Positions 1 to 64,000 of a DNA stretch of 64,000 bases are shown one piece after another; positions within the stretch are counted from its first letter, which is position 1; every line of letters starts with the position of its first letter. The notes under the pieces are model-generated. The model did no database searches, was not told where the DNA came from, and saw nothing but the letters and a program-made list of their open reading frames with translations. The translations under genes were made by a program, and so were the position numbers. The DNA is taken from assembly GCF_900215145.1 (NCBI RefSeq), contig NZ_OBDO01000001.1, positions 558,001 to 622,000 on the forward strand, in the 5' to 3' direction. Source of the stretch: Geodermatophilus sabuli. GTDB taxonomy: Bacteria > Actinomycetota > Actinomycetes > Mycobacteriales > Geodermatophilaceae.

Positions 1-2
1 GC

Positions 3-242
3 CCGGCCGAGCAGGTGTTCTACCGCGGGCTGGCCGACGCCGCGGGCTCGCTGGTGTCCCCGGTCCTCGCCGCAGCGGCCGGGGTGCCGGGCCGGGGTCG
101 CGGGGTCGTCCGGCTGCCCGTGACGCGGGCGCAGCTGCGGGTGCTGCAGCTCCTGCTGGGGCCGCGCAGCCCGTCGGAGGAGGCGGCGCGCTGGCGCCTG
201 GGTGCCGGGCCCGCGCCGGCGTGGGCCCGGCACCGGTCGTGA
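3..242 (+). CDS. C-terminal end of an unidentified protein (partial)
   Basis: An open frame enters from the left edge and ends at a TGA at 240-242, giving about 79 residues of a C-terminus rich in Ala, Arg, Gly and Leu. The start lies outside the window. I do not recognise the family: there is no clear motif, signal or membrane segment. Its codon use is like that of the neighbours, and it lies 50 bp upstream of the thioredoxin-like gene on the same strand, so the two could be cotranscribed. The alternative is that the frame is a chance opening in high-GC DNA. Confidence 0.4.
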   Translation, partial: PAEQVFYRGLADAAGSLVSPVLAAAAGVPGRGRGVVRLPVTRAQLRVLQLLLGPRSPSEEAARWRLGAGPAPAWARHRS

Positions 243-292
243 GGCACCATCCTGGGCAGGTGTGCCGGACCCCCGTGGGAGGGGAGCGCAGC

Positions 293-649
293 ATGAGCAC
301 CGTCCGTCTCTCGGCGGGGGACTTCGCCGACACGGTGGCGGCCGCCGGCATCGTGCTCGTCGACTTCCGGGCCTCCTGGTACGGCCCGAGCCGGGGGTTC
401 GCGCCGGTCTTCGAGGCGGCCGCCGAGCGGCACCCGGACCTGGTGTTCGCCACCGTCGACGCCGAGGCCGAGCGGGGGCTCGCGGCGGCCGTCGGGGTCC
501 GCGCGGTCCCGACGCTGATGGTCTTCCGGGACGGGGTGCCCGTGTTCGCCGAGCCCGGCGCGCTGCCCGCCGACTCCGTGGAGCTGCTGATCGCCACCGT
601 CCGGGAGCTGGACATGGGGGCGGTGCGGGAGACGTTCCCCCACCGCTGA
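293..649 (+). CDS. Thioredoxin-fold protein lacking both active-site cysteines
   Basis: 118 residues, the usual length of a thioredoxin. The fold is recognisable from the strand before the active site (VLVDFRASW), the cis-proline segment (RAVPTLMVFRDG) and the final helix. Where thioredoxins carry WCGPC this protein has WYGPS, so both redox cysteines are replaced (Tyr and Ser), and no other Cys is present. It therefore cannot act as a dithiol reductant; a binding or chaperone-like role is an inference. The ATG at 293 was chosen because GGGAGGGGAG lies just upstream; a longer frame from 221 would have no such site. Confidence 0.85.
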   Translation: MSTVRLSAGDFADTVAAAGIVLVDFRASWYGPSRGFAPVFEAAAERHPDLVFATVDAEAERGLAAAVGVRAVPTLMVFRDGVPVFAEPGALPADSVELLIATVRELDMGAVRETFPHR

Positions 650-659
650 CCCGCGCGGC

Positions 660-1337
660 TCAGCCGGCCTGGGCCGACCGGGCCCGCTCCAGCGCGTCGA
701 GCAGCAGGTCGAGGCCCAACTCGAACTCCGCGCCGTAGTCGTAGCCCGGCTGCATCACGTGGCTGGTCGTGAACTCGAACAGGTGCGGGTAGGTGTCCAC
801 GGGGAACGCCGCCAGCATCACCTGCGCCAGCTCGGTGGTCTGCTCGGGGGTGTCGAACGGCAGACCCCGCTCCTGCAGCGCGAACCCGTAGACGTAGCTG
901 TCGATCGCGGAGAACGCGTGCCCGGCCAGCGCGACGGAGAATCCAGCGCCCCGAAGGCATCCGAGGACGGCGTCGTGCTGGCGCAGCGTGGCCGGACCGG
1001 GGGAGGTCCGCGACTCCATCAGCCCGATCGCCCAGCGGTGCCGGGACAGCGCCGCACGGGCGGAGACGGCCCGGCGGCGCATCGCCGTCCGCCAGTCGTC
1101 GCCCGTGGGCAGCTCGATCTCGGCGAAGACGACGTCGATCATGCCGTCGAGCAGGTCGTCCTTGTTGGCGACGTGGTGGTAGAGCGACATCGCCTCCACC
1201 CCGAGCGCCTCGCCGAGTCGCCGCATGCTCAGCCCCTCCACCCCGCCGGCGTCGGCGAGGGGAACGGCCGCGGCGAGCACCCGCTCCCGGCTCAGCGGAG
1301 GGCGGGCTCCGTGGGAGCCGGGGGATGGCGGGCTCAT
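660..1337 (-). CDS. TetR family transcriptional regulator (TetR_C domain)
   Basis: 225 residues. The N-terminal helix-turn-helix (about residues 20-65) has the TetR pattern, with [20 protein letters not shown] and NKDDLLDGM. The rest is an all-helical ligand domain of the TetR_C type. It is transcribed divergently from the oxidoreductase at 1489, and the short gap holds a double inverted repeat, so it most likely represses both genes and is released by a ligand of the oxidoreductase pathway (inference). The frame stays open upstream to 1490, but the ATG at 1337 begins the conserved domain; a longer start would run through the operator. Confidence 0.85.
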
Positions 1338-1371
1338 CGGCGCACTCCGGGCGGACGTGGCGGGTGGGGGC

Positions 1372-1411
1372 TTGACGAGCTTACGGCGTAAGTCCAATCT
1401 TACGCCGTAAG
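1372..1411. promoter_or_regulatory. Double TetR operator with overlapping promoter
   Basis: CTTACGGCGTAAG at 1380-1392 and CTTACGCCGTAAG at 1399-1411 are exact reverse complements of each other, and each is itself nearly palindromic. Together they form two adjacent operator sites 19 bp apart. A TTGACG box at 1372-1377 with CAATCT 17 bp downstream (1395-1400) could be the -35/-10 of the rightward gene, so a repressor bound here would block it. The binding protein is inferred to be the adjacent TetR regulator. Confidence 0.8.
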
Positions 1412-1488
1412 CCAACGAGACGACGGAGGACGCCGTGCAGGACGAGCGAGTCGAGGAGCCGGCCACGCCGGTCGCCGGGGGAGCGGCC

Positions 1489-2469
1489 ATGACGGCCGTG
1501 CTGCAGGAGCGCTACGGCCCCGAGCCGGAGCGGGTGCTGCGGGTGGCGCAGCTGCCCCGGCCGGTGGCCGGGGACGGCGAGGTGCTGGTCCGCGTGTCGG
1601 CGACCAGCGTGGACCGCGGCACCTGGCACGTCATGGCCGGGCTGCCCTACCCCGTCCGTTTGGCCGGCTTCGGCCTGCGGCGGCCGACGGGGCCCAACCC
1701 GGGCCGCAACCTCGCGGGGACGGTGGTCGCCGTCGGCGCCGGGGTGGACGAGTTCGCCCCCGGCGACGAGGTCTTCGGCGTCGGCCGGGGCACGTTCGCC
1801 GAGTACGCGCTGGCCCGGCCCGGGAAGCTCGCGCCGGCGCCGGCCCGGCTCTCGCCCGCCGAGGCCGCCGCCACCCCCGTCTCCGGGCTCACGGCCCTGC
1901 AGGCCGTCCGCGACCACGGGCGTGTGCAGGCCGGCGAGCGGGTGCTCGTCATCGGCGCCTCGGGTGGGGTCGGCACCTTCGCCGTCCAGCTCGCGAAGGC
2001 CGCCGGCGCCGAGGTCACCGCGACCTGCCGCACGGACAAGCTCGCAGCGGTCCGGACCCTCGGCGCCGACGACGTCCTCGACCACGCCGAGCAGGACGTG
2101 ACCGCCGGCGGCCACCGCTACGACGTCGTCCTCGACATCGGCGGCAACCGCCGGCTGACCGGCCTGCGCCGGGTGCTCACCTCGCGGGGCCGGCTGGTCA
2201 TCGTCGGCGGCGAGAACGGGGGCCGGTGGCTCGGTGGCACCGACCGCCAGCTGCGGGCGCAGGCGCTCTCGCCGTTCGTCGCCCACCAGCTGGGCACCTT
2301 CGTCGCGTCGGAGAACGCCGCCGACCTGCGTGCCCTCGCCGGGCTCGTCGAGGCCGGCCAGGTCACCCCCGTCCTCGACCGCACCTACCCGCTGGCCGAC
2401 ACCGCCGCCGCGATCCGCCGCCTGCTCGACGGGGACGGCGTCGGCAAGGTCGTGGTGAGCGTTCCCTGA
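1489..2469 (+). CDS. MDR-superfamily NAD(P)-dependent oxidoreductase (quinone-reductase type)
   Basis: 326 residues from the ATG at 1489, where homologues normally begin ([18 protein letters not shown]). The N-terminal GroES-like domain is followed by a Rossmann domain with [23 protein letters not shown]. The zinc-ligand cysteines of classical alcohol dehydrogenases are absent, so it is probably a zinc-independent NADPH:quinone or enone reductase. A GTG at 1435 with a good GGAGGA in front could add 18 residues. It lies divergent from, and is probably repressed by, the TetR protein. The substrate is unknown. Confidence 0.85.
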
Positions 2470-2478
2470 CGGGGCCGG

Positions 2479-2895
2479 TCAGGCCCGGCCGAGCACCTCG
2501 AGGGCGGCCTCGGCGCAGGCGGTGTCCTCCTCCGGGGTGGCCCCGCTCACGCCGACGCCGCCGACGACGGCGCCGTCCCGCAGCACCGGCAGCCCGCCGC
2601 CGAGCGTCGTCGGCCGGAACCCGAGCTGCTCGCCGGCCACCCTCAACACCTCCGGACGCCGCTCGTCGACCTCCCGCAGCTCACCGGAGGGGCGCTGGAA
2701 GGCCGCCGCCGTCGCCGCCTTGGTCCGGGCGATGCCCGCGGTGAAGCCGGGGGTGCCGTCCGCGCGGGAGACGACGACCTCCATCCCCGCGGCGTCGACC
2801 ACCGCCACGCTCACCCGGACACCCAGTCCCGCCGCGTGGGCGAGGGCGGCGTCCGCCGCCGCGCGTGCCTGGTCGTGCCCCATGCCGTGGCCCAT
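2479..2895 (-). CDS. GlcG/HbpS-like (DUF336) protein
   Basis: 138 residues. It shows the family hallmarks: an N-terminal AADAALAHAAGLGVRVSVAVVDAAG segment (given here only as a landmark), a central FTAGIARTKAATAAAF helix, a GGGLPVLRDGAVVGGVGVSG beta-hairpin and a C-terminal DTACAEAAL. Known members bind haem or small cofactors and often sit in diol, glycolate or aromatic catabolic operons. The start at 2895 is preceded by GGGAGG. It is convergent with the oxidoreductase at 1489 (9 bp gap) and follows the AcoR-like regulator on the same strand. Confidence 0.8.
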   Translation of the reverse strand: MGHGMGHDQARAAADAALAHAAGLGVRVSVAVVDAAGMEVVVSRADGTPGFTAGIARTKAATAAAFQRPSGELREVDERRPEVLRVAGEQLGFRPTTLGGGLPVLRDGAVVGGVGVSGATPEEDTACAEAALEVLGRA

Positions 2896-3003
2896 GCCCG
2901 TTCCTCCCGGTCGACGTCGGGTCGCGGTGGCCCGCGCCCCGGGCACACCGTGCCAACCGTGCGCGGGGTCGGCCCAGCCGGGTTCCGCGTGGGGGAGGAC
3001 GGG

Positions 3004-4482
3004 TCAGCGCGGCACGGTGATCCGGTACCGGGCCATCTTCCGGTAGAGCGTGGCCCGGCCGATGCCGAGCTCCTCGGCGGCGCGGCTGATCGTCGTCCCG
3101 GGTTCGGTCAGGCAGCGGACGATCTCGTCGCGCTCGAGTCGTTCCAGCCGGGTGAGCGGATGGCCGCCGCCGTCGAGCACCTCCGGCGGCAGGTGGTGGA
3201 CGTCGACGAGGTCGGCGCGGGCCGCCGCGTCCCGGACCACACGCCGCAGCTGGCGCACGTTCCCCGGCCAGGCGCAGGCGGTCAGCGCGCGGGCCGCGCG
3301 GGCGGTGAACCCGACCGCCCGGTGCCGTTCCTGCTCGGCGAACCAGGAGGCGAGCGGCAGCACGTCGTCGGTGCGGTGCCGCAGCGCGGGCACCTCGACG
3401 ACGGTGTCGACCAGGGTGGCCAGCTGACCGGGCACCGCGGTGAAGTCCGGCGCGGTGAGCACGAACGGCTGCGGCCGGCCGGTTCGGCGCACCGCGCCCA
3501 GGGTCTGTGCCAGCTCCTCGGCGGCCCAGGCCGGCAGGTGTGGCAGGCCGGAGACGATGACGAGGGTGTCCGGGGCGCGCAGCTCCGGCGTCCACAGTTC
3601 CAGCCAGGCCGTGACGTCCCCGGCTTCGGGCGCCCTGGCGTGCAGGACCCGCTGGCGGGGGGCGACCCGGCGGCGCACGAGGGCGGCCAGTGCGGCCTTG
3701 CCCGCACCGGGCTCGCCCACGACCGCCGTGACGCGGTCGGCTGCCGCGGCGGCGTCGGACAGCGCGCCGCGCCACCCCAGCGAGACGCACGGGTCGCCGA
3801 TCCCCGGAGTGAGGTGGCCACCGACGACGTGGACGACCTCGCCCCGCGGGGCCGGGCGCACCGTCCGCCCGCCGGCGCGGACCAGCATCAGCGCGCTCGT
3901 GGCGCTCGCCGCCGCCTGGGCCAGGCCGAGCAGTAGCTCGGACGAGGAGTCCGACCAGGTGGTCAGGTTGATGCTGCCGGCGAGGTCGCCGCTGACCGGG
4001 TCCAGGACGGGCACCGCGGCGCAGGTGAACCCGCGCAGCTCGGCGCACCAGTGATCAGCGGCCCGGACCAGCGAGGGGGCGCGGTCGGCGAGGGACAGCC
4101 CCAGCCCGTTGGTGCCGGCGTTGCGCTCGGCGTAGGAGAACCCCGGCGCGAGGTGGACCCGGTCGAGCGACCGGAGGATGCCCGCGTCACTGCACAGCCG
4201 GGCGAGCACCAGGCCGTCGGCGTCGGCGACCATGAGGCTGACCGGCTCGTTCGGGATCGTGGCCTGCAGCTCGGTGAGCACCCGGTGCGCGCACTCGTAC
4301 AGCAGCGACCCGGTGTCCAGGGAGCCGGTGAAGACCGGGACGACCTCGTCGGGGGTGACGCCGTAGTCCTGGCTGCGGCGCCACGACGCCCGCAGCCGCG
4401 ACGGCGCCGGCCGGGCGGCCAGCACCGGGTCGGCGAGGGGGGTGGCGGCGAGCGGCTCGGGGGTGGCCCGGTGCACGTCCAC
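3004..4482 (-). CDS. AcoR-like GAF / AAA+-like / Fis-HTH transcriptional activator
   Basis: 492 residues, GTG start with CCCAGGAGGTGCCCC upstream. A GAF-type sensor covers about residues 60-195. A degenerate AAA+ module follows, with a Walker A-like GEPGAGKAAL (about 255) and the conserved PALRHRTDDVLPLA. The end is a Fis-type helix-turn-helix (ISRAAEELGIGRATLYRKM). The GAFTGA loop needed to contact sigma-54 is absent, as is usual for actinobacterial AcoR homologues, so it probably works with ordinary sigma factors (family knowledge). It is divergent from the amidohydrolase/DUF59/ADH operon and is its likely activator. Confidence 0.85.
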   Translation of the reverse strand: MDVHRATPEPLAATPLADPVLAARPAPSRLRASWRRSQDYGVTPDEVVPVFTGSLDTGSLLYECAHRVLTELQATIPNEPVSLMVADADGLVLARLCSDAGILRSLDRVHLAPGFSYAERNAGTNGLGLSLADRAPSLVRAADHWCAELRGFTCAAVPVLDPVSGDLAGSINLTTWSDSSSELLLGLAQAAASATSALMLVRAGGRTVRPAPRGEVVHVVGGHLTPGIGDPCVSLGWRGALSDAAAAADRVTAVVGEPGAGKAALAALVRRRVAPRQRVLHARAPEAGDVTAWLELWTPELRAPDTLVIVSGLPHLPAWAAEELAQTLGAVRRTGRPQPFVLTAPDFTAVPGQLATLVDTVVEVPALRHRTDDVLPLASWFAEQERHRAVGFTARAARALTACAWPGNVRQLRRVVRDAAARADLVDVHHLPPEVLDGGGHPLTRLERLERDEIVRCLTEPGTTISRAAEELGIGRATLYRKMARYRITVPR

Positions 4483-4514
4483 GGGGCACCTCCTGGGCGG
4501 GACGGGCCGGTGGC

Positions 4515-4531
4515 TGTGGCCCGCGCCACAC
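4515..4531. promoter_or_regulatory. Inverted-repeat motif TGTGG-N6-CCACA, copy 1
   Basis: TGTGGCCCGCGCCACAC lies between the AcoR-like gene and its divergent target. The same 17 bases recur with two changes at 8044-8060, in front of the MFS gene. It is a candidate binding site for the AcoR-like regulator. No direct evidence. Confidence 0.45.
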
Positions 4532-4563
4532 GAATGTAACCCCGCAGGACGTCGTCCTGGGGG

Positions 4564-4618
4564 CGTTCCAAAGTGAGACAGCGACCCGCTTACGCCGCCG
4601 TCCGGACCTGCCTAGCGT
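4564..4618 (+). promoter_or_regulatory. Degenerate IclR-type half-site and -10 element for the 4668 operon
   Basis: CGTTCC at 4564-4569 matches the left arm of the operator found across the window, but the right arm is poor (GACAGC). TAGCGT at 4613-4618 fits the TAnnnT form of a -10 and sits 31 bp past the 19-bp frame, the same distance as at better sites. An inverted repeat GTGAC-N4-GTCAC follows at 4632-4645 in the leader. Confidence 0.4.
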
Positions 4619-4667
4619 CTGCCCCACGATCGTGACCGGCGTCACAGAGCAGCCCGCGGAGGCGCAG

Positions 4668-5726
4668 ATGTACACCAAGGACGGCGAGAAGTACCACGTG
4701 GTGGACGCCCACATCGCCCTGTGGGACGGCCGCCCGGAGAACCAGCGCAACGTCCATGGCAAGCAGTTCATCGACTGCTTCTACGACTACCACCGCAACC
4801 TCAGCCCGGAGTCCGAGACCTGGGGGTACGAGGAGTACCTGTACCAGGGCGGCGAGCGGCTGATGCGCGACGTCTTCGTCGACGGGATCGTCGACCACGC
4901 CATCTTCCAGCCGGCCCGGCTGGCCGAGTTCTACCACCGGGGCTTCGGCCAGACCGACGAGGCCTGGGCCCTCACCCAGGCCCACCCGGACAAGCTGACC
5001 TACAACCACTACTGGGACTCCCGCGACGGGGAGAACGGCCTGGACCAGCTGCGCGCCGACGCCGAACGCTTCGGCCTCAAGGGCGTGAAGCTCTACACCG
5101 CCGACTGGCACGGGGAGTCCCGCGGCTGGAAGCTCGACGACCCCATGGCCTACCGCTACTTCGAGGTCTGCCAGGAACTGGGGATCACCAACATCCACGT
5201 GCACAAGGGTCCGACGATCCGGCCGCTGGACCGCGACGCCTTCGACGTGGCCGACGTCGACCACGCGGCCACCGACTTCCCCGACCTGACCTTCGTCGTG
5301 GAGCACTGCGGTCTCCCGAGGCTGGAGGACTTCTGCTGGATCGCCACGCAGGAGCCCAACGTGTACGCGGGGCTGGCCGTCGCGATGCCGTTCATCCACA
5401 CCCGGCCGCGTTACTTCGCGCAGATCATCGGTGAGCTCCTCTACTGGATCGGCGAGGACCGCATCCTGTTCTCCAGCGACTACGCCCTCTGGACGCCGAA
5501 GTGGCTGGTCGAGCGGTTCGTGGACTTCCAGATCCCCGAGGACCTGACCGAGTACGCCCCGCTCACCACCGCGCAGAAGAAGAAGGTGCTCGGCCTCAAC
5601 GCCGCGCGCCTCTACGACCTGCCGGTGCCGGCGGAGCTGCGGCTGCCGGAGGCCGGCGAGACCGCCACCGGCCCGCGCCAGCCCGAGGCCGCGGACCTGG
5701 CCGTGGCCGGGGGGAGCGGTCGGTGA
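4668..5726 (+). CDS. Amidohydrolase-family TIM-barrel protein of the propane-monooxygenase operon type
   Basis: 352 residues. It begins with the metal-dependent hydrolase strand VVDAHIALW and carries VHKGPTIRPLD, a central VEHCGLPRLED and the C-terminal FSSDYALWTPKW, all typical of amidohydrolase family 2. Homologues accompany prm/mim propane and acetone monooxygenase operons, where they are associated with making active hydroxylase (family knowledge; mechanism unknown). The ATG at 4668 has GGAGG 5 nt upstream and is preferred over the GTG at 4632. Its stop overlaps the next gene by 4 bp (GTGA), so it is translationally coupled to the DUF59 protein. Confidence 0.85.
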   Translation: MYTKDGEKYHVVDAHIALWDGRPENQRNVHGKQFIDCFYDYHRNLSPESETWGYEEYLYQGGERLMRDVFVDGIVDHAIFQPARLAEFYHRGFGQTDEAWALTQAHPDKLTYNHYWDSRDGENGLDQLRADAERFGLKGVKLYTADWHGESRGWKLDDPMAYRYFEVCQELGITNIHVHKGPTIRPLDRDAFDVADVDHAATDFPDLTFVVEHCGLPRLEDFCWIATQEPNVYAGLAVAMPFIHTRPRYFAQIIGELLYWIGEDRILFSSDYALWTPKWLVERFVDFQIPEDLTEYAPLTTAQKKKVLGLNAARLYDLPVPAELRLPEAGETATGPRQPEAADLAVAGGSGR

Positions 5727-6490
5727 CCGCCGTCCTGCCCGACCTCGCCGCCGAAGTGCGCTCCGCGCTCGGCGCGGTCGTCGACCCCGAGCTGGACGAG
5801 CCGATCACCGATCTCGGTTTCGTCCGCTCGGTGGCCGTGGACGGTGGCACCGTCGAGGTGCACCTGCGCCTGCCGACCTCGTTCTGCGCGCCCAACTTCG
5901 CCTGGCTGATGGCGTCCGACGCGAGGGTGGCGGTGGCTGCCGTCCCCGGGGTGGACCGGGTCGTGGTGGCCCTCGACGACCACCACGACTCCGACCTCAT
6001 CAACCGCGGCCTGGCCGCGGGCGCCGACTACCGCACCACCTTCGCGCACGAGGCGGAGGAGTCCCTCGACGAGCTGCGGGCCACCTTCACCCGCAAGGCG
6101 CACACCGCGGCGATGGAGCGGGCGCTGACCGCGCTGCTGCGCGCCGACCCGTCGCTGACCGAGGCCGACACCGCCGGGATCACGCTCGCCGACCTCCCGG
6201 CCGGCACCCCGACCACCACGGCGCTGCTACGCCGCCGGGTCGCACTCGGGTTGCCGGTGGACGGCGCCGCCCGCGTGCTCGTCCGTGACGACGGGAGCCC
6301 CCCGGAGCCCGTACAGGCGCCGATGCTGCTGCGCCGGGCCCGCTCGGTGCGCATCTCCGTCGACGGCAACGCGCACTTCTGCCGCGGGCTGCTCGCCACC
6401 CGCTATCCCGGTGCGGAGGCCGACCAGGTGCCCCGCCCCGAGGACCGCCCCCTGCTCCCGCTCACCGTCTCGAAGGGAACCCACCCGTGA
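5723..6490 (+). CDS. DUF59/MIP18-family metal-sulfur assembly protein
   Basis: 255 residues, GTG start overlapping the previous stop. Residues about 5-90 form the DUF59 (MIP18) fold: ALGAVVDPELDEPITDLGFV, then the LPTSFCAPNFAWLM segment with the single conserved Cys used by this family in iron-sulfur trafficking. The remaining residues are an extension found in proteins of this operon type. It is coupled on both sides (4-bp overlaps) to the amidohydrolase and the alcohol dehydrogenase. A role in metal loading of a partner oxygenase is an inference. Confidence 0.8.
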   Translation: MTAVLPDLAAEVRSALGAVVDPELDEPITDLGFVRSVAVDGGTVEVHLRLPTSFCAPNFAWLMASDARVAVAAVPGVDRVVVALDDHHDSDLINRGLAAGADYRTTFAHEAEESLDELRATFTRKAHTAAMERALTALLRADPSLTEADTAGITLADLPAGTPTTTALLRRRVALGLPVDGAARVLVRDDGSPPEPVQAPMLLRRARSVRISVDGNAHFCRGLLATRYPGAEADQVPRPEDRPLLPLTVSKGTHP

Positions 6491-7512
6491 AAGCCGTCCG
6501 CGTGCACGAGTACCACGCCGACCCCTCGATCGACGACATCCCCGAACCCCGGCTCCAAGGGCCCCTCGACGTCATCGTGAAGGTCGGCGGCGCCGGGGTC
6601 TGCCGGACCGACCTGCACATCCTCGAGGGCCAGTGGGCCGAGCTGCAGAACCCGGACCTGCCCTACGTGATCGGGCACGAGAACGCCGGGTGGGTGCACC
6701 AGGTCGGGGAGGGGGTCACCAACGTCGCCGTCGGTGACACCGTGATCCTGCACCCCCAGCCCAGCTGCGGCCTGTGCACGGCCTGTCGCGCCGGCCGCGA
6801 CATGCAGTGCCAGAACGCCTTCTTCCCCGGGCTGTCGAACAACGACGGCGGCATGGCCGAGTACCTGCGCACCACCGCCCGCGCCTGCGTGAAGCTCGAA
6901 CCGTCGACCAACCCCGCCGACGTCGCCGCCCTCGCGGATGCCGGCATCACCGCCTACCACGCCGTGCGCAAGGCCCTGCCGCTCCTGCACCCGGGCACGA
7001 CGGCGGTCGTGCAGGGCGCCGGCGGTCTCGGCCACATCGGCGTCCAGTGCCTGGCCGCACTGTCGGGTACCCGGATCATCGTCGTCGACCGCAACCCCGA
7101 TGCCCTGGAGCTCGCCCGGCAGATCGGCGCGGACGAGACCGTGGTCGCCGACGGCAACCAGGTGCAGGCGGTCCAGGACCTGACCGGCGGAGGGGCGGAG
7201 GTCGTCTTCGACTTCGTCGCCGAGCAGGGTGCGGAGATGGACGGCTGGCACATGACCGGCCCGGCCGGCTCGTACTACGTCATCGGGTACGGCGGCGAGC
7301 TCCGCATCCCGACGCTGGACTTCGTCGCCGGCGAGAAGAACATCGTCGGCAACATCGTCGGCACCTACACCGACCTGGCCGAGCTGATGGTCCTCGCGCA
7401 GGCCGGCAAGGTCACCCTGCACACCCAGCAGTACCCGCTCGACCGGGCCGTGGACGCGCTCCGCGACCTGGACGCCGGCAAGGTCCGGGGCCGGGCGATC
7501 CTCATCCCCTGA
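6487..7512 (+). CDS. Zinc-dependent NAD alcohol dehydrogenase (PrmE/MimE-like)
   Basis: 341 residues, GTG start in a GTGA overlap. The catalytic zinc ligands are visible as GVCRTDLH and GHENAG, and the structural zinc loop as CGLCTACRAGRDMQC. The Rossmann motif is QGAGGLGHIGVQ. It resembles the secondary-alcohol dehydrogenase that closes propane-oxidation operons, so it may oxidise a short-chain secondary alcohol. It ends the three-gene operon and is followed at once by a strong terminator hairpin. Confidence 0.88.
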   Translation: MKAVRVHEYHADPSIDDIPEPRLQGPLDVIVKVGGAGVCRTDLHILEGQWAELQNPDLPYVIGHENAGWVHQVGEGVTNVAVGDTVILHPQPSCGLCTACRAGRDMQCQNAFFPGLSNNDGGMAEYLRTTARACVKLEPSTNPADVAALADAGITAYHAVRKALPLLHPGTTAVVQGAGGLGHIGVQCLAALSGTRIIVVDRNPDALELARQIGADETVVADGNQVQAVQDLTGGGAEVVFDFVAEQGAEMDGWHMTGPAGSYYVIGYGGELRIPTLDFVAGEKNIVGNIVGTYTDLAELMVLAQAGKVTLHTQQYPLDRAVDALRDLDAGKVRGRAILIP

Positions 7513-7523
7513 CCCGGCAGGCT

Positions 7524-7553
7524 CCTCCCCGGCCGGTGCGCCGGCCGGGGAGG
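7524..7553. terminator. Hairpin terminator after the ADH gene
   Basis: A perfect 13-bp GC-rich stem (7524-7536 with 7541-7553) around a 4-nt loop begins 11 bp after the ADH stop. There is no clear U-tract, as is common in actinobacteria. Confidence 0.75.
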
Positions 7554-7573
7554 TGGGCCGGCCCCGACCGGTG

Positions 7574-7905
7574 CTACGCCGCGCTCGCGGTCAGCTCCGC
7601 GACCGCCACCAGCTCCCCGCTGAGCGCGCCGGCGAGCAGCGCGGCCGACGCGGTGACGACGAGCAGCACCGACGCCACCAGCAGCCGGGCCGGGCCCAGG
7701 CGCATGCCCAGCGCGCCGTTGACCTGGCCGCCCAGCACCAGCCCCACGGCGTTGTCCGCGAACACCACCGAGAAGCCCTGCGCACCCAGGCCGTGCTCCT
7801 CCTGCAGCACGAACGAGCTCATCGAGACGTAGGTGAACAGCACGCTGCCCTGCAGCGCGTTGACCGCGAGGTACCCGGCGAAGGTGCGGTCGGTGAGCTG
7901 CGGTT
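7574..7905 (-). pseudogene. Fragment of a Bcr/CflA-type MFS drug exporter
   Basis: On the minus strand about 110 residues match the middle of Bcr/CflA exporters: LTDRTFAGYLAVNALQGS, a FTYVSMSSFVLQ segment, FSVVFADNAVGLVLGGQVNG and a following membrane helix. The first six helices and the last few are missing and the frame ends at 7574. Upstream of about 7905 the similarity stops abruptly. I take it as the remnant of a deletion; a promoter for the next gene now lies beside it. Confidence 0.7.
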
Positions 7906-8013
7906 CGGGCCACAAGGGGCGTTCGGCGATCCGTCCCGTCCAGCGGACCGCTCCGGGCGGCGGGGTGGTGCGTCCGCCCACGCCCGTGTCGTTCCCCAAA
8001 CCGTGACCGGGCG

Positions 8014-8067
8014 CGTTCCGAGGAGCAGAACCGGGGCCCCGGGTGTGGCCTGCGCGACACATAGCGT
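8014..8067 (+). promoter_or_regulatory. IclR-type operator and -10 of the MHS transporter gene
   Basis: CGTTCC-GAGGAGC-AGAACC at 8014-8032 is a 6+7+6 inverted repeat with one arm mismatch. TAGCGT at 8062-8067 is the likely -10, 30 bp downstream, with the ATG at 8119. The operator would centre near -50, an activator position. Confidence 0.7.
8044..8060. promoter_or_regulatory. TGTGGCC-type motif, copy 2
   Basis: TGTGGCCTGCGCGACAC matches 15 of 17 bases of the motif at 4515-4531. Here it fills the -35/-10 spacer directly in front of TAGCGT, so a bound protein would interfere with or modulate polymerase. Confidence 0.45.
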
Positions 8068-8118
8068 CCGCGCGCACACCGGTACGTCCCGTGCCCCGAG
8101 CTCTCGAGAGGTAGTGCC

Positions 8119-9477
8119 ATGACCGCGCCGTCGGCGAACGCGTCACCTGCCCAGCCCAGAAGCAACCGCCGCGTCATCGCCGCGGGCTTCCTGGGGACGA
8201 CGATCGAGTACTACGACTTCTTCATCTACGGAACCGCCGCCGCCCTGGTGTTCCCGACGGTCTTCTTCCCGGCGCTGGGGGCGGCCGCGGCGACGACGGC
8301 GTCCTTCGCCACGTTCGCGGTGGCGTTCATCGCCCGTCCCATCGGCGGTGTCGTGTTCGGCCACATCGGGGACCGGGTGGGGCGCAAGACCACCCTGGTC
8401 GCCACCCTGCTCATCATGGGTGTGGCCACCGTGCTCATCGGCCTCCTGCCCTCCGGGGACTCGATCGGCGTGCTGGCCCCCATCGCGCTGATCGCCCTGC
8501 GCTTCCTGCAGGGCCTCGCCGTCGGCGGTGAGTGGTCGAGCGCGGCCCTCTTCGTCAGCGAGTACGCCCCCAAGGGCAAGCGCGGGCTCTACGCGCTGTC
8601 CCCGGCACTCGGGACGATGGTCGGCCTGCTCCTGGCGACCGTCATCTTCCTGATCACCGGCCTGGCGATGTCGGACGACGCCTTCGTGTCGTGGGGATGG
8701 CGGGTGCCCTTCCTGCTCAGCGCCGTTCTCGTGGTCGTCGGTCTCTGGATCCGCATGGGCATCGCGGAGACCCCCGTCTTCAAGGCGGCCATGGCCAAGG
8801 CCGAGCTCGCCAAGCAGAACCGGGCACCGGTCGTGGAGGTGTTCCGCAACCAGTGGCGCGAGGTCTTCCTGGCGTCGGGCTCGGTCCTGGTGTGGTTGTC
8901 CTTCTTCTACATCGGCGCGGTGTACCTCACCAACTACGGCACGACGGCACTGGGCCTGCCCCGCACCACGATGCTGACCATCAACCTGATCGCCGTCGTG
9001 GTCTGCATCGCCGGCGGCGTCGTCGGCGCACGGTGGTCCGACCGCGTCGGGCGGCGCCACGTCCTGCTCGTCGCCAACGGCACGGCAGTCCCGTGGGCGT
9101 TCGTCATGTTCCCCCTCATGAACACCTCGAACGTGGTCCTGGTCGCCCTGGGCATGTCGGTGACCCTGTTCCTCGTCGGCATGGCCACCGGTGCGGCGAC
9201 GGCCCTCCTCCCGGAGATCTTCCGGACGTCGTACCGCAGCACCGGGACAGGTGTGTCGTTCAACCTCGGCAGCGTGGTGGGCGGCGGCATCCCGCCGATC
9301 GTCGCGGCTCCGCTGTTCGCCTCCTACGGCAGCACCGGCCTGTCGATCATGCTCGCGCTGATCGCGGTGATCGCCACGCTGTCGGTGCTCGCACTGCGCG
9401 AGACGCGTGGCCGCTCCCTCGAGGACGACCCGGTCACCGGGGCCGACGCCACCCAGCAGGCCGCCGCCCCGGCCTGA
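8119..9477 (+). CDS. MFS transporter, metabolite:H+ symporter (MHS) type
   Basis: 452 residues with about 12 membrane helices. It carries the MHS signatures: N-terminal TTIEYYDFFIYGTAAALVFP, the loop 2-3 motif GHIGDRVGRKTTL, and RFLQGLAVGGEWSSAALFVSEYAP (the last quoted only as a landmark). MHS carriers import organic or aromatic acids with protons, so this is the likely uptake system for the acid degraded by the neighbouring dioxygenase genes. It is the first gene after an operator/promoter and is followed by a strong hairpin, so it forms its own transcript. RBS GAGAGG. Confidence 0.88.
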   Translation: MTAPSANASPAQPRSNRRVIAAGFLGTTIEYYDFFIYGTAAALVFPTVFFPALGAAAATTASFATFAVAFIARPIGGVVFGHIGDRVGRKTTLVATLLIMGVATVLIGLLPSGDSIGVLAPIALIALRFLQGLAVGGEWSSAALFVSEYAPKGKRGLYALSPALGTMVGLLLATVIFLITGLAMSDDAFVSWGWRVPFLLSAVLVVVGLWIRMGIAETPVFKAAMAKAELAKQNRAPVVEVFRNQWREVFLASGSVLVWLSFFYIGAVYLTNYGTTALGLPRTTMLTINLIAVVVCIAGGVVGARWSDRVGRRHVLLVANGTAVPWAFVMFPLMNTSNVVLVALGMSVTLFLVGMATGAATALLPEIFRTSYRSTGTGVSFNLGSVVGGGIPPIVAAPLFASYGSTGLSIMLALIAVIATLSVLALRETRGRSLEDDPVTGADATQQAAAPA

Positions 9478-9503
9478 CCCGGGCCGCGCCTCGCGACCAC
9501 GAA

Positions 9504-9547
9504 CACGGCCCCTCTCGCCCCGCCATGCCGGGGGGAGAGGGGCCGTG
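9504..9547. terminator. Hairpin terminator after the MHS transporter
   Basis: CACGGCCCCTCTC (9504-9516) pairs perfectly with GAGAGGGGCCGTG (9535-9547), and the loop can itself pair (CCCCG/CGGGG). It starts 27 bp after the stop codon. There is no U-tract. Confidence 0.8.
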
Positions 9548-9586
9548 CCCGTCGCCCCGACGTGCACGGTCCCGTTCGCGGAGCCC

Positions 9587-9639
9587 GGTTCCAGGCCTCG
9601 GAACCGCGGCTGGGGCGAGGCCCGGAGCGTCCCTAGCGT
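9587..9639 (+). promoter_or_regulatory. IclR-type operator and -10 of the hydrolase gene
   Basis: GGTTCC-AGGCCTC-GGAACC at 9587-9605 is a perfect 6-bp inverted repeat with a 7-bp spacer. It is followed 29 bp later by the -10-like TAGCGT (9634-9639). It is the best-formed site in the set. Confidence 0.8.
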
Positions 9640-9681
9640 CGGCGGGGACCACCGAGCCGTACGTCACAGGAGGAGAGCTCG

Positions 9682-10536
9682 ATGACCGCACCCGACCTCA
9701 CGGCGGAGAGCGCCAGCCGCTTCGTGCAGACCAAGCCCCACCGGATCCACTACTACGAGGCGGGCGAGGGGGACCCGGTGATCCTCCTGCACGGCAGCGG
9801 CCCCGGGGCGACGGGCTGGAGCAACTTCCGGCCCAACATCGCGCCGCTGTCGGAGACCTTCCACGTCTACGCCGTCGACATGCCCGGCTGGGGGGAGAGC
9901 GACACCCAGACCGAGGAGACCGGCTACGACCACGTCGCGGCGCTCATCGGCTTCATGGACGAGCTGGGCATCGAGAAGGCCGCGCTGGTCGGCAACTCGA
10001 TGGGCGGCATGACCTCCATCGCCACGGCGCTGCGCCACCCGGAGCGGGTCAGCCACCTCGTGTCCATGGGCGCTCCGGTCCCGGGCACGAACGTCTTCAG
10101 CCCCGCCGGCGGGCCGACCGAGGGGCTGAAGGTCCTCTTCCGGGCCTACGTCGACCCGTCGCCGGAGAACATGCGCCAGCTGGTGTCGATCATGGTCTTC
10201 GACCAGGCGGAGGCCACCCAGGAGCTCGCGGAGCTCCGGTCCTCCGCAGCGCTCGCGCACCCCGAGCACCTGGACAGCTGGAACAACGCCGAGGGCGGCA
10301 ACCCGCTCAGCCGCGAGTACTTCACCTACGGGCTCCGGCTGCCGGAGATCACGGCCCCGACGCTGGCCATCCACGGTCGTGACGACCGGGTGGTCAACTA
10401 CGAGCACAGCCTGCGGCTGGTCAGCGCCATCCCGGACTCGCGGCTGCTGCTGCTCAACCAGTGCGGGCACTGGGCCCAGATCGAGCACGCCGCGGAGTTC
10501 AACCGGGTGGTGCGCGACTTCATCCAGAACCACTGA
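9682..10536 (+). CDS. Alpha/beta hydrolase, meta-cleavage product C-C hydrolase
   Basis: 284 residues, RBS AGGAGGAG. The oxyanion segment is LLHGSGPGATGWSNF and the nucleophile elbow is GNSMGG (Ser106). The acid lies in GRDDRVV (about 235) and the base in CGHWAQIEH (about 263). The HGSGPGA form is typical of MhpC/BphD/CmtE-type enzymes, which hydrolyse the C-C bond of 2-hydroxy-6-oxo-dienoate ring-fission products. In this context it would release the alkyl side chain as an acid and yield 2-hydroxypenta-2,4-dienoate for the hydratase at 41208. It has its own operator promoter. Confidence 0.85.
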   Translation: MTAPDLTAESASRFVQTKPHRIHYYEAGEGDPVILLHGSGPGATGWSNFRPNIAPLSETFHVYAVDMPGWGESDTQTEETGYDHVAALIGFMDELGIEKAALVGNSMGGMTSIATALRHPERVSHLVSMGAPVPGTNVFSPAGGPTEGLKVLFRAYVDPSPENMRQLVSIMVFDQAEATQELAELRSSAALAHPEHLDSWNNAEGGNPLSREYFTYGLRLPEITAPTLAIHGRDDRVVNYEHSLRLVSAIPDSRLLLLNQCGHWAQIEHAAEFNRVVRDFIQNH

Positions 10537-10622
10537 CGCATGCGCCGCCCGGCAGCGTCCCGGGCGGCGCCGCTCCCCGGCGGGCGGCCGTGCCCGGCCG
10601 GCGGAGCCACCCGACACAGGCC

Positions 10623-10676
10623 GGTTCCGGGCCCCGGAACGGCCGCTGGCAGCAGGACGGCTGGACGCGGGAGCGT
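10623..10676 (+). promoter_or_regulatory. IclR-type operator and -10 for the dioxygenase beta-subunit operon
   Basis: GGTTCC-GGGCCCC-GGAACG at 10623-10641 is an almost perfect inverted repeat. GAGCGT at 10671-10676 takes the -10 position 30 bp downstream. The ATG at 10720 follows, with GGAGG. Confidence 0.75.
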
Positions 10677-10719
10677 CCGGTACCGAGGCCCACGCGAGAC
10701 TCACCTGGAGGTCCACGAC

Positions 10720-11232
10720 ATGACCGAGACCCTGACGCGACCGGCGCGCGACCGCGCGCTGGTGACCGAGGTGGAGGAGTTCCTCTACGACGAGGCCGAC
10801 CTCCTCGACCAGTGGCGGCTGCACGAGTGGCTGGCCCTGTTCGCGCCGGAGGGGCGCTACCTGGTCCCGGCCACCGACAAGCCCGACGGCGACCCGCTGC
10901 GCGACCTCTTCCTGATCCAGGACGACCGCTTCCTCCTCGAGCAGCGGGTCAACTCGCTGCTCACCCGCGCCGCGCACGCCGAGTACCCGCACTCCCGCAC
11001 CCGCCGCCTGGTCACCAACACCCGGGCCTCCGCGCGGGAGGACGGCCGCATCGAGGTCAGCGCCAACTTCGCCGTCTTCCGCGTGCGCAACGCCGTCATG
11101 GACACCTACGTCGGCCGGTACGCCCACGTGCTCGAGCGCGCGGAGGGGACCGGCTTCACCTTCCTGACCCGCAAGGCGGTGCTGGACCTCGACGCCCTGC
11201 GCCCGCACGGGAAGGTCAGCATCATCCTGTGA
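10720..11232 (+). CDS. Aromatic ring-hydroxylating dioxygenase, beta (small) subunit
   Basis: 170 residues, the normal length for this family. Diagnostic segments are EVEEFLYDEADLLDQWRLHEWLALF, the DDRFLLEQRVNSLLTR helix, the SRTRRLVTN strand and the C-terminal FTFLTRKAVLDLDALRP (landmarks only). The beta subunit has no metal and stabilises the alpha3beta3 oxygenase. Its alpha partner is not adjacent but 7 kb away at 18169. It overlaps the downstream SDR by 4 bp, so subunit and dihydrodiol dehydrogenase are cotranslated. The ATG at 10720 is chosen because GGAGG precedes it; earlier in-frame starts lie inside the promoter. Confidence 0.9.
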   Translation: MTETLTRPARDRALVTEVEEFLYDEADLLDQWRLHEWLALFAPEGRYLVPATDKPDGDPLRDLFLIQDDRFLLEQRVNSLLTRAAHAEYPHSRTRRLVTNTRASAREDGRIEVSANFAVFRVRNAVMDTYVGRYAHVLERAEGTGFTFLTRKAVLDLDALRPHGKVSIIL

Positions 11233-12032
11233 CCAGGCTCGCGGGCAAGGTCGCCGTCGTCACCGGCGCGAGCCCCAACATCGGTGGTGTGCTGGCGCGC
11301 GGACTGGCGGCCGAGGGCGCCCGGGTGGTCTGCACGGACATCTCCCGGGAGGTGGCGGAGGACTGCGCCCGGCGCATCACCGACGCCGGTGGGGAGGCCG
11401 TCGCCGTCGTCGGCGACGTCACCGACCCGGCGCACGCGACCGAGGTGGTCGACGAGGCCGAGCGCCGGTGGGGCCGGGTCGACGTGCTGGTGAACAACGC
11501 GGTGCTGTTCAACCAGAAGGGCCTGCTCGACATGCCGCTCGAGCAGTACCGGCGCCAGGTCGACGTGATCCTGACCGGCGCCTTCCTCGTCACCCGCGCC
11601 GTCGCCGAGCGGATGATCGCAGCCGGCTCCGGCGGCAGCGTCATCAACGTGCTGTCGACGGCGGCCTGGCAGGGGCAGCCCGGGAACATCGGGTACTCGA
11701 CCGCCAAGAGCGGGCTGATCAACTTCACCCGCTCCGCGGCCATGGAACTGGCCGAGCACGGGATCCGGGTCAACGGCTTCACCCCGACGGCGACCCAGCC
11801 GGAGGACCCGGAGCTCGTGGCCGAGGTCGGCCGGCTCGGCCGGCTGCCGGGCCGGTTCCCCATGGACTTCACCGGGCAGTTCCCGATGCGCCGCCTGCCG
11901 ACGCCGACCGACTACGTGGGCACCGTGGTGTTCCTGGCCTCCGACGACGCCGCGATGATCACGGGCAGCAACATCACCGTCGACGGCGGGGCCACCGCCA
12001 AGTACTGGCCCTGGGCGCCGCACGCCTCCTGA
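11229..12032 (+). CDS. SDR oxidoreductase, probable cis-dihydrodiol dehydrogenase
   Basis: 267 residues, GTG start overlapping the beta-subunit stop. The coenzyme motif is TGASPNIGG, the structural motif is NNAVLF, and the active site has Ser in NVLSTAAW and the YSTAK (YxxxK) pair. Coupling to a ring-hydroxylating dioxygenase subunit makes cis-diol dehydrogenation (BphB/CmtB-like role) the natural assignment: it would rearomatise the diol to the catechol-type acid. Other SDR functions cannot be excluded from sequence alone. Confidence 0.82.
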   Translation: MTRLAGKVAVVTGASPNIGGVLARGLAAEGARVVCTDISREVAEDCARRITDAGGEAVAVVGDVTDPAHATEVVDEAERRWGRVDVLVNNAVLFNQKGLLDMPLEQYRRQVDVILTGAFLVTRAVAERMIAAGSGGSVINVLSTAAWQGQPGNIGYSTAKSGLINFTRSAAMELAEHGIRVNGFTPTATQPEDPELVAEVGRLGRLPGRFPMDFTGQFPMRRLPTPTDYVGTVVFLASDDAAMITGSNITVDGGATAKYWPWAPHAS

Positions 12033-12074
12033 GCCCGGCGCCCGGACTGCGGCGTCCGACCGGCTCGGGGGAGG

Positions 12075-13262
12075 TCAGGCGGACACGGGGGAGGCCGGGG
12101 CCCCGCCCAGGCGGAGCAGGAACTCCCGCTGCACCAGCGGGTCGGCGCTCGCCTCGCGCAGCACCCCGAGTGCGGCGTCGAGGCGGGCGCCCTCGACGGT
12201 CGACGGGAAGACCAGCGACTTGGCCTCCGACGACGGTGGGACGACGTCGTCCCAGAAGGCGTGCAGTCGCGTGCCGGAGTAGTCGTCGAGGGCGTCGTCG
12301 CTGCGCCCGCCCTCCGCGACCTCCGACAACGCCTCCGCCAGGGAGAAGGCGTCGAGCAGCCCGGCGGTCATCCCGAGCCCGGCCGTCGGGTTGGTCAGGT
12401 GCGCGGCGTCGCCGGCCAGCAGCACCCGTCCGGCCCGCATGCGCTCGACGGCCCGCTCGTGGATGCGCGAACCGCCCACCGGACCGACGGGGAGCGGACC
12501 GGCGTCGGGCAGGACCCGCGTCAGCCCCGCGACCAGCCGTTCCTGCGCGCCCTCGACGGGGAGCCCCCGGTTCTCCGCCATGACGACGCGCCACCCGTCC
12601 GGGGCGTCGAACAGGGAGGTGATCGCGCCTCCGTCCTGGTCGAGCACGTAGTGCCGCGGGGTGTGCCCGAGGGCGGCGAGGTCCAGCCGGACGTCGGCGG
12701 CGACGAGCCGCTCGGCCCACGTCGTGCCGGCCAGACCCAGCCCGAGGCCCCGGCGCACCACACTGCGTGCCCCGTCGGCCCCGACCACCCAGGCGGCCCG
12801 GAGCGGGGCGTCGCCGTCCGGGCCGCGGACCGACACGGTCACGCCGGCCCCGTCCTGCTCGAGCCCGGTCACCTCCGTGCCCCACAGCACCTCCGCCCCC
12901 GAGTGCCGTTCCAGCCGGTCCACCAGCAGCCGCGCCATGCGGTCGTGGGGGAGGTTGAGGCAGAAGGCGTGCGGCACGACGTCGGCCAGCACGCCGTAGT
13001 CGAAGCGGATGCGTTCCCCGGTGGCGAGGACCGTGCAGCGCCACTCGGTGACGACCGTGCCGGCCGAGACGGCGTCGTCGAGCACGCCGAGGCCGGCCAG
13101 GCCGGGGAGGACGGGCCAGTTGTAGCCGTGGTCGTGCGAGGTGGTGTCGGGCCCGGGCGCGCGCTCGACCACCGTGACCGGCCGGCCGCGACGGGCGAGG
13201 CCGAGGGCCGTCGCCAGCCCGACGATGCCGCCGCCGACCACGAGGACGCTGTCCGCGACCAT
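12075..13262 (-). CDS. FAD-dependent aromatic monooxygenase (PHBH fold)
   Basis: 395 residues. The N-terminal dinucleotide-binding motif is VVGGGIVGLATALGLARRG. The DG motif region is VVGADGARSVVRRGLGLG, and the second FAD motif is LLAGDAAHLTNPTAGLG. It is visibly a paralogue of the protein at 27042: both carry GLGVLDDAV/ERLGVLDDAV and almost the same GADGARSVVRR stretch. The substrate is unknown; a phenolic or hydroxy-acid ring is expected. It is the last gene of the leftward ferredoxin/reductase operon. Confidence 0.85.
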   Translation of the reverse strand: MVADSVLVVGGGIVGLATALGLARRGRPVTVVERAPGPDTTSHDHGYNWPVLPGLAGLGVLDDAVSAGTVVTEWRCTVLATGERIRFDYGVLADVVPHAFCLNLPHDRMARLLVDRLERHSGAEVLWGTEVTGLEQDGAGVTVSVRGPDGDAPLRAAWVVGADGARSVVRRGLGLGLAGTTWAERLVAADVRLDLAALGHTPRHYVLDQDGGAITSLFDAPDGWRVVMAENRGLPVEGAQERLVAGLTRVLPDAGPLPVGPVGGSRIHERAVERMRAGRVLLAGDAAHLTNPTAGLGMTAGLLDAFSLAEALSEVAEGGRSDDALDDYSGTRLHAFWDDVVPPSSEAKSLVFPSTVEGARLDAALGVLREASADPLVQREFLLRLGGAPASPVSA

Positions 13263-13370
13263 CAGCTCACCCGTTCCGTGTCCCGGCCTGGTCAGCTCGG
13301 ATCGTACGGTCCGGACGTGGCGACCTCCCTCCCCGAGGCGGCGCGGGCGGCTCCCGCCGCCCGCGCCGGG

Positions 13371-14579
13371 TCAGCTGCCGGTCAGGGCGCCGGACGGGAC
13401 GAGGTCCAGGTCGGCCAGCGGGGTGCGGGCGGCGACGGCCCGCCGCAGCTTCATGAGCGCCCGCGGATCGTCGACGACGACGGCGCCGACCACCGATCCG
13501 TCGTCCCCGGTGTAGACGGCGACCAGCTTGTCCGAGGCGCCGCCGGAGCAGTGCGCGAGCACGCCGTCCGACGGCCGGCCCACGATCTGGATGCGGTGCC
13601 CGTACTGGTCGGACCAGACGTAGGGCACCTGCGGGCGGGGCGGCGGGGTGCCCGTGATGCTGGCGGCCACGAGCGCCCCGTGCTCGTTGGCGTTGGTCCA
13701 GTGCTCGATGCGCAGCGGTGAGCCGTAGAGGGCATGCGGCCACCGGGCGACGTCGCCCGCGGCGTAGACGCCGGGGTGACCGACGACCCCGAGGTGCTCG
13801 TCGCACTCGACGCCGTCGTCGATCGGCAGCCCGGAGCCGGCCAGCCAGTCGGTCGCCGGCCGGGCCCCGATCCCCACGACGACCAGGTCGGCCGGCTCCA
13901 CCCGCCCGTCGGCCAGGGCGACCCCGCGCACGGCGCCGTCCGGCCCCTGCTCGAAGTGGTCGAAGCGCGCGCCGGTGACCACACGGACGCCGTGTTCCTG
14001 GTGCAGCTCGGCGAGCAGCCCGCCGACGCGCGGACCGAGGATGTGCGCCATCGGCACGTCCTGCGCCTCGACGACGGTGACCGGGCACCCGTGGGCGCGA
14101 GCGGCGGAGGCGAACTCCGCCCCGATGAACCCGGCACCCACGACGACGACCGTGGGCCGGGTGGCCAGCTGCCGGCGGAGGGCCAGCACGTCGTCCGCGG
14201 TGCGGATGGTGTGCACGCCGGGGACGCTGTCGGCGCCGGGCAGCGTCCGCGGCTGCACCCCGGTGGCGATGACCAGGGTGGTGTAGGGCAGCCGCTGCCC
14301 GTCTGCGGTCTCCACGATCCGCGCGGCCGGGTCCAGGCGCGTCGCCCGGACGCCGAGGTGCAGGTCGACGTCGAGGGCGGCGAGCTCCTCCACGGTCAGC
14401 AGGGGCACGAGCGCCTCGGGGGCACCCGCGGCCAGCAGCTCCTTGGACAGCGGGGGCTTGTCGTACGGGTGGTGCAGCTCCTCGCCGACCATCGTGATGC
14501 CGCCGCTGAAACCCACCTGTCGCAGGGCCTGCACCGTGCGGATCCCCGCCACCGATGCGCCCACCACCAACACGGTCAC
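13371..14579 (-). CDS. FAD-dependent ferredoxin reductase of a dioxygenase system
   Basis: 402 residues. Two dinucleotide motifs are visible: VLVVGASVAGIRTVQALR for FAD near the N-terminus and VVVGAGFIGAEFASAAR for NADH in the middle. The family landmark HHPYDKPPLSKE and a CxxC-free architecture match the BphA4/ThcD type that passes electrons from NADH to a ferredoxin. The GTG at 14579 gives the canonical N-terminus. It lies between the Rieske ferredoxin and the FAD monooxygenase on the same strand, so it is the likely reductase of the ring-hydroxylating dioxygenase. Confidence 0.88.
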   Translation of the reverse strand: MTVLVVGASVAGIRTVQALRQVGFSGGITMVGEELHHPYDKPPLSKELLAAGAPEALVPLLTVEELAALDVDLHLGVRATRLDPAARIVETADGQRLPYTTLVIATGVQPRTLPGADSVPGVHTIRTADDVLALRRQLATRPTVVVVGAGFIGAEFASAARAHGCPVTVVEAQDVPMAHILGPRVGGLLAELHQEHGVRVVTGARFDHFEQGPDGAVRGVALADGRVEPADLVVVGIGARPATDWLAGSGLPIDDGVECDEHLGVVGHPGVYAAGDVARWPHALYGSPLRIEHWTNANEHGALVAASITGTPPPRPQVPYVWSDQYGHRIQIVGRPSDGVLAHCSGGASDKLVAVYTGDDGSVVGAVVVDDPRALMKLRRAVAARTPLADLDLVPSGALTGS

Positions 14580-14682
14580 TGGGTCAGTCTCCGAATCTGT
14601 CAGGGCCGGTCGAGGCCGTCGTACCGGTGGGTGGAACCGGGCGGGCACGGGACGGGCGTCCCGGCGACCGGCCCGGTCGCGG

Positions 14683-14991
14683 TCAGAGCGCGACGTAGAC
14701 GTCGCCGTCCTCGATGACCACGTCGTACATGCGCAGCGCGACGGTGGCGGGGAAGCAGAGCGGCTTGCCGGTCTCGAGGTCGAAGCGGGCCATGTGCAGC
14801 GGGCAGACCACCTCGCCACCCTCCAGGTCGCTGTCTGACCCCAGGGACCACTGCTCGTGCGTGCACGAGTCGTCGCTGGCGAACCAGCGGTCGGACTCGG
14901 TGCGGTAGACGGCGATGGTCACCTCGCCCTTGACCGTCGTCGAGCTGCCGGGCTCCAGGTCCTCCACCCGGCATGCGAAGAGTCGATCCAT
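14683..14991 (-). CDS. Rieske-type [2Fe-2S] ferredoxin
   Basis: 102 residues. The Rieske ligands are Cys43-Thr-His45 and Cys63-Pro-Leu-His66, in CTHEQ and CPLHMARF. The small size and absence of other domains match the BphA3/CmtAd ferredoxin that shuttles electrons from the reductase to the dioxygenase alpha subunit. It is the first gene of the leftward ferredoxin / reductase / monooxygenase operon, divergent from the dehydrogenase at 15265. RBS GAGAGG lies about 10 nt before the ATG. Confidence 0.92.
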   Translation of the reverse strand: MDRLFACRVEDLEPGSSTTVKGEVTIAVYRTESDRWFASDDSCTHEQWSLGSDSDLEGGEVVCPLHMARFDLETGKPLCFPATVALRMYDVVIEDGDVYVAL

Positions 14992-15134
14992 GGTGTGCTG
15001 CCTCTCTCGGGAGCGGGAGTGTCCGGGTGCGCCGGCCGTGAGAGCCGGACCGGCACGAGTGTGTGGTGGGTCTCCCGGCGTCCCTACGCGGTGTCTCACT
15101 GCCCGGAACACCCCCGGGCTCTGATCCGCGCCGT

Positions 15135-15188
15135 GGTTCCACGAGGCAGAACCACGGCCGCGGGTGTCCGGTGTGCCGCGGCTACGGT
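15135..15188 (+). promoter_or_regulatory. IclR-type operator between divergent units, with rightward -10
   Basis: GGTTCC-ACGAGGC-AGAACC at 15135-15153 extends to longer arms (CCGTGGTT and AACCACGG). TACGGT at 15183-15188 lies 30 bp downstream and serves the 15265 gene. A weaker site, TGTCTC-ACTGCCC-GGAACA at 15092-15110, may serve the leftward ferredoxin operon. Confidence 0.75.
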
Positions 15189-15264
15189 GTCGCGCCATGT
15201 CCCTGCTGGTGCGACGGCTCCGCGCAGCACCCGGCCGCGAGCGGCGTGCGGAGGAGGGGCGGTG

Positions 15265-16299
15265 GTGACGCCGCCGACCATGCGGGCGGTCCGCGTCGAA
15301 GCGGCCACCGGCCACGTCGTCGTCCAGAGCGTCCGGCGACCGCGGCCGGCCGCGGGGCAGGTCCTCGTGCGCGTCGCCGCCGCCGGGCTCGGCCGCCCGG
15401 ACGTCGAGCTGGTGGCGGGACGCGGTGGGCTCCGTCCCGACGCCTCGGGGTGGCGCACCCTCGGGCGGGAGGTCGCCGGGGTCGTGGCCGCGCCGGGGGC
15501 GGGGGTCGACGGCTGGCCGCTGGGCCGGCGGGTCGCGCTCCGCTCGTCGGTGCGGATGCCGCGGGGCCGGTTCGCCCTCGGTGTCGACCAGGAGGGTGGC
15601 TGGGCCGACTACGTCGTCGCGCCCGTCGAGTCGCTCGTCCTGCTCCCCGACGTCGTCCCGTTCGAACAGGCCGCCGTCCTCGACGTCGTCGCGACGGCCT
15701 GGAGCGCACTCGCCCGGACCGGCGGTCTCCGCCCGGGTGAGGCGGTCGGGATCTGGGGCGTCGGCGGGCTGGGGACGCACGCGGTCCAGGTGGCCCGCCT
15801 GCTGGGCGCGGCTCCGATCGTCGCGATCGACCCCCGGCCGGAGGCGCGGCAGCGGGCGCTCGGCCTCGGTGCCGACGCCGCGCTCGACCCGGAGGACGCG
15901 TCCTTCGACGCGGACCTCCGCGGGGTCAACGGCGGGCGGCTGCTCGACGTGGCGCTGCACGCGGCCGGATCGGGCGCGCCGCAGGTGCTCGCCTCGCTGG
16001 CCACCGACGGGCGGGCGGTCCTCCTCGGCGGCAGCGCGGCGGGGGCCCTCGGCGACGTGGTCGACCCCTGGGCGGACGGGAAGTGCCTGCTCGGGCACGC
16101 CGGGCCGCTCCCCGAGGACGTCCCGCTCCTCCTGCGCCTCATCACCCACCGGCGCCTGGACCTCTCCTCGTCGGTCACCGACGTCCTGCCCCTCGAGGAG
16201 GCACCCGCCGCCCTGGAGCGCCTCGTGGCGGACGACGGCCGGACGGTCCGCGTGGTCCTGCGGCCCGGAGCGGCTCCGGCGCTCCCCGGGACCGGCTGA
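15265..16299 (+). CDS. MDR-superfamily dehydrogenase without zinc ligands
   Basis: 344 residues, GTG start after GGAGGAGGGG. The Rossmann motif is GIWGVGGLGTHAVQVARLLG and the domain order is that of medium-chain dehydrogenases. Where zinc alcohol dehydrogenases have GVCxTDLH and GHE, this protein has GLGRPDVE and GRE, so the catalytic zinc ligands are lost and the structural zinc loop is missing too. It is probably a zinc-free reductase; the substrate is unknown. It is transcribed from the operator promoter at 15135 and lies upstream of the IclR gene. Confidence 0.75.
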   Translation: MTPPTMRAVRVEAATGHVVVQSVRRPRPAAGQVLVRVAAAGLGRPDVELVAGRGGLRPDASGWRTLGREVAGVVAAPGAGVDGWPLGRRVALRSSVRMPRGRFALGVDQEGGWADYVVAPVESLVLLPDVVPFEQAAVLDVVATAWSALARTGGLRPGEAVGIWGVGGLGTHAVQVARLLGAAPIVAIDPRPEARQRALGLGADAALDPEDASFDADLRGVNGGRLLDVALHAAGSGAPQVLASLATDGRAVLLGGSAAGALGDVVDPWADGKCLLGHAGPLPEDVPLLLRLITHRRLDLSSSVTDVLPLEEAPAALERLVADDGRTVRVVLRPGAAPALPGTG

Positions 16300-16336
16300 C
16301 CGCGGGGCCGCAGCAGTCCTGCGGGGAGCGGCCGCC

Positions 16337-16389
16337 CATTCCAGCGGCTGGAACGGCCTCTGCCGCCGTGCGGAGTGACTCACGACACT
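16337..16389 (+). promoter_or_regulatory. IclR-type operator in front of the iclR gene
   Basis: CATTCC-AGCGGCT-GGAACG at 16337-16355, whose core TTCCAGC-G-GCTGGAA is a perfect palindrome. GACACT (16384-16389) lies 29 bp downstream as a weak -10. This suggests autoregulation of the regulator at 16411. Confidence 0.7.
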
Positions 16390-16410
16390 CCCGGCGGACT
16401 AGGAGGTTCG

Positions 16411-17355
16411 ATGACCGTCTCAGCACTGTCGCTGGCCCACCTCGAGGAACCCGCCGGACCCACGGGGGCTCCCCGGCCGACCCGCCCGGCGCCGGCCACG
16501 CCGATCGACCGCGTCGCCGGTGCGCAGGAGGGCGTGTCCTCCTCGGCGGCCAAGACGCTGGGCCTGCTCACCGCGATGCTGAAGGCCGGGACCCCCACGG
16601 TGGGCGTCACCGAGGTGGCGCAGGAACTGGGGATGCCCAAGAGCACCACCCACCGGCTGCTGAAGGTGCTCGAGGACCACGGCTTCGTGTCCCGCGCCGG
16701 TGTGCGGTACCGGGTCGGCGGCCGGTTCTTCGAGCTCAGCGAGGTGGCCGGCTGGTCGGAGCACGGCGAGCTGCGCGACGCCGCGTACCGCCCGCTGGCA
16801 CGGCTGTTCGAGCGCACCGACCCGATCGCCGTCCACCTGGGCGTCCTGCGCGGCCGTTCGGTCTTCTACGTCGACAAGGTCATGGGCCCGCAGGGGACCC
16901 GGCTACCCACCCGGGTCGGCGGCCGGTTCCCGGCCACGTGCACCGGGCTGGGCAAGGCGATGCTGGCCCACAGTGACGCCGCCGTGGTGGACGCCGTGCT
17001 GGCCCAGCCCCTGGCCCGGCCCACGCCCTACTCCGTGGCGGCCCGGCGGCGCTTCGTCGACCAACTCGAGCAGACCCGCGCCACCGGCTACGCCGTGGAG
17101 CGCGAGGAGGCCTGTCAGGGCACCGTCTGCGTGGCGGCGCCGATCCTCCTCGAGGGGCGGGCGGTCGCGGCGCTGTCGGTCTGCGTCTCCAGCGCCGTCC
17201 TCGCGCGGGGCCGCGAGCGGCGCCTGGCGGTCCTGGGCCAGCTCGCCGTGGAGACCGCCGCGATCGTGACCGGCCTGCTCCCGTCGGACGAGGGGAGCCC
17301 CCGGGTTCCAGGGGCTGGGACAACGCCCTTCTCCCGTTCGGCGGCCCGGGCTTGA
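16411..17355 (+). CDS. IclR family transcriptional regulator, probable master activator of the aromatic genes
   Basis: 314 residues, AGGAGG 4 nt before the ATG. After about 45 residues of linker comes the winged helix-turn-helix, with TPTVGVTEVAQELGMPKSTT and HRLLKVLEDHGF. Then comes the IclR effector domain, with GKAMLAHSDAAVVDAVL and a Cys/Glu-rich REEACQGTVCVAAPI loop. Its own promoter, the end of its coding region and at least eight other units carry the same GGTTCC-N7-GGAACC operator. From site position (near -50) it probably activates, as PcaR/PobR-type members do. The ligand is presumably the aromatic acid or its product (inference). Confidence 0.88.
   Translation: MTVSALSLAHLEEPAGPTGAPRPTRPAPATPIDRVAGAQEGVSSSAAKTLGLLTAMLKAGTPTVGVTEVAQELGMPKSTTHRLLKVLEDHGFVSRAGVRYRVGGRFFELSEVAGWSEHGELRDAAYRPLARLFERTDPIAVHLGVLRGRSVFYVDKVMGPQGTRLPTRVGGRFPATCTGLGKAMLAHSDAAVVDAVLAQPLARPTPYSVAARRRFVDQLEQTRATGYAVEREEACQGTVCVAAPILLEGRAVAALSVCVSSAVLARGRERRLAVLGQLAVETAAIVTGLLPSDEGSPRVPGAGTTPFSRSAARA
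17304..17322 (+). promoter_or_regulatory. IclR-type operator inside the 3' end of iclR
   Basis: GGTTCC-AGGGGCT-GGGACA within the last codons of the regulator gene. It is positioned to drive the downstream hydrolase / dioxygenase alpha / extradiol dioxygenase run. No good -10 is visible at the usual spacing. Confidence 0.55.
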
Positions 17356-17402
17356 CTGCCGCCGAGCCAGTCCACGGAACCGACGAACGGGAGCAGTCCG
17401 CA

Positions 17403-18125
17403 GTGGCCACTGCAGTGCGCATCGAACCGGACGTGACCGAGGTGCCCTCCGGGGGGCGCAGCCTGGAGGTGGCCACGGTCGCCCTCGGCGGAGTCCCCCG
17501 GGGAGCGGTCGTGCTGCTCTCCGGTGCCGGCGGGCTGCGCCACGTCGAGGTCGTCGACGCCATGAACGAGCTCGCGGAGCACGGGTACGAGTCCGTGGCC
17601 GCGGACCTGGGACCGGCCGAGGACGACGACGCCGCGCTCGAGCACCTGCGCACGCTGCTCGACCGGCTCGCAGCACGCGGGTGGGACCTGGACCAGATCG
17701 GGGTCGTCGGCTACGGCTCCGGTGGGCGCGTCGCCCTGCTCGCGGCGGCCGCGATGGAGCTGGGCGCGGCCGTGAGCGTGCGGCCGGTCCTGCCGGCCGG
17801 CCTGGACGCGCGACCGGTGGACCCCGTGCGCACCGCGTGGCTCGGACTGTTCGGAGCCCTGGACGAGCGGACGCCGCCGGGGTCGCTGGCGGCGTTCGGC
17901 GCGGCCCTGGCCGCGAGCTCGCCGGTGTTCACCCAGGTCGTGAGCTACCCCGGGGTGACCGGGGAGTTCGTCCACGACGGCCTCCACCCGCTGACCCACG
18001 CCGCCGCCTACGACAGCTGGCAGCGCACCGTCGAGTGGCTCAACGCCCGCGTCGTCCCGCGGCCGACCCCCCTGGCCCGGGCGTGGCACGAACGGCTGGC
18101 CCACCGCGAACGACTGTCCGCCTGA
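17403..18125 (+). CDS. Dienelactone-hydrolase-like alpha/beta hydrolase
   Basis: 240 residues from a GTG at 17403; a TTG at 17352 overlapping the iclR stop could add 17. The nucleophile elbow is GYGSGG (Ser in place of the Cys of true dienelactone hydrolase) and the late histidine lies in VHDGLHPLTHAAAYDSWQR. The overall size and the C-terminal helices after the His match the dienelactone hydrolase family. It sits between the regulator and the dioxygenase alpha subunit. An esterase or lactonase role in the same pathway is possible; the substrate is unknown. Confidence 0.75.
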   Translation: MATAVRIEPDVTEVPSGGRSLEVATVALGGVPRGAVVLLSGAGGLRHVEVVDAMNELAEHGYESVAADLGPAEDDDAALEHLRTLLDRLAARGWDLDQIGVVGYGSGGRVALLAAAAMELGAAVSVRPVLPAGLDARPVDPVRTAWLGLFGALDERTPPGSLAAFGAALAASSPVFTQVVSYPGVTGEFVHDGLHPLTHAAAYDSWQRTVEWLNARVVPRPTPLARAWHERLAHRERLSA

Positions 18126-18168
18126 CATCCCCTCAGCCCTGCCGGAACCGAGAGACCGAGGTACTCCC

Positions 18169-19494
18169 ATGTCCCAGTACGTCGACGACGACCGCACGAT
18201 GCCGCGCTTCCGGGTCAACCGGCGGGCGATGACCGACCCCGAGGTGTTCGAGAAGGAGAAGGAGCTGATCTTCAACCGCTCCTGGCTCTACATCGGTCAC
18301 GAGACGGAGCTGAAGAAGCCCAACGACTTCCGGACCCGGAACGTGGCCGGGCGGCCGCTGATCTTCGCCCGCGACGCCAAGGGTCAGATCCGCGTCTGGA
18401 TCAACTCCTGCCCGCACCGCGGCGCCATGCTCTGCCGGCAGCCCTCCGGCAACGCCCGGTTCATGACGTGCTTCTACCACGGGTGGAGCTTCAGCACGGC
18501 CGGCGACATGGTCTCGATGCCCGGTGACGCCTCGTACGGCCCCGACTTCGAGCGCCCCGGCCTGGCCGGGCCGGCCAAGGTCGACTCCTACCGCGGCTTC
18601 GTCTTCGTCTCCTTCGACCACGACATCGTCGACCTGCCGACCTACCTGGCCGGCGCCAAGGAGTACATCGACCTGGTCTCCGACATGTCGGAGGTGGGCA
18701 TGGAGGTGCTCGAGGGGACGCACGAGTACTCCTGCCGGGCCAACTGGAAGCTGCTCGTGGAGAACAGCTACGACGGCTACCACGCGATGTCGACCCACCA
18801 GCGCTACTTCGAGATGGTGGTGGCCGCGCGTGGCAGCCTCGACGCCGGGGCGGTCCTCGCCGACTCGCGCGCCATCGACCTGGGCAACGGGCACGCCGTC
18901 GCCGCCGGCAGCGCCGGCAGCGGGAGCATCTTCGGTCGCGCGCTGTCGCCGGAGGCCGAGGCCGAGCGCGAGGCGCGGTTCGAGCGGCTGCGGGCCAAGC
19001 ACGGCAACGCATGGGTGGACCGCCTCAACGGCTCCCGCAACATGGTCATCTTCCCCAACCTCGTGATCATCGACCTGGTCATGGGCGTGGTGATCCGCAA
19101 GATCGACCCGATCAGCCCGGACTACATGGAGGTCACCGCCTGGGAGCTGGCCCCGCCGGACGAGGGCGAGGAGCTCAAGCGGCAGCGCCTGGACAACTTC
19201 CTGACCTTCTGGGGCCCCGGTGGCCTGGCGTCGCCGGACGACGTCGAGGCGCTGGAGACCTGCCAGCGGGCCTACGCCAGCGCCGGGGAGCTGGAGTGGT
19301 CCGACATCTCCCGCGGCATGCACAAGCCCACCGTCGCGACGTCCGACGAGTTCCAGATGCGCACGTTCTGGCGGCGGTGGAACCAGCTGATCACCGGTGA
19401 GGAGCTGCCGCCCGAGGAGCACGAGCCGCTGCCCGAGTTCTGGCGGGCGCCGCGGCTGGAGCTGGCCACCGAGGAGTCGGTCGCGGCGGGCTGA
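18169..19494 (+). CDS. Aromatic ring-hydroxylating dioxygenase, alpha (large) subunit
   Basis: 441 residues. The Rieske cluster ligands are Cys81-His83 (CPHRG) and Cys101-His104 (CFYHGW). The mononuclear iron site is DGYHAMSTHQRY with His205 and His210. Conserved NWKLLVENSYDGYH precedes it. This is the catalytic subunit that adds both oxygen atoms to an aromatic ring. Its beta subunit (10720), ferredoxin (14683) and reductase (13371) are all in the window but in other transcription units. The extradiol dioxygenase follows 53 bp later. Relatives include toluate, p-cumate and biphenyl-type enzymes; substrate inferred, not proven. Confidence 0.9.
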   Translation: MSQYVDDDRTMPRFRVNRRAMTDPEVFEKEKELIFNRSWLYIGHETELKKPNDFRTRNVAGRPLIFARDAKGQIRVWINSCPHRGAMLCRQPSGNARFMTCFYHGWSFSTAGDMVSMPGDASYGPDFERPGLAGPAKVDSYRGFVFVSFDHDIVDLPTYLAGAKEYIDLVSDMSEVGMEVLEGTHEYSCRANWKLLVENSYDGYHAMSTHQRYFEMVVAARGSLDAGAVLADSRAIDLGNGHAVAAGSAGSGSIFGRALSPEAEAEREARFERLRAKHGNAWVDRLNGSRNMVIFPNLVIIDLVMGVVIRKIDPISPDYMEVTAWELAPPDEGEELKRQRLDNFLTFWGPGGLASPDDVEALETCQRAYASAGELEWSDISRGMHKPTVATSDEFQMRTFWRRWNQLITGEELPPEEHEPLPEFWRAPRLELATEESVAAG

Positions 19495-19547
19495 GCCGGC
19501 CCGCGCACCGCCCCATCCCGCTCAGACCCCGTACCAGGAGGAGTGCC

Positions 19548-20612
19548 ATGGCAGAGACCATCGGTGTCGGACTCACCCACTACCCGCTGCTGCTCGGCCC
19601 CGACGAGACCATGTCGGCGCTGCTGCGCACCACGCTGAAGGACCCGGACATCCCGGCGGAGGCGAAGGACCCGGCCAACTGGTCGCCCCTCGCGCAGCGG
19701 GAGTGGTCCGACGACCAGGGCACCGCCGCGGCGGCGGAGCACCGTGCGGTGCTGCGCGCGGACCTCGACCGGTGCCGCGCCGCGCTGGACGAGTTCCGTC
19801 CCGACGTCCTCGTCGTCTGGGGGGACGACCAGTACGAGAACTTCCGCGAGGAGGTCATCCCCAGCTTCTGCGTGCTCGCCTACGACGACACCGAGGTCGA
19901 CCCGTTCGGCGTCATCACGAAACTGGGACTGCCGAACGCGTGGGGCCTGCCCGAACCGCAGTCGTTCACGATGCGGGGGGCGCCGGACTTCGCCAAGCAG
20001 ATGGCGACCGACGTCCTCAACGCGGGCATCGACGTGGCCTACTCCTACGAGCCGAGGCCGGGGATCAACTTCCCGCACGCCTTCGCCAACACGCAGGTGT
20101 TCCTCGACTACGACAACGTGGGCCGCGAGCTGCCGTACCCGATCGTGCCGATCGCGGTGAACTGCTACGGCGAGCACGTGATCGCCCGCCGGGGCGGCAT
20201 CGCCCGCTTCGCGGAGATCCAGGCCGGCGAGGACCTCGACCCGCCCGGGCCCACCCCGCAGCGGTGCTTCGAGCTCGGCAGGGCGGTCGGCCGCTTCGCC
20301 CGCAAGAGCGACCTGCGGGTCGCGCTCGTCGCCTCGTCGAGCTGGTCGCACGCCTTCCTGTACGACGAGTCCTGGCACATCCGTCCCGACACCGAGGCCG
20401 ACCGCGCTCTCTACCGGGAGATGGTCGCCGGCAACTACGACGCGTGGACGAAGGTGACCAGCCGAGAGATCGTCCGCTCGGGACAGCACGAGATGCTGAA
20501 CTGGTTCTGCCTGCTGGGTGCCGTCAGCGAGCTCGGGCTGCAGCTGGAGTGGAGCGACTTCGTGGAGACGGAGATCTTCAACTCGAACAAGGCGTTCGCC
20601 CTGTTCAGGTGA
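19548..20612 (+). CDS. LigB-family (class III) extradiol ring-cleavage dioxygenase
   Basis: 354 residues, RBS CAGGAGGAG. An N-terminal iron-ligand region (GLTHYPLLLGPD), DVLVVWGDDQYENF, the AVNCYGEHVI segment and the later ALVASSSWSHAF with a conserved His mark the LigB superfamily catalytic subunit. It follows the oxygenase alpha subunit closely, so it most likely cleaves the 2,3-dihydroxy acid next to a hydroxyl (meta cleavage). Its last 8 bp overlap the convergent IclR gene at 20605. No separate small LigA-type subunit is seen. Confidence 0.85.
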   Translation: MAETIGVGLTHYPLLLGPDETMSALLRTTLKDPDIPAEAKDPANWSPLAQREWSDDQGTAAAAEHRAVLRADLDRCRAALDEFRPDVLVVWGDDQYENFREEVIPSFCVLAYDDTEVDPFGVITKLGLPNAWGLPEPQSFTMRGAPDFAKQMATDVLNAGIDVAYSYEPRPGINFPHAFANTQVFLDYDNVGRELPYPIVPIAVNCYGEHVIARRGGIARFAEIQAGEDLDPPGPTPQRCFELGRAVGRFARKSDLRVALVASSSWSHAFLYDESWHIRPDTEADRALYREMVAGNYDAWTKVTSREIVRSGQHEMLNWFCLLGAVSELGLQLEWSDFVETEIFNSNKAFALFR

Positions 20613-21507
20613 GGGCCGAGGGACCGCGCGCGGGGGAACCGTCGGACGGTCGCCTGTCCGTCCCGGGGAACCACCGCGCGCGGCCCTCCTCCCGGAGCGT
20701 CGCCTGGATCTCCCGGCCCAGCCGTCCGGCGGTGTCCCGCAGGGCGGTGTCCGCCTGCGGCGGCAGGGGAGTGGAGACGGGGTGGAGCACGGCGAGCGCC
20801 CCCACGGCGACCCCGTTGATGACGATCGACGTCGCGACGCCGGCGACCCCCTGCAGCGTCTCGTTGCGCTCGCGGGCCAGGTTCTGCTCGCGCACCCCCC
20901 GCAGCTGTTCCACGAGCCGGTCGACGTCGCGGATCGACGAGGGGGTGAGCACGGGCATCGGCCGCGGCAGGAAGTCGGCCAGGTCGTCGAGGTCCTCCCA
21001 GGCGAGCAGCGCCTTGCCCAGGGCGGTGCAGTTCGCGGGCAGCCGCGCGCCCACGCGGGTCAGGCGGTGGTGCCACTCGGGACGGGCGACCTGCTCCAGG
21101 AGCACGACGTCGAACCGGCGGAGGACGCCGAGGCTCACGCTGGCGCCCGTCCAGTGGTGCAGCCGGGCCAGGTGCGGCAGGGCGAGGTCCCGCATGATGC
21201 TCGCCGGCGTGACCGCCCCCAGCTGCGCCATGCCCAGGCTGATCTTGTACCCGTCCCCGTGGTGCTCCACGGCGTCGAGCTCGACCAGCCGCGCCAGCAG
21301 GCGGTGCACGGTCGACTTCGGCAGGTCGGCCGCGCGCGCCAGCTCGCTCAGCGTCATGACCCGCTCGGCCGAGTTGAACGCGCGCAGGACCTCGAACGCC
21401 TTCGAGAGGATGGAAGGCGACTCGTGTGCCGGCCCTCCCGGCCGTGAGCTGGAGATGGCGGCGGTCCTCCCTCGTCGCACGGCACGGAGCGTCCCGAGCC
21501 TACCCAT
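20605..21507 (-). CDS. Second IclR family transcriptional regulator
   Basis: 300 residues. Winged helix-turn-helix: MTLSELARAADLPKSTVHRLLARLVELDAV (landmark); effector domain with NCTALGKALLAW and LQGVAGVATSIVINGVAVGALAVLHP. The start at 21507 has GGGAGA upstream; the first 35 residues are Arg/Ser-rich and may be over-extended. It is divergent from the decarboxylase-like amidohydrolase at 21581, with a variant operator between them, so it probably regulates that operon and itself. Its tail overlaps the convergent extradiol dioxygenase. Confidence 0.85.
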   Translation of the reverse strand: MGRLGTLRAVRRGRTAAISSSRPGGPAHESPSILSKAFEVLRAFNSAERVMTLSELARAADLPKSTVHRLLARLVELDAVEHHGDGYKISLGMAQLGAVTPASIMRDLALPHLARLHHWTGASVSLGVLRRFDVVLLEQVARPEWHHRLTRVGARLPANCTALGKALLAWEDLDDLADFLPRPMPVLTPSSIRDVDRLVEQLRGVREQNLARERNETLQGVAGVATSIVINGVAVGALAVLHPVSTPLPPQADTALRDTAGRLGREIQATLREEGRARWFPGTDRRPSDGSPARGPSALT

Positions 21508-21512
21508 CGGCG

Positions 21513-21531
21513 GGTCTCCCGAAGAGATACC
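21513..21531. promoter_or_regulatory. Variant IclR-type operator GGTCTC-N7-GATACC
   Basis: GGTCTC-CCGAAGA-GATACC has the same 6+7+6 geometry as the GGTTCC sites but different arm bases. It lies in the 73-bp gap between the second IclR gene and its divergent operon, overlapping the regulator's ribosome binding site. Confidence 0.55.
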
Positions 21532-21580
21532 GATCACCGTCCGCGCGCACCACCCCCGTTCCCCGCCAGGAGGAGACCAC

Positions 21581-22633
21581 GTGTCCAGCACCCACGTCCG
21601 CGACACCCCCGAGGACACGGTCGTGGACACCCACGCCCACTTCTTCCCGCCCGGGCTGGGGGACTGGGCCGATCGGACGGGCGACGACCGGTGGCCCTCG
21701 CTGCATGTCGACGCCCCCACGGACGGGGCCCCGGCGGTGACCGGGCGGATCCAGCAGGGGTCGGCCGTCTTCCGCGAGGTGACCCGCACCCTGTGGGACG
21801 TCGAGACGCGGCTGGCCTCGCTCGACGCGAACGGGGTGTCCCTGCAGCTGGTCTCACCGGTGCCGGTCATGCTCACGTACTGGGCCGAGGGCGGCCCGGC
21901 GCTGGACTTCGCCGCCGCCGTCAACGACGGGATCGCCGCCGCGGTCGCCGCGTCGGCCGGCCGGCTGGACGGACTCGGCACCGTCCCCCTGCAGGACGTG
22001 GACCTGGCCGTGCGCGAGCTCGACCGCGCGGTGACCGAGCTGGGACTCGCCGGGGTGCAGATCGGCACGCAGGTGGCCGGCCGGGAGCTGGACGACCCCG
22101 TCCTCGCCCCGTTCTTCGAGGCGGCGGCGGACCTCGATGCCGCGGTCTTCGTCCACCCGCTCGACGGCGGTGCCGACGCGATCCGGCGGACCGGGCAGCC
22201 GTACGACTTCGGCCTCGGCATGCTCACCGACACGGCCATGGCCGCGACGGCCCTGGTGGCCGGCGGCGTCGTCGCGCGCCACCCCGAGCTGCGGATCGGG
22301 CTGGCGCACGGGTGCGGGACCATGACGTGGGCCGCACCCAGGCTTAAGCTGGCGGCCCGCATCTGGGGGGACCCGGAGCTGCACGCGGCCTTCGACGAGC
22401 TCGTCGGCCGCCTCTGGGTGGACACCCTCGTCTTCGACCCCGCCCACCTCCCCCTGCTGGTCCACCGGTTCGGTGCCGGACACGTGATGGTCGGGACCGA
22501 CGCCCCCTTCATCCCCGGACAGCTGGAGGGCGTCCGCGACCTGGTGGCCGCAGCGGGCGGTGCGCTCAGCGACGCGGACCGGGCCGCCATCCTGTCCGCC
22601 AACGGCCGCGCCTTCGTGGCGCGGCGACGGTGA
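21581..22633 (+). CDS. ACMSD-like amidohydrolase, candidate ring-fission-product decarboxylase
   Basis: 350 residues, GTG start with CAGGAGGAGA upstream. Metal ligands of the ACMSD group are visible: VVDTHAHFFPP at the N-terminus, VFVHPLDGG in the middle, LAHGCGTM, and the catalytic VGTDAPF near the C-terminus. 2-Amino-3-carboxymuconate semialdehyde decarboxylase removes CO2 from an extradiol ring-fission product. The product of a 2,3-dihydroxybenzoate-type acid cleaved by the neighbouring LigB enzyme has the same 3-carboxy layout. I infer that it replaces the class II aldolase-type decarboxylase (CmtD) of the classical p-cumate pathway. It is coupled by a 4-bp overlap to a long start of the ligase. 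Confidence 0.75.
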   Translation: MSSTHVRDTPEDTVVDTHAHFFPPGLGDWADRTGDDRWPSLHVDAPTDGAPAVTGRIQQGSAVFREVTRTLWDVETRLASLDANGVSLQLVSPVPVMLTYWAEGGPALDFAAAVNDGIAAAVAASAGRLDGLGTVPLQDVDLAVRELDRAVTELGLAGVQIGTQVAGRELDDPVLAPFFEAAADLDAAVFVHPLDGGADAIRRTGQPYDFGLGMLTDTAMAATALVAGGVVARHPELRIGLAHGCGTMTWAAPRLKLAARIWGDPELHAAFDELVGRLWVDTLVFDPAHLPLLVHRFGAGHVMVGTDAPFIPGQLEGVRDLVAAAGGALSDADRAAILSANGRAFVARRR

Positions 22634-22728
22634 CCGACCCCTCGACCCCGCCCGTCCCGCCCGACCATCCGCACGTCCCGCACCGCGGGACGCCGAGCAC
22701 GCCCGCCCCCACGGCGGGTGGAGGTGGC

Positions 22729-24483
22729 ATGTCCCAGGGAACCGACGACTACCGCGCCGCCCGCGACCAGCTCCTGGCCCTCCGCGGGCGCCAGGCCGAC
22801 GCCTGCGGCGCCTTCTCCTGGCCGGAGACGGGGGAGGTATTCAACTGGGCGGTCGACTGGTTCGACGCCATCGCGCGCGGCAACGACCGGCCGGCGCTGG
22901 TCGTCGTCCAGGAGGACGGCGGCTCCCTGACCCGCACCTTCGACGAGATGGCGCATCGCTCCGACCAGCTCGCCGCATGGCTGGCGCAGCAGGGGGTCCG
23001 CCGGGGCGACCCGGTGATCGTGATGCTCGGCAACCAGGTCGAGCTGTGGGAGACCATGCTCGCGGTCATGAAGGTCGGGGCGGTGATCATGCCGACGACC
23101 ACCGCCCTCGGACCGGCCGACCTCCGCGATCGCATCGCCCGCGGGAAGGCCCGCCACGTCGTCTGCAACGCCTCCGACGTCGGCCGCTTCGACGACGTGC
23201 CGGGCGAGTACACCCGCATCGGCGTCGGGCCCGCCGAGGGCTGGCTCGACCTGCGCGGGGCGTTCGACCTCGTCGACCCGGTCGTCCCGCACCCGGGGAC
23301 GGCCCCGTCCGATCCGTTGCTGCTCTACTTCACCTCCGGGACGACGTCGCGGCCGAAGCTGGTCGAGCACACGCAGGTGTCCTACCCGGTCGGGCACCTC
23401 TCCACGATGTACTGGCTCGGGGTGCGTCCGGGCGACGTGCACCTCAACATCTCCTCGCCCGGCTGGGCCAAGCACGCCTGGTCGTGCTTCTTCGCGCCGT
23501 GGATCGCCGAGGCGACGATCGTGGTCTACGACTACGCGCGCTTCGACGCGGCCGCGCTGCTCGCGCAGTTGCGCACCTGGCAGGTGACGACGTTCTGCGC
23601 ACCACCCACGGTGTGGCGGATGATGATCAACGCGGACCTGTCGGCCGGGCCGGGGGCGCTGCGGGAGGTCGTGGCCGCGGGGGAGCCGCTGAACCCCGAG
23701 GTGATCGCGCAGGTCCGTCGCCACTGGGGGCTCACCGTCCGGGACGGCTTCGGCCAGACCGAGAGCAGCGCGCAGGTCGGCAACGCGCCGGACGAGGTGG
23801 TGAAGCCCGGCTCCATGGGCCGCCCGTTGCCCGGCGTCCCGGTGGTGCTGGTGGACCCGGTGACCGGAGAGGTGGTCGAGGGGGTGGGCGAGGGCGAGCT
23901 CTGCCTGGACCTCGCGGCGCGCCCGCTCTCGCTGATGACCGGCTACCAGGACGACCCCGCGCGCAACGCCGAGGCGATGGCCGGCGGGTACTACCACACG
24001 GGGGACGTCGCCTCCCGTGACGAGGACGGCTACCTGACCTACATCGGCCGGACCGACGACGTCTTCAAGGCGTCGGACTACAAGATCAGCCCGTTCGAGC
24101 TCGAGTCTGTGCTCGTCGAGCACCCGGCCGTGGCCGAGGCGGCGGTCGTGCCGGCACCCGACGAGGTGCGGCTGGCCGTGCCGAAGGCCTACGTCGGGCT
24201 GGTGACCGGGTACGAGCCCACCGAGGAGACCGCCCTGGACATCCTGCGGTACGCCCGCACCCGCCTCGCCCCCTACCAGCGGGTTCGCCGGCTCGAGTTC
24301 GCCGACCTGCCGAAGACGATCTCCGGCAAGATCCGCCGCGTCGAGCTGCGCAACCGGGAGGCGCAACTCGCCGACGCCGGGCAGCCGGCCGCCGGCGAGT
24401 ACCGGGACGACCGGCTCCGCGCCGGGGACGAGGACGGCGCCGGGACGGCCGCCGGGCCCCACGAGCCGCACGCCGGCCGGTAG
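22729..24483 (+). CDS. AMP-forming acyl-CoA synthetase (medium-chain/benzoate-CoA ligase type)
   Basis: 584 residues from the ATG at 22729 (GGAGG 4 nt upstream); a GTG at 22630 overlapping the previous stop would add 33 Pro-rich residues. Adenylation motifs are present: YFTSGTTSRPKLVEHT (P-loop), DGFGQTES, YYHTGD and the C-terminal SGKIRRVELR lysine. The start DYRAARDQLLALRG and FNWAVDWFDAIA match the medium-chain ligase branch. It would activate a carboxylic acid to its CoA thioester; the branched acid released by the C-C hydrolase is an attractive but unproven substrate. Confidence 0.85.
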   Translation: MSQGTDDYRAARDQLLALRGRQADACGAFSWPETGEVFNWAVDWFDAIARGNDRPALVVVQEDGGSLTRTFDEMAHRSDQLAAWLAQQGVRRGDPVIVMLGNQVELWETMLAVMKVGAVIMPTTTALGPADLRDRIARGKARHVVCNASDVGRFDDVPGEYTRIGVGPAEGWLDLRGAFDLVDPVVPHPGTAPSDPLLLYFTSGTTSRPKLVEHTQVSYPVGHLSTMYWLGVRPGDVHLNISSPGWAKHAWSCFFAPWIAEATIVVYDYARFDAAALLAQLRTWQVTTFCAPPTVWRMMINADLSAGPGALREVVAAGEPLNPEVIAQVRRHWGLTVRDGFGQTESSAQVGNAPDEVVKPGSMGRPLPGVPVVLVDPVTGEVVEGVGEGELCLDLAARPLSLMTGYQDDPARNAEAMAGGYYHTGDVASRDEDGYLTYIGRTDDVFKASDYKISPFELESVLVEHPAVAEAAVVPAPDEVRLAVPKAYVGLVTGYEPTEETALDILRYARTRLAPYQRVRRLEFADLPKTISGKIRRVELRNREAQLADAGQPAAGEYRDDRLRAGDEDGAGTAAGPHEPHAGR

Positions 24484-24492
24484 GAACGCCTC

Positions 24493-25242
24493 ATGGCAGT
24501 GGTGCAGGAGGAGCGCGACCGGGTCCTCGTCGTCCGGATCGAACGCGAGGAGAAGCGCAACGCCATCGACCGGGAGACGACCGACGGCATCGAGGCCGCG
24601 CTCGACCGCCTGGACGACGACCCGGGGTTCCTGGTCGGGGTGATCACGGGCACGGCGACCGTGTTCTCCGCGGGGACCGACCTCAACGAGCCGGTCAGCC
24701 CGGCCACGGAGCGCGGCGGCGAGTACGGCGTCATCCGCCGGCGTCGGGTCAAGCCGCTGATCGCCGCCGTGGAGGGACCGGCGTTTGGTGGTGGTTTCGA
24801 GATCGTGCTGGCCAGCGACCTCGTCGTCGCCTCCACCACCGCACGGTTCGCACTGCCGGAGAGCCGCCGGGGCCTGGTCGCCAGTTCCGGGGGGCTCTTC
24901 CGTGCGCTGCGCTCGCTGCCGGTCAACGTCGCACGGGAGCTCCTGCTCACCGGGCGCGAGCTCGACGTCCGGCGGGCCCACGAGCTCGGCCTGGTCAACC
25001 GCCTGACGTCGCCGGGTGGTGCGGTGGAAGCGGCGATCGCGATGGCCGGCGAGATCTGCGCGTCGTCCCCGGTCAGCGTGCGGGAGACCCTCCGGGCGAT
25101 CGCCGCCCAGCAGGAGGCCGACGACGACCTCGGGTGGTCGGCCACCGCGGCCGCGCAGGAGACGATCCTCGCCTCCGAGGACCGGGTGGAGGGCATCGCC
25201 GCCTTCCTCGAACGCCGCCCGCCCCGGTGGCAGGGGCGCTGA
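24493..25242 (+). CDS. Enoyl-CoA hydratase/isomerase family protein
   Basis: 249 residues with the crotonase fold. The oxyanion-hole segments are SAGTDLNE and GPAFGGGFEIVLASDLVVAS, followed by FALPESRRGLVASSGG, where hydratases carry one of the two catalytic Glu. It starts 10 bp after the ligase stop, so the two are cotranscribed and probably act on the same CoA ester. The exact reaction (hydration, isomerisation or ring-opening) cannot be read from the sequence. Confidence 0.85.
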   Translation: MAVVQEERDRVLVVRIEREEKRNAIDRETTDGIEAALDRLDDDPGFLVGVITGTATVFSAGTDLNEPVSPATERGGEYGVIRRRRVKPLIAAVEGPAFGGGFEIVLASDLVVASTTARFALPESRRGLVASSGGLFRALRSLPVNVARELLLTGRELDVRRAHELGLVNRLTSPGGAVEAAIAMAGEICASSPVSVRETLRAIAAQQEADDDLGWSATAAAQETILASEDRVEGIAAFLERRPPRWQGR

Positions 25243-25284
25243 CCATTCCCGTCCTCCCGGGTGCTCGCCCGACGGCCGCACCGC

Positions 25285-25338
25285 AGTTCCGAGGCGTGGA
25301 ACAGGAGGGCCCGGACACCCCGGCCGATGCGTGAGGGT
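25285..25338 (+). promoter_or_regulatory. IclR-type operator and -10 of the FAD hydroxylase pair
   Basis: AGTTCC-GAGGCGT-GGAACA at 25285-25303. GAGGGT at 25333-25338 lies 30 bp downstream in the -10 position, only 6 bp before the ATG at 25345. The mRNA would then have a very short leader or start at the gene itself. Confidence 0.6.
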
Positions 25339-25344
25339 GACCAC

Positions 25345-27045
25345 ATGAGCCGTCCAACCCCAGGTCCACAGGTGATCGTCGTCGGTGCCGGCCCGGTCGG
25401 GCTGACTCTCGCGATCGACCTCGGGCGGCGTGGCATCCGAGTGCTCGTCGTCGAGCGCAAGGAGGCCCCGGCGCACCTACCGAAGATGGAGCGGAGCAAC
25501 GCACGGACGATGGAGGTGTTCCGTCGGCTGGGGATCGCCGAGCGGGTGCGTGCGGTCGGTCTACCCGCCGACGTGCCGATGGACGTCCACGTCACGACCC
25601 GGCTGGTGGACGAGCCGATCCTCCGCCTGCCGTACCCCTCGCCCGTCGAGGCGGCCGAACTCGGTCGCACGACGAACGACGGGACGTTGCCGCTGGAGTC
25701 CCAGCAGCTCGTGTCGCAGTACGCGCTCGAGCCCCTCCTCCGGGAAGTGGCTGCGGAACAGCCGACCGTGGACCTCCGCTACGGCTGCGGGCTGGAGTCC
25801 TTCGAGCAGGACGAGCACGGCGTCGTCGCCCGGCTCGCCGGCAGCGACGGCACCAGCGAGACGACGCGCGCGCAGTACCTGATCGGTTGCGACGGTGGCA
25901 CCAGCACCGTGCGCAGGGCTCTGGGCATCAAGCTGTCGGGGGAGGGCAACATCGCTTCGCTGCGCCAGGTCTTCTTCCGGTCCCGGGACCTGGTCGAGAA
26001 GGTGCCGGTCGCCGGACGCGCACGGCACTTCTACTTTGCCGATGACGACGCCCGGATCATCGGGACGGCGATGGTGGTGCAGAGCGACCAGCGGCACTTC
26101 ACCTTCCACACCGCACTCCCCGAGGACACCGACTTCGTGCCGGTGATCCTGGAGAAGGTCGGCAGGCCGGTCGAGGTGGAGGTCCTGGCCGTCAACTCCT
26201 GGGCGCTGCACCTGCTGGTCGCCGGCCTCTACCGGGAGGGCCGCGTGCTCCTGGCCGGGGACGCGGCGCACCTGGTCATCCCCCAGGGCGGCCTGGGGAT
26301 GAACACGGGCATCGGCGATGCCACCGATCTCGCGTGGAAGCTGGCCGGAGTGCTGCACGGCTGGGGTGGCCCCGGACTGCTGGACTCCTACGGGATCGAC
26401 CGCCGTCAGGTCGCGCTGCGCAACGTCCGGGCCTCGGAGTACGCGGCCCGGGGCACCGCGGAGTGGCGCGGGGCCTCGACCGCCGAGGTCGGCGACGACA
26501 CGCCGCAGGGGGCCCGCATCCGGGCCGAGGTGGCCGAGCTGGCGGACGTGCACCAGCGCAAGGGGCACGAGATGACCGGCATAGAGCTGGGCTACCGGTA
26601 CGTCGACTCGCCGCTGATCAGCTACGACCCGGCCGGCCCGGCGGACGACGGGTACGCCTACACCTACCGCCCACGATCCGAGCCCGGCTTCCGGCTGCCC
26701 CACGCGTGGTGCGCCGACGGGACCGCGCTGCACGACCGCCTCGGGCCCGGCTACAGCCTCCTCCGCCTGGGCGGGGACGCCGACACCGCGAAGCTCGAAC
26801 AGGCGGTCCGCGAGACCGGTGCACCGATCACGGTGCACCACCTCGACGATCCGCACCTGCGTGCCCTCTACGGCGCCGACCTGTTCCTGCTGCGCCCGGA
26901 TCTGCACATCGCCTGGCGCGGGGACGCCGCGCCGGCCGAGGCCGCCGAGCTCGCGGACCTCGTCACCGGCCACGGCCCTGAGCCGGTCCCGCCGTGCGAC
27001 CCGTCAGACCGATCGATCGACCGTGTGGAGAGGACCGGGACGTGA
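25345..27045 (+). CDS. FAD-binding phenol-type hydroxylase (MhpA/PheA-like)
   Basis: 566 residues, the length of 3-(3-hydroxyphenyl)propionate hydroxylases. The FAD motifs are IVVGAGPVGLTLAIDLGRRG, the DG motif GCDGGTSTVRRALGIK and LLAGDAAHLVIPQGGLGMNTGIGDA (landmarks). A C-terminal thioredoxin-like region about 150 residues long follows, as in the phenol hydroxylase subfamily. It probably hydroxylates an aromatic ring ortho to an OH with NAD(P)H. It is translationally coupled to the next FAD monooxygenase by a GTGA overlap. The ATG at 25345 gives the canonical N-terminus. Confidence 0.85.
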   Translation: MSRPTPGPQVIVVGAGPVGLTLAIDLGRRGIRVLVVERKEAPAHLPKMERSNARTMEVFRRLGIAERVRAVGLPADVPMDVHVTTRLVDEPILRLPYPSPVEAAELGRTTNDGTLPLESQQLVSQYALEPLLREVAAEQPTVDLRYGCGLESFEQDEHGVVARLAGSDGTSETTRAQYLIGCDGGTSTVRRALGIKLSGEGNIASLRQVFFRSRDLVEKVPVAGRARHFYFADDDARIIGTAMVVQSDQRHFTFHTALPEDTDFVPVILEKVGRPVEVEVLAVNSWALHLLVAGLYREGRVLLAGDAAHLVIPQGGLGMNTGIGDATDLAWKLAGVLHGWGGPGLLDSYGIDRRQVALRNVRASEYAARGTAEWRGASTAEVGDDTPQGARIRAEVAELADVHQRKGHEMTGIELGYRYVDSPLISYDPAGPADDGYAYTYRPRSEPGFRLPHAWCADGTALHDRLGPGYSLLRLGGDADTAKLEQAVRETGAPITVHHLDDPHLRALYGADLFLLRPDLHIAWRGDAAPAEAAELADLVTGHGPEPVPPCDPSDRSIDRVERTGT

Positions 27046-28298
27046 CCGGATCAGACAGCGACGTGCTCATCGTGGGAGCCGGACCCGTGGGCCTGGTCAC
27101 CGCCCTGGGGCTGGCGCAGGCCGGGGTCTCGGTGACCGTCCTCGACGCGATGCCGGGGGTCATCGAGGAGCCCCGGGGAATGGCCTACCACTGGGCGTCC
27201 CTGGCGGGGCTGGAGCGTCTCGGCGTGCTCGACGACGCCGTCGCGGCCGGCTTCCTCAAGCAGGACTGGAGCTCCCAGGTGTTGCGGACCGGTGAGCGGA
27301 TGGTCATGGACCTCAAGGTGCTGACCGACGACGTCCGCCACCCGTACACGCTCGTCCTGGGCCAGGACGCCCTGGCCGCCGTGGTGCTCCGCCACCTGGA
27401 GCGGTTCGCCTCCGTCACCGTCCACTGGGACACCACGGTCACCGGCCTCGACCAGGACGCGGCCGGCGTGGTCGTCCACGCGGAGGCCGGCGGCGCGCCC
27501 CGGGAGTTCCGGGCCGGTTGGGTGGTCGGCGCCGACGGTGCCCGCAGCGTCGTCCGCCGGACCCTCGGCCTCGGCTTCGAGGGGATGACCTGGGGCGAGC
27601 GCTTCGTGGCGACCAACTGCTGGGGCGCCTACGCGGACCACTTCGTCTCCGGGTACCTGATCGACGCCGACCTGGGTGCGGTCGTCCACCAGATCGACAC
27701 GACCGGTCTCTGGCGGCACACCTACGCCGAGTCCCTCGACCTCCCGGAGGACGGCGTCGCGGACCGCATGGCGGCCTACTTCGACGCGGTCCTGCCGGAG
27801 GGCGACTTCGGGCACGAGATCGAGCTCTGGCGGGCCTACCGGATGCACCAGCGCTCCGCCGAGCGCTACCGCGTCGGGCGGGTCCTCCTCGCCGGGGACG
27901 CGGCCCACGTCACCAACCCGACCCGGGGCTTCGGGCTCGTCGGTGGCCTCTTCGACTCCTACGCGCTCACCGAGGCGCTCGGCGCCATCGTCCAGGACGG
28001 CGCCGGCGACGAGCTGCTCGACGGCTACGCCGAGCACCGCCGGCGCGTCTTCTGGGAGCACACCACGCCGGTCTCCAGCGAGAGCAAGCGGTTGGTCTTC
28101 GAGCCGACCGAGGAGCGGCTGGACCGGCTGCGGCAGATCGCCGCCGACCCGGAGGCGCAGCGCCGGTACTTCCTCAGCGGCGTCGCCCTCGCCACCCCGT
28201 CGCTGCTCGGGCACCGGGACGTCTGGGAGACCTGCGGAGCCGCCCCGCACGACGCCGCGGCGCTCGCCGAGGGCCTCGTGCCGGCCACCCGCCGCTGA
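27042..28298 (+). CDS. FAD-dependent monooxygenase, paralogue of the 12075 protein
   Basis: 418 residues, GTG start. Motifs: LIVGAGPVGLVTALGLAQAG, VVGADGARSVVRRTLGLGF and VLLAGDAAHVTNPTRGFGLVGGLFDSYALTEAL (landmarks). It shares long identical patches with the protein at 12075 and both lack the C-terminal domain of the larger hydroxylases. Two tandem FAD hydroxylases in one operon suggest successive hydroxylations or a two-substrate capacity (inference). The substrate is unknown. Confidence 0.83.
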   Translation: MTGSDSDVLIVGAGPVGLVTALGLAQAGVSVTVLDAMPGVIEEPRGMAYHWASLAGLERLGVLDDAVAAGFLKQDWSSQVLRTGERMVMDLKVLTDDVRHPYTLVLGQDALAAVVLRHLERFASVTVHWDTTVTGLDQDAAGVVVHAEAGGAPREFRAGWVVGADGARSVVRRTLGLGFEGMTWGERFVATNCWGAYADHFVSGYLIDADLGAVVHQIDTTGLWRHTYAESLDLPEDGVADRMAAYFDAVLPEGDFGHEIELWRAYRMHQRSAERYRVGRVLLAGDAAHVTNPTRGFGLVGGLFDSYALTEALGAIVQDGAGDELLDGYAEHRRRVFWEHTTPVSSESKRLVFEPTEERLDRLRQIAADPEAQRRYFLSGVALATPSLLGHRDVWETCGAAPHDAAALAEGLVPATRR

Positions 28299-28340
28299 CC
28301 GGTCGCGGGTCCCGCGGCGGGCTCCCGTCGTCGAGGACCC

Positions 28341-28831
28341 GTGGCCGTGGTGGGTGAGCTGCTGGCGGTCGCGGCGCTGCTGCTGTTCAGCGCCGACGTC
28401 GTGCTCGTCGGAGCAGCGACGCGCCGGGTGCGGCGGCCTACGGGCTGGGCAACGTCGCCCGGGGCGCGGGGGTCCGAGACTGGCCCGTTCCGGTGATGGG
28501 TGGCCTGCTGGGCGCTGCGGCCGCGCTCCTGGTCTACGCGGTCGTGACCACCGACCTCCGCACGATCGGTGCCGCGGTGCGCGGCGCCGACCCGGTGGGC
28601 CGGAGGCTGTGGCTGGCCTCCGGGGTGCTCACCATCTCCGCGCAGACCTGTCTGATCGCGGCGAGTCTCTTCATCCCCATCGCGGTCGCCGTGATGGTCA
28701 CGGCCGCACTCCCCATCGTGGTCCTGCCGGGCAGCGTGCTGTTCCTCCGTCGCACCGAGGGGCTCGGGGTGTCGGCCTGCGTGGGTGCGCTGCTCGTGCT
28801 GGTCGGGGTGGCGGGTCTGGTCCTCGGGTGA
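28341..28831 (+). pseudogene. Decayed EamA/DMT-family transporter
   Basis: From a GTG at 28341 one frame gives an N-terminal membrane helix (GELLAVAALLLFSADVVLVG). Similarity then continues in another frame as AAAYGLGNVARGAG and from 28497 as GGLLGAAAALLVYAVV, two further helices and a final GALLVLVGVAGLVLG. At least one frameshift and a large internal deletion leave about half of the usual 300 residues and 10 helices. The last 112 residues (28496-28831) are an intact open frame but unlikely to be a working transporter. Confidence 0.6.
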
Positions 28832-28833
28832 TG

Positions 28834-28876
28834 CAGCGCGCCCGCCGGGGCGGCCGGCGCCCCGGCGGGCGCGCTG
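28834..28876. terminator. Perfect 19-bp hairpin, probable bidirectional terminator
   Basis: CAGCGCGCCCGCCGGGGCG (28834-28852) pairs perfectly with 28858-28876 around a 5-nt loop. It separates the transporter remnant from the convergent end of the kinase operon at 28927. Confidence 0.8.
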
Positions 28877-28926
28877 CTGGTGATCGCCGGGTCAGTACGG
28901 CCGGGTGGGGCCGCGGCGAGTCCGCC

Positions 28927-30012
28927 TCACCGATCCGCGAGCACCCGGTACGAGTCCAGGTCGCGCACCTGCGCGGCGGTGCGCTCGATCCAGTTCTTCC
29001 ACATCTGGTCGCCGCGCGGAGTCCGCTTGACGGCTCCGAGCCCGAAGACGCCGACCTGGAGCCCGTGCGCCGCGTGCATCCGGTAGTCGTCCCAGGCCGT
29101 GCGGGCGTCGTAGCCCGTCACTCCGTGCGCACAGAGCGCCCGGTGGTAGACACCGACGAGGTCACGCTCGTGACGCCGGCGCTCCTCGACTGCCATGCTG
29201 GTGCCCAGACACAGTGCGACGTCGATCGTCCCGCGGCCGAAGCCCAGGCCCTGCCAGTCGAGCAGAACGACGGGGCGCTCCCCGCCTCGGGCGTCGAAGA
29301 GCACGTTGTCGGCCCGGATGTCGCTGTGCCAGAGGCACTGCGGGTCGTTGAGCACCCGCTTCCAGGCTGCCGTGTGCGGGATGAGCCCCGCAGCCTCGGC
29401 GAGATCGGCCTCCGGCACGAGGTCACCGCACAGCTCCGGGAACCCCCGGAGCACGTCCGCATATGCATCGGTCACCTCGTTGAAGATCGCCACGGGTCCC
29501 CCGAGCCAGGGGCGCCGGGCGAGCTCGGCGTCGTGCCAGGACTCCGCATGGAGAATCGCTGTCTGCTCCATGACCAAGGCCATGTCGTCGGCTGTACAGC
29601 CGACGAGCTGGTCGACCGTTCGCGCGGGGGAGAGGTCCTCCATGAGCAGGATGAAGTCGGTCTCGTTCTCCGCGAGTCGGGCGTGGATCGGGTGGGGTAG
29701 CGACATCGACGACCCGGGGGCGATCTCGTTGTAGAAGTTGATCTCCGAGCGGTAGTAACCCGAACGCCGCCCGAACTCCCGGCTCGCCGGGTCCTCCGAG
29801 GCGAATTTCCCGACGACGGTTGCCGGCCCGGCGCCCGGCACGTCGTACTCGAGGGTGAAGCGGTAGGAGTCACCGAGCTGCCCCGTGCCGCAGGCTTCGC
29901 GGTGCACGGCGGCGACCTCACCGCATCGGAGCAGATCGGCCTGCGTCAGCACCTGGGTCATCCAGGCGCTGTCGATCGTCGCTGGGCCCAGGACGGATTC
30001 GATGGTGGTCAT
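28927..30012 (-). CDS. Phosphotransferase-family kinase (APH/EcKinase-like)
   Basis: 361 residues. The kinase core is recognisable: an N-lobe with ATVVGKFASEDP (ATP lysine), LMEDLSPARTVDQ hinge, the catalytic LWHSDIRADNVLFD (HxD...N) and the metal-binding LLDWQGLGFG. The layout resembles ecdysteroid-kinase/DUF1679 and aminoglycoside phosphotransferase relatives, which phosphorylate hydroxyl groups of small lipophilic or sugar substrates. The substrate is unknown. Its start overlaps the stop of the small upstream protein by 4 bp. It is the last gene of a four-gene leftward operon. Confidence 0.8.
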   Translation of the reverse strand: MTTIESVLGPATIDSAWMTQVLTQADLLRCGEVAAVHREACGTGQLGDSYRFTLEYDVPGAGPATVVGKFASEDPASREFGRRSGYYRSEINFYNEIAPGSSMSLPHPIHARLAENETDFILLMEDLSPARTVDQLVGCTADDMALVMEQTAILHAESWHDAELARRPWLGGPVAIFNEVTDAYADVLRGFPELCGDLVPEADLAEAAGLIPHTAAWKRVLNDPQCLWHSDIRADNVLFDARGGERPVVLLDWQGLGFGRGTIDVALCLGTSMAVEERRRHERDLVGVYHRALCAHGVTGYDARTAWDDYRMHAAHGLQVGVFGLGAVKRTPRGDQMWKNWIERTAAQVRDLDSYRVLADR

Positions 30013-30533
30013 GAGGTGGCCTCGGCGATCATCTCGGGAACGGAGGGGAGAGAATCTGCGTCGGGATCCCAGCCGCAGGCACGGAACCAGCCTCGGTCAC
30101 GGGTCGACTGCCGGACGCCGTGCGCCAGGACGAGGGCGTGGGAGCGGTGCCGGAACTCGGCGGTGCCGTCCTCGGTGCCCGTGTGCAGCAGCGCGTCGAT
30201 CTCACGTGCCACCGCGTTTCGACGTTCCCGCGGTGTCCTGACAGGATCGTCGGCAGCCGTGATGGCTGCACGCACGCTCGCCGCGGCTCGACAGATCGCC
30301 GGGCCTCCGTCAGCGGCGTCGGCGAGGAGCGATCCCAGGTGCCTCATCTCCGCGAGGCACAGGAGCTCGTACTCGGTGGTGTACCGGACCTGCTCGGCCA
30401 GCAGGACCAGTTGGCCGATGCACAGGCTCGCCTGCTCACGCGCGAGCGGCTCGTCCTTGGGCAGTGCCGGTAGGACCACCTGACGCAGCGCGGTGACCAC
30501 CGTGCCGAGCCGGACGTCGACGTCGGGGGTCAC
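30009..30533 (-). CDS. Hypothetical all-helical protein between two kinases
   Basis: 174 residues, mostly alpha-helical with an amphipathic N-terminal half (VVLPALPKDEPLAREQASLCIGQLVLLAEQ). There is no membrane segment or cofactor motif. I do not recognise it firmly; small proteins of similar build (DUF6285-like) sit beside phosphotransferase genes in lipid and steroid catabolic clusters. It overlaps both neighbouring kinase genes by 4 bp (30009-30012 and 30530-30533), so all three would be made in fixed proportion, hinting at a complex or accessory subunit. Confidence 0.65.
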   Translation of the reverse strand: MTPDVDVRLGTVVTALRQVVLPALPKDEPLAREQASLCIGQLVLLAEQVRYTTEYELLCLAEMRHLGSLLADAADGGPAICRAAASVRAAITAADDPVRTPRERRNAVAREIDALLHTGTEDGTAEFRHRSHALVLAHGVRQSTRDRGWFRACGWDPDADSLPSVPEMIAEATS

Positions 30534-31721
30534 AGCTCACCCTCCCGTTCGATGATGGAGGCGATCTCGCCGAGGAACACGTGGCCGACCGGGGCCAGGA
30601 ACGAGAGCAGCACGTCTTGGTGGTTGTGACCGCGGATCGCCGCGGAGTACCCCGTTCCGAGGTTCATCACAGCGCACTTGTAGGCGGCGAGGACCTCGTA
30701 GAAGGCCAGGGTCCGCGGGTTGACGGTCCGTCCGGTCGCGGCCTGGTACCGGTCGAGGAGCTCATCCCGCGTCATGAGATTGCAGGCGAGGACCTCCCCG
30801 TCCTCAGCGGGGCCGGCGAACAGGCGTTGGAGGATCCATCCGAGGTCCTCGTGGAAGTCGCCGATGTGGGCGAGCTCCCAGTCGAGGACCGCGGTGAACC
30901 GGCCCGAGTCCGGGTCGAACATGAAGTTCCCGGTGCGGTAGTCGCCGTGCAGGAGGACGAGGTCGTCGGACTCGGCGTGGATCGCCGGCAGTCGCTCGCG
31001 CATCCACCGCTCGGCCAGCGTGATGAGCGGATACGGATCGACCTGGTCGTCGCGCCAGACCCGCGACCACCAGTTGACCTGCCAGAGCGCCGCCTGCCGA
31101 GGGTGGGCCGTCGGAGCCGTGAAGTGCGGGAGATCGGAGCTGCGCCAGTCAGTGCCGTGGATCCTGGTGAGGAACTCCAGGAACTGGGGGACGAGGCGCT
31201 GCCGCCACTCCTGGGTGAAGGTGGTCCCGACGCCGCTGACGAGGGTGGCGTCGACTGGCGGTGTGGTCACCCCGGGGATGAACGAGGTGACGATCCCGGG
31301 CGCGCCGAGGTGGGAGCCGTCGCCGTCGAGGAAGCGGACGGCAGGGGTCGGCACCCGCCCCGCCATGGCGCCGAACACCTCGGCCTCCCGGTGTCGGCAG
31401 GTCTCGACGATGCCCTCTGGAGGGTCGAGGCGCAGCACCAGGCGCTCGAGCTCGTCCCCGCGTCTGGAAGGAGAACTGTTCCTTCGACGCTCCGCCCGAC
31501 ATCCGGCGTACGTCGTGGAGCGTGAAGTCGCACACTCCATTCGCACGCAGCAGCCCGTCGAGCAGGCCGGCGACCTCCGCGGCGGATTTCGCGTCGTACC
31601 GGTCCTGGGCCAGCCGGCCCCGCTTCGCGTCGAGCAGGGCAGCGACACGCGGTTCGAGATCGGCGGTGTCCAGCTCAGCAGGGGTGGCGAGCGGCCGTTC
31701 GGAGATCGCGGGCGCGGTCAC
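30530..31721 (-). pseudogene. Frameshifted second phosphotransferase-family kinase
   Basis: The GTG at 31721 opens a frame with a good N-lobe (ending VRRMSGGASKEQFSFQTRG). The rest of the kinase (DELERLVLRLDPPEG, LVLLHGDYRTGNFMFD, AVLDWELAHIGD) lies in the next frame. Removing one C from the CCCC run at 31456-31459 would join them into about 396 codons. The catalytic HGDxxxxN and DWE are intact. Either a genuine recent frameshift or a sequencing error. The start overlaps the stop of the 31718 gene, as in an operon. Confidence 0.75.
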
Positions 31722-32725
31722 GAGCCGGCCAGGGGGGAGACGGGGACACTCGCGGCCGCAGACCAGCCGGTCAGGCGATCGAGGGGACAGTTCTCCTGGG
31801 CCACGCCCTGACCGGTCCGCACACGCCTGCCGTCGAACGTCTGCCAACGGACGGAGCTGAACGGCACGTAGCTGTTGCTGTAGCACGCCCAGTGGTGCTG
31901 CGCGAGCGGGCTCCCGACCAGCACGTGCTCGCGGTCGTCCACGTCGACCACACTCATCTCGTACTGGACCGGCATCTGGTTGCGCGCCCGGGTCGCACGC
32001 AGACGGCCGGACTTGAGACCGCGGACCTCGCCGTCCACCAGGGCGAAGCCGTGGGCGAAGGTGAACCCGCCCCAACCCGACTCGGCGGTGTCACGTGCCC
32101 AGATGGTGTGCACGACGTAGTCGTCGCCGAAGGAGGCGTTGATCCAGCCCATCGGCCGCATGAGCCGCTCGTTGCGAGGGCCCCAGCTGTGGTCCATGAC
32201 GGTCACGCAGTCCGTGTCGAACGACCGGCCCCGGATCCTGGTCGTGCCGGTGATCCGCGCGGCCATGTCGAAGTGGTTCGCATACGCCTGACCGAAGCCG
32301 CTGTCCTCGGGGTCGCCGGTGGCCAGCGGGTCCATCCGGGGATCAGAGATGTCGTACGGCTCCATCAGGCCCTCGACGTCCCAGGAGAACTCGGTGTCGT
32401 CATTGCCGATGTAGTGGAGGCGGTAGTCGCGTGGTTCTCCCGAGGTCTCCAGCGAGAGTCCGTTGGGCAGCGTGAAGCTCTGCCACTTGTCGGGCAGGGG
32501 GAGGTGCTGCTGGAAGTCGATGTAGACGGCCTCCAGGGGGCTGGTCCCGACATGGTCGATGGCCTCGACGTCACACGCGATGGCGCCCACTCCGGGCCGC
32601 GCGATCATGTACGCCCACGCCGTGACGTTGGCCTCCGGCAGGAAGACCGAGAAGAAGCGGGTCTCCGCCCAGTCGTACGGCGGCTCAGGGGGTGTGTGGA
32701 ACTGCACGTCTTCTGCGGCGATCAT
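31718..32725 (-). CDS. Lipocalin/CrtC-like protein of unknown function (DUF7064/7065 type)
   Basis: 335 residues, GAGGGAG 6 nt before the ATG. Two beta-rich halves: an N-terminal one (FFSVFLPEANVTAWAYMIARP) and a C-terminal one beginning with the characteristic CVTVMDHSWGPRNERL motif and GWGGFTFAHGFALVDGEV. Such proteins resemble hydroxyneurosporene-synthase-like lipocalins that bind terpenoid or steroid substrates; assignment is from general resemblance only. It is the first gene of the kinase operon, which suggests that it binds or hydrates the lipophilic compound the kinases act on (inference). Confidence 0.6.
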   Translation of the reverse strand: MIAAEDVQFHTPPEPPYDWAETRFFSVFLPEANVTAWAYMIARPGVGAIACDVEAIDHVGTSPLEAVYIDFQQHLPLPDKWQSFTLPNGLSLETSGEPRDYRLHYIGNDDTEFSWDVEGLMEPYDISDPRMDPLATGDPEDSGFGQAYANHFDMAARITGTTRIRGRSFDTDCVTVMDHSWGPRNERLMRPMGWINASFGDDYVVHTIWARDTAESGWGGFTFAHGFALVDGEVRGLKSGRLRATRARNQMPVQYEMSVVDVDDREHVLVGSPLAQHHWACYSNSYVPFSSVRWQTFDGRRVRTGQGVAQENCPLDRLTGWSAAASVPVSPLAGS

Positions 32726-33303
32726 CAGCATCTCCCTCGTGCGCGATGACCGGAGCCGCCGCGGCCCGCGGCGGTGCTCCGGCCGGCTGGTGGCGGGTCC
32801 GGTGCTCGGCGATCGCGGCACACACGCTGGTGCGGGACCGCAGCGCCGACGTCCCTGGGCTCGTGTGCGCGATCTCTCCTGGTCGAGTCGGTCGAGGCCG
32901 GGACGGGAACAGCATCACCGATGTGGCGGACGTCTCACATCCTTCGTGGGGAGTACCTTCCTTCCTCCCCAGGTGGTCCTCCGCAGTGAGCCGTCGCGGA
33001 CGGAGACCGTTGCTCCGTCGCTGCGAGGAGGAACGCCGGGGGCAGTCAGAGGGGGCGTCCCGCTGGGCTCGACCACGCGGGGGGTCGGCGTCGCTCGCCT
33101 CCGCGCCGGCGACGGTGCCGGTTCGGTCGTGGAGCGCTCATCCGCCCGGCCGGCGGGCCACCATCGGCCGCTACTGGCGCTCCGCCCGGGCGTGCTGCGC
33201 CCTCGTCGCCCTGGCTGCCGTCCTGACCTGCTCCGCGGAGCTCCCCCGGGGAGCAACTCCTCGGCCGATGGGGGCGCCGGACGTCCCTCAGCGGGTCGGG
33301 TGC
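32726..33303. other. 578-bp intergenic region upstream of the kinase operon
   Basis: No convincing gene: open frames here lack ribosome sites and family resemblance. It must carry the promoter of the leftward operon. An inverted repeat GATGTG-N10-CACATC at 32920-32941 is the only clear symmetrical element. No IclR-type operator of the kind found elsewhere is present. Confidence 0.5.
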
Positions 33304-34485
33304 TCAGGAACGGAGATAGCGACTGACCGCCTCCGCCCGGTTGGCCACGCCGAGCTTGCGGAAGATGTGCTTGACGTGCGCCTTCACCGTCGCCTCGGTG
33401 ATGAAGAGGCTCGATGCGATCCGGACGTTGGTGTCACCAGCAGCCATCAACTCGAGCACCTCGCGCTCCCGGATCGTCAGACACGACGGCGGGGAGGACC
33501 GGGCGCGGAACGCAGCCGGCGCGGTGCAGTCGTCCTCGACGCGCCCGAGGGGTGTCGGAGCCGCTTCGAGAGACGTCTCCACCATCTCGTCGACGAAGTC
33601 GACGACCAGCGCAGCGGAGTCGGCCATCGTGCGTCGGATCAGCTGTAGGCGCTCGTGGTACGCCGCTCGCTCGGCGGCGAGACCGAGGCACTCGGTCAGC
33701 ATCCCGATGACCTCGCGGTCGAACTCGTCGGCCAGGCCGCTGTACCGGCTCTCGTCGGCGTGGACGAAGGCGAGGACGGTCCGGCCGACGACGACGGGCG
33801 CCGCCACGTAGGCCTGGGTGCCGGTGACCGTGATGAGCTCCCGGTGGACGCGCGGATTCCGCTGCGGGTCCGTCACCAGGAGCGGTTTGCGCCGCCTGAC
33901 CAGTTCCGACTCGAGCAGCGTCTGGTCGATCCGCCGCGGCGACTGCCGTCCCGCGGCAGTGATCGCCTCGGCGAACTCGGCGTCGTCCTTGACGAACGCG
34001 GACTCCGCCACCCAACGTCCGTCGTGGACCCGGGACACCAGGCACCGGTCGTACCCGACCTTGGCGACCTCGCCCGGGGCCCGTTCGAGCAGGGCTGCGA
34101 TGCTGGTCGCCGAGCGGAGGCGGTCCATCGCGGCCCGGACCGAGGGAAGAGCCGTCATCCGGCGGGCCGTGTCTGCCTCGCGCAGAGCCGTCCGGCTCTG
34201 GCCGAGCTGGACGAGAACGGCGGACAGGTATCCGCGCTCCGCCTGGGTGAGCGAGGGGTTCGAGAGGGCATCGACCACGCTGCTCTGTGCCACGTCGAGC
34301 GCCGCTTCCATGGCCCTCGGCGTCACCGTCGTCGACGGCCCGGGCGCGGAGCACGTGCCCGTCAAGACCTCTGCCAGCTCCAGAACGTCACGAGCCCGAC
34401 GGACCTCGTCGTCCGAGCCACCGACCTGCCGGAAGACGGACGTGGCACGGCGGGTCTCCGAATCCGGGGAAGCGTTCGCCTTCAT
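33304..34485 (-). CDS. GAF-LuxR transcriptional regulator
   Basis: 393 residues, GAGGAGA 5 nt before the ATG. A central GAF-like sensor (about 140-280; DRCLVSRVHDGRWVAESAF, YVAAPVVVGRTVLAFVHAD) is followed by a C-terminal LuxR helix-turn-helix: LTIREREVLELMAAGDTN, RIASSLFITEATVKAHVKHI and FRKLGVANRAEAV. No phospho-acceptor domain. It is divergent from the P450 operon and upstream of the kinase operon, so it may respond to a small hydrophobic ligand and control either (inference). Confidence 0.85.
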   Translation of the reverse strand: MKANASPDSETRRATSVFRQVGGSDDEVRRARDVLELAEVLTGTCSAPGPSTTVTPRAMEAALDVAQSSVVDALSNPSLTQAERGYLSAVLVQLGQSRTALREADTARRMTALPSVRAAMDRLRSATSIAALLERAPGEVAKVGYDRCLVSRVHDGRWVAESAFVKDDAEFAEAITAAGRQSPRRIDQTLLESELVRRRKPLLVTDPQRNPRVHRELITVTGTQAYVAAPVVVGRTVLAFVHADESRYSGLADEFDREVIGMLTECLGLAAERAAYHERLQLIRRTMADSAALVVDFVDEMVETSLEAAPTPLGRVEDDCTAPAAFRARSSPPSCLTIREREVLELMAAGDTNVRIASSLFITEATVKAHVKHIFRKLGVANRAEAVSRYLRS

Positions 34486-34614
34486 CGTGTCTCCTCGTCG
34501 AGCACGGTGCATCCTGGCCGCGCGGTGCTCGCGGGGCGAACAGTCCGGCCTCGCTTCCGCTGCTCGGCGCTGGTGGACCGACTCTACGGCCGCATCCCCT
34601 CGCCCCCGCCGCCC

Positions 34615-34633
34615 CGTTTCAAGTGATGGAACA
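34615..34633 (+). promoter_or_regulatory. IclR-type operator in the LuxR/P450 divergent region
   Basis: CGTTTC-AAGTGAT-GGAACA, one mismatch in the core arms (GTTTC for GTTCC) with the exact 7-bp spacer. It lies in the 346-bp gap 34486-34831, which otherwise holds no gene. No -10 is seen at the usual distance, and the P450 start is about 200 bp away. It would tie the P450 operon to the dioxygenase regulon. Confidence 0.5.
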
Positions 34634-34831
34634 CCGTGGTGAGGGCGCCTCGGGGTGAGCGGTCTGAGCACCGACCGCGGGCACTGCCTGCCGCACGGGG
34701 GTAGTCGAGTGAGGGACGGAACTCCTCCCAGCGAACGATGTGGTCCCCCCGGACGGTCCCAGAGGCTTGCGGTCGATCAGCGAAGACGCTCACGGCCCGC
34801 TCCGGCGGCCCCGACCTCCACGGAGGAACTC

Positions 34832-36163
34832 GTGACCACCATCGAGGCGTCCGCCCTCCCCTCCGAGACCGTGCCCGACGACATCGCGCGGCAGATCGTC
34901 CTGCCCGAGGGGCATCGCGACGAGGTCGCGTTGTTCGAGGCGTACGCGTGGCTCCGCGAGCACAACCCGCTGGCGAAGGTCGAGGTCGAGGGCTACGACC
35001 CGCTCTGGCTCGTGTCCAAGCACGCGCACATCATGGAGATCGAACGCCAGCCCGCCCTGTTCTCCAACGGTGGCGGCGACCAGCCGGGAAGTCACAACCC
35101 GATCCTGACGAACCAGGCCGGCGACGCCTTCACCAAGTCCCTCACCGGCGGGAGCCTCCGGGTCCTGGAGGCGCTGCCCTACATCGACCCGCCCGAGCAC
35201 ACCGTCATCAAGGACGTGGCCAGCGACTGGTTCCGGCCGGCGAACCTGAAGAAGTGGGACGGTGCGATCCGCACGCTCGCACGTGAGGCCATCGACAAGC
35301 ACCTCGAGCCCGGGGTGAACGAGATCGACCTGGTCAAGGACTTCGCCACCCACTTCCCCCTGCACGTGATCATGAGCCTGTTCGGTGTTCCCGAGCAGGA
35401 CGAGCCGCGGATGATGGCGCTGACCCAGGAGTTCTTCGGCACTGCCGACCCGGACACGGCCCGCGCCGACGTGGCGGCGCTGTCCCCGGAGGCGGCCGCC
35501 CAGCAGTGGGCCGCGGCGATCGCCGACTTCAACGCCTACTTCGACGCGCTGGTGGAGGCCCGCCGCACCCAGCCGCGCGACGACCTGGCGACGCTCATCG
35601 CGACGGCTCGCCGCCCCGACGGCGAGTACTTCGAGAAGGCGACGGCCTACGGCTGGTTCATCACCATCGCCACCGCCGGCCACGACACCACCGCGTCGAC
35701 GCTGGCCGGCACGCTGGAGGCACTGGCCCAGCACCCCGACCAGCTGGCGGCGATCCGGCAGGACCCCTCGCGCATCCCGGACCTGGTGAACGAGGGCCTG
35801 CGCTGGGCGTCACCGGTCAAGCACTTCATGCGCCAGGCGACGGCGGACCACGAGCTCGGGGGGCGCCAGATCCGCAAGGGCGACCGCTTCATGTTGCTCT
35901 ACCAGTCGGGCAACAGGGACGCCGACGTCTTCGACGCCCCGGACGCATTCGACAGCACCCGCAAGCCCAACAGGCAGATCTCCTTCGGCTACGGGCCGCA
36001 CATGTGTCTGGGCCAGCACCTGGCCAAGCAGGAGCTGCGGATCATGTTCGAGGAGCTGCTGCCGCGCATCCGCTCGATCGAGGTCGCCGGCGACCGGAGG
36101 GTCGTGCAGACCAACTTCGTCGGCGGTCTGAAGAACCTGCCGGTGCGGTTGGACCTGACATGA
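34832..36163 (+). CDS. Cytochrome P450 monooxygenase
   Basis: 443 residues, GTG start with CGGAGG 5 nt upstream. The I-helix oxygen motif is AGHDTT (about 282), the K-helix ExxR is Glu321-Arg324 (EGLRW) and the haem loop is [10 protein letters not shown] with ligand Cys392. It is a soluble bacterial class I P450, resembling the terpene- and alkylbenzene-oxidising CYP108/CYP111-like groups in its general build. With the adjacent reductase and [2Fe-2S] ferredoxin it forms a complete three-part system. The following ADH and ALDH suggest that it hydroxylates a methyl group that is then oxidised to an acid (inference). Confidence 0.9.
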
Positions 36164-37395
36164 GCACCGCTCCGGCGAACGCGGACGCCCGGGTGGTGGT
36201 GATCGGCGCCGGGCACGCGTCCGCCACCCTCGCGGGCCTGCTGAGGCAGGCGGGTCACCGCGGCGAGATCGTCGTGATCGGCGACGAACGCGACCATCCG
36301 TACCACCGCCCACCGCTGTCGAAGAAGTTCGCCGACGGTGACCTCGAGCAGTGGATCCGCCCCGCCGACTTCTACCGCGAGCAGGACGTCACGATGCGGC
36401 TCGGCGAGCGGGCGACGTCAGTCGATCCGATCGCCCGCCGGGTACGGGTCGACTCCGGCGAGGAGATGGCCTATGACGCACTGGTCCTCGCGACCGGCGC
36501 CCGGCCGCGGCCCCTGCCGGTTCCCGGCGCCGATCTCGACGGAGTGGGCGCCCTGCGCACCCTCGGCGATGCCCGCGAGCTGCGCACGTGGCTGGACGAG
36601 GGGCGACGGTTGGTCATCGTGGGCGGTGGCTACATCGGACTCGAGGTCGCGGCCGTGGCCCGGTCACGTGGGGTCGGAGCCACCGTGCTGGAGCGGGAGG
36701 AGCGGCTGCTCGCCCGGGTCGCCAGTCGGGAGCTCTCCGCGATCATGGCGGAGCGGCACGCCGCCGCGGGGACCACCATCCGCACCGGCGCCCAGGTCGT
36801 GGGGCTCGAGGGCAGCTCGGGTCGCGTCCGGCAGGTGACCCTGGCCGACGGCTCGGCCTTGGACTGCGACGCGGTGCTCGTGGGGGTCGGCGCGATCCCG
36901 AACGACGGCCTCGCGGCGGAGGCAGGAGTCGACTGCGACGGTGGCGTGCTCGTCGACGAGGGCGCGCGCACCAGCGTCGACGGCGTCCTCGCCATCGGCG
37001 ACGTCACGGTCCGGCCCGTCCCCGGTCTCGACGGACGCCGCAGGTTGGAGAGCATCCCCAGCGCGACGGAGCAGGCGCGGCAGGCCGTGGCCACGATCCA
37101 CGGCGCCGAGGACCCCACGCCGGAGGTGCCCTGGTTCTGGTCCGATCAGTTCGATCTCAAGCTGAAGATCGCCGGGATCGTCCGTCCAGACCATGATGTC
37201 GTGCTCCGCGGCGACCCGGTGACCGGGAAGTTCGCGCTGTTCCACCTGGCCGACGGTGTACCGGTCGCGGTCGAGTCGGCCAACGCGTCGCCGGAGTTCA
37301 TGGCCGGGAAGAAGTGGATCGGTGCCTGCGTCCGAGTCGATCCGACGCGGCTGGCGGACCCGAACCGTTCGCCCCGAGACGCCGTCGTCTCCTGA
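36160..37395 (+). CDS. FAD ferredoxin reductase of the P450 system
   Basis: 411 residues, ATGA overlap with the P450. The FAD motif is [21 protein letters not shown], with the landmark [12 protein letters not shown]; the NADH motif is [21 protein letters not shown]; the second FAD site is [11 protein letters not shown]. It belongs to the putidaredoxin-reductase family and differs from the second reductase at 13371, so each oxygenase appears to have its own partner. Confidence 0.9.
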
Positions 37396-37463
37396 GCCGC
37401 CGTTTCTCCCTCCTCCCGCCGCACCTCGACGACGACACCGTCGTCCCACACCTGGAGCGTCAG

Positions 37464-37784
37464 ATGCCCGAGATCACCTACGTCGTGCCCGACGGGACCA
37501 GCCACGTCGTCGACGTCCCCGTCGGCCAGAGCGTCATGGACGGGTCGGTTCGCAACAACCTGCCCGGGATCGTGGCCGAGTGTGGCGGGAGTTGCTCCTG
37601 CGCGACGTGCCACGTGCACGTCGACGAGCAGTTCGCCGCGTCGTTCGGCGAGATCACCGACGAGGAGCGGGACCTGCTCGAGTACGCCGAGGACGTCTGC
37701 GACCGCTCACGGCTGTCCTGCCAGCTGGTCGTCACCGCCGGCTGCGACGGCGCACGGGTGACCGTGCCGGACTCCAACGGCTGA
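37464..37784 (+). CDS. [2Fe-2S] ferredoxin, putidaredoxin/adrenodoxin type
   Basis: 106 residues. Cluster ligands follow the C-x5-C-x2-C-x36-C spacing of the vertebrate/bacterial P450 ferredoxins: Cys40, Cys46, Cys49 and Cys86 (in AECGGSCSCATC and RLSCQ). It carries electrons from the reductase to the P450. The ATG at 37464 follows GGAGCG. It lies 68 bp after the reductase and 33 bp before the aldehyde dehydrogenase in one operon. Confidence 0.92.
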   Translation: MPEITYVVPDGTSHVVDVPVGQSVMDGSVRNNLPGIVAECGGSCSCATCHVHVDEQFAASFGEITDEERDLLEYAEDVCDRSRLSCQLVVTAGCDGARVTVPDSNG

Positions 37785-37817
37785 CCGATCCCCCGCATGG
37801 AGAGGAACGGGCCGACG

Positions 37818-39275
37818 ATGACGATGGACTACACCCAGCTCTACATCGACGGGGGATGGACCGACCCCTCCTCCGCGACCATCCCGGTGCACGCCGCCGC
37901 CACCGAGGAACTGATCGGGAGCGTGCCCCGGGCCACCGAGCACGATGTCGACGACGCCGTGGCCGCCGCCCGCCGCGCCTTCGACGCACCGGACGGTTGG
38001 CCCACATGGGAGCCGGCGCAGCGCCGGGAAGCCCTCGAGCGATTCGCGGCCGCGCTCGAGAAACGTGCCGAGGAGACCGCCCGCCGCGTCAGCCTGCAGA
38101 ACGGCATGCCGATCTGGCTGGCACAGCACTTCGAAGGTGGCTTCCCGGCCCTCCTCCTGCGCTTCTACGGCGGCATGGTGGCGGACACCCCGCAGGAGGA
38201 GACCCGTCCTGGGGTCCTGGGCCCGGCGGGTTCCCGAGTCATCCGCGAGCCGATCGGCGTCGTGGCGGCGATAGTGCCGTGGAACGTGCCGCAGGGCATC
38301 ACGTTCCTCAAGCTCGCCCCAGCGCTCGCCGCCGGCAACACGGTGGTGCTCAAACCCGCGCCGGAGACGGTGCTCGACGCTCAGTTGATGGCCGAGGCAG
38401 CCATCGAGGCGGAGCTCCCGCCGGGTGTGCTCAACGTGCTCCCTGCAGGCCGCGAGGTCGGCGGCCACCTGGTGGCGCACCGGGACGTCGACAAGGTCTC
38501 CTTCACCGGGTCGACGTCCGCGGGGCGGACGATCGCCGAGACCTGCGGGCGACTGCTCCGCCCGGTCACGTTGGAGTTGGGCGGCAAGTCCGCCGCGATC
38601 GTCCTCGACGATGCCGACCTGTCCTCCACGATCGAGAGCTTCTTCGCCACCACGCTGCTGAACAACGGACAGATCTGCTGGCTGAGCACCCGGGTCCTCG
38701 CGCCACGCGGCCGCTATGCCGAGGTCGTCGACGTCGTCAGCGGCCTCGCCGGGTCGCTGACCATCGGCGACCCGCTGGAGGCGAGCACCCAGGTCGGTCC
38801 GCTCGTCTCGGCGTGCCAGCGCGACCGGGTGGAGTCCTACATCGCGAAGGGCTCGGCCGAGGGGGCCCGGCTGACCGTCGGTGGACGCCGGCCGCCGGGC
38901 CTCGACCGCGGCTGGTACGTCCAGCCGACGGTCTTCGCCGATGTGGACAACGACCACACCATCGCCCGAGAGGAGGTCTTCGGACCGGTGTTGTCGGTGA
39001 TCCCCTACTCGGACGAAGACGAGGCGGTCCGCATCGCCAACGCCAGCGACTACGGCCTGGCCGGCAGTGTGTGGACCACGGATCCAGAGCGGGGGGAGCG
39101 GGTCGCCCGCAGGGTCCGCACCGGCACGGTCGGGATCAACGCCTACGTCAACCAGCCGAACGCTCCCTTCGGCGGCGTGAAGGCCAGCGGTATGGGCCGG
39201 AAGATGGGGCCCGAGGGCCTCGCCGGCTACCAGCAGGTGAAGACCGTCTACCTCGCCCAGCCCGCAACGGCCTGA
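37818..39275 (+). CDS. NAD(P)-dependent aldehyde dehydrogenase
   Basis: 485 residues. Motifs: PWNVPQGI, FTGSTSAGRTI, LELGGKSAAIVLDDAD with the catalytic Glu, and NNGQICWLSTR with the catalytic Cys; the C-terminus has the usual PFGGVKASGMGRKMG. The nearest clean start is ATG 37818; ATG 37797 would add seven residues but has no ribosome site. Between the ferredoxin and the alcohol dehydrogenase, it should oxidise the aldehyde made from the P450 product to a carboxylic acid, for example a cumic-type aldehyde (inference). Confidence 0.9.
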   Translation: MTMDYTQLYIDGGWTDPSSATIPVHAAATEELIGSVPRATEHDVDDAVAAARRAFDAPDGWPTWEPAQRREALERFAAALEKRAEETARRVSLQNGMPIWLAQHFEGGFPALLLRFYGGMVADTPQEETRPGVLGPAGSRVIREPIGVVAAIVPWNVPQGITFLKLAPALAAGNTVVLKPAPETVLDAQLMAEAAIEAELPPGVLNVLPAGREVGGHLVAHRDVDKVSFTGSTSAGRTIAETCGRLLRPVTLELGGKSAAIVLDDADLSSTIESFFATTLLNNGQICWLSTRVLAPRGRYAEVVDVVSGLAGSLTIGDPLEASTQVGPLVSACQRDRVESYIAKGSAEGARLTVGGRRPPGLDRGWYVQPTVFADVDNDHTIAREEVFGPVLSVIPYSDEDEAVRIANASDYGLAGSVWTTDPERGERVARRVRTGTVGINAYVNQPNAPFGGVKASGMGRKMGPEGLAGYQQVKTVYLAQPATA

Positions 39276-39308
39276 CGCGAGCAGCCCGAACAACAACCAG
39301 GAGGTCCC

Positions 39309-40427
39309 ATGAGGAGTCGCGGAGCCGTTCTCCGGGAAGCGCCCGGGAAGTTCGAGATCGTCGACCTCGAGGTCGACGACCCGCGCCAGGACGAGGTCCG
39401 GGTCAAGATGGTCGCGTCGGGTCTGTGTCACTCCGACGACCACATGGCGACAGGTGACCTCCCCGTCGCTGTCTACCCGGTCTGCGGCGGGCACGAGGGT
39501 GCGGGGATCATCGAGTCGGTCGGCCCGAACACCCAGGGGTTCGAGCCCGGCGACAAGGTGGTCTTCTCGTTCCTGCCGGCGTGCGAGAAGTGCCGCTGGT
39601 GCTCCACCGGACACCAGAACCTGTGCGACCTGGGTGCGAACGTGATGGTCGGGTCACGCTGGGAGGACCCGACGAGCTTCCGGCTCCAGCTCCCGGACGG
39701 CACGCCGGTCGCGCAGGCGCTCGGCATCTCCACCTTCGCCGAGTACACGACCGTCTCGGTCGACTCCGTGATCAAGGTGCCTGCCGACACGCCGCTGGAG
39801 AAGGCCTGCCTGCTGGGATGCGCTGCGGGTACCGGCTGGGGCTCGGCGGTCAACACGGGGGGTGTCCGGCCGGGCGACACCGTCGTGGTCCTCGGCGTCG
39901 GCGGCGTCGGGGCCATGGCGGTGCAGGGTGCCCGGCATGCCGGCGCGGCGCGGGTCATCGCCGTCGACCCGGTCGCGTTCAAGCGCGAGCACGCTGAGTC
40001 GTTGGGCGCCACGCACGTCGTCGCGACCGCGGAGGAGGCGACCGAGCTGGCGCAGACCTCCACGAACGGACAAGGTGCCGACGTCGCGATCGTGACCGTC
40101 GGCGTGATCACCGGGGAGCACATCGCCGAGGCGTTCCGAGCGATCCGCAAGCAGGGCACGGTGGTGGTCACCGCGCTGGGAGACGTCACGGAGGTCGGTA
40201 TCCCCGTCTCGATCCTCGAGCTGATCCTGTTCGAGAAGAAGATCAAGGGATCGCTGTTCGGCTCCTCGAGCCCCCGGGCGGACATCCCGAAGCTCCTGGA
40301 CCTGTACCGGGCCGGCCACCTCGAGCTCGACGAGCTGATCACCACCGAGTACAGCCTCGACGAGATCACCAAGGGCTACGAGGACATGCACGCGGGCACG
40401 AACATCCGAGGCGTGATCCGATTCTGA
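39309..40427 (+). CDS. Zinc alcohol dehydrogenase of the NDMA/mycofactocin-dependent type
   Basis: 372 residues, CAGGAGGTCCC before the ATG. Catalytic zinc ligands are in GLCHSDDH and GGHEGAG, structural zinc in CEKCRWCSTGHQNLC, and the Rossmann motif in LGVGGVGAMAVQGARHAG. The SFLPACEKCRWCSTGHQNLCDLGA region (landmark) is typical of the Rxyl_3153-like family, which from general knowledge keeps its nicotinamide bound and is linked to the redox carrier mycofactocin. No mycofactocin genes are in this window. It is the last gene of the P450 operon and likely oxidises the primary alcohol made by the P450. Confidence 0.85.
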   Translation: MRSRGAVLREAPGKFEIVDLEVDDPRQDEVRVKMVASGLCHSDDHMATGDLPVAVYPVCGGHEGAGIIESVGPNTQGFEPGDKVVFSFLPACEKCRWCSTGHQNLCDLGANVMVGSRWEDPTSFRLQLPDGTPVAQALGISTFAEYTTVSVDSVIKVPADTPLEKACLLGCAAGTGWGSAVNTGGVRPGDTVVVLGVGGVGAMAVQGARHAGAARVIAVDPVAFKREHAESLGATHVVATAEEATELAQTSTNGQGADVAIVTVGVITGEHIAEAFRAIRKQGTVVVTALGDVTEVGIPVSILELILFEKKIKGSLFGSSSPRADIPKLLDLYRAGHLELDELITTEYSLDEITKGYEDMHAGTNIRGVIRF

Positions 40428-40430
40428 CCC

Positions 40431-40473
40431 GGTGAGTGGTTGCACCGTGCCGTCTCCGGTGCACCCACTCACC
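40431..40473. terminator. 17-bp hairpin terminator of the P450 operon
   Basis: GGTGAGTGGTTGCACCG (40431-40447) pairs with 40457-40473 with one mismatch, around a 9-nt loop, starting 4 bp after the ADH stop. Confidence 0.8.
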
Positions 40474-40684
40474 ACCGCCGGCACCGACGTCCGCCCGAGC
40501 CGGGGGACGAGTGCCCAGCAGACACTGACTCAGGCGGGGAGTCGACCACGTCCTCACGCCTGCCGAGTGACCCCGGACGAGGACGCCGAACCGACACCAG
40601 CACATCGCTGCGTTCCGCGTGCCGACGCAGATGAGTGCCCGATCAGAACACGGCCAGTCCGCACGGGCTTCAGCGGCCCGACCC

Positions 40685-40905
40685 CTCACGCCCGACGAAC
40701 TCGCCCAGGCGACCGGGTGGACGGTCGAACCGCACGGAGCCTCCAAGGGGCGCGTGGATGCCGCCGTCCGGCCCGGACCGGAGGCACTCCCGTCCGGGGA
40801 GCTGTCGCGCCGCCGGCGCACGCCGCCGTACCGAGCTGTGGGCACTCGCGCCGGAGGCGGATGGCCATGCGATGGTCGACGCGCGGGCTCCTCGATCCGC
40901 CAGTA
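40685..40905 (+). pseudogene. Possible remnant of a thioredoxin-like (TlpA-type) gene
   Basis: In one frame 40685 onward reads [22 protein letters not shown]. In another, near 40845-40905, it reads [21 protein letters not shown]. In order and spacing these resemble the N-terminal part of actinobacterial redoxin proteins, but the frame is broken and the thioredoxin domain itself is absent. The rest of the 40474-41122 stretch shows nothing I can support. Weak call from resemblance only. Confidence 0.3.
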
Positions 40906-41122
40906 CGGCCGCCGCGGCGTTGCTCGGCGCCCGGGTCGGACGCGCCCCAGCGCTGTTGGTCGTGGGCGGGCGCTCACGTCGTCCGCGGGCGGCTGGGCGT
41001 GCCGCCGGTCGATGACCGCGATCGGACTCCGGACGCCGGGTCGGAGCGGTCCCGCGTCGGTGAGCGGCCTGGGGCCGTCGATGTCGGACCGGGCGTGGCG
41101 GGTCGCTGCGGCGTCCGGTGCA

Positions 41123-41177
41123 GGTTCCGTTGACCGGAACGAGGTGGTAGGCGCTGCCGCCCCCCAGCGCGCATGGT
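41123..41177 (+). promoter_or_regulatory. IclR-type operator and -10 of the lower meta-pathway operon
   Basis: GGTTCC-GTTGACC-GGAACG at 41123-41141, a near-perfect inverted repeat. CATGGT at 41172-41177 sits 31 bp downstream as a weak -10. It links the lower pathway to the same regulator as the dioxygenase genes 20-30 kb away. Confidence 0.7.
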
Positions 41178-41207
41178 CGGGGTCCCACCGGCTCCCCGAG
41201 GACAGTG

Positions 41208-42041
41208 ATGACACAGGCAACCACCCCACCGGACGTGGACCGCACCCGGCGTGCGGCCGTCGCCGAGGCCGCCGAGCGGCTGGAGGTCGCGGCGCGCAGC
41301 GGCGTCCCGTGCCGTCCGGTCCGCGACCTGATCGGTACCGACGACGTCGAGCAGGCCTACGCGGTGCAGCAGCGGCTCACCCGGCGCCGGCTGGCCGACG
41401 GCGCCCGCGTCGTCGGGCGGAAGATCGGCCTCACCTCACCCGCGGTGCAGGCCCAGCTGGGCGTCGACCGCCCCGACTTCGGCGTTCTCTTCGACGACAT
41501 GGACGTCAGCGGCCTGGCCGAGGTGCCGTCGGCGCGACTGCTGCAGGCCAAGTCCGAGGCGGAGATCGCGTTCGTTCTGGGGGAGGACCTGGCCGAGGGC
41601 CCGCTGGACGCCGCGCGGGTGCGCGGCGCGGTGGCCTACGCGGTCGCGGCGCTGGAGATCGTGGACAGCCGGATCGCCGGCTGGGACATCACCTTCGGGG
41701 ACACCGTCGCCGACAACGCCTCCAGCGGGCTGTTCGTGCTGGGGGAGCGGCGGCTGACCCTGGCGGAGTTCGAGCCGGCCGCGGTCACCATGCGGATGAC
41801 GCTGGACGGCGCGGTCGTCTCCGAGGGCACCGGCGCCGCCTGCCTGGGGGACCCGCTCAACGCGCTGGCCTGGCTGGCGCGCACCGCGGTGGAGGTCGGC
41901 GATCCGCTGCGTACGGGCCAGGTGGTGCTCTCCGGGGCGCTCGGCCCGATGGCGGCCACCCCGCCCGGGTCGGTGGTGACCGCCGAGATCAGCACGCTCG
42001 GCACCGTGACGGCGACGTTCTCGCGCGAGGGGGACCAGTGA
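41208..42041 (+). CDS. mhpD: 2-hydroxypenta-2,4-dienoate hydratase (MhpD/DmpE-like)
   Basis: 277 residues, GAGGA 5 nt before the ATG. Family segments: [29 protein letters not shown] (landmark), the metal ligands in [13 protein letters not shown] (ExE), [27 protein letters not shown] and [11 protein letters not shown]. It adds water to 2-hydroxypenta-2,4-dienoate to form 4-hydroxy-2-oxovalerate, the first step of the lower meta pathway. It overlaps the acetaldehyde dehydrogenase by 4 bp. Confidence 0.9.
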
Positions 42042-43069
42042 GCAGGACCAAGGTGGCGATCATCGGGTCGGGCAACATCGGCACCGACCTGATGATCAAG
42101 GTGATCCGGCACTCCGACGTGCTGGAGATGGGCGCGATGGTCGGCATCGACCCGGACTCCGACGGCCTGGCGCGCGCCCGGCGGATGAAGGTGCCGACGA
42201 CGTCCGAGGGCGTCGACGGGCTGATCGCGATGGACGGCTTCGACGAGATCGGGATCGTCTTCGACGCCACCTCGGCCAAGGCGCACGTCGCCAACGCGGC
42301 CAAGCTGGCGCCGCACGGCAAGAGGCTGGTCGACCTGACCCCGGCGGCGATCGGCCCTTATGTGGTGCCGCCGGTGAACCTCGAGCAGCACCTGGCCGCG
42401 GACGCCACGAACGTCAACATGGTGACCTGCGGCGGGCAGGCCACGATCCCCATGGTGGCCGCGGTCGCCCGGGTCACCCCGGTGCCCTACGCCGAGATCG
42501 TCGCCTCGATCGCGTCGAAGTCGGCCGGCCCGGGCACGCGGGCCAACATCGACGAGTTCACCGAGACCACCGCGCACGCCATCGAGGCCGTGGGCGGCGC
42601 CGGGCGGGGCAAGGCGGTGATCGTCCTCAACCCGGCCGATCCGCCGCTGATCATGCGCGACACCGTGCTCTGCCTCATCGGCGACGCCGACCACGACGCC
42701 ATCCGCGCCTCGGTTGCGGAGATGGCCAAGACCGTCGCCGAGTACGTGCCCGGCTACCGGCTCAAGCAGGAGGTGCAGTTCACCCCGATCCCGGCCGGTG
42801 AGCCGGTGCACACCCTGCTGCCCGACGGCGCGCCCCCGGTGACCACGAAGGTGACGGTGTTCCTTGAGGTCGAGGGTGCCGCGCACTACCTGCCGGCCTA
42901 CGCCGGCAACCTCGACATCATGACCTCGGCGGCCCTGCGGGTCGGCGAGCGTCTCGCGCAACGCCTGACGACAGCCCCGGGAGCATCGCAGCGAGGAACG
43001 AGCGAGGAGCGGACCGGGGCGCGGAGTCAGGCTCGTGGACAGCGCACCCCCGCAGAGGTGACCGCATGA
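42038..43069 (+). CDS. mhpF: Acetaldehyde dehydrogenase (acylating), MhpF/DmpF-like
   Basis: 343 residues, GTG start in a GTGA overlap. NAD site [19 protein letters not shown]; nucleophile Cys in [15 protein letters not shown]; later [19 protein letters not shown]. It turns acetaldehyde from the aldolase into acetyl-CoA, normally channelled within a complex. The last about 30 residues ([20 protein letters not shown] onward) are an unusual extension encoded by purine-rich repeat-like DNA (43000-43050), unlike the rest of the gene. It overlaps the aldolase start by ATGA. Confidence 0.92.
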
Positions 43070-44091
43070 CCACGGAGCTCTACGTCCAGGACGTCACGCT
43101 GCGGGACGGAATGCACGCCGTCCGGCACCGCATCTCACCCGACGACGTCGGCCGGATCGTCGCCGCGCTCGACGCCGCCGGCGTCGACGCCATCGAGGTG
43201 GCCCACGGCGACGGGCTGGCCGGCGGCAGTCTCAACTACGGCCCCGGGTCGAACACCGACTGGGAGTGGATCGAGGCCGCCGCGGAGAACTGCAGCCGCG
43301 CGGTGCTGACCACCCTGCTGCTGCCGGGCATCGGCACCATCGCCGAGCTCAAGCACGCCTACTCCCTCGGGGTGCGGTCGATCCGGGTCGCCACCCACTG
43401 CACCGAGGCCGACGTCGCCGCACAGCACATCGCCACCGCGCGCGAGCTGGGCATGGACGTGTCGGGCTTCCTCATGCTCAGCCACATGGCCGAGCCCGCG
43501 GAGCTGGCCAAGCAGGCGAAGCTCATGGAGTCGTACGGCGCGCACTGCGTCTACGTCACCGACTCCGGCGGCCGGCTGACGATGGACGGCGTCCGCGAGC
43601 GGGTCCGCGCCTACCGGGACCTGCTCGACCCCGGCACCCAGCTGGGCATCCACGCCCACCAGAACCTCTCCCTGGCCGTGGCGAACTCCGTCGTCGCCGT
43701 CGAGGAGGGCGTCACCCGCGTGGACGCGTCGCTGGCCGGGCACGGCGCCGGGGCCGGCAACTGCCCCATCGAGCCGTTCATCGCCGTGGCAAACCTGCAG
43801 GAGTGGCAGCACGGCTGCGACCTGTTCGCCCTGCAGGACGCCGCCGACGACCTCGTCCGGCCGCTGCAGGACCGCCCCGTGCAGGTCGACCGCGAGACGC
43901 TCACCCTGGGCTACGCCGGCGTCTACTCCAGCTTCCTCCGGCACGCGGAGGCGGCCTCGAAGACCTACGGCATCGACGTCCGCACCATCCTGCTGGAGGT
44001 GGGCCGCCGCCGGCTGGTCGGCGGCCAGGAGGACATGATCGTCGACATCGCCCTCGACGTGCTCGCCGGCCGCGCCGCCGAGGTCGCCTGA
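43066..44091 (+). CDS. mhpE: 4-hydroxy-2-oxovalerate aldolase (MhpE/DmpG-like)
   Basis: 341 residues. The DRE-TIM metallolyase signatures are present: [15 protein letters not shown] with the Arg-Asp pair, [31 protein letters not shown], and the metal histidines in [15 protein letters not shown]. It splits 4-hydroxy-2-oxovalerate to pyruvate and acetaldehyde; the latter passes to the coupled dehydrogenase. It is the last gene of the three-gene lower-pathway operon and is followed by a hairpin. Confidence 0.93.
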
Positions 44092-44102
44092 CCCCTCGGT
44101 TC

Positions 44103-44143
44103 CCGCCCGCCCGCCCCCGGCCGCACGGGGTGCGGGCGGGCGG
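44103..44143. terminator. 12-bp hairpin after the aldolase gene
   Basis: CCGCCCGCCCGC (44103-44114) pairs perfectly with GCGGGCGGGCGG (44132-44143), 11 bp after the stop. Confidence 0.75.
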
Positions 44144-44155
44144 ATCACCCAGTTG

Positions 44156-44199
44156 TGTCGACAGTCTTCAGGTGGATGTCGACTCCCGACGACTACGAT
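44156..44199 (+). promoter_or_regulatory. Twin TGTCGAC sites and -10 of the GntR gene
   Basis: The palindrome TGTCGACA (44156-44163) and a second TGTCGAC beginning at 44177 are 21 bp apart, two helical turns. TACGAT at 44194-44199 fits a -10. The GT-N2-AC cores are typical of GntR-family sites, so autoregulation is likely. Confidence 0.55.
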
Positions 44200-44227
44200 G
44201 GGCCTCTCTCGGGGAGAGGGGACGACC

Positions 44228-44884
44228 GTGGAGCCACTGGCCAGCCTGGACCGCAGCACGCTGCGGGAACGCGCCCTGGACGCGCTCCGCGGGGCGATCC
44301 TCTCCGGGCAGTACCGCCCGGGGGACCACCTCGGTGAGGTCGAACTGTCGACGTCTCTCGGCGTCAGCCGGGGCACGGTGCGCGAGGCGTTGCGGCACCT
44401 CCAGCAGGAGGGGCTGGTCAGTCCCGGCGCCCGGGGCATGCTCCGCGTCAACAGCCTGACCCCCGCCGAGGTCCGCGAGCTGTTCCAGGTCCGTGCGGCC
44501 CTCGAGGGGCTGGCGGTCCGGGAGGTCATCGGCTCCCCGCGGCGAGAGGCCGCCACGACGGCGCTGCGCGAGGCGCTCGAGCGGATCGCCGCCGAGGACG
44601 AGGACTCGCCGGCGCGGATCCAGGCCGACCTGGCCTTCCACCTCCTGCTGTGCCGGCTGTCGGGCAACTCGATGCTCGTCGAGGCGTGGCAGCGGCTGGA
44701 GGGCCGCATGCGGGTGGCCATCCTCAACGCCGCGGCGTGGCAGGCGCCCATGACGGCGCGCGACCGGCACGCCCCGATCGTCGACGCGATCGAGCGGGGG
44801 AACGTGGCCGGGGCCCAGCGTGTCCTCGAGGAGCACATGACCGCCGCTGCCGAGCACTTCGCGGAGTCGGCCGAGCAGCCCTGA
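44228..44884 (+). CDS. GntR (FadR subfamily) transcriptional regulator
   Basis: 218 residues, GTG start with GGGGAGAGGGG upstream. Winged helix: LRERALDALRGAILSGQYRPGD, LSTSLGVSRGTVREALRHLQQEGLV. The C-terminal FCD helical domain has the metal/ligand residues in DLAFHLLLCRLSGN and RDRHAPIVDAIERGN and EEHMTAAAEHF (Asp/His sites). It probably represses the transporter/transketolase operon downstream through the palindrome at 45157, with release by the transported substrate (inference). Confidence 0.88.
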   Translation: MEPLASLDRSTLRERALDALRGAILSGQYRPGDHLGEVELSTSLGVSRGTVREALRHLQQEGLVSPGARGMLRVNSLTPAEVRELFQVRAALEGLAVREVIGSPRREAATTALREALERIAAEDEDSPARIQADLAFHLLLCRLSGNSMLVEAWQRLEGRMRVAILNAAAWQAPMTARDRHAPIVDAIERGNVAGAQRVLEEHMTAAAEHFAESAEQP

Positions 44885-44885
44885 T

Positions 44886-45019
44886 CCTCGGCGCGGCGGC
44901 GGGGCCGCCGCATCGTCCCTCCACCCTCGGCGCGGCGGCGGGGCCGCCGCATCGTCCCTCCACCCTCGGCGCGGCGGCGGGGCCGCCGAACCGTTCCTGC
45001 CGCCTCGGTGCGGCGGCCG
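44886..45019 (+). repeat. 39-bp tandem repeat, about 3.5 copies
   Basis: Units begin at 44886, 44925, 44964 and 45003 with CCTCGGCGCGGCGGCGGGGC. The first two copies are identical, the third differs at its end and the fourth is partial. Each unit contains a GCGGC/GCCGC hairpin, so the array may act as a run of terminators after the gntR gene. It lies in the 337-bp gap before the transporter. Confidence 0.85.
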
Positions 45020-45119
45020 GCTCCCACCCGGCCTGACCCGCCGGCCGGCGGGGGCGACGCCGACGCGGACTCGTCACGCCCTGGTGCGCGTGCGGGGCGC
45101 AATCCGTCCGGGGCGACCC

Positions 45120-45176
45120 TTGACACTGTGACGCGGGCCATTCACTCTAGTTGTCAGTTGACTGTTAACAGTCAAC
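45120..45176 (+). promoter_or_regulatory. Promoter and 20-bp perfect palindromic operator of the transketolase operon
   Basis: TTGACA at 45120-45125 is a consensus -35; CACTCT at 45143-45148 is the -10 with a 17-bp spacer. The perfect palindrome GTTGACTGTTAACAGTCAAC at 45157-45176 begins about 9 bp after the -10, covering the transcription start, a repressor position. The core GT-TA-AC fits GntR-family binding. Confidence 0.8.
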
Positions 45177-45221
45177 GACCAGCGGCCACTTGATCCCGTC
45201 CACCGCCTCCCGGAGGTCACC

Positions 45222-46652
45222 ATGACCGATCGGCAACCCCCCGTCCGTGACCCCCATCTCGAGGAGGTCGCCCAGTGGCACCCGATCGAGGGCACGCCGA
45301 CCAAGAAGAAGGTCGCGATCGGCTGCTCCGTCGGTGCGACGATCGAGACCTACGACTTCATCGGCTTCGGGATCGCGGCGGCGCTGTACTTCAACACCGC
45401 CTTCTTCCCCGCGGACGACCCGCTGTCGGGCACGCTGCTGTCCTTCGCCACGCTGGGCATCGGCTTCGCGGTGCGCCCGCTCGGCGGGATCATCGGCGGC
45501 TACCTCGGCGACCGGATCGGCCGCAAGCCGGTCCTCGTCGGCTCGCTGCTGCTCATGGGGATCGCGACGGTCCTCATCGGCTGCCTGCCCACCTACCAGC
45601 AGGTCGGCGCCTGGGCCGGGGTCCTGCTGGTGGTCGTGCGCGTCGTGCAGGGCCTCGCGTTCGGCGCGGAGTGGGGCGGCGCGATCCTGATGTGCTTCGA
45701 ACACGCGCCCTGGCGCAAGAAGGGCCTCTACACCGGGATCACGCAGGCCGGCTTCCCGGTCGGGCTGTTGCTGGCCAACCTCGCCTTCCTGGTGAGCGTC
45801 CCGCTGGGCGGTTCGTGGGCATGGCGGGTGCCGTTCCTGCTGTCGGCGGTGCTGATCGTCGTGGGCATCGTGATCCGCCTCAAGGTCGAGGAGTCCCCGG
45901 AGTTCGAGGAGCTCAAGGAGGAGGGCGAGCTCTCGAAGAACCCGCTCCTCGAGGTGCTCCGCGACGACTGGCGCAACATCCTGCGCGCCTTCTGCCTGCG
46001 GATCACCGAGACCGCCGGCTACGCGGTGTCGGTGACGTTCATGCTGTCGTACGTCGCCGCCGAGGAACTGGCCGACCGGTCGGTCACCCTCACCGCGACG
46101 ATGATCGCCGCCGCGATCGGCATCTTCGCCACCACCTACTGGGGCGCGCTCACCGACCGCGTCGGGCGGCGCCCGGTGTACCTCGTGGGCACCGCGCTGC
46201 ACCTGCTGTGGGGCATCCCGCTGTTCCTTCTGGTCAACACCGGCGTCGCGGTGGCAGTCGTGATCGCGTTCGTCATCAGCTACGCGGTCCTGCAGAACTC
46301 GCTGGCCGGGGTGCAGGGTGCCTGGTTCTCGGAGCTGTTCGCGGCCAAGACCCGCACGACGGGGGCGTCGCTGGCCTACCAGATGTCGGCCGTCGTCTCC
46401 GGGTTCACCCCGCTCATCACCACCGCGCTCTACGCCGGCTACGGCTGGATCGGCCCGGCGCTGCTGTTCAGCGGCTACGGGCTGCTCGGTCTGGTCGCCG
46501 CCCTGCTGACCCGCGAGACCTGGGGTCCGGCGGAGCGCGCCGAGGTGGCCGCCCTGGAGCGCTCGGTCCGTGCGCAGCCGCCGGGCGACGTGCCCGTCCC
46601 CCGCAGCGGGGCGGACGCCCGCCGGCGGACGGCCGACTCCACCACCGACTGA
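45222..46652 (+). CDS. MFS transporter, metabolite:H+ symporter (MHS) type
   Basis: 476 residues with about 12 helices and a Pro/Arg-rich tail. MHS landmarks: ATIETYDFIGFGIAAALYF, GGYLGDRIGRKPVL and VVQGLAFGAEWGGAILMCFEHAP (landmark). It is first in the operon with the split transketolase and an SDR, so it probably imports the compound they act on. An MHS carrier points to an organic acid or polar metabolite rather than a phosphorylated sugar (inference). RBS GGAGG. Confidence 0.88.
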   Translation: MTDRQPPVRDPHLEEVAQWHPIEGTPTKKKVAIGCSVGATIETYDFIGFGIAAALYFNTAFFPADDPLSGTLLSFATLGIGFAVRPLGGIIGGYLGDRIGRKPVLVGSLLLMGIATVLIGCLPTYQQVGAWAGVLLVVVRVVQGLAFGAEWGGAILMCFEHAPWRKKGLYTGITQAGFPVGLLLANLAFLVSVPLGGSWAWRVPFLLSAVLIVVGIVIRLKVEESPEFEELKEEGELSKNPLLEVLRDDWRNILRAFCLRITETAGYAVSVTFMLSYVAAEELADRSVTLTATMIAAAIGIFATTYWGALTDRVGRRPVYLVGTALHLLWGIPLFLLVNTGVAVAVVIAFVISYAVLQNSLAGVQGAWFSELFAAKTRTTGASLAYQMSAVVSGFTPLITTALYAGYGWIGPALLFSGYGLLGLVAALLTRETWGPAERAEVAALERSVRAQPPGDVPVPRSGADARRRTADSTTD

Positions 46653-46677
46653 ACCGACCACCGAGGAGGAACGCGTC

Positions 46678-47553
46678 ATGACCGCACTGACATCGACCCG
46701 ACCGCCCGCGACCACGGCCGACCGGGCCGAGCGCATCGAGCGCATCCGCCAGGCCGCCCACCGGATCCGCCGCAACGCCCTCGACATGGGGGAGGTGCAG
46801 GGGCAGGGCTACATCGGGCAGGCGCTCGGCGTCGCCGACGTCCTCGCCGCCGTCTACACCGACCAGCTCCGGTACCGACCCGAGGACCCGCACTGGCCCG
46901 ACCGGGACCGCTTCCTGCTCTCGATCGGCCACTACGCCATCGCGCTGTACGCGGCGTTGGCCGAGGCCGGGACCATCCCGCTGGAGGAGCTGGAGACCTA
47001 CGGCTCCGACGACTCCCGGCTGCCGATGTCCGCGATGGCCTCCTACACCCCGGGCGTGGAGATCTCCGGCGGGTCGCTCGGCCACGGGCTGCCCGTGGCC
47101 ACCGGGATGGCGCTGGGCCTGCGGCACCTCGGCAACGGGGCGCGGGTGTTCAACCTCCTCTCCGACGGCGAGCTGGACGAGGGCTCGACCTGGGAGGCGG
47201 CGCTGGCCTGTGCCCACCACGGCCTGGACAACGTCACCGCGATCGTCGACGTCAACGCGCTCCAGGCCGACGGCCCCACGGTCGGCGTGCTGCGCACCGA
47301 GCCGGTCACCGACAAGTGGCGCGCCTTCGGCTGGCACGCCCTGCGGGTCGACGGCAACGACGTCGCCGCGCTCGTCGACGCCCTCGACGAACTGCGCGCG
47401 CACCGCGGCTCGCCCTCGGTGCTGATCTGCGACACCCGCATCGGCAGCGGGGTGCCCCTGCTGGAGAGCCGGGAGAAGGCGCACTTCATGCGGGTCGAGG
47501 AGCACGAGTGGCAGATCGCCCGGGACCAGCTGCAGGAAGGACTGAACCGATGA
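46678..47553 (+). CDS. Transketolase-like protein, N-terminal (TPP-binding) subunit
   Basis: 291 residues. The thiamine diphosphate motif is LLSDGELDEGSTWEAALACAHHGLDNVTAIVDVN (landmark, SDGE...N). The active-site loop HYAIALYAALAEAG, the SGGSLGHGLPVATGMALGL segment and a DxxRFLLSIGH are also typical. It covers only the first domain of transketolase; the other half is the next gene, coupled by an ATGA overlap. Such split enzymes act in special pathways rather than in the pentose phosphate cycle. The donor and acceptor are unknown. Confidence 0.88.
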   Translation: MTALTSTRPPATTADRAERIERIRQAAHRIRRNALDMGEVQGQGYIGQALGVADVLAAVYTDQLRYRPEDPHWPDRDRFLLSIGHYAIALYAALAEAGTIPLEELETYGSDDSRLPMSAMASYTPGVEISGGSLGHGLPVATGMALGLRHLGNGARVFNLLSDGELDEGSTWEAALACAHHGLDNVTAIVDVNALQADGPTVGVLRTEPVTDKWRAFGWHALRVDGNDVAALVDALDELRAHRGSPSVLICDTRIGSGVPLLESREKAHFMRVEEHEWQIARDQLQEGLNR

Positions 47554-48593
47554 CCAGCACCACGCCCAGGAAGAGGCTCACGACGTCGGCGATGATCGCG
47601 TCGTTCGCCGACCCCGGTCAGCGCACGACCAGCGCCCCGTTCGGGCACGCGCTCGACCGGCTGGCCCAGGAGCGGCCCGAGGTCGTCGGGCTGTCGGCCG
47701 ACCTGGCCAAGTACACCGACATGCACGTGTTCCGCGACGCCCACCCGGATCGCTTCTTCCAGATGGGCATGGCCGAGCAGTCGTTGCTCGGGACGGCGGC
47801 GGGGATGGCGGAGGTGGGCCTGGTGCCCTTCGCCTCCACCTACTCGGTGTTCGCCACCCGGCGGGCCTACGACTTCCTCTGCCTCGACATCGCCGAGCCG
47901 AACCTCAACGTCAACGTCGTCGGAGCCCTGCCGGGGCTCACCACCGGGTACGGGCCCAGCCACCAGGCCACCGAGGACCTCGCGATCCTCCGCGGCTGCC
48001 CGAACCTGACCATCGTCGACCCGTGCGACTCCGTCGACATCGAGCAGGCCGTTCCGGCGCTGGCGGCCGCACCGGGTCCCACCTACCTGCGGCTGCTGCG
48101 GGGCGCGGTGCCCACCGTGCTCGACGAGTACGACTACCGCTTCGAGCTGGGCAAGGCCGCCGAGCTGCGCACCGGTCGGGACGTCGTCCTCATCTCGACC
48201 GGCCTGATGACCATGCGGGCGCTGCAGGCGGCGGCCCGGCTCGAGGCCGACCACGTCGACGTCGCCGTGCTGCACGTCCCGACCATCAAGCCGCTCGACA
48301 CCGAGGCGGTCCTGCGGGCGGCCCGCACCGACCGGCTCGTGGTGACCCTGGAGAACCACACCGTCGTCGGCGGGCTGGCCGAGTCGGTGGCCTCGACGCT
48401 GGCCTTCGCCGGGGCCGGCACCCGCGTGGTGCCGATCGCGCTGCCCGACGAGTTCCTCGCCGCCGGCGCCCTGCCCACCCTGCACGACCGCTACGGCCTG
48501 TCCACCGACGCCGTCGTCGCCCGGGTCAAGGCCGAGCTCGGCGGCGGCACGCATGCCCCGTGGGCCGCCGACCCCGCCCCGGCCACCGCCTGA
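47550..48593 (+). CDS. Transketolase-like protein, C-terminal (pyrimidine-binding) subunit
   Basis: 347 residues. The pyrimidine domain has VVGLSADLAKYTDMHVF, the catalytic Glu in GMAEQSLLGTAAGMAEVG, and PFASTYSVFATRRAYDF. The C-terminal transketolase domain starts near VVLISTGLMTMRALQAA with VLHVPTIKPLD. It pairs with the preceding subunit to form one active site. In domain order it resembles DXS and SqwGH/AptAB-type split enzymes. No sugar kinase is nearby, so the substrate may be unphosphorylated (inference). Confidence 0.88.
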   Translation: MTSTTPRKRLTTSAMIASFADPGQRTTSAPFGHALDRLAQERPEVVGLSADLAKYTDMHVFRDAHPDRFFQMGMAEQSLLGTAAGMAEVGLVPFASTYSVFATRRAYDFLCLDIAEPNLNVNVVGALPGLTTGYGPSHQATEDLAILRGCPNLTIVDPCDSVDIEQAVPALAAAPGPTYLRLLRGAVPTVLDEYDYRFELGKAAELRTGRDVVLISTGLMTMRALQAAARLEADHVDVAVLHVPTIKPLDTEAVLRAARTDRLVVTLENHTVVGGLAESVASTLAFAGAGTRVVPIALPDEFLAAGALPTLHDRYGLSTDAVVARVKAELGGGTHAPWAADPAPATA

Positions 48594-48637
48594 ACCCCAG
48601 CCCACCCCGAACCACCCGACGACCCCTGGAGGACCCC

Positions 48638-49399
48638 ATGACCGTCACCGACAAGACCGCCGTCGTCACCGGCGCCGGCTCCAGGCGCGGCATCGGCCGC
48701 GCCACCGCCCACACCCTCGCCGCCGCCGGCTGGAACGTCGCCGTCCTCGACCTCGACGAGGCCAGCGCCAAGGACGCCGCCCACGAGGTCGCCGACCGCA
48801 ACGGCGTGCAGGCCGTCGGGATCGGCTGCGACATCACCGACGAGGCCTCGGTCGAGAACGCGCTGACCGTGCTCGACGGCGCGCTGCCGCCGGTCGGCGC
48901 CCTGGTGAACAACGCCGGGATCACCTCGCCGGTCCCGTTCCTCGAGGTCACCGGCGAGGAGTGGGACCGCGTCTTCGCCGTCAACGTGCGCGGCGCCTTC
49001 AACGTCACCCGGCGGCTGGCGCCCGGGATGGCCGAGCGCGGCTTCGGCCGCATCGTGTTCCTGTCGTCGGTCTCGGCCGAGCGCGGCGGGGGCGTCTTCG
49101 GCGGTGTCGCGTACTCCGCGGCGAAGGCGGCGGAGCTGGGCTTCACCCGCGCGCTGGCCCGCGAGCTGGGTGCCCGCGGCGTGACGGTCAACGCGGTGGC
49201 CCCTGGGCTCATCGACACCGACATCACCGGGGGAGCGCTGGAGGGCGAGCGCAAGGAGCAGCTGATCGCCGGCATCCCGGTGGGACGCAACGGCCGGGTC
49301 GCCGACGTCGCCGACCTCATCACGTTCCTGTGCCGCGAGGAGACCGGGTACGTCACGGGGGCGACCTACGACGTGAACGGCGGCGCGCACATCCACTGA
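48638..49399 (+). CDS. SDR oxidoreductase of the transketolase operon
   Basis: 253 residues, GGAGG before the ATG. Motifs: VVTGAGSRRGIGRAT (coenzyme), LVNNAGITSP, Ser in FLSSVSAERG and YSAAK (YxxxK), C-terminal GATYDVNGGAHIH. It is a classical FabG-like SDR. Beside a split transketolase it may interconvert the hydroxy-ketone substrate or product with the corresponding diol or diketone (inference). Confidence 0.88.
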   Translation: MTVTDKTAVVTGAGSRRGIGRATAHTLAAAGWNVAVLDLDEASAKDAAHEVADRNGVQAVGIGCDITDEASVENALTVLDGALPPVGALVNNAGITSPVPFLEVTGEEWDRVFAVNVRGAFNVTRRLAPGMAERGFGRIVFLSSVSAERGGGVFGGVAYSAAKAAELGFTRALARELGARGVTVNAVAPGLIDTDITGGALEGERKEQLIAGIPVGRNGRVADVADLITFLCREETGYVTGATYDVNGGAHIH

Positions 49400-49472
49400 A
49401 GAACACCCCCTGCCCCCCACTGCTCGCAGGCTCGCAGCGGGACCCTGCAGGGGCCCGGCCGGCGGGTCCCCG

Positions 49473-49491
49473 CGTTCCATCCTCAGGAAGG
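49473..49491 (+). promoter_or_regulatory. Weak IclR-type operator upstream of pyruvate carboxylase
   Basis: CGTTCC-ATCCTCA-GGAAGG: left arm perfect, right arm with one change in the core (GGAAG). Correct 7-bp spacer; no -10 at the usual spacing. Possibly fortuitous. Confidence 0.35.
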
Positions 49492-49596
49492 GCACGGGTG
49501 ACACCGTCGGCCGGTCGTGGTCCAGTAGCCCGGCGTCCACGCGGTCGCCGGACCGCCGCGCCGAACCCAACCCGACGACATCCTGTGAGGGACGAC

Positions 49597-52500
49597 GTGT
49601 TCACGAAGGTCCTGGTCGCCAACCGCGGGGAGATCGCCGTCCGGGCGTTCCGCGCCGCCTACGAGCTGGGTGCCGGCACGGTGGCGGTGTTCCCATGGGA
49701 GGACCGCAACTCCGTGCACCGACTGAAGGCCGACGAGAGTTACCAGATCGGCGAGGAGGGCCATCCGGTCCGGGCCTATCTGTCGGTGGAGGAGATCGTC
49801 GGCGCCGCGAGGCGGGCCGGCGCCGACGCCGTCTACCCCGGGTACGGGTTCCTGTCGGAGAACCCGGAGCTGTCGGCGGCGTGCGCGGCGGCGGGGATCA
49901 CCTTCGTCGGCCCGTCGGCGGAGGTGCTGGAGCTGACCGGCAACAAGGCGCGGGCGATCGCCGCGGCGCGGGAGGCCGGGCTGCCGGTGCTGGCGAGCAC
50001 CGAGCCCAGCGACGACGTCGACACGGTCGTGGCCGCCGCCCGGGAGATGCCGTTCCCGGTGTTCGTCAAGGCCGTCGCCGGCGGCGGCGGGCGCGGCATG
50101 CGCCGGGTGGAGGACCCGGGCGAGCTGGCCGGGGCGGTGTCCGCGGCGATGCGGGAGGCGGAGGCGGCGTTCGGTGACGCGACGGTCTTCGTGGAGCAGG
50201 CGGTCGTCGACCCGCGGCACATCGAGGTGCAGGTGCTGGCCGACGCCGCGGGCAACGTGGTGCACCTGTTCGAGCGGGACTGCTCGGTGCAGCGCCGGCA
50301 CCAGAAGGTGGTGGAGCTGGCGCCGGCGCCGAACCTGGACCCGGCGCTGCGGGAGCGGATCTGCGCCGACGCGGTCGCGTTCGCCCGGGCCATCGGCTAC
50401 GTCAACGCCGGCACGGTGGAGTTCCTGCTGGACGCGCACGGCCGGCACGTGTTCATCGAGATGAACCCGCGGATCCAGGTGGAGCACACGGTCACCGAGG
50501 AGGTCACCGACGTCGACCTGGTGCAGGCGCAGCTGCGGATCGCCTCGGGGGAGACCCTCGCGGATCTCGGGTTGGCGCAGGAGACGATCGTGCTGCGCGG
50601 GGCGGCGCTGCAGTGCCGGATCACCACCGAGGACCCCGCCAACGGGTTCCGCCCGGACACCGGCCGGATCACCGCCTACCGCTCGCCCGGGGGTGCGGGC
50701 ATCCGGCTGGACGGCGGGGCGTCACTCGGCGCGGAGGTGGAGGCGCACTTCGACTCGCTGCTGGTGAAGCTGACCTGCCGCGGCCGGGACTTCGCCATCG
50801 CGGTGGCCCGGGCCCGGCGCGCGGTCGACGAGTTCCGCATCCGCGGCGTGGCCACCAACATCCCGTTCCTGCAGGCGGTGCTCACCGACCCGGACTTCCG
50901 CGCCGGGCGGGTGACGACGTCGTTCATCGAGCAGCGGCCGGAGCTGCTCACCGCCCGCTCGTCCGCGGACCGCGGCACCCGGCTGCTGACCTTCCTGGCC
51001 GACGTGACGGTGAACAAGCCGCACGGGGCGCGCCCGCACCTGGTCGACCCGGTGCAGAAGCTGCCCCGGGCGGACCTGCGCGCCGCGCCGCCGGACGGTT
51101 CCCGGCAGCGGCTGCTCGCCGCCGGGCCCGAGGGGTTCGCCCGGCAGCTGCGGGAGCAAACCGCGCTGGCGGTCACCGACACCACCTTCCGCGACGCGCA
51201 CCAGTCGCTGCTGGCCACCCGCGTGCGCACCAAGGACCTGCTGGCCGTGGCCGGGCACGTCGCCCGCACCACCCCGCAGCTGTTCAGCCTGGAGGCCTGG
51301 GGTGGGGCGACCTACGACGTGGCGCTGCGGTTCCTGCACGAGGACCCCTGGGACCGGCTGGCCGCGCTGCGCGAGGCCGTCCCGAACGTGTGCCTGCAGA
51401 TGCTGCTGCGCGGCCGCAACACCGTGGGCTACACGCCCTACCCGGAGCAGGTGACGCAGGCGTTCGTCGCCGAGGCGGCGCGCACCGGCATCGACGTGTT
51501 CCGCGTCTTCGACGCGCTCAACGACGTCGCCCAGATGCGCCCGGCGATCGACGCGGTGCGGGAGACCGGGACGGCGGTGGCTGAGGTGGCGCTGTGCTAC
51601 ACCGGCGACCTGTCGCACCCCGCCGAGCGGCTCTACACGCTGGACTACTACCTGCGGCTGGCCGAGCAGATCGTCGACGCCGGCGCGCACGTGCTGGCGA
51701 TCAAGGACATGGCCGGCCTGCTCCGCCCGCCCGCCGCCGCCACCCTGGTGAGCGCGCTGCGGGAGCGGTTCGACCTGCCGGTGCACCTGCACACCCACGA
51801 CACCGCCGGCGGCCAGCTCGCCACGCTGATGGCCGCGTGGTCCGCCGGGGTGGACGCCGTCGACGGGGCGGTCGCGTCGATGGCCGGCACCACCAGCCAG
51901 CCGCCGCTGTCGGCGATCGTGGCCGGCACCGACGCCACCGAGCGGGCCACCGGCCTGGACCTGGCCGCGGTCAACGACCTGGAGCCGTACTGGGAGGCGG
52001 TGCGCCGGGTCTACGCGCCGTTCGAGTCGGGGCTGCCGGCGCCGACCGGGCGGGTCTACACCCACGAGATCCCCGGCGGGCAGCTGTCCAACCTGCGCCA
52101 GCAGGCCATCGCGCTGGGTCTGGGGCAGCGGTTCGAGGAGGTCGAGGACGCCTACGCCGCCGCCGACCGGCTGCTGGGCCGGCTGGTCAAGGTCACCCCG
52201 AGCTCGAAGGTGGTCGGCGACCTGGCGCTGCAGCTGGTCGGGTCCGGGGTCGCGGTGGAGGAGTTCGCCGCCGAGCCCGGCAGGTACGACCTGCCGGACT
52301 CGGTCATCGGCTTCCTCCGCGGCGAGCTGGGCGACCCGCCCGGCGGCTGGCCCGAGCCGTTCCGCACCCGGGCGCTGGAGGGCCGCCGGGAGGCCGAGCC
52401 GCCCGCCGAGCTCAGCCCCGAGGACGTCCGCGGGCTGGCCGAGCAGCCCCGCGCCACGCTGAACCGGCTGCTGTTCCCCGGGCCGACCCGGGAGTACGAG

Positions 52501-52971
52501 GCGCACGTCGACTCCTACGGCGACGTGTCGGTGCTCCCCACCAAGGAGTTCCTGTACGGCCTGCGCCCCGGCGACGAGCACGCCGTCGACCTCGAGCCCG
52601 GCGTCACCCTGCTGATCGGCATCGAGGCCGTCTCGGACGCCGACGAGCGCGGCATGCGCACCGTCATGGCCACGCTCAACGGCCAGTTGCGCCCGGTGTC
52701 GATCCGCGACCGCAACGTCGAGGCCGCCGTCAAGGCCGCCGAGAAGGCCGACCGCAGCGACCCCGGGCAGGTGGCCGCCCCGTTCGCCGGCGTGGTCACC
52801 CTGCAGGTCAAGGAGGGCGACCCGGTCGAGGCCGGCCAGCCGGTGGCCACCATCGAGGCGATGAAGATGGAGGCCGCCATCACAGCGCCGCAGGCCGGCA
52901 CGGTGCAGCGGCTGGCCATCGGGGCCGTCCAGCAGGTCGAGGGCGGCGATCTGCTCGTCGTCGTCGGCTGA
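49597..52971 (+). CDS. pyc: Pyruvate carboxylase
   Basis: 1124 residues, the normal length. Biotin carboxylase domain at about 1-450 (KVLVANRGEIAVRAFRAAYE, the GGGGRGMR glycine loop, EVQVLAD, EMNPRIQVEHTVTEE). Carboxyltransferase TIM barrel at about 520-830 (DTTFRDAHQSLLATRVRT, LRGRNTVGYTPYP, IKDMAGLL, HTHDTAGGQ). C-terminal biotinyl domain with the EAMKMEA lysine. It makes oxaloacetate from pyruvate, a useful refill step when the aromatic pathway and its aldolase deliver pyruvate and acetyl-CoA. GTG start after GAGGGA. Confidence 0.95.
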   Translation: MFTKVLVANRGEIAVRAFRAAYELGAGTVAVFPWEDRNSVHRLKADESYQIGEEGHPVRAYLSVEEIVGAARRAGADAVYPGYGFLSENPELSAACAAAGITFVGPSAEVLELTGNKARAIAAAREAGLPVLASTEPSDDVDTVVAAAREMPFPVFVKAVAGGGGRGMRRVEDPGELAGAVSAAMREAEAAFGDATVFVEQAVVDPRHIEVQVLADAAGNVVHLFERDCSVQRRHQKVVELAPAPNLDPALRERICADAVAFARAIGYVNAGTVEFLLDAHGRHVFIEMNPRIQVEHTVTEEVTDVDLVQAQLRIASGETLADLGLAQETIVLRGAALQCRITTEDPANGFRPDTGRITAYRSPGGAGIRLDGGASLGAEVEAHFDSLLVKLTCRGRDFAIAVARARRAVDEFRIRGVATNIPFLQAVLTDPDFRAGRVTTSFIEQRPELLTARSSADRGTRLLTFLADVTVNKPHGARPHLVDPVQKLPRADLRAAPPDGSRQRLLAAGPEGFARQLREQTALAVTDTTFRDAHQSLLATRVRTKDLLAVAGHVARTTPQLFSLEAWGGATYDVALRFLHEDPWDRLAALREAVPNVCLQMLLRGRNTVGYTPYPEQVTQAFVAEAARTGIDVFRVFDALNDVAQMRPAIDAVRETGTAVAEVALCYTGDLSHPAERLYTLDYYLRLAEQIVDAGAHVLAIKDMAGLLRPPAAATLVSALRERFDLPVHLHTHDTAGGQLATLMAAWSAGVDAVDGAVASMAGTTSQPPLSAIVAGTDATERATGLDLAAVNDLEPYWEAVRRVYAPFESGLPAPTGRVYTHEIPGGQLSNLRQQAIALGLGQRFEEVEDAYAAADRLLGRLVKVTPSSKVVGDLALQLVGSGVAVEEFAAEPGRYDLPDSVIGFLRGELGDPPGGWPEPFRTRALEGRREAEPPAELSPEDVRGLAEQPRATLNRLLFPGPTREYEAHVDSYGDVSVLPTKEFLYGLRPGDEHAVDLEPGVTLLIGIEAVSDADERGMRTVMATLNGQLRPVSIRDRNVEAAVKAAEKADRSDPGQVAAPFAGVVTLQVKEGDPVEAGQPVATIEAMKMEAAITAPQAGTVQRLAIGAVQQVEGGDLLVVVG

Positions 52972-52978
52972 GGCCTGG

Positions 52979-53007
52979 CCCCGGGCACATCGCGGATGTG
53001 CCCGGGG
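52979..53007. terminator. Hairpin between convergent pyc and oxidoreductase genes
   Basis: CCCCGGGCACATC (52979-52991) pairs perfectly with 52995-53007 around a 3-nt loop; an outer TGAGGCC/GGCCTCA pair (52969-52975 and 53021-53027) encloses it. It can serve both directions. Confidence 0.8.
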
Positions 53008-53024
53008 GGCGCGGCCCCCGGGCC

Positions 53025-54058
53025 TCAGGCCAGCCGGATGACGCGCTTGCCGAGGTTCTCCCCGCGGTAGAGGCCCGCGATGGCATCGGGCGCCGCCTCG
53101 AGCCCGTCGAGTACGTCCTCGCGGTACCGGAGCCGGCCGCCGCGCACCAGCTCGGCCAGGGCGGCGACCGCCTCCGGCAGCCGGTGCTGGTGGTCGAAGA
53201 ACAGCAGCCCCTCCATCCGCGCGGCCTTGGTGAGCAGGTGCCGTTCGACCCGGGGGCCGGTCGGCCACGGGTCCCAGCTGGAGATCGCGGCCGTTCCGCA
53301 GACGACGATCCGTGCCCGCCGGTTGATGCGAGGCAGGACGGTGTCGCTGATCGGCCCGGCCGTGTTGTCGAAGTAGACGTCCACCCCGTCGGGGACGGCG
53401 GCGGCGAGGTCCGCGGCGAGGGGGGGGGAGCGGTGGTCGACTGCGGCGTCGTAGCCGAACTCCTCGAGGCAGAGCCGGACCTTCTCCGGCCCACCGGCGA
53501 TGCCGACCGTGCGGCACCCGGCCTGGGCGGCGAGCTGGCCGACCACCGACCCGACGGCGCCCGCGGCGGTGGAGACGACGACGGTCTCCCCGGCCGCCGG
53601 ACGGGCGATCTCGGACAGCCCGAACCAGGCCGTGGCCCCGGTCAGCCCGAGCACGCCGAGCGACAGCGACGGTGACAGGTCGTCCTCGTCCACCCGGCGC
53701 AGCACCGCACCGGCGTCGACCGTGGCGTACTCCTGCCACCCGAACAGGCCGGTCACGCGGTCGCCCGGCCGGTACGCCGGCGCGGCGCTGGCGACCACCG
53801 TGCCGACGGCGAACGAGCGCATGACGTCGCCCACGGGGACCGGCTCGCTGTAGTTGGCCACGTCGCTCACCCAGCCGCGCATGGCCGGGTCGACGGAGAG
53901 GAACTCGGCGCGGACGAGCAGCTCGCCGGCCTCCGGGGGGCGCACCGGCGCCTCGACCACCGCGAAGTGCTCGGCCTGGGGATGCCGTGCGGGCGCGAGT
54001 GGAGGACCACGCGGCGGGCGGTCGCCGGGGAGGGAGGGGTCGACGGGTGACCGGGCAC
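53025..54058 (-). pseudogene. MDR oxidoreductase (2-alkenal/enone reductase type) with N-terminal frameshift
   Basis: From a GTG at 54058 (GGGGGAG upstream) the first frame gives the canonical start RRVVLHSRPHGIPRP, then the homology moves to another frame at QAEHFAVVEAPVRPPEAGELLVRAEFLSVDPAMRGW and stays intact to the stop (Rossmann STAAGAVGSVVGQLAAQAG). A one-base loss near 53971-53977 would explain it. A start from GTG 54077 in the second frame would give a protein with an abnormal Pro/Arg N-terminus. Either a recent mutation or a sequence error; otherwise a zinc-free NADPH enone reductase. Confidence 0.65.
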
Positions 54059-54143
54059 GGCAGCTCCCCCCGTCCACCGTTGCGTCGGGCAGACAGGAAT
54101 CGGGTCAGGGGCGGGACACCATCGAGGTCTGCGGGGCCGCCGG

Positions 54144-54941
54144 TCAGTAGTGGATGACGCCCCGGCTCCCGCCGCCGACGGCGACGGCGTCCCCGCTGAT
54201 CGCCGCGCTGCGCGGTGAGGCGAGGAAGGTGACGACGTCGGCGACCTCCCGGGCGGTGACCAGCCGGCCGATGCTCGTGCCGGCGGCCATCGCCCGGGCC
54301 GCCTCCTCCGGGGTGCCGCCCTGCTCGGCCGCGCGGTCGGCGAGCAGCTTCTCGGTCCGCTCGGTGACGGTCGTGCCGGGGTGGACGACGGTGACCGTGA
54401 TCCCGGCCGGGCCTAGCTCGTCGGCGAGGTTGGCCGTCATCGCGGCGACGGCGACGTTGCGGACCGAACCGACCAGCGAGCCGGTGCGGCGGGCGTTGAG
54501 GCCGCTGATGTTGACGATCCGGCCCCAGCCGGCGGCGGCCATGTGCGGGGCCACGGCCCGTGCGCACCGCAGGTAGCCGAGCACCTTCGTCTCCACCTCC
54601 TCGCGCAGCGCGTCGTCGGTCAGCTCGGCCAGCGGCGGCACCGGCCCCGAGGAGGCCGGCCGGGCGGCGGCGTTGACGAGGACGTCGACCCCGCCGAGCT
54701 CGGCCACCACGCGCGCCACCACCGCCCGCACCGCGGCGTCGTCCCGGGTGTCGGCGGGGCAGGGGAGGGCGGTGGTGCCGTGCCGCCGGACCCGCTCGGC
54801 CGCCCGGTCCAGGGCCTCGGCGTCCCGGGCGACCAGGGCCACGTGCGCCCCCTCGGCCGCGAGGCCGTCCGCGACCGCCAGGCCGATGCCGCGGCTGGCG
54901 CCGGTGACGATCGCGCGCTTGCCGGTGAGCTGCAGGTCCAT
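54144..54941 (-). CDS. SDR-family protein lacking the YxxxK active site
   Basis: 265 residues. Coenzyme motif VTGASRGIGLAVADGLAAEG, NAAARP in place of NNAG, and the C-terminal SGDAVAVGGGS. After the Ser of IVNISGLNARRTGS, the place of YxxxK reads SVRNVAV, so the catalytic Tyr and Lys are missing. This variant occurs as a recognisable SDR branch, so it is probably not simple decay; the reaction may differ or be lost. It lies upstream of the frameshifted oxidoreductase on the same strand. Confidence 0.8.
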   Translation of the reverse strand: MDLQLTGKRAIVTGASRGIGLAVADGLAAEGAHVALVARDAEALDRAAERVRRHGTTALPCPADTRDDAAVRAVVARVVAELGGVDVLVNAAARPASSGPVPPLAELTDDALREEVETKVLGYLRCARAVAPHMAAAGWGRIVNISGLNARRTGSLVGSVRNVAVAAMTANLADELGPAGITVTVVHPGTTVTERTEKLLADRAAEQGGTPEEAARAMAAGTSIGRLVTAREVADVVTFLASPRSAAISGDAVAVGGGSRGVIHY

Positions 54942-55113
54942 GTCGTTCCTCCACCGGGCCGGCCGTCGGCCCGTCGTCAGCAGCCTCGCGGACGCCCCCG
55001 GGCGGGACCACCCCGGCCCCGCTCGGGCGGAGCCGCCGGTCGCGGCGGGGTCGCGCTCGTCCTCACCGTGGTGCTCGGCCGCAGCGCCAGCCTGCTGCCC
55101 GACGGGCGCGACG

Positions 55114-55152
55114 GCGGTCGCGGGTCCGGCTGAGCGCCGGGCCCGCGACCGC
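55114..55152. terminator. 17-bp hairpin at the end of the glucosidase gene
   Basis: 55114-55130 pairs with 55136-55152 with one G-U type mismatch and a 5-nt loop, directly beyond the stop of the leftward gene at 55156. Confidence 0.8.
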
Positions 55153-55155
55153 TGG

Positions 55156-56787
55156 TCAGTCCTCGACCAGCCAGACGGCGCTGTTCGGCGGGAGCGCGAC
55201 CGTCCCGCCCGCGGAGTGCACCCGCCTGCTGGAGCTGAGCAGCACCGTGCCGGAGCAGCTGACCAGTGCGGTCTCGGCGCCCATGTTCACCACGCAGCGG
55301 ACGGTCTCCTCCTCGCCCGCGCACCGCACGGTCAGCACGTCGCCGTTCGTGGTGACCGTCGCCGTACCGGTGGCGAACGCGGGGTGCGCCTTCCGCAGCG
55401 CCAGCGCCCGCCGGTACAGCTGCAGCGTGGAACCGTTGCGCCCGGCCTGCCGGGACACCGCGTACCGGCCCCAGTCGGCGGGGATCGGCAGCCACGGCTC
55501 CGCGGCCCCGTCGGGGGAGAAACCCACCCCGTCGGTGGCGTTCCACGGCATCGGGATGCGGCAGCCGTCGCGGCCGGCGCGGGCCCCGCCGCTGCGCAGG
55601 AAGATCGGGTCCCGCTTGGCCTCGTCGGCCACGGCGGCCTGCGGCAGGCCCAGCTCCTCGCCGGCGTAGAGGTAGGCCGAGCCGGGCAGCGCCAGCATGA
55701 GCAGCGCGGCGGCCCGGGCCCGGGCCCGGCCCAGCGCGCCGCCGCCGAAGCGGGTGACCTGGCGCTCCTTGTCGTGGTTGCCCAGCACCCACGACACCGG
55801 GGCGCCGACGGTGCCGAACGCGTCCAGCGCGCTGCTGATCGCCGCGGCGAAGGACGCCGGGTCCCACGCCGACTTGAGCAGCCGGAACGACAGCGCCTGG
55901 TGCATCTCGTCGGGCCGGGAGTAGAGCGCCACCTGGTCGAGGTCGGCCAGGCAGACCTCGCCGACCAGCATGGTGTCGGGGTACTCGTCGCAGATCGACC
56001 GCCAGCGACGCCAGACGTCGTGCACCTCGGGCTGGTTCCACGTCATCGCCTGCTCCGGCCCGTGCCCGAACAGGGTCGGCGCGTAGAAGCCGGGGTTGTC
56101 GCGCAGCGCGGCGTCCTTGTAGAGGCCGTAGGCGACGTCCACGCGGAAACCGCTGACCCCGCGGTCGAGCCAGAACCGCAGCGTCTGCTCGAAGTCGGCG
56201 GCGACCTCCGGGTCGCGCCAGTTCAGGTCGGGCTGCTCGGGCGCGAACAGGTGCAGGTACCAGCGGCCGTCCGGCGTGCGCGACCAGGCCGGCCCGCCGA
56301 AGAGGGACTGCCAGTTGTTCGGCGGCTCCTCCGACGGCGGCGCGAAGTGGTAGCGGCCGGCCTCCGGGCAGTCCGGGTCGGCGAGCGCCGCCTGGAACCA
56401 CCGGTGCTGGTCGGAGGTGTGGTTCGGGACGACGTCGAGGACGACCCGCAGGCCCACCCGGCGGGCGTCGTCCACCAGCGCCTCGAGGTCGGCGACGTCG
56501 CCGTAGTCGGGGTCGACGGCGCGGTAGTCCACGACGTCGTACCCGCCGTCGGCACCGCCCGAGGGGTAGTGCGGGTTGATCCAGAGCGCGTCCACGCCGA
56601 GCCAGGCCAGGTAGGGCAGGCGGGCGCGCAGGCCGGCCAGGTCGCCGATGCCGTCGCCGTTGCTGTCGGCGAACGAGCGCAGGTAGACCTGGTAGACCAC
56701 GGCGCTGCGCCACCAGGGGAACGGAGCGGGCGCTGGGGCGACCCGGGGGTCGGTCGAGAGCCCCGCGAGGGAGAGTCGACGTGCCAT
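55156..56787 (-). CDS. GH13 alpha-glucosidase / oligo-1,6-glucosidase
   Basis: 543 residues. The GH13 conserved regions are all present: VVLDVVPNHTSDQHRWF (region I), GFRVDVAYGLYKD with the nucleophile Asp (II), MLVGEVCL with the acid/base Glu (III) and VLGNHDKERQVTRFGG (IV). The N-terminal WWRSAVVYQVYLRSFADSNGDGIGDLAG is typical of oligo-1,6- and alpha-glucosidases. No signal peptide, so it acts in the cytoplasm on oligosaccharides. It is unrelated to the catabolic genes around it. The ATG at 56787 has only a weak ribosome site. Confidence 0.9.
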   Translation of the reverse strand: MARRLSLAGLSTDPRVAPAPAPFPWWRSAVVYQVYLRSFADSNGDGIGDLAGLRARLPYLAWLGVDALWINPHYPSGGADGGYDVVDYRAVDPDYGDVADLEALVDDARRVGLRVVLDVVPNHTSDQHRWFQAALADPDCPEAGRYHFAPPSEEPPNNWQSLFGGPAWSRTPDGRWYLHLFAPEQPDLNWRDPEVAADFEQTLRFWLDRGVSGFRVDVAYGLYKDAALRDNPGFYAPTLFGHGPEQAMTWNQPEVHDVWRRWRSICDEYPDTMLVGEVCLADLDQVALYSRPDEMHQALSFRLLKSAWDPASFAAAISSALDAFGTVGAPVSWVLGNHDKERQVTRFGGGALGRARARAAALLMLALPGSAYLYAGEELGLPQAAVADEAKRDPIFLRSGGARAGRDGCRIPMPWNATDGVGFSPDGAAEPWLPIPADWGRYAVSRQAGRNGSTLQLYRRALALRKAHPAFATGTATVTTNGDVLTVRCAGEEETVRCVVNMGAETALVSCSGTVLLSSSRRVHSAGGTVALPPNSAVWLVED

Positions 56788-56898
56788 GTGGGCGTTATCG
56801 GCAGCCCGCCGGCCCGGCAGGTGTGTCGTGGGTCACGATTGCCCTCGCCCGCGTTGGCAGACATCGCCAGTGCGCGCCCGCCCGGCGGGCGACGACAC

Positions 56899-56917
56899 GG
56901 TTCCGCAAGACAGAAAA
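56899..56917 (+). promoter_or_regulatory. Weak IclR-type operator upstream of the class II aldolase
   Basis: GGTTCC-GCAAGAC-AGAAAA: perfect left arm, imperfect right arm; the flanks add CGGTT...AACCG symmetry with a longer spacer. It lies 70 bp before the GTG at 56987. Confidence 0.4.
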
Positions 56918-56986
56918 CCGTCCGGGGATTTCTATGGCGTGGGACACGATCCACCCTCAGCACACCACCACCTGAGGAGGTCGCAC

Positions 56987-57721
56987 GTGCCGGAGGACGC
57001 ACCCGAGCCGGGCGGGACGCCGGCGCCGGGCGACCAGCGCCGTGCACTGGCCGAGGCCAACCACATCCTCGTCGACCAGGGCATCCTGGACGCCTTCGGC
57101 CACGTGAGCGTCCGGTCCGCCGAGGACCCGGGCGCCTTCCTCCTGTCGCGGAACCTCGCGCCGGGCCTGGTCCAGGAGGACGACGTCCAGCGGTTCACCC
57201 TCGACGGGCGGACCGACGACCCCCGGCCCAGCTACCTCGAGCTGTACATCCACGCCGAGGTCTACCGGGCCCGCCCCGACGTGCAGGCCGTGGTGCACAG
57301 CCACTCGCCGGCGGTGATCCCGTTCGGCGTCACCGCGACGCCGCTGCGGCCGGTCCTGCACATGGCCGGGTTCCTGGCGCCGCGTGTCCCGGTCTTCGAC
57401 ACCCGGGACACCCTCGGCCCGGCGTCGGACCTGCTGATCCGGTCGGCCGAGTCCGGCGCCGCACTGGCCGCGGCCCTGGGTCCGGCCTCCGTCGTCCTGA
57501 TGCGCGGCCACGGCTCCACGGCCGTCGGGCGGTCGCTGGAGGAGGCGGTGTACCGGGCCGTCTACACCGAGGTGAACGCGCACGCCCAGGCCGAGGCCCT
57601 GCGCCTCGGCGGCTGCGTCTACCTCACCGACGAGGAGGCCGCCGCCACCGTGGCCACGAACACCAAGCAGCTGCCCCGGGCCTGGGGATTCTGGCGCGAC
57701 CGGGCCCACCGGCCGGCGTGA
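56987..57721 (+). CDS. Class II aldolase/adducin family protein, candidate aromatic-acid decarboxylase
   Basis: 244 residues, GAGGAGG 6 nt before the GTG. Family metal ligands: VVHSHSPAVIPFG (HxH) and the later RGHGST histidine; the N-terminal ANHILVDQGILDAFGHVSVR holds the phosphate/substrate loop. Besides sugar aldolases, this family includes decarboxylases such as 3,4-dihydroxyphthalate decarboxylase and the p-cumate-pathway CmtD. Because the next genes are a binding lipoprotein and a dihydroxyphthalate-decarboxylase-like protein, a decarboxylase role is plausible. No phosphate-sugar genes are nearby. Confidence 0.78.
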   Translation: MPEDAPEPGGTPAPGDQRRALAEANHILVDQGILDAFGHVSVRSAEDPGAFLLSRNLAPGLVQEDDVQRFTLDGRTDDPRPSYLELYIHAEVYRARPDVQAVVHSHSPAVIPFGVTATPLRPVLHMAGFLAPRVPVFDTRDTLGPASDLLIRSAESGAALAAALGPASVVLMRGHGSTAVGRSLEEAVYRAVYTEVNAHAQAEALRLGGCVYLTDEEAAATVATNTKQLPRAWGFWRDRAHRPA

Positions 57722-57768
57722 CCACTGCATCCCGTTCCGCCCGTTCCGTCCCCGTACCGAGGAGTGCC

Positions 57769-58734
57769 ATGTCGACCCGACCCTGGACGCGCGCCGCTGC
57801 CGCCGGCGCCGCCACCCTGCTGGCGCTGACCGCGTGCGGGGGATCCGACGACGCCGGCGGCGAGACCGGTGAGGGGGGCCTGACCGCCGTCACCATCGGC
57901 ACCCAGCCGATCGTCGACTCCGCCCCGCTGTACCTGGGCGTCGACCAGGGGTTCTTCGAGGAAGAGAGGCTCGACCTCACCATCGAGACCGCGGTCGGTG
58001 GCGCGGCCGTCGTCCCCAGCGTGGTCTCCGGTGACTTCGAGTTCGGCCGCGGCAACGTCCTCTCCACGATGATCGCCGTGTCGCAGGGCCTGCCCCTGCG
58101 GTGCATCACCAACGCCAACTCCACCGCCGGGAACCCCGACTTCGGGGCCGTGGTCGTGCTCGGCGACTCGCCGCTCCAGTCCATGGCCGACCTGAGCGGC
58201 CGGACCGTGTCGGTCAACACGCTGAACAACATCGGGGACACGACCATCCGGTCGGTCGTCGAGGAGGCCGGCGGGGACCCGCAGGCGGTGCAGTTCGTCG
58301 AGATCCCGTTCCCGGACGCCCCGGCCGCGCTGCAGTCCGGCCAGGTCGACGCCGCGTGGATCCTCGACCCCTTCCTCACCGAGGCCGTCGACGCCGGGGG
58401 GCGGGTGCTGTCCTACAACTTCTCCGACTTCCACCCCCAGCTGGACATCTCCTGCGTCTTCACCTCCGAGCAGCTGATCCAGGAGCAGCCGGAGGTCGTC
58501 GAGGCCTTCCAGCGGGCCATGAACCGGTCGCTGGAGTTCTCGCAGGCCAACCCCGACGAGGTCCGGCGGATCACCGGCACCTACACCGAGATCGACCCGG
58601 CAGTGCTCGAGCGCATCGTGATCCCGACCTTCCGGCCCGACTTCAACCGCGAGGCCATGGAGCTGCTCGGGGCGAAGGCGGCCGAGTACGGCAGCCTGCC
58701 CGAGGAGCCCGACCTCGACCAGCTGCTGCCCTGA
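57769..58734 (+). CDS. ABC-type substrate-binding lipoprotein (NMT1/SsuA-like)
   Basis: 321 residues. A lipoprotein signal peptide ends at the lipobox LLALTACGG (Cys about 24), so it is exported and lipid-anchored. The mature part has the periplasmic binding fold of the NMT1/TauA/SsuA group (PLYLGVDQGFFEEERLDL, FGRGNVLSTMIAVSQGLPL). No permease or ATPase gene is beside it in this window. Between the aldolase-type and decarboxylase-type genes it probably delivers an aromatic or sulfonated acid (inference). Confidence 0.85.
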   Translation: MSTRPWTRAAAAGAATLLALTACGGSDDAGGETGEGGLTAVTIGTQPIVDSAPLYLGVDQGFFEEERLDLTIETAVGGAAVVPSVVSGDFEFGRGNVLSTMIAVSQGLPLRCITNANSTAGNPDFGAVVVLGDSPLQSMADLSGRTVSVNTLNNIGDTTIRSVVEEAGGDPQAVQFVEIPFPDAPAALQSGQVDAAWILDPFLTEAVDAGGRVLSYNFSDFHPQLDISCVFTSEQLIQEQPEVVEAFQRAMNRSLEFSQANPDEVRRITGTYTEIDPAVLERIVIPTFRPDFNREAMELLGAKAAEYGSLPEEPDLDQLLP

Positions 58735-58808
58735 CCTGACACCGCTCGGCCCGGGACGGCGACCGCCGCCCCGGGCCGGCGTCCGACCACCCGGAGGAGT
58801 CCCGTCCC

Positions 58809-59801
58809 ATGGCCGCGCCCGTCCTCACGATGGCCTGCCAGGCCTACGACCGGATGCAGCCGCTGCGCGACGGCACCGTCCGGGTCGCCGGCGCCGACCT
58901 GAACTTCCTCGACCTCCCCGTCGAGGAGACCTTCTTCCGCATGCTCGGGTTCGCCGAGTTCGACATCGCCGAGCTGTCGCTGTCGAGCTACGTGCTCACC
59001 CTCGACCGGGACGCCCCGTTCGTCGCCGTCCCGGTGTTCCCGTCACGTGCCTTCCGGCACAGCGGCATCTACGTGCGGGCGGATTCCCCGCTGACCGACC
59101 CGGCCGACCTGGCCGGGAAGACCGTCGGAGTCCCCGAGTACCAGATCACCGCCTCCGTGTGGATCCGCGGGATCCTCGCCGAGCACCACGGTGTCCCGGT
59201 CTCGTCGGTCCGGTACCGGACCGGCGGGCTGGACCAGCCCGGACGGGTGGAGAAGGTCCGGCTGGACCTGCCCCCGGACGTCGACGTCGCCCCCATCGGC
59301 CCGGCCGACACGCTGTCGCAGCTGCTCCTCGACGGGGAGCTGGACGCGGTCTACACCGCCCGCAACCCGGGGCCGTTCAACACCCCGGGGGGCGGCGGCG
59401 TGCGCCGGCTGCTGGCCGACCCGGCGGCCGTCGAGCGGGAGTACCACGCCCGGACCGGCATCTTCCCGATCATGCACACGCTGGTGATCCGGCGAGACGT
59501 CTACGAGCGGCACCGGTGGCTGGCGCGCGAGCTGGTCAAGGCGTGCACCGCCGCCAAGCAGGTCGGCCTGGCCGGCATCGGCGAGACCGCGGCGCTGCGC
59601 TACGCCCTGCCGTGGCTGTGGTCGGAGGTCGAGCGCACCCGGTCGGCCCTCGGTGACGACTGGTGGCCCTACGGCCTGGAGGCGAACCGGACGACGCTGG
59701 CCACCTTCCTGCGGTACTCCCACGAGCAGGGGCTGGCGGCCCGCCGCTACGAGCCGGAGGAGCTGTTCGCCCCGGAGTCGCTGGCCGAGGTGGTCGTCTG
59801 A
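58809..59801 (+). CDS. 4,5-dihydroxyphthalate decarboxylase-like protein
   Basis: 330 residues, CCGGAGGAGTCCC before the ATG. It has the periplasmic-binding-protein-like fold but no signal peptide, as expected for the cytoplasmic Pht5-type decarboxylases: MACQAYDRMQPLRDGTV, FRMLGFAEFDIAELSLSSY, FPSRAFRHSGIYV and KTVGVPEYQITASVWIRG. The family removes one carboxyl group from dihydroxyphthalate. The phthalate dioxygenase itself is not in this window, so the true substrate may be another ortho-dihydroxy acid. Confidence 0.82.
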   Translation: MAAPVLTMACQAYDRMQPLRDGTVRVAGADLNFLDLPVEETFFRMLGFAEFDIAELSLSSYVLTLDRDAPFVAVPVFPSRAFRHSGIYVRADSPLTDPADLAGKTVGVPEYQITASVWIRGILAEHHGVPVSSVRYRTGGLDQPGRVEKVRLDLPPDVDVAPIGPADTLSQLLLDGELDAVYTARNPGPFNTPGGGGVRRLLADPAAVEREYHARTGIFPIMHTLVIRRDVYERHRWLARELVKACTAAKQVGLAGIGETAALRYALPWLWSEVERTRSALGDDWWPYGLEANRTTLATFLRYSHEQGLAARRYEPEELFAPESLAEVVV

Positions 59802-59838
59802 GGCTGGCCGGCTCGGCCGCGGCATAGCATCGGCGCTC

Positions 59839-60567
59839 GTGCGCCCGTTCCTGCTGCTCGCCTCGCGGGCCGAGGACGAGGCCGCGGACGACGAGTACGC
59901 GGCGTTCCTCCGGCTGACGGGCCTCGAGGAGGGGCAGCTGCGGCGGATCCGGATGGAGGCCGGGCCGCTCCCGCCGCTGGACCTCGACGACTACGCGGGT
60001 GTCCTCCTCGGTGGCGGGCCGTTCAACTCCAGTGATCCGCTCGAGCAGAAGTCGCCGACCCAGCACCGGGTGGAGGCCGAGCTGCGGGTGCTGCTGGACC
60101 AGGTCGTCCCCCGCGACCTGCCCTTCTTCGGCGCCTGCTACGGCATCGGCACGCTGGGGGTGCACCAGGGCGGGGTGGTCGACCGCACCTACGGCGAGCC
60201 GGTGTCGTGCGTGCCGATCGAGCTCACTCCCGCGGGCCGGGAGGACCCGGTGCTCGCCGGCCTGCCGGAGGTGTTCGACGCGCTGGTCGGCCACAAGGAG
60301 GCCTGCCGCGTGCTGCCGCCGTCGGCGGTCCTGCTCGCCACCTCCGCCGCGTGCCCGGTGCAGATGTTCCGCGTCGGACGCAACGTGTACGCCACCCAGT
60401 TCCACCCCGAGCTGGACGTCCCGGGGGTCGTGACGCGGGCGCGGGTCTACCAGCACGCCGGCTACTTCCCGCCCGCCGAGCTGGAGGAGCTCATCGCCCG
60501 GCTGCGCACCGCCGTGGTGTCCGATCCCGGCCGCATGCTCGCGAACTTCGTGGCCCGCTACGCCTGA
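59839..60567 (+). CDS. Class I glutamine amidotransferase (GMP-synthase-like domain)
   Basis: 242 residues. Catalytic Cys in PFFGACYGIGTLG, His and Glu in ATQFHPELDVPGV. It is a stand-alone glutaminase-type domain without a synthase partner; this family (GuaA-like) includes gamma-Glu-processing hydrolases. There is no Shine-Dalgarno before the GTG; instead TAGCAT (59825-59830) fits a -10 only 9 bp upstream, so the transcript is probably leaderless. Not obviously linked to the catabolic genes. Confidence 0.85.
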   Translation: MRPFLLLASRAEDEAADDEYAAFLRLTGLEEGQLRRIRMEAGPLPPLDLDDYAGVLLGGGPFNSSDPLEQKSPTQHRVEAELRVLLDQVVPRDLPFFGACYGIGTLGVHQGGVVDRTYGEPVSCVPIELTPAGREDPVLAGLPEVFDALVGHKEACRVLPPSAVLLATSAACPVQMFRVGRNVYATQFHPELDVPGVVTRARVYQHAGYFPPAELEELIARLRTAVVSDPGRMLANFVARYA

Positions 60568-60693
60568 GTTCCCCCGGGGCGGCTTCTGCCGGGAGCCCGC
60601 GGCGGGGCAGACTGCCAGCGCACGCCCGGTCGGGTCGCCGGCCCGGGCCAGGAGGACCCGCGGAGGCCCGATGACCCCAGGGACGGTTGCCCG

Positions 60694-63366
60694 GTGAGTG
60701 CCGGCGTGGTGACCGGCGCGCAGTCCTCCTCGGGCGGCGGCTCCGGGCTGCTCGCCCGGGTGGCGCCCCTGCGACGGCGGCTGCGCACCGAGGCCGGCAG
60801 CGCCGGCCTGCTGCTGCTGGCGACCGTGGTGGCGCTGCTGTGGGCCAACTCCCCGGTGGGCGACAGCTACGACGCGTTCTGGCACACGGAGTTCGCCGTC
60901 CGGGTGGGCGGTGCGGAGCTCGTCCTGGACCTGCAGCACTGGGTCAACGACGGCCTGATGGTGTTCTTCTTCTTCGTCGTCGGGCTGGAGATCAAGCGCG
61001 AGCTGGTCATGGGCGAGCTCACCGACCGGCGGCGGGCGGCGGTGCCGGCGCTGGCCGCCGTCACCGGGCTCGCCGTGCCGGCGCTGGTCTACGTGCTGTT
61101 CAACCTGGGCGGGCCGGCGGTGTCGGCGTGGGGCGTGGTCATCTCCACCGACACCGCGTTCCTGCTGGGCGTGCTCGCGCTGGTCGGCCCCGCCTGCCCC
61201 GCGCAGTTGCGGCTGTTCCTGCTGACGCTCGCCATCGCCGACGACGTCGGGGCGCTCAGCGTCATCGCGCTCTTCTACACCGACGACCTGGCGCTGGGTC
61301 CGCTGGCGCTGGCCGTGTCGGGGCTGGCGCTGATGGCGGGCCTGCGCTACCTCAACGTCTGGCGCGGCCCGGCGTACATGGTGCTCGGCATCGCGGTGTG
61401 GATCGCGATGTACGCCTCGGGCGTGCACCCCACGCTCGCCGGTGTGGTCATCGCGCTGTTCACGCCCGCCTACCCGGCGCGGGTCGCGGAGGTGGAGGAC
61501 GCCGCCCGGCTGACGCGGGCCTACCGGCAGTCACCCAACCCCGAGTTCGCCCGCGCCGCCCGGCTCAGCATCGACCGCTCGGTGTCGGCCAGCGAGCGGC
61601 TGCAGCAGCTGTGGCAGCCGTGGACGAGCTTCGTCATCGTCCCGGTGTTCGCCCTCGCCAACGCCGGCGTCGCGCTCACCGGGGAGACGTTGCGGGCGGC
61701 GCTGACCTCACCGGTGACCCTCGGCGTCATCGGCGGGCTCGTCCTCGGCAAGCTCCTCGGCATCCTGCTCGGCACGCTGCTCGCGGTGCGCGGCGGGCTG
61801 GGCGAGCTGGCGCCCGGGCTCACCGGCTGGCAGCTGGCCGGTGGCGCCGCGTTGTCGGGCATCGGCTTCACCATCTCGCTGTTCATCGTCGACCTCGCGC
61901 TGGACGACGAGCTGCTCGCCGACGAGGCCCGCGTGGGCGTCCTGGCCGCCTCGCTGCTGGCCGCGCTGCTGGGCTGGGGGCTGTTCCGGCTCGCCGACCG
62001 CCGCCGCCCGGCGGGCACCGCGGGGCGGCCGGTGCTGCTGGACCCGCCGGTCGACGCCGGGCGCGACCACGTCCGGGGCCGGGTCGACGCGCCCCTCACC
62101 CTGGTCGAGTACGGGGACTTCGAGTGCCCCTTCTGCGGCCGGGCCACCGGGGTGGTGGAGGAGCTGCGGGAGCGGTTCGGGGAGCGGTTGCGCTACGTGT
62201 TCCGGCACGTCCCGTTGGTCGACGTCCACCCGCACGCCCGGCTGGCGGCCGAGGCGGCGGAGGCCGCCGCTGACCAGGGCCGGTTCTGGGAGATGCACGA
62301 CGAGATGTTCGGCGCACAGGACCGACTGACCCCGGTCGACCTGCTCGACCACGCCGCGGCGATCGGCCTGGACGTGCAGCGCTTCGCCCGTGATCTCGGC
62401 GCCGCTCGCCACGCCCGGCGGGTGGAGGAGGACGTCGAGTCGGCGGAGGTCAGCGGCGTCGAGGGCACGCCCACCTTCTTCGTCAACGGACGCCGCCACG
62501 CCGGCCCCTACGACGCCGACACCCTCGCCGCCGAGCTGCTCGCGACGGCGGAGGCGGGGGCCGACGCCGGGGACCCGCCGTCCGGTGCGGACGACTCGCC
62601 CTCCGGTGCGGACGGCGGCCACGGCGGGCTGGTGCTGCCCGCGCTGGGGCCCCGCCGGGCGGAGGTCCGGCCGCCCGCCGACGCCGACCCGGCGCCGCTG
62701 CCGGCCGACCTGCCGGAGACCCCCGACCGGGACGGCGCGGACCCGCGGCTGGCCGACGAGCACCTCGCCGTCCTCGAGCGGTTCGGCGAGCGCCGCCGGT
62801 ACGCCCCCGGGGACGCCGTCTTCCGGGAGGGCGACCGGGGCTACGACTTCGCCGTCGTGCTCTCCGGCGCGGTGGCCATGGTGGAGGACCTGAGCCGCCC
62901 GGGGCAGCGGGTGCTGGCCGTCCACGGCGCGCGGCGGTTCCTCGGCGAGCTGGACCTCTTCAGCGACCACCCGGTGTCGCTCACGGCCCTGGTCCTGCGG
63001 CCGGCGGAGGTGCTGTGCGTGCCCGACCAGCGGATGCGGGAGGTGTTCACCGCGGACCACGCGCTCAAGGAGATGGTGCTGCGGTCGTTCCTGCTGCGCC
63101 GGTCGATGCTGCTCGAGCTCGCCGCGGACCTGCGCATCGTCGGCCGGGCGGGCTCCCCGGACAGCCACCGGCTGCGGGAGTTCGCCCGGGCCCACCGGCT
63201 GTCGGCCGTCTTCGTCGACCTCGACAGCAACGCCGACGGCGCCGAGATGCTGGGCGAGCTGGGCGTCTCCGAGGCCGACCTGCCGGTCGTGGTGTGGCGG
63301 CGGGGCGAGGTGCTGCGCAACCCGAGCGACGCCGAGGTGGCGGCGGCCGCCGGCGTCGACGGCTGA
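60694..63366 (+). CDS. Four-part fusion: NhaA Na+/H+ antiporter, DsbA-like thioredoxin, cNMP-binding and glutaredoxin-like domains
   Basis: 890 residues, GTG start. Residues about 15-435 are NhaA: STDTAFLLGVLAL, the two ion-binding Asp183-Asp184 in LAIADDVGAL, and about 11-12 helices. Residues about 450-620 are a DsbA/thioredoxin_4 domain with Cys478-Pro-Phe-Cys481 and the cis-Pro segment VEGTPTFFVNGR. Residues about 685-800 are a cyclic-nucleotide-binding domain (APGDAVFREGDRGYDFAVVLSGAV, FLGELDLFSDHPVSLTALV). The last 85 residues match the glutaredoxin-like piece that follows cNMP domains in some thioredoxin-reductase-like proteins, without cysteines. NhaA-DsbA fusions are known; the added C-terminal half looks unusual. 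Confidence 0.88.
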   Translation: MSAGVVTGAQSSSGGGSGLLARVAPLRRRLRTEAGSAGLLLLATVVALLWANSPVGDSYDAFWHTEFAVRVGGAELVLDLQHWVNDGLMVFFFFVVGLEIKRELVMGELTDRRRAAVPALAAVTGLAVPALVYVLFNLGGPAVSAWGVVISTDTAFLLGVLALVGPACPAQLRLFLLTLAIADDVGALSVIALFYTDDLALGPLALAVSGLALMAGLRYLNVWRGPAYMVLGIAVWIAMYASGVHPTLAGVVIALFTPAYPARVAEVEDAARLTRAYRQSPNPEFARAARLSIDRSVSASERLQQLWQPWTSFVIVPVFALANAGVALTGETLRAALTSPVTLGVIGGLVLGKLLGILLGTLLAVRGGLGELAPGLTGWQLAGGAALSGIGFTISLFIVDLALDDELLADEARVGVLAASLLAALLGWGLFRLADRRRPAGTAGRPVLLDPPVDAGRDHVRGRVDAPLTLVEYGDFECPFCGRATGVVEELRERFGERLRYVFRHVPLVDVHPHARLAAEAAEAAADQGRFWEMHDEMFGAQDRLTPVDLLDHAAAIGLDVQRFARDLGAARHARRVEEDVESAEVSGVEGTPTFFVNGRRHAGPYDADTLAAELLATAEAGADAGDPPSGADDSPSGADGGHGGLVLPALGPRRAEVRPPADADPAPLPADLPETPDRDGADPRLADEHLAVLERFGERRRYAPGDAVFREGDRGYDFAVVLSGAVAMVEDLSRPGQRVLAVHGARRFLGELDLFSDHPVSLTALVLRPAEVLCVPDQRMREVFTADHALKEMVLRSFLLRRSMLLELAADLRIVGRAGSPDSHRLREFARAHRLSAVFVDLDSNADGAEMLGELGVSEADLPVVVWRRGEVLRNPSDAEVAAAAGVDG

Positions 63367-63406
63367 GCCGGTCAGCGGCGGGCCTGGGCCGCAGACGTCC
63401 TCGCTG

Positions 63407-63715
63407 TCAGTCGGTGGTGGGCGGCAGCAGCCGGGGCATGAAGACCTCGTCGATCGGCCGCGGCCCGACGTACTGCCGGCAGGTGCATGCCACCCACTTG
63501 TACCCGGAGAAGCGGCCGCGCTTGTCGTGGGTGTCGCGGCGCAGCTCCGCGTAGCAGGTGTTGGTCTCGGTGTCGTGCTGGCTCAGGGTGTGCCCGCAGC
63601 CGCAGAGGGGTGCGGGGAGGGCCGGGGGCGCCGCGGGCTTGCGCCTGCTCAGCCGACCGCTGAGGAAGCCGACCACGAGCAGGGCCGCGCCGACGATCAG
63701 GCTGACTGGTTCCAC
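63407..63715 (-). CDS. Small membrane-anchored Cys-rich protein
   Basis: 102 residues. One N-terminal membrane helix (SLIVGAALLVVGFLSG), a basic Pro-rich linker, then a possible metal-binding domain with Cys/His pairs (LCGCGHTLSQHD, TCYAEL, WVACTCRQY). I do not recognise a named function; the arrangement is that of small actinobacterial membrane proteins with a zinc-ribbon-like tail facing the cytoplasm (inference). Confidence 0.75.
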   Translation of the reverse strand: MEPVSLIVGAALLVVGFLSGRLSRRKPAAPPALPAPLCGCGHTLSQHDTETNTCYAELRRDTHDKRGRFSGYKWVACTCRQYVGPRPIDEVFMPRLLPPTTD

Positions 63716-63777
63716 CGCTGCGCTCCTCCCGCGTCGTGCTCCTCGACGGTAACGCGGGAGAGGCGTCGGCGGTGCCG

Positions 63778-63984
63778 TCAGTCGGTCTTCTTCCCCCGGC
63801 CGCTGACGGCGTCGCGCAGGTGGTCCAGCAGGCTGGCGACCGGGCCGAGCACCGTGCGCACCGCGCCCTCGTTCGGGGTCATCGGGTGCGCGCGGGTGGG
63901 CGCGAGCGCCTTGACCCGCTCCACCTCCTCGGCCATCCGCACCAGTTCGTCGCGGTCGAAGGTGGCCCGGAGCTCGGTGAACAT
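63778..63984 (-). CDS. Small hypothetical protein
   Basis: 68 residues, mostly helical and charged (FTELRATFDRDELVRMAEEVERVKAL), with a GAGGAG ribosome site 6 nt before the ATG at 63984 and a Lys-rich end. No motif or membrane segment. Function unknown. The good ribosome site and coding bias argue that it is real. Confidence 0.65.
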   Translation of the reverse strand: MFTELRATFDRDELVRMAEEVERVKALAPTRAHPMTPNEGAVRTVLGPVASLLDHLRDAVSGRGKKTD

Positions 63985-64000
63985 CCGGCTCTCCTCGTGC

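Follow-up and report, generated by a model that had tools for sequence, protein, structure and literature searches.

A palindromic operator at near-constant distance from -10-like hexamers suggests an IclR-type activator regulon in an aromatic-degradation cluster of Geodermatophilus sabuli

Organization of the cluster

The window, i. e., the entire 64-kb stretch of Geodermatophilus sabuli DNA analysed here (the G+C content of the organism is 73%), carries genes for aromatic degradation, two IclR-type regulators and a series of putative operators, many of them followed by a -10-like hexamer, defined as NANNNT starting +29 to +31 after the right arm of the operator. Genes were called with our own codon-score caller, as in the outside genomes except for the named plasmids (RefSeq genes), which leaves 'intergenic' status and start codons approximate; some IclR genes also escaped the caller, for example, in G706 and L023. 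The features discussed are as follows.

4564..4582, + strand: weak operator with TAGCGT (4613-4618) at +31, before an amidohydrolase-2 gene (4668-5726; Pfam)
8014..8032, + strand: operator, exact GTTCCRN5YRGAAC, with TAGCGT (8062-8067), before an MFS transporter gene (8119-9477)
9587..9605, + strand: operator with TAGCGT (9634-9639), before an alpha/beta hydrolase gene (9682-10536)
10623..10641, + strand: operator with GAGCGT (10671-10676), before genes for ring-hydroxylating dioxygenase beta (10720-11232) and an SDR (11229-12032)
14620..14638, - strand: operator (one mismatch to GTTCCRN5YRGAAC) with GAGACT (14586-14591) at +29, before a ferredoxin reductase gene (13371-14579)
15135..15153, + strand: operator with TACGGT (15183-15188), before an ADH gene (15262-16299)
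16337..16355, + strand: operator with GACACT (16384-16389) at +29, before the IclR1 gene; outer base A for G
16411..17355, + strand: IclR1, candidate binder (Pfam HTH_IclR and IclR_C)
17304..17322, + strand: doubtful operator-like match within the 3' end of IclR1 and ahead of the DLH gene, lacking the hexamer
20605..21357, - strand: IclR2, second candidate binder (Pfam); the true start lies upstream of 21357
25285..25303, + strand: operator with GAGGGT (25333-25338), before genes for an FAD monooxygenase (likely ATG at 25345) and FAD3 (27087-28298)
34615..34633, - strand: weak operator (one mismatch to GTTCCRN5YRGAAC) with TAGAGT (34581-34586) at +29, on the minus strand only, towards a GAF-LuxR regulator gene (33304-34311)
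41123..41141, + strand: operator with CATGGT (41172-41177), before genes for 2-keto-4-pentenoate hydratase (likely ATG at 41208), acetaldehyde dehydrogenase and HOA aldolase

A preliminary description of this DNA had reported palindromes of 6+7+6 geometry at twelve places, and the geometry is indeed present at each of them, at 4564 only with more than three mismatches to the 12 bases of the proposed pattern, since its right arm is degenerate and base 12 is not a pyrimidine. That list contained the main sites and overlooked the minus-strand operator at 14620, whose predicted transcription start lies close to the GTG of the ferredoxin reductase gene. The site at 15135 separates the ADH gene from the Rieske ferredoxin gene (14683-14967) that diverges from it, and its minus side is devoid of the hexamer. 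No operator-hexamer unit faces the Rieske ferredoxin gene (14967, minus strand), and none faces the operon at 21581-25242, which counts against a regulon covering the entire cluster. The genes for IclR1, DLH, RHO alpha and LigB (16411-20612) are separated by short gaps and may form one operon; RHO alpha and LigB would need to be transcribed from 16337.

The operator motif and its chance expectation

The sites are better described by GTTCCR-N5-YRGAAC than by the originally proposed GGTTCC-N7-GGAACC, of which 9587 is the only exact copy in the whole genome. In the 17-mer, 12/12 of the originally listed sites have a purine as base 6 and 10/12 a pyrimidine as base 12 (exceptions 4564 and 49473); neither base was part of the original pattern. 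Exact GTTCCRN5YRGAAC, also found at 10623, 15135, 25285 and 41123, occurs at seven plus-strand places in the 5.5-Mb genome, six of which fall in the window (8014 to 41141), while the seventh, outside it, is apparently coding. In a genome-wide scan, GGTTCC-N7-GGAACC with up to two mismatches has 273 places as compared to 188 for the reversed control, 12 of the 273 lying in the window. At up to one mismatch, 28 distinct places remain, five of them (including 51329, which is coding) in the window that makes up 1.2% of the genome.

One might suppose that the palindromes reflect chance or base composition, and in the whole 64-kb window matches to GGTTCC-N7-GGAACC with up to three mismatches are in fact no more frequent than expected (44 vs. 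a shuffle mean of 41.9). Against this stand the clustering of the exact motif and its enrichment between genes: in 41 intergenic stretches (7375 bp by our own gene calls; 300 dinucleotide shuffles per level), we found four matches at up to one mismatch (shuffle mean 0.01), seven at up to two (0.46, maximum 3) and 17 at up to three (5.24, maximum 13). Furthermore, GTTCC/GGAAC arms with up to one mismatch yield ten intergenic matches at spacing 7, as opposed to zero to two at each other spacing from 0 to 20.

The stricter palindrome TTCCRN5YGGAA has ten genomic occurrences (none for the reversed control), five of them in the window. The five others all lack the G...C outer pair; another IclR match is found no more than about 4.2 kb away from four of them, and one has the hexamer at a gene-facing end; this contrast in the outer base, drawn from few sites, hints at a specificity base pair. 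In total, the G. sabuli genome contains 24 IclR family matches at E 0.001 or better.

Register of the hexamers

The preliminary description had further noted a hexamer with A at position 2 and T at position 6 located 29-31 bp past the right arm, and this holds for 8/9 of its stronger sites and 8/12 of all. At the nine stronger sites, the overlapping windows at +28 and +30 have six hexamers each and every remaining window at most two. Two sites fit the rule on the minus strand, namely 14620 and 34615, the latter pointing in the opposite direction. No support was obtained for 49473 and 56899, two weak sites that lack NANNNT in register on either strand, and 17304 is doubtful, given its place inside the IclR1 3' end and the missing hexamer. 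In a limited search of the open-licence literature, no description of such an operator-to-(-10) register was found in titles or abstract openings.

The quality of the -35 element at the window promoters is at the shuffled level (2.25 vs. 2.22). At external promoters (see below) it exceeds the shuffled level (3.2 vs. 2.35), in poorer agreement with dependence on an activator. By eye, a TGG located about 12 bp past the right arm was considered as a third half-site but dropped; a possible -35 TTG lies nearby in some external promoters (offset 7, 4/26 ends).

An orthologous cluster and recurrence in other actinobacteria

An orthologous cluster in a member of another family (G706) encodes IclR1 (56%), RHO alpha (79%) and LigB (78%), with both IclRs present together, and combines operator and hexamer before the genes for the MFS transporter, alpha/beta hydrolase, FAD3, IclR1 and Rieske ferredoxin. 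The counterpart of the 8014 promoter there reads GTTCCGAGGGCTAGAAC with TAGGTT, the alpha/beta hydrolase promoter has an operator with TAGCGT, the IclR1 promoter an exact operator with GACAGT at +29, and FAD3 is preceded by an operator with GAGGAT. No separate promoter corresponds to 10623 in G706, where the genes adjoin, and a match at the same place as 17304 may be kept as coding sequence.

The sample of outside DNA comprised 31 stretches. In 17 stretches located around IclR1 relatives, 28 matches with up to one mismatch were found as compared to two in the reversed control. The hexamer is present at 26/53 gene-facing ends (shuffle mean 3.7, maximum 12 in 2000 shuffles), where each palindrome may count for up to two ends; some promoters in the external counts are homologous (L057, L064, L065, L072, and L074). 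Two plasmids with RefSeq gene starts, pRhX5 of Rhodococcus erythropolis X5 (12 sites; control 0) and pBCI1-2 of Pseudonocardia sp. EC080619-01 (six sites; control 0), together show the hexamer at 18/28 ends (mean of offsets 2.8) and at 16/17 sites. The fixed, activator-like distance between operator and hexamer is supported by G706 and by these external counts, and is weak in one external set, in which 4/15 ends (4/10 sites) have the hexamer, level with other offsets and with two of the four representing one homologous promoter.

This weak set, together with the fact that the hexamer rule was originally chosen after looking at the sequence, might be taken to favor a coincidental register. However, the rule was fixed before its test on most outside sequences (L016 and L019 had been inspected before they joined the set), and in view of the external counts, the register in the window and the intergenic enrichment, we consider an origin of palindromes and hexamers by chance or after-the-fact selection extremely improbable. 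As the R/Y pattern itself served to find the three exact sites of L019, they are no test of it.

Candidate binders

IclR1 (16411) belongs to the IclR family, with 52.8 bits for HTH_IclR (cut-off 22) and 108.9 bits for IclR_C (cut-off 24). It remains under the curated cut-off of the PcaR/PcaU/PobR subfamily TIGR02431 (106.9 vs. 284.75 bits) and under those of the BhcR, KdgR, IclR, and AllR equivalogs. One search for relatives returned only two, both distant (38% and 30%). Among IclR1-like genes outside the G. sabuli genome, 18/23 have a site with up to two mismatches just upstream (control 3); L003, L009, L021 (blank), and L007 (identical to L005 in the aligned part) of the HTH alignment were left out of the counts.

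The preliminary description had called the IclR protein encoded at 16411 the obvious binder. The IclR-type operator and the site before its own gene, present in both the window and G706, agree with this protein probably being the binder; "obvious", in turn, goes too far, as IclR2 (20605) quite possibly reads the same sites. That the operators are read by IclR2, alone or with IclR1, is a serious contender, if one that falls slightly short of an even chance. The two proteins have the same residues at the published contact positions 27, 28, 29, 30, 32, and 33 (recognition stretch PKSTTHR in IclR1, PKSTVHR in IclR2) and occur together in G706. On pBCI1-2, an IclR2 orthologue (49%; 37% to IclR1) is the sole annotated IclR in the 41-kb stretch with the six sites and has an operator plus hexamer before its own gene. 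Similarly, the C17 IclR of G019, whose HTH is closer to IclR2 (56%) than to IclR1 (32%), is surrounded by three exact sites, and an IclR2-like match in G786 has an exact site about 130 bp or less upstream. Conversely, IclR2 itself has no site with up to three mismatches between 20672 and 22994 of the window and none before its gene in G706, nor was a common palindrome detected in its upstream regions of both by two-sequence alignment and repeat search. In addition, the IclR1 orthologue on pRhX5 (59%) is the sole annotated IclR in the fetched 41 kb with sites.

Relation to known IclR operators

With their GTTYCR/YGRAAC arms, 11-bp core and odd length (17 bp), the window sites match the GTT-11-AAC subgroup (group 1) of IclR-family operators, in which actinobacteria have the largest share according to Table 2 of Suvorova and Gelfand 2021 (PMC8222616); an own-gene site, as for IclR1, is another shared feature. 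The arms deviate at 16337 (base 1 is A), at 8014 and 15135 (base 13 is A instead of G, giving AGAAC) and in the degenerate 4564. The published center is A/T-rich (Y-W3-R; PMC8222616), whereas positions 7 to 11 of the window operators are mostly G/C or purine, and 8, 9, and 11 show no bias towards A/T. A tandem second site 18-22 bp away is described for 94/181 orthologous groups and hence is not obligatory (PMC8222616); in the window, only 1/7 main sites has such a partner with up to three mismatches (9567, at 20 bp). Another match, 7990, lies at 24 bp; 9567 is the one partner that stands out. The same survey, in which operator positions are measured from the gene start, reports many aromatic-metabolism genes as under-represented in this subgroup and IclR regulators as generally controlling their own gene plus one or two neighboring operons (PMC8222616). 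That one operator type links the transcription units of the cluster, as originally proposed, is supported by its conservation in G706, by the same register near IclR relatives and by this published motif class.

MhpR of E. coli is an activator that binds near -58. It is likewise of the IclR type and serves a meta-cleavage pathway, but the half-site of its operator GGTGCACCTGGTGCACA differs from that of the window (PMC8222616). GenR of Corynebacterium glutamicum shares the TTCC-N7-GGAA core in its operator ATTCC-N7(5)-GGAAT, with A/T instead of G/C as outer base (PMC8222616), and also controls aromatic catabolism, however, of the 3-hydroxybenzoate and gentisate pathway, which it both activates and represses. 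HbaR1 and VanR1 of Rhodococcus opacus PD630 are IclR-type activators according to their deletion, acting on the 4-hydroxybenzoate and vanillate pathways (PMC9582017).

The regulator might instead block these promoters until released by an effector: repression is frequent among IclR regulators of aromatic pathways (PMC13273656, PMC9582017), and some, such as GenR, act both ways. We regard this as unlikely, since about 42 bp separate the end of the right arm from the predicted start, with the operator upstream of the -35 region and at near-constant distance to the hexamer, whereas the putative site of the R. opacus repressor CatR reportedly overlaps both -35 and -10 (PMC9582017).

Proposed mechanism and implications

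From this arrangement we infer that the sites are likely operators of an IclR activator regulon, centered near -51, with IclR1 as the probable and IclR2 as a possible binder. An IclR-family dimer would bind GTTCCR-N5-YRGAAC some 50 to 52 bp (operator center) before the predicted starts, just upstream of the would-be -35 element, and would assist RNA polymerase in opening promoters with a -10-like NANNNT and a -35 no better than chance. The transporter, ring-hydroxylating dioxygenase, hydroxylase, ring-cleavage-product hydrolase and lower meta-cleavage operons would thus be co-activated along with the IclR1 gene itself.

While this kind of system is already known, the strict spacing and its recurrence in distant relatives may amount to a general rule. 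We tentatively extend it, as a conceivable but rather less than probable scenario, to IclR activators of two lineages that share GTTCCR-N5-YGGAAC, separated from the -10 by a fixed 29 to 31 bp, across several actinobacterial families, with the two paralogues here co-reading one operator set with two chemical inputs. If the fixed operator-to-(-10) grammar of 29 to 31 bp is true, activated promoters could be read straight from sequence. The cluster provides a testable regulon map of ten promoters over about 37 kb with predicted -10 elements and starts; the register, if confirmed experimentally, would give a sequence rule separating IclR activator sites from repressor sites, and the locus would represent a clean case for how IclR paralogues avoid or use cross-talk.

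Gene cluster

The G. sabuli genome comprises 5.5 Mb in 25 contigs (73% G+C; the window is G000:C14:558001-622000), and Pfam and NCBIfam profiles identified an aromatic meta-cleavage gene set in the window:

Predicted proteins of the window (Pfam/NCBIfam)
18169, ring-hydroxylating dioxygenase alpha
10720, ring-hydroxylating dioxygenase beta
11229, SDR
19548, LigB-type extradiol dioxygenase
9682, alpha/beta hydrolase
12075, 25372 and 27087, three FAD hydroxylases
41235-44091, hydratase, acetaldehyde dehydrogenase and aldolase
16411 (plus strand; IclR1) and 20605 (minus strand; IclR2), two IclR regulators
elsewhere in the window, MFS transporters, one GntR and one GAF-LuxR regulator

The acetaldehyde dehydrogenase and aldolase passed NCBIfam cut-offs, and the upper-pathway enzymes scored below cut-off for all specific NCBIfam names inspected. 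The lower-pathway operon (41235-44091) is 82-93% identical to that of another species of the genus (G019, stretch L019); the upper-pathway genes find their best match, among three stretches compared, in G706, a genome from another family of the same order. On these matches, the cluster may be a patchwork.

Operator sites and chance expectation

The 19-bp operators (GGTTCC-N7-GGAACC) of the preliminary description are present at 8014, 9587, 10623, 15135, 16337, 17304, 25285 and 41123, as are the weaker ones at 4564, 34615, 49473 and 56899. An intergenic excess over chance is clear at each threshold tried, but across the whole window the loose threshold gives no enrichment (44 versus 41.9 expected), and weak sites therefore carry no weight by themselves. 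Only spacing 7 shows a clear excess (10 intergenic matches at ≤1 mismatch versus 0-2 at other spacings). The original pattern, scanned through the genome at ≤1 mismatch, has 5 of 28 places inside the 1.2% of the genome that the window represents. The refined form GTTCCRN5YRGAAC occurs exactly at seven places on the genomic plus strand, six within 8014-41141 and one at C6:317479, apparently in coding sequence as judged by its flanks; this scarcity elsewhere is partly circular, because the pattern was derived from these same sites.

Five other strict TTCCRN5YGGAA palindromes exist in the genome (L022:5969, L023:5362, L024:7342, L025:6950 and L026:7427), and four of them have another IclR match no more than about 4.2 kb away. 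None carries the outer G...C pair, which could possibly act as a specificity code among IclR paralogues.

Predicted promoter layout

A -10-like hexamer (NANNNT) whose first base lies 29-31 bp past the 19-mer (+29 to +31) follows eight of the nine stronger sites (the eight main ones plus 4564); over all twelve listed sites the fraction drops to 8/12. Other offsets reach at most two of the nine per offset window, except the overlapping +28 and +30. If the -10 element occupies -12 to -7, the centre of the operator falls at about -50 to -52. On the minus strand, 14620 has GAGACT towards the ferredoxin reductase; weak site 34615, assigned at first to the P450 side, carries its hexamer, TAGAGT, facing the GAF-LuxR gene (33304-34311), which suggests a regulatory cascade. 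Hexamers are absent from the minus sides of 4564, 8014, 15135, 49473 and 56899 and from the plus side of 14620.

Because the predicted transcription starts at 25345 and 14579 lie on or beside start codons, these messages would be leaderless. GAGGGT at 25333 could alternatively be a ribosome-binding site, yet GAGGAT in G706 has about the same offset and lies ~50 bp ahead of the called gene start.

Conservation of sites and spacing

IclR1 is rare: matches occurred in 3 of 112 genomes of its family (1e-35), and in 4/396 phylum-sample and 20/397 order-sample genomes (1e-38), its own genome counted each time. G706 carries both IclRs (56% and 59% identity) and orthologues (47-79%) of MFS, alpha/beta hydrolase, dioxygenase alpha and beta, SDR, ferredoxin and its reductase, DLH, LigB, the 21581 amidohydrolase and FAD3; the 53 kb taken yielded no orthologue of the hydratase operon, P450 or ADH 15262. 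Operator and hexamer are kept at the MFS, alpha/beta hydrolase, FAD3, Rieske ferredoxin and IclR1 promoters amid mostly different flanking bases (for IclR1 at +29, GACAGT versus GACACT in the window). The G706 match to site 17304 may reflect coding conservation. In G019, the C17 cluster encodes dioxygenase and extradiol enzymes, with three exact operators around its IclR. In a second dioxygenase cluster of G019 (L016/L027), the IclR shares 41-43% identity with IclR1 and the left arms are mostly variant (GTGCCR, GTCCCR); a second dioxygenase alpha gene is also present there.

Seventeen stretches around IclR1 relatives contained 28 operator matches at ≤1 mismatch versus 2 for the reversed pattern. 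Together with four G019 stretches they gave 39 sites (36 intergenic) and 53 gene-facing ends, 26 of which had the hexamer (against an average of 4.7 across all offsets and 10 at the next separate peak; shuffled flanks 3.7, maximum 12 among 2000 shuffles); by site, it was 25/33. Eight further stretches held 14 operator sites versus one control match, with the hexamer at only 4 of 15 ends (mean 1.2), and some other offsets do as well. Two plasmids were selected for dioxygenase alpha at 70-74%, Rhodococcus erythropolis X5 pRhX5 (L077) and Pseudonocardia sp. EC080619-01 pBCI1-2 (L078); both records were inspected and neither was discarded afterwards. They yielded 18 sites versus 0 control matches at ≤1 mismatch and, with RefSeq genes, the hexamer at 18/28 ends (mean 2.8; 16/17 by site). 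Over all outside sets, 48 of 96 ends carry it. These related regulons comprise 12 sites on the Rhodococcus and 6 on the Pseudonocardia plasmid; on the former, ABC transporter and acyl-CoA dehydrogenase genes also have sites ahead of them.

Candidate IclR readers of the operator

IclR1 had been regarded as the obvious binder, and its gene is preceded by a site in both the window and G706; none precedes the IclR2 gene in either. Its claim may nevertheless not be exclusive: both proteins have identical residues at the DNA-contact positions published in PMC8222616, and the only annotated IclR beside the sites is an IclR1 orthologue on the Rhodococcus plasmid (helix PKSTAHR) and an IclR2 orthologue on the Pseudonocardia plasmid (PKSTVHR). 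Since each is the sole annotated IclR there, the operator appears to be common to both lineages, and joint reading of the window's operators by IclR1 and IclR2 is a real possibility.

Relation to known regulators

The arms match those of the GTT-11-AAC subgroup as presented in PMC8222616, but the window operator differs in its G+C-rich centre and number of promoters; according to the same source, an IclR regulator generally governs its own gene plus one or two neighbouring operons. The words "transcription start" and "RNA polymerase" are both absent from its main text. PMC9582017 describes IclR activators of aromatic pathways in Rhodococcus opacus, where the putative site of the repressor CatR overlaps -35 and -10. 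The operator-to-hexamer spacing rule may be general.
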